Assembly: GCA_029262475.1 (NCBI GenBank)
Contig: JAJCZG010000028.1
Coordinates: 1 to 36,024 of the forward strand
Direction: 5' to 3'
Length of the DNA: 36,024 bases
Source of the DNA: Deltaproteobacteria bacterium
GTDB lineage: Bacteria > Desulfobacterota > GWC2-55-46 > JAJCZF01
The translations under genes and the position numbers were made by a program. The stretch's first letter is position 1; the number at the start of each line of letters is the position of its first letter. Of this stretch, positions 1-36,024 are shown piece by piece. The notes beneath the pieces were generated by a model that saw only the letters and a list, made by a program, of their open reading frames with translations, was not told the origin of the DNA and ran no database searches.

Positions 1-149
1 TGCTGAATATCACCACTAGTAATGATTTAGGTGCCTTCAACAGCCCCTTTGCTACTGTGACCAGTTACCGTACACTAATCAATTATTAAACAAACTTTTC
101 CCATGACTAACCACCTAGCAATAAAGATTCCCGTAAAATGAGAATGATA

Positions 150-167
150 GCGCCTACTCGCAGGCGC
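150..167 (-). terminator. Small GC stem-loop at the end of the selenoprotein gene
   Basis: A perfect 6-bp inverted repeat (GCGCCT/AGGCGC) with a 6-nt loop overlaps the TAG stop codon (154-156) of the selenoprotein-B-like gene. Downstream on the minus strand the sequence is T-rich but not a clean U-tract, so terminator function is only a guess. I see no gene in bases 1-149. Confidence 0.3.
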
Positions 168-977
168 ATTTGAACTTACTCATATCCTCCGGTCTCCCCC
201 ACCTGTACGGAAGGTCTATTATCGCACCCGGATTCGTTATATCCTGAAGCGCGGTAAATGCATCCCTCAGGATACGCATCTGCTGTTGTATGTTATCCGG
301 TTCTCCAAACGGATGTCCCATGGGCCAGTTAAGATAGAGCGACCTTGTAGGCCTCGCGGCCTCGGTAAACTTCCTCATAATCGATATAGCGACCATAGGT
401 ATGCCGGCAGCCTCTACAACCCTCTGTATCAGTCCAACGGACCGATTGCAGATACCTCACCCGGGTGTAAATAAAGCAATTTCAGCACCATTTTCGATGA
501 GTTTTACGGCCGCGAGGGGGGCCGTCTCGTTGTAAAGGGTTTTTACGTATACGCAGTCTATGTGACCCATAAATGATATGTGAAGGGGGACAATGGAGCC
601 TGCCTCACCAGAAGCCACGGCATCCCTCAGCCTCTCTATATGGGAAAACGATATTTATATCCTTCTCCGTGTCCGTATGGTTGTAATAGTCGTGGGGTAT
701 CCGTAGACGCACTATCCGGTAGCTCCCTGAACGATGGGTCTCCTAACGGGTATTTCATATCAAAAGGGGGTTGGTCATTCAGGTGAAGCCCGGCGGTGGT
801 GACTATGGCGATACGGGACTTATCAATAGGCTTATCTATAGGCGTCCACTGGATATCATCGAGGTTAAGCTCCTTGGGTTCGTACCCGCCCTTGCCAGCT
901 ATCCTGTTAAGTAAAGAGGGAAGTCTGGTAAAAACCCTTGCCAGTATTCTATTTTTCAGTCTATTCGCGAGCTCGTG
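154..977 (-). pseudogene. Glycine/betaine/sarcosine/D-proline reductase selenoprotein B family protein, start lost, frameshifted
   Basis: Reading the minus strand through two frame changes gives about 270 residues of one recognisable protein. The segments include ITTAGLHL-type VTTAGLHLNDQPPFDM and GDPSFREL, then DYYNHTDTEKDINIVF, then HISFMGHIDC, then FTPG-(TGA)-GICNRSVGLIQRV, and finally LNWPMGHPFGEP and IIDLPYRW near the C-terminus. From family memory this is the GrdB/PrdB-like selenoprotein B group, which carries Sec in a U-x-x-C motif; here the TGA at 457-459 is followed by GIC. Each frame change equals one extra base and can be placed in a C run of the coding strand (plus-strand G runs about 694-697 and 642-644). 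The frame is open from 977 after a TGA at 978-980, and the IS end begins at 983, so the start codon and promoter are gone. The gene looks dead, unless the indels are sequencing errors and it is expressed from the IS side. Substrate cannot be told. Confidence 0.75.
426..459 (-). promoter_or_regulatory. Selenocysteine UGA codon with bacterial SECIS-like hairpin
   Basis: The in-frame TGA (457-459, minus strand) is followed at once by a two-part hairpin. The lower stem is GTATC (451-455) with GATAC (426-430). A 7-nt one-sided bulge follows, then an upper stem GGTCC/GGACT capped by the loop GTT. The loop starts 18 nt after the TGA, within the spacing usual for SelB-recognised bacterial SECIS elements, and it contains GU, as many of these loops do. 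Together with the U-G-I-C context in a family known to use Sec, this supports Sec insertion rather than a stop. Whether SelB of this organism would bind it is not shown by the sequence. Confidence 0.7.
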
Positions 978-982
978 TCAAT

Positions 983-996
983 AAGTGTGTAAATAG
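983..996 (+). repeat. IS terminal inverted repeat, left
   Basis: AAGTGTGTAAATAG is the exact reverse complement of bases 2303-2316. It marks the transposase-3' end of the IS256-type element, 4 bases before the transposase stop. Confidence 0.85.
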
Positions 997-999
997 GCA

Positions 1000-2241
1000 T
1001 CAGGCGGCAGTCCTTCCATCCTCTGTTGACACCCGTATTCCGTCCTTGTATTTTCTTCCCTCGTAGACCTCTTTCATCAGATTCGGAGCGTTTAATTTCC
1101 TGAAGCGCTTCTCCGCCACCATAAGGATCTTCCATATAAGAGCAGTGGCGTTTGCTACTTTCCTGAAGCGTCTTGCCGCACCGGTCCTGAGCCTTACGGC
1201 AGAGAAGGGTGACTCTACGATGTTTGAGGTTCTTATATGTCTCCAGTGTTCTTTGGGGAAGTCATAGAAGGCTATCATTCTATCCCAGTCCCGTTTAAGC
1301 GTCTCCACAGCCTTCGGGTAATCAACACCAAAACGTCTGGTAAAGCGGTCCCTAAGAACTTCACACTCGGATCTGTTCTCGGCATAAGGAAGCTTCGTAA
1401 GCTCCCCTCTAGCCTCTGCCTGTAACCTTTTGGGCATCCTGTCAAGAACGTTCATTATCTTATGATTCCAGCACCTCTGTTCAGAACTCTCCGGATATAT
1501 CTCCCCGAGGGATCCCCATATGCCCAAGTGACCATCGGCTACCACAAGACTGGGTGCCTCCATGCCTCTTTGATTCAGTGAACGGAGAAGAGACCCCCAG
1601 GAAGCCGTAGACTCCAGGTAACCGCTCTCTACGTCAATATCCTTTTACTTCCGTCGCTAAAAGACGCTATGACCACTAAAAGGGCAGCTTTATCCTTGCC
1701 TATCCCGGCCTTTACATATACACCGTCGGCCCACAGGTAAACAGGCTCAAGCCCGCCCAGATCCTCACAACTCCATGACTCGTACTCAGACTCCCACTTG
1801 CCCTTAAGATGCTGGATAGAAGCGGCTGAAAGCGGAGCACCATCGCCAAAAAGGCCTCTAAGTGCAAGCTCGAAGTCTCCGTTGGAGAGCCCATGTAAAT
1901 ACAGTTCAGGCAAGAGATTGCCAACCTCACGGCTGTGATGCTTGAAGAGCGGCAATATCCGGCTCTCAAACCTGTCTTCCAGGTTCCTCACACGAGGTCT
2001 CCTCAATACAATAGTCCCACTACTAAGAGACATCTTACGGGGCCTACCGTAGCCGTTACGATATCCCTTGACCACATCGACAGTGTCAAGCCTCTCGTGC
2101 CTTGCACGGCCAAGAAATAACTCAACTTCTTCTTCCAGTACCCCCTCGTACAAAAACCTGAACCTTCCCTCGAACCCACTGTTCAAGGTCATCAAAACAG
2201 GGAACGGATACTTCTGATAAAGACTTGGTACTCGCTTGCAT
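1000..2241 (-). pseudogene. IS256-family transposase, two frameshifts
   Basis: The three reading-frame pieces together make about 414 codons, a normal length for this family. The best start is ATG at 2239-2241, preceded by GGAG; it gives MQASTKSL...FDDLEQWVRGKVQVF. One extra G in a G5 run (plus-strand C5, 2141-2145) moves the frame into VLEEEVELFLGRARHE...YLWADGVYVKAG. A missing base near 1636 then ends that frame at a TAG (1629-1631). The third frame resumes with DVESGYLESTASW...LVVADGHLGIW and runs to the end with IRTSNIVESPFSAVRLRT. The conserved acidic residues of the DDE centre are expected in WADG, VVADGH and the NIVES segment, and all three are present. Repairing the two indels restores a complete enzyme, so the damage is recent or an artefact of sequencing. 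Confidence 0.85.
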
Positions 2242-2298
2242 GGCAGTAACTCCTTCTTTTTTCTGTAGATACTCTCTACTGAAAAGGTACTACCACCG

Positions 2299-2766
2299 TC
2301 AGCTATTTACACACTTTTTTATTGTACCTCGTTCTTGAATAGATGATGTTCTATGAGACACGTCAGTCACTAAATCCCACACCGCATCAGTGAGTTGGTT
2401 TTCTAGTCTATAGCCAAACTCATATTCCTCAAGAATATCGTTTAAGTCATCAAAACCTTCATTGTCCTTGTTTTCATGAGCGAACCCTGAAATAAAATCC
2501 ATAAACTTATAAAATTTTCCTTGGCAAAGACGATGAAGGAAGTGATCAAAATCACTAACCAACCAATCCCAACCCCAGTTAGTTGTTGGTTCACAAGGAA
2601 CTCTAGTGGCGATATCATAACAAACAACCTTTAGCTTGCTACTATCATCAGCATAACGGAGAATGAGACCCATGAGGGCAGAACAAAGTCCTGCTGGAAC
2701 TTTATGTAAATAAAATTCCGACTCATCATATGTCTCATAATCTGGATATGCCGTGCGAAAGTTCAT
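2299..2766 (-). pseudogene. Unknown AT-rich orphan ORF, C-terminus replaced by the IS end
   Basis: I do not recognise this protein. The most likely start is ATG at 2764-2766 (MNFRTAYPDYETYDESEF); a longer TTG start at 2799 is possible. It is a soluble, acidic protein of about 155 residues with a tryptophan-rich middle (NWGWDWLVSDFDHF) and a helical C-terminal part (GFDDLNDILEEYEFGYRLENQLTDA), and it has no signal peptide or membrane segment. The last residues IKKCVNS and the stop are encoded inside the right inverted repeat of the IS, so the natural C-terminus has been lost. The base composition is visibly richer in A+T than the chromosome to the right, which with its position beside a tRNA suggests acquired DNA. 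No ribosome-binding site is clear. Confidence 0.5.
2303..2316 (+). repeat. IS terminal inverted repeat, right
   Basis: CTATTTACACACTT is the exact reverse complement of 983-996. It also supplies the last codons of the ORF that runs in from the right flank. Confidence 0.85.
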
Positions 2767-2839
2767 GCGATTAGGATATATTAATTTGTAGAAAAACAAA
2801 AGCCCTTTTGACCATCAAGAACACTAAACAACTTTTTAT

Positions 2840-2862
2840 GGCGGTAACACAGGCGGTAACAC
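2840..2862 (+). repeat. Two tandem copies of an 11-bp unit next to the tRNA
   Basis: GGCGGTAACAC occurs at 2840-2850 and again at 2852-2862, separated by one A. The pair sits between the tRNA terminator and the orphan ORF. Short tandem units beside a tRNA 3' end can be integrase arm sites, but no integrase gene is in the window. Confidence 0.6.
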
Positions 2863-2900
2863 AAAGAAAAAGGGTTACGGAAATAATCCCGTAACCCTTT
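2861..2900 (-). terminator. Rho-independent terminator after tRNA-Ala
   Basis: On the minus strand a perfect 12-bp stem AAAGGGTTACGG/CCGTAACCCTTT (2889-2900 with 2869-2880) encloses an 8-nt loop and is followed by a T-rich stretch (TTTTCTTTGT). It starts 8 nt beyond the tRNA CCA end. Confidence 0.9.
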
Positions 2901-2908
2901 AATTTTAT

Positions 2909-2984
2909 TGGTGGAGGGTATCGGGATCGAACCGACGACCTGCTGATTGCGAACCAGCCGCTCTCCCAACTGAGCTAACCCCCC
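2909..2984 (-). tRNA. tRNA-Ala(CGC)
   Basis: The 76-nt cloverleaf can be folded by eye. The 7-bp acceptor stem is GGGGGGT/ACCCTCC with one G-U pair. The D arm is GCTC...GAGC, the anticodon stem is GCTGG/TCAGC around loop TTCGCAA (anticodon CGC, reads GCG), and the T arm is GTCGG-TTCGATC-CCGAT. Discriminator A is followed by an encoded CCA (2909-2911). It is a lone gene with its own promoter and terminator, and it marks the border between the accessory strip and the conserved chromosome. Confidence 0.93.
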
Positions 2985-3003
2985 ATAAGATTATGAATAT
3001 GTG

Positions 3004-3032
3004 ATTATACGCATTATTTAACGAGTAATCAA
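3004..3032 (-). promoter_or_regulatory. Sigma70-type promoter of tRNA-Ala
   Basis: On the minus strand TTGATT (3027-3032) and a consensus TATAAT (3004-3009) are separated by exactly 17 nt. The -10 box ends 19 nt before the first base of the tRNA, a normal distance for a tRNA promoter. Confidence 0.75.
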
Positions 3033-3286
3033 GTGCGGACTTGAGAATAATTTCATGAAAGGCGTCCCATCAGGACATTATCTACTGTCACATTATCTTC
3101 AGCCGGGAGAGCTTCTTACCTGTGGCGGAAACAATACATAACAAAAGGGTTTAGGGTGTCGGCGCACACGGCTTAAGCACCCTCCTTTACGGGAAGTAGC
3201 GGAGAGCTTAACAGGTAATCTTTTCTTATATAAGTAGGTTTAATAGATTTCTGTTCACGAAGCCAGCGAGGCGGCAAGGAAGATCG
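3033..3286. other. Intergenic stretch without visible gene
   Basis: Between the tRNA promoter and the receiver-domain gene, neither strand shows a convincing ORF, RNA gene or terminator. Confidence 0.5.
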
Positions 3287-3649
3287 CTATTTCTTCTCCA
3301 GGGTATTCCTTACAATCTCTTTCAGTTCATTCAGGTCCGAACTCTTCACAACATAGGCGTCGCAGGCCCAGGTGCCAAATTCGTGTTTGTAGTGGGGGTA
3401 TGCAGTGGAGAGGATAACCGGAAGCTCGCACCATTTTTCCTTTATCTGCCTGAGTGTGTCCACGCCGTCCATGCCGGAGAGTTTTATATCCAGAAGAACG
3501 ATATCCACGATAAGGCCGTCCGTGAGTTTGGAAACGGCCTCCTCGCCCGAGGATGCGACCTCGACCTGATAACCCTCCTCCTCGAACTCTTCCTTGTAGA
3601 GAAACCTGATGCCTTCTTCGTCGTCAACAACAAGTATCTTCTTATTCAT
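3287..3649 (-). CDS. Single-domain response regulator (CheY-like receiver)
   Basis: The 120-residue protein is a bare receiver domain with no output domain. The sequence shows the acidic pocket D9-D10 in LVVDDEEG, the phospho-acceptor D54 in VLLDIKLSGMDG, the switch Ser/Thr at 81-82 (ILSTAYPHYKHEF) and the conserved K102 (YVVKSSD). It should be phosphorylated by a histidine kinase, but none is encoded nearby, so the partner is unknown. Such stand-alone receivers act by protein contact or in phosphorelays rather than by binding DNA. It lies 162 bp downstream of galT with its own upstream gap, so it may be transcribed on its own; no strong promoter was recognised in the gap. Confidence 0.9.
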   Translation of the reverse strand: MNKKILVVDDEEGIRFLYKEEFEEEGYQVEVASSGEEAVSKLTDGLIVDIVLLDIKLSGMDGVDTLRQIKEKWCELPVILSTAYPHYKHEFGTWACDAYVVKSSDLNELKEIVRNTLEKK

Positions 3650-3811
3650 GACCCTCTCTTAGAACGTTAAGGCCCAGACGGCCGCCTTACGGCCAAGTGC
3701 TGTGGAAATTAATGAGAAAACCTTCAAGAAGAAGATTTCACTTTACAATAATAAGACAAAAATTTCATCAAAAAACATATACCTAACTGAGGTAAATTCG
3801 TATCCTCACCA

Positions 3812-4816
3812 CTAAATCTTCGCCTCGCGCAGATAGCGGGCAGCTTCCTCCGGGGATGTCGGGTTTATATAAAAACCGGAACCCCACTCAAAGCCTGCCG
3901 TCTTTACGAGCTTAGGCATGATCTCAAAGTGCCAGTGGTAATGGGGCATATTAGACGCGTTTAGAGGGGCGGTATGCAGTATATAATTATAGGGAGGACA
4001 GTTAAGAACCTTATCCATCCTTTTAAGTACATCCGAGAATATCCTTGACAGCCCCTCGAAGGACCTCTTCATGCAATCTTCAAAGTTGGAGTCGTGTTCC
4101 TTGGGGAGTATCCATACCTCGAAGGGAGATTTAGGGGCGTACGGCGCTATCGCTATAAAGTCGCGCTCCTCTCTCACCACCCTGTGCTCCTCCTGGATCT
4201 CCTGGCGGACGATGTCGCAGAAGATGCACCGTTCCTTATAGTTGTAATACTTAAGCGCACCCTCAATCTCCTCGGCTACCCTCTTGGGGATGACCGGCAT
4301 TGCAATGAGCTGCGAGTGCGTATGTTCCAGAGTGGCTCCTGCGCTCTCGCCGTGATTTTTGAAGATGAGGGCGTATTTTAGCCTTTTATCCTTCTTTAAA
4401 TCGGTAATCCTGTCCCTATAGGCCCACAGGAGATCCTCAAAGAGCTTTACCGCAATGGTAGCGAGCGTATCGGTATGCTCCGGGCTTTCGATAATAACCT
4501 CATGGGCGCCGATGCCGTTTATCTTATCGTAGACGCCGTGGCCTTCCCTGTCGAGCGAGCCCTCCACCTTGAGGGCCGGGTACTTATTAGGCACGATACG
4601 GATATGCCAGCCTTCGGTATCCGGCGCGTCGCCGTTATTTCTGTAGGCGAGTATCTCCGGCGGGGTCTTATCTTCGTTACCCGGGCAGAAAGGGCAAAAG
4701 CCTCCGCTCGGCGGGGCAGGCGGAGGAGCAGGCACGAAGTCGGTCGGACGCTTTCCGCGCTCTGTGGAGATAATTACCCATCTCCCTATGATAGGATCTT
4801 TTCTGAGTTCTGACAT
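3812..4816 (-). CDS. galT: Galactose-1-phosphate uridylyltransferase family protein
   Basis: The 334-residue HIT-superfamily nucleotidylyltransferase matches GalT through its whole length. It should exchange UMP between UDP-glucose and galactose-1-phosphate in the Leloir pathway. Visible motifs are an N-terminal CPFCPGNE zinc site (C41, C44), NHGESAGATLEHTHSQ around residues 154-169 with the presumed nucleophile H167, a second CIFC pair near 197-200, and the C-terminal PHYHWHFEIMPK. The catalytic triplet reads H-T-H rather than the textbook H-P-H. Some GalT relatives act on other nucleotide sugars (an ADP-glucose enzyme is known in plants), so substrate is not certain. No other gal genes are adjacent. 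A dksA-like gene lies 91 bp upstream in the same direction. Confidence 0.85.
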   Translation of the reverse strand: MSELRKDPIIGRWVIISTERGKRPTDFVPAPPPAPPSGGFCPFCPGNEDKTPPEILAYRNNGDAPDTEGWHIRIVPNKYPALKVEGSLDREGHGVYDKINGIGAHEVIIESPEHTDTLATIAVKLFEDLLWAYRDRITDLKKDKRLKYALIFKNHGESAGATLEHTHSQLIAMPVIPKRVAEEIEGALKYYNYKERCIFCDIVRQEIQEEHRVVREERDFIAIAPYAPKSPFEVWILPKEHDSNFEDCMKRSFEGLSRIFSDVLKRMDKVLNCPPYNYILHTAPLNASNMPHYHWHFEIMPKLVKTAGFEWGSGFYINPTSPEEAARYLREAKI

Positions 4817-4907
4817 TGTATCCGGTAAATTACGGGGTTTAGCGGTCTATGAAATCCAAAACCGCGCTGAATGTTAATGGGTGAGTACGACTGGAGGAGG
4901 AAGCGTT

Positions 4908-5276
4908 CTAGAGATTTTTGCGCTTCTTTTCGTCTTCCTCTTCTTCGGTCTTGCATTCAATACATGAAGTTGTAACTGGCCTTACCTTAAGCCTTTCCGC
5001 CGATATCTCCTCGCCGCAGAGATCGCAGATACCGAACTCGCCTCCTTCAAGCCTGCCGATTGCTTCCTCTACCTTCAGGATAAGTTTGCGTTCGCGGTCC
5101 TTAACCCTCAAGAGAAAATTCCTGTCGGTCTCAAGGCTCGCCCTGTCTGTAGGGTCCGGGAAGTTATCGTCCTTGGAGTTGGTCATTCCACTGACTGTTT
5201 TACCGGCCTCGCTAAGGAGTTCCTCGAGCTGCTTATTTAAAAGCGCCCTGTAATATTCCTGTTTTTCATTTTCCAT
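4908..5276 (-). CDS. DksA/TraR-family zinc-finger regulator
   Basis: I start this at ATG 5274-5276 (MENEKQEYYRALL), giving 122 residues; the upstream extension to 5357 has no family character. A long N-terminal helical hairpin carries FPDPTDRAS, an acidic tip like the one that reaches into the RNA polymerase secondary channel. It is followed by DRNFLLRVKDRERKLI and a C4 zinc finger (CDLC...CIEC), then a charged tail. DksA works with ppGpp to tune transcription initiation, especially at rRNA and amino-acid promoters. The short TraR/DksA-like members of delta-type bacteria have this size. It stands between galT and the LpoA-like gene in the same direction; no clear ribosome-binding site is seen. 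Confidence 0.85.
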   Translation of the reverse strand: MENEKQEYYRALLNKQLEELLSEAGKTVSGMTNSKDDNFPDPTDRASLETDRNFLLRVKDRERKLILKVEEAIGRLEGGEFGICDLCGEEISAERLKVRPVTTSCIECKTEEEEDEKKRKNL

Positions 5277-5432
5277 AACATCTATTAGTATACCCAATAA
5301 ACCGGTACTCTGTAAAGAGAATATACGTTTGTATTGGAACGGGGCGGGTAGGAGCAATTATAGTGGCCCCTAACCTCAGTGAGAAGAGGGACTCAAAGAT
5401 GGACGGTTCTTCTACATGGAGGTTATAATTAT

Positions 5433-7289
5433 TTATTCGCCCCAGAGACCGGGAAGCTCTTCGTTCTCCGCGCCATCCGAGCCGAGGGTGTCGTCAAGCG
5501 GTTCTTCTTTTGCAGAATCGCCCTCGTCATCCGTTACAGCCGGGAGGGTCTCTTCCGTGAAGCCGCCCTCCGGGCCATCAATCGGAGCGCCCGTATAATC
5601 TCCTGAGGTAAAACCATCGGGAGAGAGCCCTTCCATACCCTCTTCGAGAGGAGGCATGTAAGGCACAAACGGGCGCTGAATCTCTTTTATTCTACCCCCC
5701 TCGACGGTAAGGACGACGAGCTCTTTTACGGCCTCGCCATCGCCGTCGAAGCTGATAGGGCCCGTTACGCCTCTGTACTCCTCCATTTCGGAGAGAGAGT
5801 CGCGCACGTCCCTCCTGGTGAGCCATCCTCTCTGAAGCGCTCTTATGAGGATCATCGAGGCGTCGTAGCTCTCGGCCTCAAGCAGCCCCGGCTCGTAGCC
5901 GTAGAGTTCCCTGAATCTTGAGACGAACTCGGTCGTCTCCTCTTTACTGCTCCCCGCGAAGAAGCCGTCAACGAATATCGAACCCTCCACATACTCTCCG
6001 GCAAGTTTTATGAGCTCGGGAGAGTTCCAGACGCTCGACCCCAGAAGGGTAATCTCTTTTATATTATAAAAGGCGAGGTAAGGGGCGACTTGACCTATAA
6101 TATTATAGTTGTCCGGGATAAGGAGGGCGTCCACTTCTATCCCAGACGTATACTCCCTTATCCTCCGTCTTCCTTCCATCCTCTCGACGACCTCTATGGC
6201 AAAGAGGTCGGTAAGTTCATGGGCGAAATCTACCTGCCCTTCGTTGTAGCTCTTTATCCCGACCACTTCGCCACCGAGCTTTATTACCTCCTCTGTAAAG
6301 AATTTAGCAAACTCACGACCATACGAATTGTCGGGGTAAAGGATTGCAAAATTCCTCTGGCCGAGTATTTCGTATGAATAGGAGGCGAGTGTTCTGGCCT
6401 GGCTTGAAATCGTTATAAAATTTCTAAATACATATGGCCCGGTCGAAGGGAGGGCCTCCTTTTGAGAGAGCGTTATGACCGGCAGCCTTTCTCTCTCGGC
6501 CCTCTTTGCCACGCGCGGGGCCGTGGAACTAAGGAGCGGCCCTACAAGCCCCATCACCTTTGAGTTCCCGGCAAGCTTCATGACCGCCTCTTCCGCATTG
6601 GCCGGGGCAAGGCCCACATCTCGCGCATGAACCTCAACCGAAGCCCCGCCGGAACCGAAGACTTCGGCGGCAAGGAGGATACCTTTCAAAGCCCTCTCGC
6701 CGAATCTGGAGTAGCTGCCCTTTAAAGGCAGGAGCGCGCCGATGGCGTAGTCCCCGCCCTCGAAGTCTTCCGCCTTAGCCTCGGAGCCGCTCTGTATTAC
6801 AGACTCTATCTGCGTTAGAAGCCCCTTCGCCTTTACCTTGAGCGAAACGGTGGAGAGGGGATGCACCTCTATGGTCCTCAGGAGGTCGGCCGACTCGTTA
6901 AAGTCGCCGTGCCTGTAACGGGAAATACCCAGGCCGTAGAGGGCCTCAGGGGCAAAACGGCTTGCCGGGAAATCGATGATATGCCTGCGGTAATGCTTTG
7001 AAGCGTTCTCGAAATCATTTAGCTCTATATATATGGCCGCAAGCCTTATCAGGGCCTCATCTGTCGCCTCAGCGTTTGGGTGGTCCATTATGAAACCTTC
7101 AAGCCTTGAAATAAGCTCCTCAGACCCTGCCCAGACTCCGTCCTTCTTTGAACCATCTTCGAGAGAGTTCATTATCTCGAAGAAATCTTCGTCTGCCGAA
7201 GGATCGTACCCGAACCACCTTGCGTCAACCACCCGCGGCAAAAGGATCAAAAAAAGTACCGGTATCAAGAGAGTAAAGAGCCTCTTCAT
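5433..7289 (-). CDS. LpoA-like / branched-chain amino-acid binding-fold periplasmic protein with N-terminal TPRs
   Basis: The protein has 618 residues. Residues 1-23 form a Sec signal peptide (positively charged start, LLIPVLFLILL core, VVDA cleavage region) with no lipobox Cys. Residues about 30-165 are helical TPR/YfiO-like repeats (ALIRLAAIYIELNDFENASKHY; APEALYGLGISRYRHGDF). Residues about 180-535 are a type I periplasmic-binding fold (YAIGALLPLKGSYSRFGERALKG; VMGLVGPLLSSTAPRVAKRA; FAILYPDNSYGREFAKFF). The last 75 residues are acidic and low in complexity. This plan matches the penicillin-binding-protein activator LpoA group, but a solute-sensing role is equally possible. Its ATG overlaps the dnaJ stop (TGATG), so translation is coupled to dnaJ. 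No permease or ATPase gene is near, which argues against an ABC transporter subunit. Confidence 0.8.
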   Translation of the reverse strand: MKRLFTLLIPVLFLILLPRVVDARWFGYDPSADEDFFEIMNSLEDGSKKDGVWAGSEELISRLEGFIMDHPNAEATDEALIRLAAIYIELNDFENASKHYRRHIIDFPASRFAPEALYGLGISRYRHGDFNESADLLRTIEVHPLSTVSLKVKAKGLLTQIESVIQSGSEAKAEDFEGGDYAIGALLPLKGSYSRFGERALKGILLAAEVFGSGGASVEVHARDVGLAPANAEEAVMKLAGNSKVMGLVGPLLSSTAPRVAKRAERERLPVITLSQKEALPSTGPYVFRNFITISSQARTLASYSYEILGQRNFAILYPDNSYGREFAKFFTEEVIKLGGEVVGIKSYNEGQVDFAHELTDLFAIEVVERMEGRRRIREYTSGIEVDALLIPDNYNIIGQVAPYLAFYNIKEITLLGSSVWNSPELIKLAGEYVEGSIFVDGFFAGSSKEETTEFVSRFRELYGYEPGLLEAESYDASMILIRALQRGWLTRRDVRDSLSEMEEYRGVTGPISFDGDGEAVKELVVLTVEGGRIKEIQRPFVPYMPPLEEGMEGLSPDGFTSGDYTGAPIDGPEGGFTEETLPAVTDDEGDSAKEEPLDDTLGSDGAENEELPGLWGE

Positions 7290-8392
7290 CAGAATATCTC
7301 CTTCATCTTTTCAAAGAAAGATTTGTTTATCGGAGTTGTATCCTCGCCGCTCTCCCTTGCAAACTCATCAAGGAGCTCTCGCTGACGGGAACTCAGCTTT
7401 GTTGGCGTCTCAATCTTTATAATCACGTGCTGGTCGCCCCTGCGGCCCGTATGGAGGGACGCTATTCCAATCCCCGGCATGGTGAAGGGCCTATGGGACT
7501 GCGTGCCTGCCGGTATCTTTAGTTTCTGGGGGCCGTCGAGCGACGGGACATCTATCTCGGCCCCGAGGGCGGCCTGTGTAAACGTTATTGGAACCTCACA
7601 GATGACGTCGTCGTTTTGCCTCTCGAATATCTCATGCCGCCTTACGTCGAGGACGATGTAAAGGTCTCCCTTCGGCGCTCCCGGTGTACCTTCGTCCCCC
7701 TCCCCTGAGAGTTTTAGCCTCGAGCCCACATCCACTCCGGGAGGAATCTTAACCGTAAGCTCCTTCGTCTTCCTCTCGCGCCCGGTCGCGGAGCATTTGG
7801 TGCATGGGGATTTGATCTCAAGCCCCCTGCCCCTGCAAGAATGGCACGGCCTGGATACGGTAAAGAAACCCTGGCTTGAGTTCACCTGCCCGGAACCCGA
7901 ACAGGTGGAGCACGTCGTCGGCTGGGTACCGGGTTTTGCGCCGCTACCGCCGCACCCGGAGCATTTAAATGTCCTCGGTATCTTAATCTTCTTCTCTGTG
8001 CCGAAGGCCGCCTCCTCAAAATCTATCTCCATATCGAAGCGAAGGTCCGCTCCCCTTCTCTCGGCACTCCTCCTGCCCGCCCCTCCGAAGAAGTCGGAGA
8101 AGACGTCGCCGAATATATCCTGAAAGTCGCCGAAACCGACATCCTGGAAGCCGGAGTCCCTGAAACCTGCTCCCGGGCCAACGGTGCCGAACTGATCGTA
8201 CTGCGACCTCTTCTTGGCGTCCTTAAGGACGTCATAGGCTTCGTTTATGAGCTTGAAATTCTCCTCGGCCTCTTTTTCTCCCTTGTGCTTATCCGGGTGG
8301 TATTTTAGCGCCAGCTTCCTGTATGCGCGTTTCATCTCGTCGGGGCTCGCATCGCGCGAGACCCCTAGTATTTCGTAATAGTCCTTGGACAT
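7289..8392 (-). CDS. dnaJ: Chaperone protein DnaJ (Hsp40)
   Basis: The 367-residue type-I J protein carries all expected parts: a J domain with H32-P33-D34, a short Gly/Phe-rich linker (about 70-105) and a cysteine-rich zinc domain with four CxxC pairs (C144/147, 161/164, 183/186, 197/200). After these come the two C-terminal substrate-binding domains starting near [25 protein letters not shown]. It delivers unfolded clients to DnaK and triggers ATP hydrolysis. The third and fourth repeats deviate slightly from CxxCxGxG ([16 protein letters not shown]). It lies 224 bp downstream of grpE; dnaK, which usually sits between them, is absent. The stop overlaps the start of the next gene. Confidence 0.95.
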
Positions 8393-8616
8393 AAAGAAAA
8401 GACCTCTAACTTATTTGAATTAATTTCATTAATATCATGCGCCCCCGCACTAACTCTCCGGCATGTAACGGACGTGGCAGTAGGGCACGGCATTATCCAG
8501 ATACTTAATTTGAAAATGTGGCTTGGTCTTCCAGAGACTATATGGGTGAAGAGAAAGGAAAAATCCGGATTTTGACCTCCCGGCGTAGCTCAATTAATAA
8601 AAACCTTCATATGACC

Positions 8617-9195
8617 TTATTTAGCTACACTGACCATGGAGGGCCTGAGTAACCTGTCTTTAAGGAAATAACCCTTCTGAAACTCCTTTATGACGGTATC
8701 CGGCTTGCTATCCGGGCATTCGTCACGGCTTATAGCCTCGTGCACGGTCGGGTCGAACTTCGCTCCGACGGCCTCTACCTCTTTCAGACCAAAATTTGCA
8801 AGTACTGTCTTCATCTGTCCGTAGATGAGCTCTATTCCGCCCCTGAGAGCCTCGACGCCGTTCTCGGAGCTGTCTTCTCCGGCATGCTCCAGCGCCCTCT
8901 CAAAGTTATCCATAACGCCCAAAAGCTCCTTAATAAGGCGCTCGTTGCCGTAACTTATGTGGTCGGCCTTCTCCTTTTCGAGCCTTCTCCTGACGTTATC
9001 GAGTTCGGCCCTCGCCCTGAGCATCTCGTTACGGTTCTCTTCCACCTCTGCGGTCTTGGTTTCGAGCTCTGATCTTAGGACCGAAAGCTCATCAACCTCA
9101 CCCGGCTCGCCGACATCTTCGCCTGCCCCGGAGGGAACGTCCATCACTTCAGGAGATTTCACATCCGTGTCATTATCGTTCTCTACTTCTTTCAT
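8617..9195 (-). CDS. grpE: Nucleotide exchange factor GrpE
   Basis: The 192-residue protein has an acidic disordered N-terminus (residues 1-35) and a long coiled coil (about 36-95, ELETKTAEVEENRNEM...RRRLEKEKADHISYGNERLIKELLGVMDNFERAL). It ends in the compact beta domain with KFDPTVHEAISRDE and VIKEFQKGYFLKDRLLRPSMVSVAK, the GrpE signature. It releases ADP from DnaK. A strong sigma70-like promoter lies 249 bp upstream, leaving a long untranslated leader. No hrcA gene precedes it and no CIRCE inverted repeat was seen, so heat regulation, if any, must work otherwise. Confidence 0.95.
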   Translation of the reverse strand: MKEVENDNDTDVKSPEVMDVPSGAGEDVGEPGEVDELSVLRSELETKTAEVEENRNEMLRARAELDNVRRRLEKEKADHISYGNERLIKELLGVMDNFERALEHAGEDSSENGVEALRGGIELIYGQMKTVLANFGLKEVEAVGAKFDPTVHEAISRDECPDSKPDTVIKEFQKGYFLKDRLLRPSMVSVAK

Positions 9196-9437
9196 CTTAT
9201 TAAAATCCCTTAAATAAATTTATCCAAGAAGGGGCCGAAGAAGCGCCCCTTACTCATTACACTCAAATATCCACGCTTACGGAGAATCCAACTTGGATCT
9301 TGTCTTATATTGTATTGTTTTACGGAGCGCGACCGCCCTTGTAGCGGCGGGCTTACGGCCCGGCTGGTTTCCTTTATGCGGCAAAAACTATAAAGTCGAC
9401 ACGCCTTTAAAGAACTCTCCTTGCGGCATACCGACAC
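9196..9437 (-). other. Long 5' leader of grpE with a stem-loop
   Basis: From the predicted transcription start (about 9437) to the grpE ATG there are about 240 nt without a credible gene. Near the 3' end a hairpin AAGGGGC/GCCCCTT (9229-9251, 9-nt loop) could form about 30 nt before the start codon, and more GC-rich stems are possible around 9340-9365. A leader of this length may carry a translational control such as an RNA thermometer, but no known riboswitch class was recognised. Confidence 0.4.
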
Positions 9438-9443
9438 CATAAT

Positions 9444-9472
9444 AAAATACCAGCAACAATAGGGCTTGTCAA
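9444..9472 (-). promoter_or_regulatory. Sigma70-type promoter upstream of grpE
   Basis: A perfect TTGACA -35 box (9467-9472, minus strand) is 17 nt from TATTTT (9444-9449). It drives toward grpE-dnaJ and the LpoA-like gene. The spacing and sequence fit the vegetative sigma factor, not the heat-shock sigma32 consensus. Confidence 0.7.
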
Positions 9473-9560
9473 GACATCTAATGTCCTTTGAAGACTTCTA
9501 GCGTCCGCTCTCGCCACGCGGTAAAGAGCTTTCATAGCCCCTTACCGGGCGTTCTTTTCA

Positions 9561-10733
9561 TTAGTAAATTTCGTTATAGAGGTTAAGACCCTTATCGGTA
9601 AGGAGAAGCCTCCCCTCCTTCGTACATAATAGCCCGTCACTAAAGAGACTCTTCCGTGAGAGAGCATCCTCCGGCTCCGTGCCAAAGCGTTCCCTAAAAG
9701 CCCTCATATCGACACCAAGCGCAGATCTCAACCCAAGCATCAGGGCCTCGGTCATCGCCTCCTCCCGTGAAAGCTCCTCGGTAAAACCTACTGCCTCCCC
9801 ACCCTCCAGGGCGCGTTTCATGTATCTTTCGGCATCAAGTTCATTTGAGCGCCTCACGCCGTAGCCCACTCCGCCCCCTGGAATAAAAGAATGCGCGCCC
9901 GCTCCAAGCCCCATGTACCCGCCGCCCAGCCAGTAGTTCATATTGTGACGCGACCAGAAACCCGGAAGCGAAAGGTTGGATATCTCGTAATGTTGGTAGC
10001 CGCCGGAGGAGAGGGCCGTAACCCCCTCTTTAAACATTGAGAGCTCCGTCTCTTCAGGAACCCTCTCTATAAGGCCGCCCGAGAGCCTCTCTCCAAAATC
10101 CGTCCCCTCCTCGTAAGTAAGCCCGTATATGGAGATATGTTCCGGTCTTAGCCGAAGCGCAGTCTCTACGGATGAAATCCACTCCGCCGCGCTCTGCCCG
10201 GGGACGGCAAAGATCAGGTCAAGGCCGACATTCTTAAAACCGGCGCTCCTGGCATCTTCGTAAGCCCTCAGGGCATCGACTGTGCTGTGTGCGCGCTCAA
10301 GGGTTTTTAGCTGATTACCGGAAAACGACTGCGCCCCGATGCTTATACGGTTTACGCCGTACCCGTAAAGGGCCTTCAGGTAATGGATATCTACTGTTAC
10401 GGGGTTAACCTCGACGGTTATCTCCGCCGCCGGGGCGAGTGCTCCGCGCACGTTGATAGCCTCAACGACCGAGCCAATAGCCGAAGGGCTTAATAGAGAC
10501 GGCGTGCCGCCGCCGAAATAGAGCGACCCGGCCTTAAGGTATGGGGCGTAGCGAGGCTCCTTAATGGCGCTTGCAAACTCCCTCAGGAGGGCCGAAACGT
10601 AACGCGCCTCCGGGAGCTCGCCGGGAACCGTAGAGTTGAAATCGCAGTATGGGCATTTGGAGCGGCAAAACGGTATGTGCACGTATATGCCGAAGCCGTC
10701 GCCGCTCTTTACCACTCCGGGCACTCTAAGCAT
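9561..10733 (-). CDS. hemW: HemW-type radical SAM protein (coproporphyrinogen III oxidase-like)
   Basis: The 390-residue protein contains YVHIPFCRSKCPYCDFNS, the HemW/HemN signature, with the three [4Fe-4S] ligands at C23, C27 and C30. SLYFGGGTPSLL (SAM-binding GGGTPS), ITVEVNPVTV, GVNRISIGAQSF, DLIFAVPGQ and EISNLSLPGFWSRHN follow in the family order. HemW members are now regarded as haem chaperones rather than true HemN oxidases; it lacks the N-terminal extension of HemN. Its start overlaps the stop of the upstream CBS gene by 8 bases (ATGCTTAG), so the two are coupled. 88 bp separate its stop from the grpE promoter. Confidence 0.9.
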   Translation of the reverse strand: MLRVPGVVKSGDGFGIYVHIPFCRSKCPYCDFNSTVPGELPEARYVSALLREFASAIKEPRYAPYLKAGSLYFGGGTPSLLSPSAIGSVVEAINVRGALAPAAEITVEVNPVTVDIHYLKALYGYGVNRISIGAQSFSGNQLKTLERAHSTVDALRAYEDARSAGFKNVGLDLIFAVPGQSAAEWISSVETALRLRPEHISIYGLTYEEGTDFGERLSGGLIERVPEETELSMFKEGVTALSSGGYQHYEISNLSLPGFWSRHNMNYWLGGGYMGLGAGAHSFIPGGGVGYGVRRSNELDAERYMKRALEGGEAVGFTEELSREEAMTEALMLGLRSALGVDMRAFRERFGTEPEDALSRKSLFSDGLLCTKEGRLLLTDKGLNLYNEIY

Positions 10734-11145
10734 CTTTGCGAGTTATCCCCTCTCTCTCGATTAAACCGAGAAATAAACCGTGATCGTCAACTACCAATAC
10801 CGCCTCCGGCGCCGGGGCGGCGGTTATAAAAAACCTCCCGGCTACGGACTCAACCGGCTCAAGCGGGCCCACCACATGAAAACTCTTACTCATGAATTCT
10901 CTGACCGGACGGCAGGCGAGCGCAGCGAGATCATCCGCCGTGATGGCCGTTTCACCCGGACGGTCGCCGTTAAGCGATCTACCGGGAAACCCTTTAAGGG
11001 AGAAGAGCCCGATGACCGCGCCGTCCTCATCAACTACGGCCAGGCACCGCCCCCCTGAAGCCTCAAGATATTTAAGCGCCTCACCGGTAATGGTGTCGCC
11101 CTTAAGCGTAGTAGTACCTGTTTTCATAATATAAGCAGCGAGCAT
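10726..11145 (-). CDS. CBS-domain pair protein
   Basis: The small 139-residue protein consists of two CBS-like halves. Residues 1-55 contain TTTLKGDTITGEALKYLEASGGRCLAVVDEDGAVIGLFSL; residues 80-139 contain VREFMSKSFHVVGPLEPVESVAG and AVLVVDDHGLFLGLIEREGI. CBS pairs bind adenine nucleotides or other ligands and act as sensors. No catalytic domain is attached. Because it is translationally coupled to hemW, a regulatory link to that enzyme is conceivable, but nothing in the sequence proves it. The first CBS copy is interrupted by a Pro/Gly-rich loop (GFPGRSLNGDRPG) and is the more divergent. Confidence 0.75.
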   Translation of the reverse strand: MLAAYIMKTGTTTLKGDTITGEALKYLEASGGRCLAVVDEDGAVIGLFSLKGFPGRSLNGDRPGETAITADDLAALACRPVREFMSKSFHVVGPLEPVESVAGRFFITAAPAPEAVLVVDDHGLFLGLIEREGITRKDA

Positions 11146-11289
11146 GTTATTATTATTAAACCCCCTCAGGTCGTAATAGAGGCCATTTTACCAGATAAGG
11201 GGAGGGTGGAGAAGGACTTAGATGCGCCCTAATGAAGATAGCGCCTTTAAAAGAATCCAAACTCTTAATTAAATAAGCTTTCTCACTCC

Positions 11290-11318
11290 TTGACGATTAA
11301 AATAATTGTTGGTACTAT
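11290..11318 (+). promoter_or_regulatory. Sigma70-type promoter P1 of the nucleotidyltransferase gene
   Basis: TTGACG (11290-11295) and TACTAT (11313-11318) are 17 nt apart. The gap they lie in is between the divergent CBS gene and the plus-strand gene starting at 11433. Confidence 0.55.
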
Positions 11319-11345
11319 AAGAAGAACACCACGAAATCCGCACAC

Positions 11346-11374
11346 TTAACTACCAACCGCATATACAATATAAT
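11346..11374 (+). promoter_or_regulatory. Sigma70-type promoter P2 of the nucleotidyltransferase gene
   Basis: TTAACT (11346-11351) and a consensus TATAAT (11369-11374) are 17 nt apart, 56 bp downstream of P1. The predicted start lies about 50 nt before the GTG codon. Confidence 0.55.
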
Positions 11375-11432
11375 ATCGACATGGACACCGTATGGACGTT
11401 CATGGGGCCGTTCTAATAATAAGGAGGACCAG

Positions 11433-13937
11433 GTGAAAGGTATAATAATGGCCGGCGGTTTCGGCACGAGATTAAGACCCCTTACTAATAACCTTCCAAA
11501 GCCAATGGTACCGGTGGCGAACAGGCCAATCATTGAGCACACCATTCATCTTCTAAAGAAAAACTCGGTAAAGGACCTTACGGCACTCCTCTATTTTCAG
11601 CCAGAGAGCATAATGAACTACTTCGGGGACGGATCGGATTTCGGGGTAAAGCTATCCTACACCACGCCTGCGGCAGACCTTGGCACAGCCGGGAGCGTGG
11701 CCTACTCACTACGGCAAGGGAAGCTCCATAAGACATCTCTCGTTCTTAGCGGCGACGTAATTACCGATATCGACCTCACGGGCGCGATAAAGCTCCACAA
11801 GGAGAAGAAGGCTGCAGCCACGCTCGTCCTCACGCACGTCGACAACCCACTCCCCTTCGGCATCGTCATAACCGACGAAGAGGGGCGTATAGTGCGCTTC
11901 CTCGAAAAGCCTGGCTGGGGCGAGGTCTTTAGCGACACCATAAATACCGGCATGTACATCCTTGATAAAGAGGTTCTCGACTACATACCCGAGGATACCG
12001 ACTTCGACTTCAGTAAAGACCTCTTCCCTAAACTCCTCGCCGACGGTAAACCCCTCTACGGCTACATAGCCGACGGTTACTGGAAGGACGTAGGCTCTAT
12101 CGAAGAGTATCGTTTCGCCAATATGGACGTACTCGAACGCGACGGCCTCGTCGTCAAACCAGGCACAGAGTCCTCCAAGAAGGGCGTATGGATAGACGAA
12201 GGGAGCAAGGTTGACCTTAACTCCAAGCTCGAAGGCACCGTTATAATCGGAAAGAACTGCCGCATCGACGCGAATGCGCGCATAATAAACTCCGTCATCG
12301 GAAACGACTGCGTAATAGAAGAAGGGGCCGTAATAAAGGACTCCGTCATCTGGAATAATGTAAAGATCGCAAGTGGCGCGTCGCTTCAGGAGAATGTAGT
12401 ATCGGGAGATACTAATATCGGCGCCGGCGCACACCTTGGCGAAGGCGTTATAGTGAGCGACCACTGCCATATAGGAAGGAACAGCACGGTAAAGGCCAAT
12501 GTGAAGGTATGGCCATACAAGACCGTTGACGACGACGCCACCCTCGCCTCAAGCCTCATCTGGGGACAAAAATGGGCCAAGAACATCTTTAGCACCTACG
12601 GCGTAACGGGGCTTGCTAACCTGGAGCTAAGCCCCGAGTTCGCGGCGAAGCTCGGAGCGGCTTACGGAGCGTCGCTTAGAAAGGGCTCAACCATATCCAC
12701 CAGCCGGGACGTCCATAAGACTAGCCGTATGCTAAACAGGGCCATAATGACGGGTATCCTCTCAACGGGCATAAACGTCCACGACTACGGCGTTACACCC
12801 AGGCCGGTGGCGAGGTACATAACGCGCTTTAGCGGAGAGGTCGGCGGTATACACTCGAGGCGTTCGCCATACAACACGCAGCTCATAGACTTAAAGTTCT
12901 TCGACGCAACCGGCATGAACTTCCACCCGAGCCAGGAGAAGACCGTGGAAAGGCTCTTCTTCAGGGAAGACTTCGAGCGTGTCAGCATGGAGGAGACCGG
13001 CGAGATGCAATTCCCGGCTCACGGCTTCGAGACATACCAAAACGGCTTCATGTCCGCAATAGACCTTGAGACGATAAGAGGGCACGGCTGTAAACTCGTC
13101 CTCGACTATTCGTTTAGCAGTTCTTCACGGATATTCCCGGCGATACTCGGCAAGCTCAACTGCGAAGTCATCGCCCTTAACGCAAACCTCGACGGCACAA
13201 AACTTACGAGGAGCAGCGTGGAGTTCGATAAATCCCTTGACCAGCTCTCTACGATAGTAAGGTCTCTAAAGGCCGACCTTGGCGTACTCCTCGACGCCGG
13301 AGGAGAGAAGATATTTATAGTGGACGAAACCGGTGATATCCTTGACACCGACACCGCCCTTAACCTGGTAACGCTCCTTACCCTCAAGAGCCTTGGCGGT
13401 AAGAAAGGAAAGATCGGGGTGCCGGTTACGGCCTCGCGCGCAATCGAGCAGATGGCCGAGAACTACGGCTGCGAAGTGCTCTGGACCAAGACCTCACCGA
13501 GGGGGCTCATGGAAGCTGCCAATAGCGATGACGTACTCTTCGTCGGCGAGCAGAGCGGCGGCTATATCTTCCCCGAGTTCATGCCCGCCTTTGACGGCAT
13601 GTTCGCCATTGTGAAGATCCTCGAGATGATCTCAAAGCAGAAGGTAACGCTCCACAGGCTCCTCCGGGAAATTCCACCGAGCATCCTCATAAAGGAACGC
13701 GTCCCCTGCCCATTCGAAAAGAAGGGCACAGTGATGAGGCACCTTACCGAGTTCGCCGCCGATAAGGAGACGGTCATGCTCGACGGGATAAAAATCTACT
13801 CCAAAAATAACTGGATAGCCGCTTGTCCGAGCCAGGACGAAGCGTTTTTTCAACTGACGGCTGAGGCGTCTACTGAAGAAGCCGCCATGAAGCTTATCGA
13901 AAAATACACTGAGAAGATAAAGAGCTGGCAGTCCTAA
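11433..13937 (+). CDS. Mannose-1-phosphate guanylyltransferase-like protein fused to a degenerate phosphomannomutase domain
   Basis: The 834-residue protein starts at GTG 11433; AAGGAGG at 11421-11427 fixes this start. Residues 1-235 form a nucleotidyltransferase with the pyrophosphorylase loop IMAGGFGTRLRPLT, K23 in LPKPM, SGDVITD near 106-112 and FLEKP near 156-160. Residues 250-365 are left-handed beta-helix hexapeptide repeats. Residues 385-834 align with alpha-phosphohexomutases, but the catalytic TASHNP loop is replaced by GIHSRRSPYN (about 472-481) and the metal site DGDxDR by DAGGEK (621-626). GEQSGGYIF (705-713) keeps the sugar-binding loop. The first part should make GDP-mannose or a similar NDP-sugar; the mutase part looks inactive and perhaps regulatory. 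GDP-mannose would suit the downstream mannosyltransferase-like genes. Exact sugar and nucleotide are not proven. Confidence 0.8.
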   Translation: MKGIIMAGGFGTRLRPLTNNLPKPMVPVANRPIIEHTIHLLKKNSVKDLTALLYFQPESIMNYFGDGSDFGVKLSYTTPAADLGTAGSVAYSLRQGKLHKTSLVLSGDVITDIDLTGAIKLHKEKKAAATLVLTHVDNPLPFGIVITDEEGRIVRFLEKPGWGEVFSDTINTGMYILDKEVLDYIPEDTDFDFSKDLFPKLLADGKPLYGYIADGYWKDVGSIEEYRFANMDVLERDGLVVKPGTESSKKGVWIDEGSKVDLNSKLEGTVIIGKNCRIDANARIINSVIGNDCVIEEGAVIKDSVIWNNVKIASGASLQENVVSGDTNIGAGAHLGEGVIVSDHCHIGRNSTVKANVKVWPYKTVDDDATLASSLIWGQKWAKNIFSTYGVTGLANLELSPEFAAKLGAAYGASLRKGSTISTSRDVHKTSRMLNRAIMTGILSTGINVHDYGVTPRPVARYITRFSGEVGGIHSRRSPYNTQLIDLKFFDATGMNFHPSQEKTVERLFFREDFERVSMEETGEMQFPAHGFETYQNGFMSAIDLETIRGHGCKLVLDYSFSSSSRIFPAILGKLNCEVIALNANLDGTKLTRSSVEFDKSLDQLSTIVRSLKADLGVLLDAGGEKIFIVDETGDILDTDTALNLVTLLTLKSLGGKKGKIGVPVTASRAIEQMAENYGCEVLWTKTSPRGLMEAANSDDVLFVGEQSGGYIFPEFMPAFDGMFAIVKILEMISKQKVTLHRLLREIPPSILIKERVPCPFEKKGTVMRHLTEFAADKETVMLDGIKIYSKNNWIAACPSQDEAFFQLTAEASTEEAAMKLIEKYTEKIKSWQS

Positions 13938-13989
13938 GCGAGCGGCGGCAATAGGGAAAGGCACAGATAATAGAAAGGTTTTAGAGGTT

Positions 13990-14649
13990 ATGATTAAAAG
14001 CATCGTTGTCGGTGATCTGGAGGAGAACTGTTATATCGTATGGGACGAAAAGTCCGGTGACGCCGCCGTAGTAGACCCGGGCGCCGAAGCTCCTCTCATA
14101 GAAGCCGAACTAGGTAAGATGGGGCTTAAACCGGCCCAGATAATAAACACCCACGGTCACTTCGACCACATAGGGGCCAATGCGGAGATAAAGAAAAGAT
14201 TTGATACGTCTCTCGCCATACACTCCGGGGACGCGGAGCTTTTAGGAGACGCCAAGAGCTACGCAACGACATTCGGCATAAAGACGTGCTCGTCTCCGGA
14301 GCCGGACAGACTCCTTAAGGACGGCGATACGATTGAGATCGGCAGCCACACGTTTCAAGTCATTCACACGCCGGGACACACAATGGGTGGGGTATGTTTC
14401 TACGACAAGGCTGAGGGTGTACTTATAACCGGCGATACCTTATTTGCAGGAAGCGTAGGAAGGACGGATCTCCCCGGCGGCTCCTACGAGACACTCATGA
14501 ACTCCATCCTTACAAGACTCCTTCCCATGGACAACGATGTCCGTGTCTATCCCGGACACGGCCCGGACTCGACCATAGGCATCGAAAAGCAGACGAACCC
14601 CTACCTTATGGAGCTTATCAGGGGAGGTTTAAGGGAGATTGATGTTTAA
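13990..14649 (+). CDS. MBL-fold metallo-hydrolase (glyoxalase II-like)
   Basis: The 219-residue protein has the metallo-beta-lactamase fold signature THGHFDHIGA (H55, H57, D59, H60), then VIHTPGHTMGGVCFY, LITGDTLFAGSVGRTDLPGG and VYPGHGPDSTIG, all metal-binding stretches in the usual order. The GRTDLPGGS motif places it with the YcbL-type short hydrolases, which hydrolyse glutathione or related thioesters. It lacks the C-terminal substrate domain of classic glyoxalase II. It is 52 bp downstream of the nucleotidyltransferase gene and overlaps the start of coaBC by 8 bases. The true substrate is unknown. Confidence 0.85.
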   Translation: MIKSIVVGDLEENCYIVWDEKSGDAAVVDPGAEAPLIEAELGKMGLKPAQIINTHGHFDHIGANAEIKKRFDTSLAIHSGDAELLGDAKSYATTFGIKTCSSPEPDRLLKDGDTIEIGSHTFQVIHTPGHTMGGVCFYDKAEGVLITGDTLFAGSVGRTDLPGGSYETLMNSILTRLLPMDNDVRVYPGHGPDSTIGIEKQTNPYLMELIRGGLREIDV

Positions 14650-15814
14650 AGGGAAAAAAATTCTTCTCGGCGTAACGGGCGGGATTGCGGCCTACAAGGC
14701 CCTTGAGCTTACGAGGCTCCTCGTTAAGGGAGGGGCCGAGGTCTGGCCGGTGATGACTCGGGCGGCAAAGGAGTTCGTTTCGCCTCTAAGCTTCTCAACG
14801 CTCGCCAAAAATCCTGTTTCAGTGGGATTATTCGACCAGCCGAACGAGGGACGCATTCGCCACGTCGAAGCCCCTGAGGATGCCGATCTCGTCATAATAG
14901 CCCCGGCGACGGCGAATATCATCGGTAAGATCGCTGGCGGCATAGCCGACGACCTTCTCTCGACACTCGTCATGGCAACTCCCTCACCGGTGCTCATCGC
15001 CCCGGCTATGAACTGTAACATGTACATAAACCCCATCGTAAAGAAGAATATCCATACGCTCGAAGGGTACGGATACCGCTTCGTTGGGCCCGCAGAGGGA
15101 GACCTGGCATGCGGCTATGAGGGGATCGGCAGGCTAGCTCCGGTCGAAGAGATATTCGATACGGCGGTGGCGATGCTCTCACCCAAGGATCTAACGGACG
15201 AGAAGATTCTTATAACCGCCGGTGGGACGAGGGAGGTGATAGACCCGGTGCGCTTCATAACGAACGCATCTTCCGGGAGGATGGGTTACGCGCTTGCGCG
15301 GGCCGCCTGGAGACGCGGTGCCGAAGTCGTCCTCATCTCCGGGCCGACCGGTCTTGCAAGGCCGACGGGCGTTACCTTTAAGGAGGTCGTTAGCGCCGAA
15401 GAGATGTATGAAAAATCCATGGAGTACTTCCAACAATCAACGACGGTAATCATGGCCGCCGCCGTCTCCGACTTTAAACCCGAGACGAGCCACTCGAAGA
15501 AGGTTAAAAAGGTAAAGGCCGCGAGAGAGATAAAGCTCGAAACAACAATTGACATCCTGCGTGAGATGGGCGAGCGTAAAGGCGGGAGGAAGCTTATCGG
15601 TTTCGCGCTTGAAACAGACGATATAATAGATAACGCAAGGAAGAAGGCCGTGGAGAAGAAGCTCGACTTTGTCGTGGCCAACGGCCCGGCCTCTCTATCG
15701 AGCCCGACGAGTACCGTAACCATAGTGGACAAAGACGGCTTGGCCGTCGATATCCCATTGATGAGCAAGGACGAACTGAGCGAACAGATACTCGACCGCA
15801 TTAAAGCTCTTTAG
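14642..15814 (+). CDS. coaBC: Bifunctional phosphopantothenoylcysteine decarboxylase / phosphopantothenate-cysteine ligase
   Basis: The 390-residue fusion makes 4'-phosphopantetheine from 4'-phosphopantothenate and cysteine in coenzyme A synthesis. The CoaC half (1-180) shows the flavin-binding GVTGGIAAYKA, catalytic H74 (RHVEAPEDADL), IAPATANIIGKIAGGIADDLLS, the PAMNCNMY substrate clamp and flap cysteine C157 in LACGYEGIGRL. The CoaB half (186-390) shows ITAGGTREVIDPVRFI-type nucleotide binding, NASSGRMGYALA, MAAAVSDF and the KVKK lysine region near 287-290. I choose ATG 14642 rather than the TTG one codon earlier; AGGGAG at 14632-14637 serves either. It overlaps the MBL gene, so they are co-translated. 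Confidence 0.95.
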   Translation: MFKGKKILLGVTGGIAAYKALELTRLLVKGGAEVWPVMTRAAKEFVSPLSFSTLAKNPVSVGLFDQPNEGRIRHVEAPEDADLVIIAPATANIIGKIAGGIADDLLSTLVMATPSPVLIAPAMNCNMYINPIVKKNIHTLEGYGYRFVGPAEGDLACGYEGIGRLAPVEEIFDTAVAMLSPKDLTDEKILITAGGTREVIDPVRFITNASSGRMGYALARAAWRRGAEVVLISGPTGLARPTGVTFKEVVSAEEMYEKSMEYFQQSTTVIMAAAVSDFKPETSHSKKVKKVKAAREIKLETTIDILREMGERKGGRKLIGFALETDDIIDNARKKAVEKKLDFVVANGPASLSSPTSTVTIVDKDGLAVDIPLMSKDELSEQILDRIKAL

Positions 15815-16078
15815 GAGTTAAAGCCTTCCCGCCGGAGCCAAATCCTTATTATACTTTTCCAGACTACCACTGCCAACGAAACCGGTCTTTTGTTTCCATA
15901 AGTCTCCATCCGTTTTGAAAAGCGAATAAAACCAAACCGCTGCGGTTGGTGCGCCATTGATAAACGACCCATGAAATGTTAATATTGTAAGGTTATTTAA
16001 CGGTCGGGAGAGGACGCTTTATGGTCTGATTCTTGCGTTAAAATATCTATTTTACTATCAAAAGACGATAAAAGTGAG

Positions 16079-17647
16079 ATGACAAAAAACCTCCTGAAAA
16101 ATATCGGCCCGATCTACCTGCTTATCATAATTGCTGCGGCCTTCGGCGTCTACTTTAACGACCTCCTAAACGACTTCGTCATAGACGACCGCCACGTTAT
16201 CTTAAAGAACGCCTGGATAATGGATTACCGGTATATACCGAAGATACTCACATCCTCGGTCTGGGCCTTCCAGGACGAGCAGGGCATCTCGAACCACTAC
16301 AGGCCGCTCCACCTTATTTACTATATGGCGGTATATTACCTCGTCGGCATAAAGGAGTGGGGCTTCCACCTCCTAAATAACCTCTTTCACACGGGCTCCG
16401 CCGTATTCGTCTACCTGATAGCGCTTAAACTATTCGAATGGAAAGAGGGGGGAGCTGGAAGAGCCGACGTTTCTCCGACGCTTACATTGAGCAAGATACG
16501 CATACCGGCGCTCTTTACGGCGCTGGTCTTCGCCACGCATCCTGTAAATACCGAGGCCGTGGTCTGGGTATCGGCTACAAGTGAAGTAAGCTTCGCCTTC
16601 TTCTGCTTTGCGAGCTTCTACTTCTACATATCTTCCGCCGGTGAGTGGTCAGCGAGGTACTGGCTCTCGGTCTTATTCTTCCTTCTAGGAGCTATGAGCA
16701 AGGAGACATCGGTCTTTTTACCCATTGCGATGGTCGCTTACGACCTGACCATCGGCGGCGAGGGGGTAAGGCCGGTATTTAGATGGATAAAGCGGTACGC
16801 GCCTTTCGTGGCGGCGGGTATATTCTATCTCGTGGCGAGGAGCTATTCACTCGGCGGTATCGCGCCCATGCGCAACACCCCGGATATGGCCGGGGGAGAT
16901 ATCGCGCTTAACTTCTTCCCTCTCGTATGGGCATATATCTATAAGCTCGTCTTACCGGTAGAGCTAATATTTTACGAATACCTTACCCCGGCCCATTCCG
17001 TTACCGACGCGGTAGTGATCTTCTCGATACTTGTAATACTCGCCGTTATCATTCTAGCCGTATGGTTCGGGCTAAAAAACAGACTCGCCCTCTTTGCGCT
17101 ATTATGGATATTTATCCCCATGCTTCCGGTCTTTCAGATATCGTTCTTCAAGGGGCACCCGGCGCTCGCCGAAAGATATCTTTACGTGCCGACGATGGGT
17201 TTCGGGATACTCATCATGTGTATGTATCTTTACATCATAAAAAAGAGAGAAACCTTAAAGCTACCGCTGCTCGCTCTACTCACTATCTTAATTTGCCTCT
17301 ACTCCTACGCCACCATCGAGCGAAACCGCATTTGGCGTACGGAGATAGCGATATGGGAAGATACCATAAAGAAGGCCCCGAACAATAAATACGCCTACAA
17401 TAACCTGGGCATACTGGTAACAAAGGGCGGCGAAGTGGAAAAGGGCATCTCGCTCTTCAGGAAGGCTATCGAGATAGACCCGATGCACCACCCGGCGAGA
17501 AATAACCTCGGAGCGGCACTCGCCAAGAGCGGGCGCATAAGAGAGGCGGCGGCGGAGTTCAGCACCGTCCTAAGGAGCGACCCCGCGAACCCCGACGCCA
17601 GAGGGAACCTAAGTAAGGCGCTCATGATTCTAAATGAAGATCAGTAA
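16079..17647 (+). CDS. TMTC-like GT-C membrane glycosyltransferase with TPR tail (copy 1)
   Basis: The 522-residue integral membrane protein has about 11 hydrophobic segments and ends in two TPRs (about 437-505: YAYNNLGILVTKGGEVEKGISLFRKAIEIDP and the next unit). The first periplasmic loop carries D36-D37 in DFVIDDRHVI, the place of the catalytic Asp in GT-C enzymes. Also present are R75-P76 (HYRPLH), H154 in ATHPVNTEAVVWVSA, K208-E209-T210 (MSKETSVFLP) and ERYLYVP at 365. These are hallmarks of the bacterial relatives of TMTC O-mannosyltransferases, which use polyprenyl-phosphate sugars. It opens a five-gene operon whose members overlap or lie within a few bases. A weak promoter may exist (TTGCGT-17-TATCAA just upstream). 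Acceptor and sugar are unknown. Confidence 0.85.
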   Translation: MTKNLLKNIGPIYLLIIIAAAFGVYFNDLLNDFVIDDRHVILKNAWIMDYRYIPKILTSSVWAFQDEQGISNHYRPLHLIYYMAVYYLVGIKEWGFHLLNNLFHTGSAVFVYLIALKLFEWKEGGAGRADVSPTLTLSKIRIPALFTALVFATHPVNTEAVVWVSATSEVSFAFFCFASFYFYISSAGEWSARYWLSVLFFLLGAMSKETSVFLPIAMVAYDLTIGGEGVRPVFRWIKRYAPFVAAGIFYLVARSYSLGGIAPMRNTPDMAGGDIALNFFPLVWAYIYKLVLPVELIFYEYLTPAHSVTDAVVIFSILVILAVIILAVWFGLKNRLALFALLWIFIPMLPVFQISFFKGHPALAERYLYVPTMGFGILIMCMYLYIIKKRETLKLPLLALLTILICLYSYATIERNRIWRTEIAIWEDTIKKAPNNKYAYNNLGILVTKGGEVEKGISLFRKAIEIDPMHHPARNNLGAALAKSGRIREAAAEFSTVLRSDPANPDARGNLSKALMILNEDQ

Positions 17648-19235
17648 ACTCAAAATAGCGGCTATCTCAGCCGTCTTCATAGTATCGATACTCGTATATG
17701 TTAATACGCTCGGTAATGAACTCGTGCGCGACGATAAGCACGTCATCCCGGATAACCCCTGGATAACGAGCGTAAAATATATCCCGGAGATTTTAACCTC
17801 GCCGGTATTCGCATTCAGCGGCGACGAGGACGTCTCCAACCAGTACAGGCCGCTTTATCACATATACCTCATGCCGGGCTACGCCATATCCGGCATTAAA
17901 CCCTTCGGCTTTCATCTCGTAAATATTATCTTTCACGCCATCTCGGCTGTCTTTGTCTTCCTTACGGCAGCGGCCCTTCTTTACGGGCGAAGGAGAGAAA
18001 GAGAGCCTCAGTACGAAGAAGACGGCGGCGCTTCAAGCGGCTTCGCTGCTGCTGCCGCCCCGCTTGCGGCGGCACTCCTGTTTGCCACCCACCCTGTAAA
18101 CACCGAGGCGGTAGGGTGGATAAGCGCGATTAGCGAACTCTCCTTTGCGTTATTCTATATTATAAGCCTCTATCTATTCATAAAGAGCGTCGGCAAGGCC
18201 AACGCCGCCTATATCTTCTCCGTCTTATTCTTCTTCGTATCCGCATGCTCGAAGGAGACGGCCGCAACTCTTCCGCCCTTGCTGTTTTTCTACGAAATGC
18301 TCGTAAGGAGAGAGGGGCTCGCAAAGGCAGTAACACGCATGCTGCCGTTTGTAGGGGCTGGAGTAATATATCTCACAGCGAGGGTCTATGCGCTAAAAAG
18401 CACGATCCCCCTTACCGCTAGCCACGCAGAAGATCTCTCCGGATTTCAGCTCCTTATAAATGTGCCGCCTTTAATTGTTCAATACGCATGGAAGCTTTTG
18501 TACCCGGTACGCTTGAGCTTCGACTACGCATTTCACCCTGTATACTCGCTCGCAGAAGCGCGCGCCCTGCTGCCTCTTCTGGCGGTGATTATCTTGCTGG
18601 CTATCTTCTATATATTAAAGAGAATAAACCCCGGCGTATTATTCGCGCTCCTCCTGGTCTTCATGCCGCTCCTCCCGGCGCTCTACATACCGGCGCTCGG
18701 GGAAAACACTTTTACGGAACGCTACCTCTATGTCCCGGCGATGGGCTTCGGGATATTCCTGACACTCGGCGCGGTAAGCCTCAAGGGTTTTGTAAGGGAG
18801 CGCTGCGTAGCGTCGTTCAGTATCCTTAAGACGGCGCTCCCGGTGCTGGCCCTAGTCATTATATGCGCCTTTTCCGCCGGAACAGTAATGAGAAATTTCA
18901 CTTGGAAGACCGCATTTACGCTCTGGCAGGATACGGTAATAAAGTCTCCCGACAGTAGGATTGCGAGAAATAGCTACGGCATTGAGCTCGCTGCGCGTGG
19001 CAGGCTTATTGAAGCGGCCAGTGAGTTCAGGGCCGCGATTCTGATAGACCCGGACGGGGCGAGAGCGTATAATAACCTCGGCGTAATATACGCCAGGAAG
19101 GGCATGATACGAGAGGCGGCAATAGAGTTCGAAAAAGCCCTCAGGATAATTCCAAGCGACGAGGAGACGTGGGATAACTATAATAAGGCTCTTATTATTC
19201 TAAAGATGCGAGACGAAGGGAGTGCCAAGGAGTAG
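17634..19235 (+). CDS. TMTC-like GT-C membrane glycosyltransferase with TPR tail (copy 2)
   Basis: This 533-residue paralogue of the preceding gene overlaps it by 14 bp. D33-D34 (ELVRDDKHVI), QYRPLYH, ATHPVNTEAVGWISA, CSKETAATLPP and TERYLYVPAMGFG keep the same order and spacing. An insert rich in charged residues then alanine (RRREREPQYEEDGGASSG) separates two early membrane helices and is predicted to be a loop. Two C-terminal TPRs (ARNSYGIELAARGRLIEAASEFRAAILIDPD; AYNNLGVIYARKGMIREAAIEFEKALRIIPS) are close to the TPR consensus. Direct ATG start without strong Shine-Dalgarno suggests translational coupling. Confidence 0.85.
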   Translation: MKISKLKIAAISAVFIVSILVYVNTLGNELVRDDKHVIPDNPWITSVKYIPEILTSPVFAFSGDEDVSNQYRPLYHIYLMPGYAISGIKPFGFHLVNIIFHAISAVFVFLTAAALLYGRRREREPQYEEDGGASSGFAAAAAPLAAALLFATHPVNTEAVGWISAISELSFALFYIISLYLFIKSVGKANAAYIFSVLFFFVSACSKETAATLPPLLFFYEMLVRREGLAKAVTRMLPFVGAGVIYLTARVYALKSTIPLTASHAEDLSGFQLLINVPPLIVQYAWKLLYPVRLSFDYAFHPVYSLAEARALLPLLAVIILLAIFYILKRINPGVLFALLLVFMPLLPALYIPALGENTFTERYLYVPAMGFGIFLTLGAVSLKGFVRERCVASFSILKTALPVLALVIICAFSAGTVMRNFTWKTAFTLWQDTVIKSPDSRIARNSYGIELAARGRLIEAASEFRAAILIDPDGARAYNNLGVIYARKGMIREAAIEFEKALRIIPSDEETWDNYNKALIILKMRDEGSAKE

Positions 19236-20807
19236 ATGGGACGCGGTATAGTAGATAAGAAGCTCCCCCATATAGTATTTCTGTTCGCGGTATCGGCGGG
19301 GATATATATAAAGACCATCAACGGGGAGTTCGTCTCGGACGACATCTATCAGGTGCTTCAAAACCCGTGGATAAGGGATTTTTCACACTTAAAGGAGATA
19401 TTATTCTCCTCGGTGTGGTCCTTTATACCCGAGGGGAGCGGCTCTAAATACTACCGCCCGGTCATGTACCTCTTCTATATCCTCGGCTACCAGCTCTCGG
19501 GTAGCGAGCCGTGGGGGTATCATCTTATAAAGATACTACTCCATTCGGCGAGCACCATCGCACTCTTCTTTCTGACGATCAGGATACTTGAGTCTGCAAG
19601 TTTAAAGAAAGTCGTAGGCGAAAAGGCCTACGGACTTTCAACGGCGACGGCCTTCTTCGCGGCCCTTTTATTCGCCACGCACCCGGTAAATAGCGAGGCT
19701 GTGGCGTGGGTAGCGGCCCTGCCGGAACTAAGCTTTACTCTCTTCTGCTTACTCTCGTTCTACTTCTATACGGTAAGGCGCTACATGCTAACCGCCCTCT
19801 TCTTCTTCCTCTCTCTTATGAGTAAGGAGACGGCCATTGTGCTCCCTCTACTCCTCCTAGCGTACAACATATCCTTTGGCAGCGGGTTTATTGGCACTGT
19901 CTCGACAGATAAGATAACAAAAAGATACCTGCCGCTCTGCGTGGCATTCGCTCTCTACCTCGTCCTGCGCTTCATTGCAATGGGCGAGGTCGCCCCAGCA
20001 GGCGTGACGGAAAAACTTTTAAATGGATACGAGTACTCCTTAAATATCTTGCCCCATATATGGGCTTACATGAAAAAACTCGTCTGGCCAACCGACCTCG
20101 TATTCTTCAACCTCCTTAGGAGCGATCCCGTAACCTCCCTCCTTGCCATTAAGAGCGTCGTAGCCATCATACTGAGCCTCGTTACCTTATCTATACTCGC
20201 CGCAGTACGGAAGGTCTACCCGCATATCTTCCTCTCGGCTACATGGATATTCCTGCCCGTACTACCTGTTATATACTCGGGGTGGGTGAGCGGCTTTCCG
20301 CTATTCGCCGAACGCTACCTATACCTTTCGACCGCCGGATTCTCTCTCTTTGTCTCCTTCGTGGCGGCCGAGATATTCCTCTACTTCAGGGCCGGAAAGG
20401 GTGCTGCGGCTGTCTTTCTTATTGTTATGTTATTAATCTCTACGGTATTCTCGGTGATGACCGTATCGAGGAGCATTGTCTGGATGAATGCCTTTAACCT
20501 CTGGCAGGACGGCTCCATAAAGGCCCCGGCAAACCCGGAGATACGCATAAACTACGGAAACGAACTCGCAAAACGTAACCTCTTAAACGATGCCCTGGTA
20601 GAGTATAAGGCCGCACTAAAGCTAACGCCCGAGAGTGCTAGCCTTCATAACGGTATAGGTATCACCTACGCAAAGCTCGGCCTCTTCAAAGACGCCGTTA
20701 GCGAGTTCGAAGTAGCCTTAACACTTGGCCCCGACAGGGAAGAAGAAGAGGCGATAAGGAAGAACCTCGAAATAGCCGTTGGGGTCCTCAGGGGCGAGGG
20801 CCGCTAA
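19236..20807 (+). CDS. TMTC-like GT-C membrane glycosyltransferase with TPR tail (copy 3)
   Basis: The 523-residue copy begins immediately after the stop of copy 2 (TAGATG). It has D35-D36 in EFVSDDIYQV, KYYRPVMY, ATHPVNSEAVAWVAALPELSF, MSKETAIVLP and AERYLYLSTAGFS. The motif DDIYQV is shared with copy 4 but not with copies 1 and 2, so copies 3 and 4 look like the closest pair. Two TPRs end the protein (RINYGNELAKRNLLNDALVEYKAALKLTPE; LHNGIGITYAKLGLFKDAVSEFEVALTLGPD). An Asn for Thr change in HPVNSEAV is the only visible deviation in that motif. Confidence 0.85.
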   Translation: MGRGIVDKKLPHIVFLFAVSAGIYIKTINGEFVSDDIYQVLQNPWIRDFSHLKEILFSSVWSFIPEGSGSKYYRPVMYLFYILGYQLSGSEPWGYHLIKILLHSASTIALFFLTIRILESASLKKVVGEKAYGLSTATAFFAALLFATHPVNSEAVAWVAALPELSFTLFCLLSFYFYTVRRYMLTALFFFLSLMSKETAIVLPLLLLAYNISFGSGFIGTVSTDKITKRYLPLCVAFALYLVLRFIAMGEVAPAGVTEKLLNGYEYSLNILPHIWAYMKKLVWPTDLVFFNLLRSDPVTSLLAIKSVVAIILSLVTLSILAAVRKVYPHIFLSATWIFLPVLPVIYSGWVSGFPLFAERYLYLSTAGFSLFVSFVAAEIFLYFRAGKGAAAVFLIVMLLISTVFSVMTVSRSIVWMNAFNLWQDGSIKAPANPEIRINYGNELAKRNLLNDALVEYKAALKLTPESASLHNGIGITYAKLGLFKDAVSEFEVALTLGPDREEEEAIRKNLEIAVGVLRGEGR

Positions 20808-20809
20808 AG

Positions 20810-22438
20810 ATGGTCCGTACAAACACCAATAAACTTAAAGTGGCGCTCGGAGTAGTGCTCGCACTAGCGGCGTGGCTCCTCTACATAAATACCTTAAGCG
20901 GGGAGTTCATAAAAGACGACATCTACCAGGTGCTCCGTAACGAGTGGATACGCGACTTTAGAAATACCCCGGAGATGATATTTTCTTCGGTCTGGTCCTT
21001 TATGGAAGACGGCGGTGAGGCGACATTTTACCGCCCGGTGATGCACCTCTCGTATATGATATCCTACGCCCTCTCGGAGCTCCGTCCCTGGGGCTTTCAT
21101 CTGGTAAATATCCTCCTCCATTCGCTAAATGTTATAATGGTCTACCTCCTCTCGCTAAGGCTCCTTAGGGATACGATAGAAGGAGGTGCGGATACGAGCA
21201 ATGATAGCAGACCCGGCAAGCGTACCGTCTACGGCGCCTTCGGTGCGGCCCTTATCTTTGCCGCCCACCCTATTAATACCGAAGCTGTCGCATGGGTGGC
21301 GGCAGTACCCGAGCTCTCATTTACCCTCTTTTTTCTAATAAGCTTTTATTTCTTCATCAGGGAGAAGGTATTATTATCGACCGCGTTCTTCTTCCTCTCG
21401 GTATTTTCAAAGGAGACGGCGGTCGTCTTGCCTATCTTGTTCGCTCTCTATACTATAACAATAGGGCCGAGGGAGGGACGCCTCTTAAAGGGCGGCGCGC
21501 TAGGTTGGGTTAAAGGCTTCGCACCGTACCTTCTGGTAATATGCATCTATTTAATTATGCGCGTAGTGGCTCTAGGTGCGCTCGCTCCGGTATCAAGGGG
21601 GAGCGAAGGCGGGCTTCCGCTCTACTTGAGCGCGCTTAACTCCATTCCGCTCTTACTAAAGTATATTGAAAAGCTATTCTTACCGGTTAATCTCGTCTAC
21701 TTCCACCACATAAGGTTCGATATCATCACCGGCTTCGGCCCTGGCGCAGCGGCGTATCTCCTTACGACACTCGTTAGTACCGGCCTGCTCTTCATCCTTT
21801 ATAAAAAAGAAAAACGTATATTCTTCTTTGCAGCCTGGATACTTGTTGCCCTTATACCGGCGCTCGGGCTCGCTTTTCTTCGCGGCAGCCCCGACTTCTC
21901 CGAGCGCTACCTCTACTTCCCGGCCGCAGGGTTCGGCCTCATTCTTGTTTCTATCGCGCTTAAATTTATTGGATACTGCTCCGGCAAGACGGGAGTTAAC
22001 GCCGCCGAAAGAAGACGAAAGCGGGGAACCCTTGCGGTTACCATCGCTTTCACTTTGCTTATTCTGGTATACTCCGCCGGTACGGTTAAGAGAAACGCCG
22101 TATGGTCCTCGTCCATCGGGCTATGGGCCGATGTTGTGGAGAAAGCTCCGGAGAATATGACGGCGCGTCTATGGTACTATAACGAACTCATAAAAAGCGA
22201 AAGACTGGACGCGGCAATAGACGCCCTTAATGGGGCAATAGAAATTTCTCCACCCGGCGACGACGCGCTCGACGGTCTCCATAATAACCTTGGCATAGCC
22301 TATGCAAAAAAAGGCATGATAAGAGCAGCCGCTCTTGAGTTTCAAAAGGCGTTAAGCATTGCGCCGGAGAATAAAGAAGCCGCCACTAACCTTGAGCAAG
22401 CCGCAGTCATATTAAGAGCAGAAAGACAGAATAAATGA
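20810..22438 (+). CDS. TMTC-like GT-C membrane glycosyltransferase with TPR tail (copy 4)
   Basis: The 542-residue copy starts two bases after the stop of copy 3. The motifs are D36-D37 (EFIKDDIYQV), TFYRPVMHLSY, AAHPINTEAVAWVAAVPELSF, FSKETAVVLP and SERYLYFPAAGFG. The first TPR region has lost the usual small-residue pattern (ARLWYYNELIKSERLDAAIDALNGAIEISPP), while the second is canonical (NNLGIAYAKKGMIRAAALEFQKALSIAPE). A basic linker (AERRRKRG) before the last membrane helix is probably cytoplasmic. Its stop overlaps the next start in ATGA, so the GT39 gene behind it is translated with it. Confidence 0.85.
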   Translation: MVRTNTNKLKVALGVVLALAAWLLYINTLSGEFIKDDIYQVLRNEWIRDFRNTPEMIFSSVWSFMEDGGEATFYRPVMHLSYMISYALSELRPWGFHLVNILLHSLNVIMVYLLSLRLLRDTIEGGADTSNDSRPGKRTVYGAFGAALIFAAHPINTEAVAWVAAVPELSFTLFFLISFYFFIREKVLLSTAFFFLSVFSKETAVVLPILFALYTITIGPREGRLLKGGALGWVKGFAPYLLVICIYLIMRVVALGALAPVSRGSEGGLPLYLSALNSIPLLLKYIEKLFLPVNLVYFHHIRFDIITGFGPGAAAYLLTTLVSTGLLFILYKKEKRIFFFAAWILVALIPALGLAFLRGSPDFSERYLYFPAAGFGLILVSIALKFIGYCSGKTGVNAAERRRKRGTLAVTIAFTLLILVYSAGTVKRNAVWSSSIGLWADVVEKAPENMTARLWYYNELIKSERLDAAIDALNGAIEISPPGDDALDGLHNNLGIAYAKKGMIRAAALEFQKALSIAPENKEAATNLEQAAVILRAERQNK

Positions 22439-24015
22439 AATCATCGTCGAGTTTATTTTATAAGATAGGGTTCGTTAACACCCTCTACGACTGGCGCTTT
22501 CTCATCGTGCTACTTGCTTTGGCCCTAATTGCCGTCTGGCTCGTGGAGAAGAAGGAGCGCGACGTAAGCCCTTCGCTCTACGCCATCATGGGGGTGCTCT
22601 TCGTCTACGCCATCCTCTACCCCCTTGATATGGTTCCGCATATGAACTGGTTTATCCCGCTAAAAGACCCGTCCGTCGCCGTGGTGATATACTACCAGTC
22701 CTTCGTCTACGCCGCTCTCTTCGTCGTAGCTCTATGCTACTACTTCTTCTACGCGCGACCGAAGTTATACGGCGGACTAACGCAGCCCGGCGATAAGGAG
22801 GGGCTCTCTCTCTATCTGCCGCTCGCTCTCATAATAGCATTCACCGTCGGGCAGCAGGTCTACGGCTATACATCCGACTTCTGGCTCTATCAGGAGTCGG
22901 ATTCGCCGAGGTATTTCCAGTACTCGGCAATACTCCTCCGTGACGGCTTCAAGGCGTTTGTTGATACCTGGATGCTCCCGGTAAACTATTACCAGATGTA
23001 CGAGCTCGACATGCCGCTCGTCCCATTCCTCTGGGTTCAGCTCTACAAGGTCGTCTCTCTATTTGCAACCGGCCAGAGTGGAGCAGACATCACGAGCCAC
23101 ATAATCTCACTTTCGTACTGGGCGCTCTCGCTATGGGGGACCTTCCTCGTAGGTAGGGAGCTCTTCTGTAGAAGGGTCGGCGCGTACGCGGCACTCTTCC
23201 TCGCCTTTGTCCCGTACTATTCATTCCTGGGCTACCTCTACATGGCCGACGTGCCCTTTACGGCGATGATTACGATAACGACCTTCTTCTTTATAAGGGC
23301 CGTAAAGAGGGATAACGTCCGGTACGGTCTTCTTACGGGCATATTCCTTATTCTGGCGATACTTACCAAATCCATTGCCCTTTATATGTTCGTCCCGTTT
23401 ACGATCTTCTACCTGCTCTTCAGAACGAAACGCCAGTGGAGGCCCGAGGCGGCCTTCGCCGTCGCCTTCGTAGCGGGCCTCTCAGTACTTATCGGCATCC
23501 TCATCTACTACTACGGCGGAGAGACATGGCAGATAATCGCCGACTTCATAGCAAGAAAGAAACGGATTGCAGGCGTTGAATCTTTCCGCATGCGGCAGGG
23601 CTACGTCTCACTCTACCACGACGGCATAATCTCGGCCTTCTTCTACGTTAGATACATAACGGCCTTCCTCGGCTTCGCCGTACTCCTCCTCGCGCTCGTC
23701 TCCGTATACCTCAAGTTCAAGGGCAAGCTCACCGAAGCAAAAGAGCATATCTTCCTCATCCTCTGGCCTCTGGGGCTTATCGTCTACTTCTCTTTCTCTC
23801 TTACTAAATCGTCCCGGTGGCTATGGTCAGGGTACCCGGCCCTGGCGATACTCGCGGCATGCGGACTGGTGGCGCTCTCGGAGAAGACGAGGGACAGGGG
23901 GGCGCTCTACATAGTCCTTGGGCTAGCGCTTGTAGAGATGTTATTTAGGCACATCTCGTTTTACCAGTCGCTTGTCAGTAAACTCTGGATACTCTCGGAT
24001 TATGCGGTCTTCTAG
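22435..24015 (+). CDS. GT39-like (PMT_2/ArnT-type) membrane glycosyltransferase
   Basis: The 526-residue polytopic protein has about 12 hydrophobic segments. It differs from its four upstream neighbours: no TPR tail, and a longer N-terminal part with three helices before the acidic loop SDFWLYQESDSPRYFQYS, which holds the candidate catalytic acidic residues (D/E) of GT-C enzymes. DMPLVPFLW, GRELFCRRVGAYAALFLAFVPYYSFLGYLYMADVPF and LAILTKSIALYMFVP are typical of the PMT_2/GT39-GT83 group (polyprenyl-phosphate sugar dependent). It ends the plus-strand operon and faces the radical SAM gene across a 73-bp convergent gap with no clear terminator. Confidence 0.8.
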   Translation: MKSSSSLFYKIGFVNTLYDWRFLIVLLALALIAVWLVEKKERDVSPSLYAIMGVLFVYAILYPLDMVPHMNWFIPLKDPSVAVVIYYQSFVYAALFVVALCYYFFYARPKLYGGLTQPGDKEGLSLYLPLALIIAFTVGQQVYGYTSDFWLYQESDSPRYFQYSAILLRDGFKAFVDTWMLPVNYYQMYELDMPLVPFLWVQLYKVVSLFATGQSGADITSHIISLSYWALSLWGTFLVGRELFCRRVGAYAALFLAFVPYYSFLGYLYMADVPFTAMITITTFFFIRAVKRDNVRYGLLTGIFLILAILTKSIALYMFVPFTIFYLLFRTKRQWRPEAAFAVAFVAGLSVLIGILIYYYGGETWQIIADFIARKKRIAGVESFRMRQGYVSLYHDGIISAFFYVRYITAFLGFAVLLLALVSVYLKFKGKLTEAKEHIFLILWPLGLIVYFSFSLTKSSRWLWSGYPALAILAACGLVALSEKTRDRGALYIVLGLALVEMLFRHISFYQSLVSKLWILSDYAVF

Positions 24016-24088
24016 GTTAGGGTCCGGTTCTGTTGGTATGGAGCAGGGTACTATTGCCGTAGATGCATGGGGCGGAGCGTCGGGCCTA

Positions 24089-25198
24089 TCATTTCCCTGA
24101 TGTGGATCTTAGCTTAAGGTATTCGACAAAGAGGTCCTTCCAGTTTCGCATCTCAAATATCGTATTATAGGTCCAGGCGCACTCGAAGCTGCAGTAACAT
24201 TTATCGCGCTTTATCATTCTCCTGACGGAGGCGGCACGTGGCGACTTCATAAGGGCCGGGAGGTCCATATTATAATCCATCAAGCGACCCATCTTCTCGT
24301 CTAGGATCTCGCACGGGTAGACACTGCCGTCGGAATGGATAACTGCGAATGCGCCACCGGCTGTGCACGGGGTAATATACTTATCCTTAGTAAGTGTCTC
24401 CTCAACGCGTTTCCTCAGGAGTATGCCTCTAGCGTTTATTACGTCCTGCCCCCGGAAGTTAGTAAACGGCGTTAGCGCCCCTCCCAGCGTATCTTCATGT
24501 ATGAGGCTATTTAGCCTCCTGTAGCAGTCGAGGTTGAATTTGACATTACCCTCTTCCTTCGGGTCTCCCCTGAGGGCTGCGGTCGCCACGCCGTTCACCC
24601 CCACCTCTCTAACGAGGAAGCGGTAGAGCTCTTCCATCTCTTCGGTCTCCTGGTCGGAGACGGTGATGGTGGCGCTCACCTGAAGCCTCTCGCGGTCCAT
24701 GCCTACCAGGTGCCTTGCGGCCTCAAGGGCCTTGTCGAATGCGCCCGCCTCTCCTCGGCACCTGTCGTGGGTCTCCCTCATGCCGTCAAATGATATGGAG
24801 ATATAGAGTTCGGCCTCGGTGGTGTCGAGAAACGAGGTCACAAACTCGTCCAGCTTATCTAAAAACCAGCCGTTGGTCGAGACCTCGACGACCCTCGCCC
24901 CGGCGTTTATGGCGTACGCCCTTGCGATTTGAAGGAGGTCAGCTCGGAGGAACGGCTCGCCGCCGGTAAGGGATATTACACCTAATTCGCCATTCATGCT
25001 TCTGGTAAGCGCCTCGATGCTGGCGAGGTCAAGCGCGTCTCCAGAGTACCGTTTATCCCCTTCCTTCGGCTCGAAGTCTCCGTAGATGAAGCAGTGGCTG
25101 CACTTAAGGTTACAGTTGTCCGTAACGAAATGTATCAGGCCGAAGGGAACGGAGTTAAGGCCGAGAGTATTTAGCGTAAGCGTCTTTATAAGTCCCAT
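24089..25198 (-). CDS. Radical SAM/SPASM-domain protein
   Basis: The 369-residue protein binds a SAM cluster through C29-x3-C33-x2-C36 (DNCNLKCSHCF). GVISLTGGEPFLRADLL supplies the GGEP SAM-binding motif, and VEVSTNGWFL and ISISFDGMRETHD continue the barrel. The C-terminal part has PCTAGGAFAVIHSDGSVYPCE and DKCYCSFECAW, the cysteine pattern of a SPASM auxiliary Fe-S domain. SPASM enzymes often modify peptides or, less often, sugars. The gene is last in a minus-strand cassette with a GT2, an aminotransferase and a UGM-like flavoprotein, so a role in modifying the glycan or its carrier protein is possible. No short precursor-peptide gene was seen beside it. The exact substrate is not recognisable. 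Confidence 0.85.
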   Translation of the reverse strand: MGLIKTLTLNTLGLNSVPFGLIHFVTDNCNLKCSHCFIYGDFEPKEGDKRYSGDALDLASIEALTRSMNGELGVISLTGGEPFLRADLLQIARAYAINAGARVVEVSTNGWFLDKLDEFVTSFLDTTEAELYISISFDGMRETHDRCRGEAGAFDKALEAARHLVGMDRERLQVSATITVSDQETEEMEELYRFLVREVGVNGVATAALRGDPKEEGNVKFNLDCYRRLNSLIHEDTLGGALTPFTNFRGQDVINARGILLRKRVEETLTKDKYITPCTAGGAFAVIHSDGSVYPCEILDEKMGRLMDYNMDLPALMKSPRAASVRRMIKRDKCYCSFECAWTYNTIFEMRNWKDLFVEYLKLRSTSGK

Positions 25199-25207
25199 AT
25201 TATAACC

Positions 25208-26329
25208 TTACCCTTCGCCTTCCGCCCGTTTGATACTCTCACGGTTCGGGTTCTGCCAGACAGACGCCTTATTCCTGTATAGGATGAAATATACCCACCC
25301 CAGGTGGATAGCGGCAATCTGCAACGCAGCAAATGGGTTTAAGATAAGCACTGCGATATATATAGCTATACACCCCAGGAGAAAGGCCGGGAAGCTAATT
25401 GACGTAAGAAACGGAATAGAGAGGACGAAGAGCGTCACCAGCGGCAGGCACCTCGGTATAAATATATAGAATGGAAAGATAAAAGAACCGTAACCACGGG
25501 TACGCGAGCTAAAGAAGATATCCTTATTCGTAATGCACGTATGTATCTGCCTCCCGGCGTGTCTGGTAAGCATCCTTAGAAGTTTAGGAAGGTTCGTATC
25601 GGCGTACTGAAAGCCCCTTGCCCCGGCGTGCGTCTTCGCCCTCTTACCCTGCCTCGCTATTTCGATAGCGAGCGAGAGCTCGTCCTCCATCGCGCCCGCG
25701 GGGTACGGCGGGAGCGAGCTCTTCTTATAGACGTAACACGGCCCCTGTATGATAGCCGAGCTTGACCTTTCTCCCTGAAGTTCGCAGAGATACGCCTGCT
25801 TGTGCTCGTGTTCGTTCATCTTAGTTCCGATACGGCTTTCGCCCTTGTACGTATACTCGCAGTAGCCCGATACCGCTACGACATCCGGAGGGGAGTCAAA
25901 AAGCTCCATAACGAGCTTCTTTACGGTATCTTCTTCAAGAGTAACATCGGCGTCGGTTACGAATACATACTCGCTCGAAGCCGCATTTCTCCCCGCCTCC
26001 AGCGCTGGCTGCTTACCGGGGGCGGACTCAACGACCCTTACACCAAGGCGAGTGCATATATCCCCGGTCTTATCGGTTGAGTTATTTAGCGCCACTATGA
26101 CAGTCAGGCGGTCGCTTGGGTAGGCCGTATAGAGGTTTTTTATCTTGGCCTCTATGACGCCTTCTTCATTAGCCGCAGGTATTACGCATGTAAGCAGCGG
26201 CCACTCGTTTACGGCCGCCGGATCATTATGGGTCTTAGGGTTTCTTTTGGCGATCCTCAGGTAATAAATATCGTGGATAGTGTAGGAGGTGAGTACTATA
26301 CATATTATTATGATGATGATAAGCCACAT
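25208..26329 (-). CDS. Membrane-anchored family 2 glycosyltransferase
   Basis: The 373-residue protein begins with a membrane helix (residues 1-18, WLIIIIIICIVLTSYTI), followed by a GT-A domain: CVIPAANEEGVIEAKI, ALNNSTDKTGDI, the metal-binding D-x-D in VTDADVTL, a catalytic-base candidate in GAMEDELSLAIEIA and a RHAGRQIH stretch comparable to the R-x-x-R-W region of processive GT2 enzymes. Two to three helices near 275-355 end the protein. Such an architecture fits a cellulose/hyaluronan-synthase-like or beta-glycosyltransferase acting at the inner membrane. It is 9 bp upstream of the radical SAM gene. Donor sugar is unknown. Confidence 0.8.
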   Translation of the reverse strand: MWLIIIIIICIVLTSYTIHDIYYLRIAKRNPKTHNDPAAVNEWPLLTCVIPAANEEGVIEAKIKNLYTAYPSDRLTVIVALNNSTDKTGDICTRLGVRVVESAPGKQPALEAGRNAASSEYVFVTDADVTLEEDTVKKLVMELFDSPPDVVAVSGYCEYTYKGESRIGTKMNEHEHKQAYLCELQGERSSSAIIQGPCYVYKKSSLPPYPAGAMEDELSLAIEIARQGKRAKTHAGARGFQYADTNLPKLLRMLTRHAGRQIHTCITNKDIFFSSRTRGYGSFIFPFYIFIPRCLPLVTLFVLSIPFLTSISFPAFLLGCIAIYIAVLILNPFAALQIAAIHLGWVYFILYRNKASVWQNPNRESIKRAEGEG

Positions 26330-26401
26330 AACTGATGTCTTATAAGTCTTTATGTTGTAGGCGCCGGCCTGGAGGGGGCCAGTGCCTTGAGGCGAAGCCG
26401 A

Positions 26402-27622
26402 TCAGGCCCCGTACTTTTTCGCTGTCTCGGCGATGAGGGTCGCGTCGTCGTCTGAAATCCACGGGCCTATTGGTATACACATGGCGTGCTCCGAGAAGTA
26501 GTCGAGCCCGGCCATCTTGAGCCTTCCGCCGGTGAACTCGTCTGTGACCGAATAGGCGTCGTTACGCACATGTACGTTCGAGACCTCTACCCCCTCCGAG
26601 CGCATGGACTCGGAAAAAGAATACGGGTCGCGTACGAAAACCGTATAGAGCCAGTAAGATGAATTCCTGCTTGATAGAGGGCGCGTCGGGAACTCCCCTT
26701 CTGCGGTAACCTCTGGGAAGTGCTCGTCGTAGATAGCAGCTACCGCCCTTCTTCTCGCGAGGTTCTCGCCGAGCTCTCCGAAGGAGGCGATGCCGATGCT
26801 TGCGGCTATGTCGTTTAACTGCCACTTCCTGCCGGCCTCGGTTATGTCGTATGATGAATGACCGAGTATATGCTCTCTGCGCTCGTCCCTCGGTATACCG
26901 AACCACTTAAATGGCTTGGAGCGCTCAAAGCTCTTCTTGTGCTTAAAGACAACACCCCCGCCGTCACCGGTCGTTACGTGTTTAATCGCCTGGAACGAAA
27001 AGCAGGTAAAGTCTCCGAGCGCGTTCCAGCCGCCTACGAGCGCCTCTCCGCCGTCCTTAGAAGCAGTGCTCGAACCCATCGCATGGGCCGCGTCCTCGAC
27101 GACCATTATACCGTGCTCGTCGGCAAATGCGGATACCCCCGCCATATTGAGCGTGCTCCCGCCCCAGTGGACGGTCATAAGCGCGGCAGCCCTTTCTATG
27201 ATACCGGAAGGCAGGGCCCTTAACGCCTCGGGCGAAAGCAGCCCGGTAAAGGGGTCTATATCGACGAAGTACGGTTTAAGGCCGGTATTTAAAATTGCCA
27301 CCGTAGTGGCCATACATGTCATGGGTGTTGTAAGGACTATATCCCTGCCTGGAGTGGTCTTACAGAAGGTAAGGGCCATCTCTATGGCCGAAGTGCCGCT
27401 ATTAACGGCGGTGACGAACTTATTATCTATAAAACCGCTTATAAGCCCCTCGAACTCTTTTACCTTCGGACCCTCCCCTATCCACCCCGTAGTCAGGCAG
27501 TCTTCGAGGAGCTTCATCGCCGGGGCTTTAGGCACGTAGGGCTTAAAGAGCCTGTGCTTAAATGGGCCGCAGAGTATCTTCTGGGAGTATTCCTTCCGTT
27601 CCGGGTGCATCGTCTTCTCCAT
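26402..27622 (-). CDS. DegT/DnrJ/EryC1/StrS-family PLP aminotransferase
   Basis: I start at ATG 27620-27622, which overlaps the stop of the upstream gene as TAATG; the longer ORF to 27721 would run inside that gene. The 406-residue enzyme shows the nucleotide-sugar aminotransferase fold: LEDCLTTGWIGEGPKVKEFEG, AVNSGTSAIEMAL, the PLP-binding D177 (VVEDAAHAMGS) and the internal-aldimine lysine K214 in FSFQAIKHVTTGDGGGV. It converts a keto-sugar nucleotide to an amino-sugar nucleotide, probably for a surface glycan. The FQAIKHVTTGDGG form of the motif resembles perosamine-synthetase-type members. Position specificity cannot be read from the sequence. Confidence 0.88.
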   Translation of the reverse strand: MEKTMHPERKEYSQKILCGPFKHRLFKPYVPKAPAMKLLEDCLTTGWIGEGPKVKEFEGLISGFIDNKFVTAVNSGTSAIEMALTFCKTTPGRDIVLTTPMTCMATTVAILNTGLKPYFVDIDPFTGLLSPEALRALPSGIIERAAALMTVHWGGSTLNMAGVSAFADEHGIMVVEDAAHAMGSSTASKDGGEALVGGWNALGDFTCFSFQAIKHVTTGDGGGVVFKHKKSFERSKPFKWFGIPRDERREHILGHSSYDITEAGRKWQLNDIAASIGIASFGELGENLARRRAVAAIYDEHFPEVTAEGEFPTRPLSSRNSSYWLYTVFVRDPYSFSESMRSEGVEVSNVHVRNDAYSVTDEFTGGRLKMAGLDYFSEHAMCIPIGPWISDDDATLIAETAKKYGA

Positions 27623-28998
27623 TACTTGATTAACTTCCTTGAAAGCTCTTCGGCCAGTATGAAGGCGAGCTTCATGCACTGGTCGATATCCATATACCTG
27701 AACCCTCCCGTCCTGCCGCAAAAACTCACGTCAGGAATAGAGTCGCAGTATTCCGTATAAATTTTAAAATTCTCCCTGTATCCGTAAAGATACATCGGGT
27801 AGGCGTGCGAAGCCTTAAGCAGGTAGATATCATTAACATCCGATTCCTTGAGTAACCCCTCTTCTTCGAGGTGAGGAATATAGCGGCTGAAGAGCTCTTC
27901 CTTCTCCTTTGTCCACCACTCGTCGCCCAGGTGGCAGCTCTGCTCTATGGAGATCATATTGCCAGACCTTCCGGCCTTTGGTACGAGCGTAAAATTACCA
28001 ACGTCGGTAATCCTGTTATAGGGCTTCTCCAGGCAATACTCGTACATGCAGTCTAGTATCTCTTTCTTTCCGGTCGCTATATAGAGGATGAGGAGCGAAA
28101 GATATTTTAACGATACGGCAGCCTCGATCACCTCGGCGGGCGGCGCTGGGTCAAGGAGCTTAATAAAGGCATTTATCGGGATAGTGGACACGAGATGGTC
28201 CGCCTTAAACTCCCTCGCCTCGCCCATTGCGTTTGTAGCCGTTACCAGAAAACCGCTGTCCTTAAGGCGTTTCACCTTCGTCGCCCTAAGCCCCGTATGA
28301 ACGCTCCCGCCTGCGGATATTAACTTCGCGGCCATCCGCTCGGGTATGGCCCCGAAACCTTCCTTCGGGTAATAGAGCGGCAGCATCTCCCGGTCTATTA
28401 TGGAGTAATTATCCCTCCTCTTCTTCGGCGTCAGCAGGAGTTTAAGGGTTTTAGCGAAACTCATCTGCTTGTACGTCGGTATGCAGTCCGGGGAGAGCTC
28501 GTCGCATTTCACATCCCAGAACTGCTCGGTATAGGGCTTAAAGAATAGCTTATGGAGGGCTTTGCCGAAGTGGTGCGTACTCCACTGCTCCATATTCGGC
28601 CCGAAAGGGCCCTCCTTTGGAGCGCCCTTGAGCTTTTCAATAAGAAAGCTTATAAAGCACTTAAGCGAAGGGCTAAGTCCGAGTTTATGAACTATATCCT
28701 CGGCATTTAAAGGGTAGCGCAGGTACTTGCCGCTCATATACAGACGCACGTCTCTTACGCCCATCTGGATCCCCTCCTTGAAGAGGCCGGTTATGGTAGC
28801 GAGTATCTCCTCGTCTTCGGAAAATACCGAGTGGGGACCAAAGTCCATCTTGTGCCCGTCGGTCTTAATCGTAGCCGCAAGACCGCCGATATAGTCCTTT
28901 CCCTCAATAACCTCCACGGGGATGCCGTTCTCCGCGAGCTTCCAGGCAAGGCTTAACCCTGAGATACCGCCGCCCAGAACGGCTACCTTCTTTTTCAT
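27622..28998 (-). CDS. FAD-dependent oxidoreductase, UDP-galactopyranose mutase/protoporphyrinogen oxidase-like
   Basis: The 458-residue flavoprotein has an N-terminal Rossmann dinucleotide motif GGGISGLSLAWKLAENGIPVEVIEGKDYIGGLAATI, then DFGPHSVFSEDEEIL, KYLRYPLN and FFKPYTEQFWDVKCDEL. A C-terminal FAD contact region FCGRTGGFRYMDIDQCMKLA matches UGM-like enzymes. These proteins in glycan clusters rearrange or oxidise NDP-sugars or lipid-linked sugars. It is not a canonical Glf: the length and the FGPHS segment are closer to the broad NAD(P)/FAD amine-oxidase group (COG1232). It is the first gene of a four-gene minus-strand cassette and is divergent from the TMTC gene at 29250. Confidence 0.75.
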   Translation of the reverse strand: MKKKVAVLGGGISGLSLAWKLAENGIPVEVIEGKDYIGGLAATIKTDGHKMDFGPHSVFSEDEEILATITGLFKEGIQMGVRDVRLYMSGKYLRYPLNAEDIVHKLGLSPSLKCFISFLIEKLKGAPKEGPFGPNMEQWSTHHFGKALHKLFFKPYTEQFWDVKCDELSPDCIPTYKQMSFAKTLKLLLTPKKRRDNYSIIDREMLPLYYPKEGFGAIPERMAAKLISAGGSVHTGLRATKVKRLKDSGFLVTATNAMGEAREFKADHLVSTIPINAFIKLLDPAPPAEVIEAAVSLKYLSLLILYIATGKKEILDCMYEYCLEKPYNRITDVGNFTLVPKAGRSGNMISIEQSCHLGDEWWTKEKEELFSRYIPHLEEEGLLKESDVNDIYLLKASHAYPMYLYGYRENFKIYTEYCDSIPDVSFCGRTGGFRYMDIDQCMKLAFILAEELSRKLIK

Positions 28999-29200
28999 TC
29001 CTGTTGCACCTAATAAACCCTTTCTAAACTGACATATAAAGATAACCTAAATTTCGCCTCATGTAAACCATAAGGAAGTCTTCCGAGCCCCGGACTTCGC
29101 GTCAGGTCTTTAAGATAAGAGGCCGTAACCTCCAGGCCACAAAGGCTTTTATATGGGAGGAGGGCCTGAAATATGTTATTCTTTTAAGATATCGGTCCTA

Positions 29201-29229
29201 TTAAGAGCCGGTATACGGTAATATATAAT
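29201..29229 (+). promoter_or_regulatory. Sigma70-type promoter for TMTC-like copy 5
   Basis: TTAAGA (29201-29206) and a consensus TATAAT (29224-29229) are 17 nt apart, 20 bp before the ATG at 29250. The leader would be only about 14 nt and lacks a strong Shine-Dalgarno sequence. No matching promoter was found for the divergent gene at 28998 in the rest of this 251-bp gap. Confidence 0.55.
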
Positions 29230-29249
29230 CCAAAAACCTTACGGCGGCG

Positions 29250-30872
29250 ATGACGGCTCGAATAGAAAATAAAGAACTAACCTGGCCTTATATAATCATT
29301 ATCTTTTTGGCGGCGTCGGCGGTATACCTGGGCACACTTGGTAACGAGTTCATCTCCGACGACAAGACCCAGATAGCAAAAAATATCTGGCTGACGGATA
29401 TCTCTTATATCCCGCGTCTCCTCTTCTCTACGGTCTGGGATTTTCTCCCCGGCGAGGGGGACTCCAACTACTACAGACCCGTAAAATACCTACTCTACAC
29501 GCTAGTCTACCAGTTCTCCGGATACGAGCCGTGGGGCTACCACGTATTAAAGATAATCTTCCACGCCCTTACGAGCGTCGTTATATACTTTATCGGCAGA
29601 GAGCTCGTAAAAGTTTATTCCACAAGGGCCCTTGCTACGGCAGTCATTAAGGACGGTACCGGGGTTAAAAAACCAGGCCCCGGCGACGAATACACTACGG
29701 CCATGCCCTTTATAGCGGCCATCCTCTTCGCCCTGCACCCGATAAATACCGAGTCCGTAGCATGGATAGCCGCCATCCCCGAGGTCTCTTTTACCCTCTT
29801 CTCGCTCCTAAGCATACTCCTCTTCATAAAGGGCAGGCACATGCTCTGCGGCTTGGCCTTCCTAATAGCGGCGCTCTCAAAGGAGACGGCGATGGCGATG
29901 CCTCTACTGGCGCTCGCCTTCGACCTCCTGATACTAAAACGCCCCGTCTGGCCGCCGCTACAGTTCATAAAGCGCTACATGTCTTTTATTGTAGCCGCAG
30001 CCGTATATACAATTATGCGGACCTATACCCTCGGCGGAGAGTTCCTCGGCCTCGGAGACGCCGGAGAAACACTCCTTACGAAGGGCGAGTACATCTTAAA
30101 TATTCCGCTTATACTCGGTAAATACCTCCGTAAGCTCACCATGCCGACGGATATAAGTTTTTATAACTTCATGACCTTCGACCCGGTCCATTCGCTCTCG
30201 GAAGTTAGGGCCATAGCCGGGGTCCTTCTATTTGCCGTCCTCCTGGCAGTGCTCCTGTGGCTCCTCATTAAAAAGCCCGAGTTCCTCTTCGCCGCCGTGT
30301 GGATAATAATCCCGCTACTTCCGGTATTCTTCATAGGATGGAAGAGCGGAAGCCCGGTTTACGAGAGCCGCTACCTCTACGCATCTACCGGCGGCTACAC
30401 ACTCCTCTTTGCGCTCCTCTACTCACAGCTCATAAACCGGGCGCGCATTAAAGGTGGCTCTATGGTCAGCCTATTAAGGGCCGCCCTATTAATAGTAGTT
30501 ATACTCTTCACCGCCAGCACGGTAATGAGGAACTTCGACTGGCAAAGCGAATATACCATCTGGCGCTCCGCAGCAGAGACTAACCCCGATAGCAGGGCCG
30601 TAAGGATCGACTACGGCGTTGCGCTCGCAAGGCGCGGCGAACTCGACAAAGCAATGACCGAATTCGAAGCCGCTATAAGGATAGACCCGGAGAGCAGCGG
30701 CGCATATAATAATATCGGGATAATACATGCAAAGAGAGGCGACCTGAGGGCCGCTTTAAAGAATTTTAGAAGGGCCGTGGAGTTGGATCCGAGAAACGAA
30801 GACGCGGTAAAGAACCTGACGGGTGTAATACTCCTCATAAACTCAGGCACAGCCGGAGCGGCCGGGCGCTAG
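29250..30872 (+). CDS. TMTC-like GT-C membrane glycosyltransferase with TPR tail (copy 5)
   Basis: The 540-residue copy stands alone, 5.2 kb away from the four-gene array and between two minus-strand blocks. D37-D38 (EFISDDKTQI), NYYRPVKYLLY, ALHPINTESVAWIAAIPEVSF, LSKETAMAMP and ESRYLYASTGGYT follow the family order. EPWGYHVLKIIFHALTS resembles copy 3 (EPWGYHLIKILLHSAST). Two consensus TPRs end it (VRIDYGVALARRGELDKAMTEFEAAIRIDPE; AYNNIGIIHAKRGDLRAALKNFRRAVELDPR). It has its own promoter, so its expression can differ from the array. The gene ends 27 bp from the convergent GT2 gene. Confidence 0.85.
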   Translation: MTARIENKELTWPYIIIIFLAASAVYLGTLGNEFISDDKTQIAKNIWLTDISYIPRLLFSTVWDFLPGEGDSNYYRPVKYLLYTLVYQFSGYEPWGYHVLKIIFHALTSVVIYFIGRELVKVYSTRALATAVIKDGTGVKKPGPGDEYTTAMPFIAAILFALHPINTESVAWIAAIPEVSFTLFSLLSILLFIKGRHMLCGLAFLIAALSKETAMAMPLLALAFDLLILKRPVWPPLQFIKRYMSFIVAAAVYTIMRTYTLGGEFLGLGDAGETLLTKGEYILNIPLILGKYLRKLTMPTDISFYNFMTFDPVHSLSEVRAIAGVLLFAVLLAVLLWLLIKKPEFLFAAVWIIIPLLPVFFIGWKSGSPVYESRYLYASTGGYTLLFALLYSQLINRARIKGGSMVSLLRAALLIVVILFTASTVMRNFDWQSEYTIWRSAAETNPDSRAVRIDYGVALARRGELDKAMTEFEAAIRIDPESSGAYNNIGIIHAKRGDLRAALKNFRRAVELDPRNEDAVKNLTGVILLINSGTAGAAGR

Positions 30873-30898
30873 AGGAAGCGGTGCTTAAAAGGCCGGGC

Positions 30899-31678
30899 TT
30901 ATTTATATCTGCCACGGATGTCGTTTAAACGAATCTTAACAAGATCCATCATCATCATGAAGGGGTGTATCAGGGGGTTCACGCGGGACTCGAAGCGATT
31001 AAACCACTGGACCGGTATTTCTTTTATCCTGTAGCCGTGCTTCTCGGCGATAAAGAGTGTCTCCACGTCAAAGCCAAAACCCTCGATACGCTGCCTCGGG
31101 AATACGTCCTTATAGGCCTTCTTTGAAAAGCCCTTAAAGCCGCACTGAGTATCCTTAATGCCCTTTATCGTAAGTAGCTGCACCAGGAGGTTAAAGGTCT
31201 TACCCATAAGCTCCCTCCACCACGGCTGGTGCACGGCAACGTCTGAGCCCTTGATGCTCCTCGAACCGATGCCAACGTCATAGCCGTCCTCATACCACTT
31301 AAGGAGTTTAGAGATTTCTTCGACCGGCGTTGAGAGATCGGCGTCGGTAAAGCAGGCGTACTCGCCGCGAGCATTCAGGAAACCGTTCTTTACGCTAAAA
31401 CCCTTACCCCTGTTTTTGATATTTTCCACCACGCGGAACTCCGGGTGGGTTTTGGCGAAGATTTTGGATATCTCGACAGTACGGTCCCTGCTGCCGTCAT
31501 CAACGACTATGACCTCATAGCTATAATCCTCAGCCGAGAGGTAGGCCGACACCGTCGCTAGAGTATCCTCAATGAGCTTATCCTCATTATAACAGGGTAT
31601 AATAAGGGTCAGGTAGGGCGCACTACCGCCTTGTTTGGCGATTTTGGTCTTTTTTACAGGTTTTTTATTCTTATTCAT
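30899..31678 (-). CDS. ALG5-like GT2, polyprenyl-phosphate glycosyltransferase
   Basis: The 259-residue GT-A enzyme has a basic N-terminus (NKNKKPVKKTKIAK), LTLIIPCYNEDKLIEDTL, VIVVDDGSRDRTVEI, NIKNRGKGFSVKNGFLNARGE, the D-x-D in CFTDADLSTP, and GSRSIKGSDVAVHQPWWRELMGKTFN. DTQCGFKGFSKKAY and EGFGFDVETLFIAEKHGYRIKEIPVQWFNR complete the signature of the dolichyl-phosphate beta-glucosyltransferase (ALG5) branch. No C-terminal membrane domain is present. It should make polyprenyl-phosphate-sugar on the cytosolic side for GT-C enzymes. It follows the six-TPR-class gene of the same operon after a 151-bp gap that contains a weak promoter-like stretch (TTGACG near 31783-31788). Confidence 0.85.
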   Translation of the reverse strand: MNKNKKPVKKTKIAKQGGSAPYLTLIIPCYNEDKLIEDTLATVSAYLSAEDYSYEVIVVDDGSRDRTVEISKIFAKTHPEFRVVENIKNRGKGFSVKNGFLNARGEYACFTDADLSTPVEEISKLLKWYEDGYDVGIGSRSIKGSDVAVHQPWWRELMGKTFNLLVQLLTIKGIKDTQCGFKGFSKKAYKDVFPRQRIEGFGFDVETLFIAEKHGYRIKEIPVQWFNRFESRVNPLIHPFMMMMDLVKIRLNDIRGRYK

Positions 31679-31829
31679 AAGCCTCGGTCCAACTATTTAT
31701 ATCGGTCTTCTAGAATTAAAGTCTTAGCCTTCTTTCGCTTATTTAATGACTATATAGGATTTTTATATACAATAGAGACTTCGTCAAGTTAACATTTTTT
31801 AATCGAGCAAGCTCTCCTTAAGATAAAGA

Positions 31830-33662
31830 CTACTCGGTGGCTCGGTCCTCCAGTATCCTCTTCGCTTCACTGAGGTTCTTTACGGCCTCACTGCTCAAAG
31901 GGTCTATCTCCAGGGCCCTCTCAAATGACGCCGCCGCCGCCCCTATATCCCCCAAGCCTGCGTATGCTATCCCCATATTATTATAGAGATCGGCCCAGGG
32001 TTCCAGGATCGAGACCGCCAAGCGGTACTCCTCTATTGCCTCATTGTAGCGCGCAAGCTTAGCGAGCACGTTTCCGTAATTATAATGGATATCCCCATCT
32101 TCGGGCATTAGCTCTGAGGCGACCGCATACTCCTCAGCCGCATTATCAATTAGCCCCACCTCCGAGTAGGTACGCGCGAGATAATAACGAACCTTTCCGT
32201 CGCCTGGCTTGAGTTGGGCTGAGGCGATGTACTCTTTTATTGCCTCTTCAAGTCGGTCGAGTTTATAGTAGGTATTCGCAAGATTTAAGTGCGCGTCGGC
32301 CAGCTCCGGGTCAATGGAGATGGCCCTCTTGTGATTAACGATAGCATCTTCCAGTAACCCCTCTTCGGAGTAAGAGTTAGCAAGGCTCATGTAAGCCCTT
32401 GCATGCAACGGGTTCGTCTCTGTGACGCTTTGCCAGAGAGAGACGCTCCCGGCCCAGACCTCCGCCCTCCTCATGGATAAGACCGATGAAGTCAGTACGA
32501 GCAGAGCCAGGATCACTACAGCCGCGGCCCGACGACCATTACCCTCCCCCTCCCGACACCAGAGATAAAAATGGTGGAAGGCCGTACCAACGAGCAGAAA
32601 GAGCCCTATAGAAGGCAGGTACATATACCTGTCGGCTATCGTTGAGCCGCCCGAGGCGAACGGGATGATCTTTATTACCGGCGAAAGGGTTACGACAAAG
32701 AAGAGGAAGGAAAATACCAGTAACCGTGTCCTCTTCCTCGTTAAAAAAACGACAGCGATTATAATAATAAGAAGTATCACAGGGATAAAGAACTCCGCCG
32801 CTAGGAGCGAGACCTGCTCCGAATGCGGGTATATGACCGAGAGGTTTACCGGCAAAAGTGTCTTCGATATATATGTAATAAGGTTCCTCACCGTAACGAG
32901 CATATTCTGTGAAGCAGAGAGCGGAATGAGCGAGCCGAGCTGGTTCATATCCTTATACATGAATAGCGTATCCACGGCGAATACCCCGCTAAGGAAGAAG
33001 AAGGGGAGCTTATCCTTTAAGCTCCTAAGTGTAATGGGCCTGCCCCGCAGGTAATCGCATAGCAAAAGTACCGCCGGGAGTGTCACAGACGTTAGCTTCG
33101 ATAAGAGGGCCAGGAGAAAGGTCGCTACGGATAGCGAATAAAGACCCTTCCCTCCGCCTCCTCCGCCGCCATCACCACTAGGCTTCTCCATGTAGAGGAG
33201 GTAGAGTATTACGCTTTGAAGATAGAAAAAACCCGATAAGAGCCCCTTCCTTTCAGAGACCCATGCTACCGTCTCAACCTGCAGCGGATGCACCCCGAAA
33301 AAGAGTGAAGCGACGAGAGAGGCCGTAAGCCTCCCGGTGAGCTTCCATAGGAGGCAGAAGACGAGCAGGGTATTTAGTATATGTATGATGAGGTTATCGA
33401 GGTGATAGAGGAACGGATCAAGGGCCGCGAAATGGTACTCCGCCATAAACGAGAGGAGCACCGTTATGAATCGGTAGTCGTTCTTATAAAATGTCGAGAG
33501 TATCTCTTTAAGATTATCCCACGAGAAGGAGTGGATAAGCGGGTTATCGGTAACGTAGACGTTATCGTCCCAGTTGGTAAAGCCGTTATCCAGTAGCCCC
33601 CAGAAGGTCGCGACCGTAACTACGATTATAAGACCTATGGAGAGGATGAATTTATTTCTCAT
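31830..33662 (-). CDS. TMTC-like GT-C membrane glycosyltransferase with five TPRs (copy 6, divergent)
   Basis: The 610-residue protein has D32-D33 in FTNWDDNVYVTDNPL, GVHPLQVETVAWVSERKGLLSG and ADRYMYLPSIGLF, the typical form of bacterial TMTC-like proteins. It differs from the other five: the R-P motif reads DYRFITVLL, the KET motif is LLSKLTSVTLP, and the tail has five consecutive TPRs (about 425-600) rather than two. A run of seven glycines (SGDGGGGGGGKG) lies in a loop between helices; it uses mixed codons and is not a homopolymer at DNA level. The gene is 39 bp behind the DPM1-like GT2 and is transcribed with it. It probably arrived or diverged separately from the array. Confidence 0.85.
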   Translation of the reverse strand: MRNKFILSIGLIIVVTVATFWGLLDNGFTNWDDNVYVTDNPLIHSFSWDNLKEILSTFYKNDYRFITVLLSFMAEYHFAALDPFLYHLDNLIIHILNTLLVFCLLWKLTGRLTASLVASLFFGVHPLQVETVAWVSERKGLLSGFFYLQSVILYLLYMEKPSGDGGGGGGGKGLYSLSVATFLLALLSKLTSVTLPAVLLLCDYLRGRPITLRSLKDKLPFFFLSGVFAVDTLFMYKDMNQLGSLIPLSASQNMLVTVRNLITYISKTLLPVNLSVIYPHSEQVSLLAAEFFIPVILLIIIIAVVFLTRKRTRLLVFSFLFFVVTLSPVIKIIPFASGGSTIADRYMYLPSIGLFLLVGTAFHHFYLWCREGEGNGRRAAAVVILALLVLTSSVLSMRRAEVWAGSVSLWQSVTETNPLHARAYMSLANSYSEEGLLEDAIVNHKRAISIDPELADAHLNLANTYYKLDRLEEAIKEYIASAQLKPGDGKVRYYLARTYSEVGLIDNAAEEYAVASELMPEDGDIHYNYGNVLAKLARYNEAIEEYRLAVSILEPWADLYNNMGIAYAGLGDIGAAAASFERALEIDPLSSEAVKNLSEAKRILEDRATE

Positions 33663-33701
33663 GGAAGATTAGCTCTTGATGCGTCGAATTATCGAAAGGG
33701 A

Positions 33702-34391
33702 TTACCTGAGCTCCAACCAGAGCTTTAGGGTATGGTATATCGCCTTCGGCCCGTGCCTTAAAAACCGAAATGAGCCTCCCTCCCAGTGTTTATATGCAAG
33801 CGGAACCTCCACAATCCTGAAACCCTTACGCTGGAGTCTAACGAATACCTCTGCGTGAATCTCAAAGCCGTCCGAGTGCAGTTTAATGGAGTCGAGCGCG
33901 GACTTCCTAAATATTACGAAGCCCGAACCCAGATCCCTGATCTTGACGCCGAAGAGGATTTTATTGAGGTAATAATAGGCCTCGCTCGCAAGCCAGCGGT
34001 GAAGCGGCAGAAGCGGATTAAACATATACCTCGAAGCTACGAGCGCGTCCGCGTCATTTATCTTCTCTACAAAGGACGGGAGCGCCGAGAGGTCAAAGCA
34101 GAGAAAGCTGTCGGCGTCGAAGTATATGACAAACTCGCCTGTTGCGTCCTCGAATAGCTTTCTTAGAGTATAGCCGAGCCCCCTGTTAGGGCTGTGGGCG
34201 AAGATCTTTACCTTCGGGTCGCTGGCTGCGATATCGACTAAAACCCGCTCGCTCCCGTCGGGGCTGCCGTCCACCCTGAAGAGCAGCTCGTAGTCGTCGG
34301 TGACCTTCTTTATCGCATTTGAGAATTCCTCGTAACTTTTCTTGAGTATCTTCTCCGAGCCGTAGACGGGTATTATGATCGAGAACTTCAA
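33702..34391 (-). CDS. DPM1-like GT2, polyprenyl-phosphate mannosyltransferase-type
   Basis: The 229-residue GT-A protein begins with FSIIIPVYGSEKILKKSYEEF and has LLFRVDGSPDGSERVL, HSPNRGLGYTLRKLFEDATGEFVIYFDADSF with the D-x-D pair, then VASRYMFNPLLPLHRWLAS, IRDLGSGFVIFRKSAL and HAEVFVRLQRKGFRIVEVPLAYKHWEGGSF. This is the layout of dolichyl-phosphate mannose synthase-like enzymes without membrane domain. The start is TTG (34389-34391); no ATG alternative keeps the first strand of the fold. It lies upstream of TMTC copy 6, so donor synthesis and transfer are likely co-expressed. Sugar specificity (mannose or another) is inferred, not shown. Confidence 0.8.
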   Translation of the reverse strand: MKFSIIIPVYGSEKILKKSYEEFSNAIKKVTDDYELLFRVDGSPDGSERVLVDIAASDPKVKIFAHSPNRGLGYTLRKLFEDATGEFVIYFDADSFLCFDLSALPSFVEKINDADALVASRYMFNPLLPLHRWLASEAYYYLNKILFGVKIRDLGSGFVIFRKSALDSIKLHSDGFEIHAEVFVRLQRKGFRIVEVPLAYKHWEGGSFRFLRHGPKAIYHTLKLWLELR

Positions 34392-34551
34392 AGTGTTTTT
34401 GCTTTCTTCTCCTGGCTTAAGGAGTTACCTTCCGTATCTATTTAAGGCGTAAATAATTACTACACCAGTAGTAAGTGTATCTCTCCGCCAACTGATCCCG
34501 GCTGCATGGGTTAGCCTTAAAGGACCATTGGCGCAAAAAACATACAAAAGG

Positions 34552-35034
34552 TTAAAGCAATTTATGTGCCTTCTGGTCTGGGTTCTTTGAGTTATATTCG
34601 ACGTTTGTATAGGCGCAGAGTATTACAGCCCTCTCAGAGATATTTTTTATTGCGTGAGCGACCTCGGGGCCGACACGTATCCTCACGGCCTTGCCGTCTC
34701 CAGCCTCGACCTCGATATCCCGGTGCTCTCCTGTAGCGATATCTTCAACGGCAAGGAGGACCCTACCCTCAAGTAGAGCGTAGTACTCCGTCTTCACGCT
34801 GTGGTAGTGGTTGCCGCGGACATGCCCAGGCTCAATCGTCGCCATATAAATCTGGCCGAAACCAGGAGTGCCTGAGTCACCCCCCCCCCCGCCGCCGCCG
34901 GAAAGTAGCTCGCTCCCACGGAGCATCTCCACGAGATTACCCCTTTCGTCTGGGAAGCAGTTAAGTTCGGTAATCGAATAATCCAAGCCAGTACTCCAAT
35001 AAAGCGCCTTTACCCAGACACTACGGTATGGCAA
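34552..35034 (-). CDS. Cupin-fold sugar-modifying protein with poly-glycine loop
   Basis: The 160-residue protein has an N-terminal strand set (YSITELNCFPDERGNLVEML) and a cupin core GQIYMATIEPGHVRGNHYHSVKTEYYALLEGRVLLAVED, in which the histidines of GNHYH are probable metal or catalytic ligands, then RIRVGPEVAHAIKNIS. It resembles the C-terminal domain of CapF and RmlC/WxcM-like sugar epimerase or isomerase proteins in capsule clusters. The presumed start is TTG (35032-35034), 6 bp after the aminotransferase stop; no Shine-Dalgarno is clear. Seven glycines after residue 46 are encoded partly by an unbroken run of 11 G, so the reading frame depends on tract length. Confidence 0.7.
   Translation of the reverse strand: MPYRSVWVKALYWSTGLDYSITELNCFPDERGNLVEMLRGSELLSGGGGGGGDSGTPGFGQIYMATIEPGHVRGNHYHSVKTEYYALLEGRVLLAVEDIATGEHRDIEVEAGDGKAVRIRVGPEVAHAIKNISERAVILCAYTNVEYNSKNPDQKAHKLL
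34880..34890 (-). repeat. Homopolymer of 11 G within the cupin gene
   Basis: The plus strand has 11 consecutive C (34880-34890), G on the coding strand. In the present length the gene is open. Adding one G creates TGA immediately after the tract; losing one gives a TGA about 30 codons later. Tracts of this size slip at high rate in many bacteria and cause phase variation, but they are also prone to sequencing error. Confidence 0.6.
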
Positions 35035-35040
35035 GCGGCA

Positions 35041-36024
35041 TCAAAGTGCCTTCAAGAGCGTTTCTGCAACCGTATGAATCGACGCTTCGTCTATCTCCGG
35101 GAATATCGGTAAAGAGAGCTCTTCTCCGGCGATCCGCTCCGTTACCGGGAAGTCGCCTTTCCTGTACCCGAGACCTCTGTAACACTGCTGAAGATGAAGC
35201 GGGAGCGGGTAGTGAATACCAGCGCCGATACCAGCGCCGTTCAGTTCCTTCAGTACACGGTCTCGCTCTGCTACGCGAACGGCGTAGATATGAAAGACGT
35301 GATCGCGGTCACCCTTAAGAGCAGGCGTCATTACCTTGTCACCTAAAATAGAGGTGTATAACTTAGCAGCCTCACGCCTGAGTTTATTCCACCCGTCCAT
35401 CCTCCGGAGCTTTACCCTGAGGACAGCGGCCTGCATGCTGTCGAGCCTGCTATTAAAGCCTATAACATCATGGTGGTATTTTTCCTTCTGTCCGTAATTT
35501 CTAAGTGCCTTTAAACGCTCGATAACCTCCGGGTCGTTAGTGGCTATCGCACCTCCGTCGCCGTATGCGCCGAGATTTTTGCCCGGAAAGAAGCTAAAAG
35601 AAGACGAACGCCCGAAGCCCCCGACCCTCTTGTCCTTGTAACGCGCTCCATGGGCCTGGCAGGCGTCCTCTATTACCGTAAGTCCGCACTCACCGGCGAT
35701 GGCCATCACCTCGTCCATATCCGCGCTTTGCCCGTAGAGATGTACCGGGATTATAGCTTTGGTCTTTTCTGTCACTAGCCCCTTCAGGGCTGTAGAGTCG
35801 ATATTAAAGGTATCCTCGTTTATGTCAACGAATACCGGCGTCGCCCCGGTATAAGAAACGCCAAGCGCCGTTGCTATATATGTATTTGCCGGGACAATTA
35901 CCTCGTCGCCAGCTCCAATGCCTGCTTCGACGAGCGAAAGATGAAGCGCCTCTGTGCCGCTCCCGACCCCTATGACGTACCCTACCTCCAGATACTCGGC
36001 AAATTCCTCCTCAAACTTAATAAC
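35041..36024 (-). CDS. DegT/DnrJ/EryC1/StrS-family PLP aminotransferase, start outside window
   Basis: The frame is open to the window edge, so 327 residues plus a missing N-terminus of about 40 are expected. Visible are EFAEYLEVGYVIGVGSGTEALHLSL, GDEVIVPANTYIATALGVSYTGATPVFVDI, IIPVHLYGQSADMDEV, the PLP aspartate in VIEDACQAHGARY and the Schiff-base lysine in FSFFPGKNLGAYGDGGAI. The FFPGKNLGA form is typical of QdtB/FdtB/DesV-like sugar 3-aminotransferases, for which the adjacent cupin (an FdtA/WxcM-like isomerase in related clusters) would be a natural partner. Cupin pairing is inference. It is the most upstream visible gene of the minus-strand operon that continues to 30899. Confidence 0.85.
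   Translation of the reverse strand, partial: VIKFEEEFAEYLEVGYVIGVGSGTEALHLSLVEAGIGAGDEVIVPANTYIATALGVSYTGATPVFVDINEDTFNIDSTALKGLVTEKTKAIIPVHLYGQSADMDEVMAIAGECGLTVIEDACQAHGARYKDKRVGGFGRSSSFSFFPGKNLGAYGDGGAIATNDPEVIERLKALRNYGQKEKYHHDVIGFNSRLDSMQAAVLRVKLRRMDGWNKLRREAAKLYTSILGDKVMTPALKGDRDHVFHIYAVRVAERDRVLKELNGAGIGAGIHYPLPLHLQQCYRGLGYRKGDFPVTERIAGEELSLPIFPEIDEASIHTVAETLLKAL

Follow-up and report, generated by a model that had tools for sequence, protein, structure and literature searches.

TMTC-like GT-C/TPR genes arrayed in a deltaproteobacterial contig: candidate periplasmic glycosyltransferases and their bacterial relatives

Gene content of the window

The window analyzed here is one whole contig of 36,024 nucleotides from the 2.40-Mb genome of a Deltaproteobacteria bacterium. 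As the original prediction had it, six intact open reading frames encoding a putative GT-C membrane core followed by tetratricopeptide repeats (TPRs) are present between positions 16079 and 33662, four of them head to tail. The genes relevant to the analysis are the following.

11433..13937 (+): fused sugar-1-phosphate nucleotidyltransferase and phosphohexomutase, a possible nucleotide-sugar supply by proximity alone; best NCBIfam match mannose-1-P guanylyltransferase, below cut-off
16079..17647 (+): array copy 1, TMTC-like GT-C with TPRs, PELSF-type with SEVSF (ORF call, Pfam, AF2 core model)
17634..19235 (+): array copy 2, TMTC-like GT-C with TPRs, alone among the copies in showing a weak TMTC_DUF1736 match
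19236..20807 (+): array copy 3, TMTC-like GT-C with TPRs, sister of 29250 in the tree
20810..22438 (+): array copy 4, TMTC-like GT-C with TPRs (ORF call, Pfam, tree)
22435..24015 (+): operon gene 5, PMT_2-type GT-C without TPRs (PF13231, E 4.5e-15)
25208..26329 (-): GT2 membrane glycosyltransferase in a sugar-modification group, link to the array uncertain
26402..27721 (-): DegT-family sugar aminotransferase, PseC-like below cut-off, link to the array uncertain
29250..30872 (+): detached copy 5, TMTC-like GT-C with TPRs, in the clade of copies 1-4 (Pfam, tree, AF2)
30899..31678 (-): GT2, dolichyl/polyprenyl-phosphate-sugar-synthase-like, putative donor synthase (PDB 5mlz DPMS, E 9e-23)
31830..33662 (-): copy 6, TMTC-like GT-C with about five TPRs, ERKxLL-type subfamily (Pfam, tree)
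33702..34391 (-): GT2, DPMS-like, putative donor synthase (PDB 5mlz, E 1.4e-16)

The ends and following starts in the array (17647/17634, 19235/19236, 20807/20810 and 22438/22435) overlap or abut, as had been noted for copies 1-4, and the gene at 22435-24015, which was absent from the original prediction and overlaps copy 4 by 4 nt, closes the operon. Because of these overlaps, copies 1-4 and gene 22435 are probably carried on one transcript, in line with the joint expression previously proposed for the four copies. Copy 5 shares the strand of the operon and follows it at a distance of about 5 kb, and copy 6 is flanked by two co-oriented GT2 genes (30899-31678 and 33702-34391), the latter 39 nt upstream of it. 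C-terminal TPRs, which had been predicted for all six proteins, scored over the Pfam cut-offs in each of them. Compared with copy 1, copies 1-5 show 32-41% full-length identity, and copy 6 is 24% identical over the core. The window also encodes two DegT aminotransferases, further GT2s and an FAD amine-oxidase-family protein; these neighboring sugar-aminotransferase and oxidoreductase genes would also fit glycan synthesis.

Fold and motifs of the membrane core

Profile searches returned no convincing Pfam or NCBIfam model for the membrane half of the six proteins. A PDB sequence-profile search gave only TPR proteins among the matches listed, and no match when the core was used alone, so that a fold search was needed. 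AlphaFold models were obtained for the full-length 29250 protein (pLDDT 91.1, pTM 0.92) and for the copy-1 core (pLDDT 90.9, pTM 0.92). In the PDB fold search with the latter, all of the high-probability matches were GT-C proteins (OST/STT3, ArnT, AftA, EmbB, DPY19 and PglB), with TM-scores of 0.51 or lower (0.48 for ArnT 5f15) and E-values of 0.002 or weaker. PIG-U was among the fold matches, transporters appeared only at a probability of about 0.1 or less, and nothing useful was matched in a viral structure library. An assignment to a non-transferase membrane family was looked for, and the fold matches pointed to GT-C instead.

The helices read from the model give a predicted topology of 11 transmembrane segments (TMs) with the N-terminus inside and the TPRs outside, which agrees with the published TMTC topology and places all of the catalytic motifs in outside loops. 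The density of Lys plus Arg per residue was about 0.21 in the cytoplasmic loops vs 0.07 in the periplasmic ones. The 11-TM topology and the GT-C-only model matches support the view that the six proteins are GT-C glycosyltransferases.

The original prediction assigned one set of motifs, the last with changes, to all six proteins. This holds for copies 1-5, which carry DD, YRP, HPxNTEAV-like, KET and (E/S)RYLY motifs, but copy 6 fits it poorly (WDDN, YRFI, HPLQVETV, ERKGLL, SKLT and DRYMY). The motifs DD, YRP, KET, PxxP and ERYLY correspond to the TMTC motifs M1, M2, M4, M6 and M7 (PMC7801869). M1 DD, M2 YRP and M7 ERxxY are all present in copies 1-4, and departures from M2 or M7 are found in copy 5 (SRYLY) and copy 6 (YRFI and DRYMY). 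For M4, KE(T/Q)xxT, the KET is found in copies 1-5, the complete KETxxT in copy 2 only, and KLTxxT in copy 6. The M3 RxD of extracytoplasmic loop EL2 is missing from copies 1-5, which have (T/I/L/V)-(S/P)-E there, and copy 6 has RKG; the M5 DW of EL4 is unconserved in copies 1-5, each of which has its own sequence (FYE, FDY, FFN, YFH and FYN). The DD was invariant among 58 aligned relatives. Among 200 core sequences, the subfamily of copies 1-5 typically shows SNxYRP, HPxxTEAV, xxPELSF, SKETA and FAERYLYLPS, with an uncharged residue at the position of the M3 Arg and an acid that is usually Glu.

The Pfam family TMTC_DUF1736 (PF08409) was below cut-off in all six proteins (best in copy 2, 18.1 bits vs 27) and above it in no protein of the whole genome. 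A Pfam search of the 58 relatives found TPRs in nearly all of them and PMT_2 in 18, and TMTC_DUF1736 was outside the 25 most frequent families. Owing to the DUF1736 score, the missing M3 Arg and the unconserved M5 pair, we do not file the proteins as GT105; on present evidence, their putative working mode is of the TMTC/ArnT type. Because the M3 Arg is missing and the M5 Asp-Trp pair is unconserved in copies 1-5, their use of donor and metal may depart from that of TMTC.

The suggestion of one core with divergent loops was borne out in part. Identity among copies 1-5 is low in EL4 (29%), in the TPRs (36%) and in the cytoplasmic loops (9-21%, bar the short N-terminus), but conservation is highest in EL2 and EL3 (68%); the values for EL5 and EL1 are 47% and 43%. 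The divergent cytoplasmic loops cannot reach a periplasmic acceptor. EL4, which in TMTC is the site of M5, a proposed metal-ligand motif, is different in each of copies 1-5 and would be the likeliest seat of specialization between them.

Relatives, array origins and gene neighborhoods

In the tree, from which animal TMTC and GT39 references were left out, the PELSF subfamily forms one clade (support 100/93), copies 1-5 form one clade with moderate support (88/92), and within it copy 3 pairs with the detached 29250 (99/86). Copy 6, on the minus strand, belongs to a separate subfamily of the ERKxLL type according to the assignment of 200 core sequences, a correction to the original prediction. 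Tandem duplication in the lineage of the window, as already suggested for copies 1-4, is supported for copies 1-5, and a clade of copies 1-4 without 29250 was disfavored but not rejected (AU p 0.059). A second PELSF array of four genes was found at locus L041 and in two f6-family genomes (L168 and L169), with a GT2 in the middle and with the positions kept between genomes. Orthology of copies 3-4 to positions 3-4 of the f6 array was rejected (AU p 0.003), and the result for copies 1-2 and positions 1-2 is less certain, with no rejection (AU p 0.105). Because copies 3-4 are not orthologous to f6 positions 3-4, arrays of the PELSF subfamily probably arose at least twice.

A core HMM detected about 21 TMTC-like GT-C/TPR genes in the 2.4-Mb genome of the window. 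The E-values of the six window proteins (1e-131 to 1e-182) are inflated because the same proteins built the model; independent relatives scored at about 1e-105 to 1e-128, and the matches greatly exceed what chance would give. In the order of the window, at least one such gene was found in 28 of the 29 genomes searched (own included; maximum 21), and in the phylum at least 122 of 233 good genomes were positive. High numbers were observed in a Geobacter metagenome-assembled genome (MAG; 46 genes, two with in-frame stops), in Smithella (27 genes, six in a row) and in a Nitrospirae MAG (26 genes). The cultured relative Geomonas silvestris Red330 carries 12 and has a GT2-TMTC pair at locus L175. 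The 80 best named loci, chosen by a motif from the window proteins and thus biased to close relatives, represent many phyla according to their record titles; adjacent copies in one orientation number at least two in 22 of these loci and at least three in seven. The array is a common arrangement and no oddity, and it does not serve as the defining feature that the original prediction considered possible.

Neighbor clustering of 119 loci identified a DPMS-like GT2 as the commonest non-TMTC neighbor. It occupied 20 of 264 slots at gene rank 1 vs 3 of 714 at rank 3 or more (OR 19, p 2e-9, with related loci counting as non-independent samples), and in the 80 named loci its density fell from 0.83 per 10 kb at distances of up to 800 bp from a TMTC-like gene to about 0.04 beyond. 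For both window GT2s the best PDB match was the solved DPMS 5mlz, and the best NCBIfam match was PgfS, below the PgfS cut-off in both cases. Among the loci retrieved, the two GT2s closest to 30899 (57% and 55% identical) lie directly next to TMTC-like genes, one in L177 and one in L187. By similarity and linkage, a GtrB-like GT2 donor synthase, as in Gtr-type three-component systems, appears to be present.

Type IV pilin genes, called by a regular expression and, for seven of them, checked with family models, were enriched about tenfold near TMTC-like genes, with densities of 0.90 per 10 kb at distances of up to 800 bp and about 0.08 farther, and 12 of the 14 nearby pilins were co-oriented. 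When pilin matches were crossed with TMTC matches and the loci were read, a PilA-like gene was found to adjoin a TMTC-like gene in at least eight of 28 relatives in the order of the window (L203-L210), often near a PilR-type regulator (Pfam for L204). These pilin-linked members belong to other subfamilies, of the TQRF and ERKD types. In the assembly, no pilin gene lies beside the window array or beside any other TMTC-like copy of the same genome. The best-scoring pilin gene of this genome is truncated by the beginning of contig C128, and contig C17 begins within a TMTC-like gene; it is possible that the two contigs are joined. Protein-specific bacterial O-glycosyltransferases are often encoded near their own target (PMC12645811). 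The best functional clues are the pairing with donor synthases and the association with pilins, neither of which appeared in the original prediction.

Proposed function and alternative explanations

The best reading, to which we give a probability of about 0.6, is that the array encodes periplasmic polyprenyl-phosphate-sugar-dependent GT-C transferases whose acceptor is probably a secreted or membrane protein. The proteins are very likely to be active polyprenyl-P-sugar GT-C enzymes. Functional specialization between the copies is fairly probable. A protein as acceptor is slightly favored in view of the TPRs, the relatives linked to pilin genes, the family members scattered outside glycan clusters and the precedent of the pilin transferases. 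The GT2 and pilin neighbors of the relatives likewise suggest sugar decoration of secreted proteins.

We infer the donor, its flipping, the acceptor and the specialization of the array enzymes as follows. A DPMS-like GT2 (30899 and/or 33702) would put a sugar on polyprenyl phosphate in the cytoplasm, and the product would be flipped by a putative flippase. The genes would yield inner-membrane GT-C proteins whose active site faces the extracytoplasmic side and whose TPR tail lies in the periplasm. In each, the acid of the EL1 DD may be the catalytic or acceptor-binding residue, and the Lys of KET and the Arg of ERYLY may grip the lipid phosphate; the corresponding residues of copy 1 are D36/D37, K208 and R366. 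The sugar would then be transferred to an acceptor presented via EL4 and the TPRs, for which a secreted or membrane protein is the likeliest candidate, or pilins in the case of the pil-linked members; the tandem duplicates, copies 1-5, may serve different acceptors or sites.

The main rival is polysaccharide modification, in which the array would decorate a polysaccharide or lipid of the cell surface with side-chain sugars, one residue per copy, in the manner of GtrA/B/C or of three-component extracytoplasmic glycosylation. Pairs of a GT-C and a donor synthase are the hallmark of O-antigen modification (PMC11127046), and the two DegT aminotransferases, the additional GT2s and the FAD amine-oxidase-family protein of the window, as well as the PMT_2 gene that closes the operon, are consistent with such a role. 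However, the majority of the TMTC-like genes in this genome are found single or paired among housekeeping genes, outside polysaccharide clusters, no GtrA flippase (PF04138) was found in the genome, proteins are the usual TPR ligands, and pilin genes adjoin relatives, so that we consider this explanation rather unlikely. It is less probable still that copies 1-5 are mostly redundant dosage copies without division of labor: the 68% identity of the EL2 and EL3 catalytic loops would fit this, but overall identity is only 32-41%, the copies are kept intact despite long branches, and each of the four positions of the f6-family array is conserved between genomes. That some copies are catalytically silent PIG-U-like GT-C scaffolds, which bind a lipid-linked sugar and recruit partners by their TPRs, would agree with the missing M3 Arg and varied M5 of copies 1-5 and with the PIG-U fold match, but is the least probable, as these copies keep DD, KET and RYLY across deep divergence and the DD is invariant in the aligned relatives.

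The proposed periplasmic transferases resemble several known systems. With animal TMTC1-4 (CAZy GT105) they share the 11-TM GT-C core, the DD in EL1, YRP, KET, PxxP and ERxxY, followed by extracytoplasmic TPRs; unlike these, they have sub-cut-off TMTC_DUF1736 scores, no M3 Arg and a changed M5 DW in copies 1-5, tandem copies and adjacent DPMS-like GT2 genes. TfpW, a GT-C, and TfpO/TfpM/PglS are extracytoplasmic enzymes encoded beside their pilin target (PMC11841053, PMC12645811), like the TMTC-like relatives; in this comparison, made by description alone, the array differs in its TPR tails and in its location away from pilins. ArnT (GT83) and the three-component systems Gtr and GT136 share with the array the GT-C fold and, as proposed here, a polyprenyl-P-sugar donor, which is GT2-made for Arn and Gtr, but the array has TPRs and multiple tandem paralogs, in a genome in which no GtrA was found. 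Pgf of Streptococcus mutans (PgfS, a GT2, and PgfM1, a PMT_2 protein) is, as here, a pair of a GT2 and a GT-C, serving surface-protein modification (PMC5856776), but PgfM1 is reported as a 16-TM protein with no TPR mentioned (PMC5856776).

The family is not new, since Eisenhaber 2021 (PMC7801869) had mentioned prokaryotic TMTC homologs of full length. In agreement with the view that the bacterial relatives are little characterized, the literature searched, which left most subscription journals outside, yielded no functional study of these proteins, and a 2025 review of bacterial O-glycosylation mentions neither TMTC nor tetratricopeptide (PMC12645811). Within the same literature, the subfamily without the M3 Arg, the pairing of an array with donor synthases and the pil linkage appear to be undescribed. 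We tentatively suggest, at less than even odds, that the bacterial TMTC-like GT-C/TPR proteins make up a large and so far undescribed class of enzymes that O-glycosylate proteins in the periplasm, among them the pilin transferases of TMTC-pilA loci in several phyla, and in which lineage-specific arrays would supply many acceptor-specific enzymes served by few shared donor synthases, with the animal TMTCs as relatives. TMTC-like enzymes reach 10-50 copies in some bacterial genomes, and the GT2 and pilin linkage leads from TPR membrane proteins of unknown role to a protein-glycosylation hypothesis that can be tested directly, pilins being the substrates to examine first. The bacterial TMTC-like enzymes could also model the animal TMTC mannosylation enzymes.

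TMTC-like genes at type IV pilin loci

Type IV pilin genes adjoin TMTC-like GT-C/TPR genes at the loci of eight relatives from the window's order (L203-L210), and the same adjacency was observed at loci L045, L047, L053, L058, L070, L081, L095, L105, L106 and L110. The loci at which the two gene types are paired span several phyla, and a frequent gene order is that of a PilR-type regulator, a TMTC-like gene and pilA. The pilin-adjacent TMTC-like proteins are likely to be pilin glycosyltransferases.

Another large membrane protein, ~760 aa long, recurs at some of these loci, where its gene neighbours pilA and the TMTC-like gene. The L208 protein carries TPRs at its C-terminus, and its membrane half had no match in Pfam.

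Loci encoding the ~760-aa membrane protein
L205 4845-7139
L206 678-2963
L207 895-3198
L208 513-2798
L209 1172-3451

Own-genome contigs and other window genes

The genome's own pil cluster (pilB, pilT, pilC, pilS and pilR) lies on contig C128 (L211 1-7831), whose start truncates a pilin gene of the cluster; own contig C17 (L153) begins within a TMTC-like gene. These two ends may join. On own contig C31 (L157 275-4995), a TMTC-like gene is located a few kb from genes that appear phage-like by eye.

Between the TMTC copies of the window, the following group may synthesize an unusual amino sugar or glycan:

24089-28998, minus strand: radical SAM/SPASM protein, GT2, DegT sugar aminotransferase and FAD amine-oxidase-like protein

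A fragmentary IS256-family transposase match at 1000-1563 (E 3e-35, below the cut-off) is probably a decayed insertion sequence.

Copy number in a Geobacter genome

The 3.9-Mb Geobacter MAG of L071 (G042) contains 46 TMTC-like genes, two of which have in-frame stops; this suggests rapid gene birth and death.
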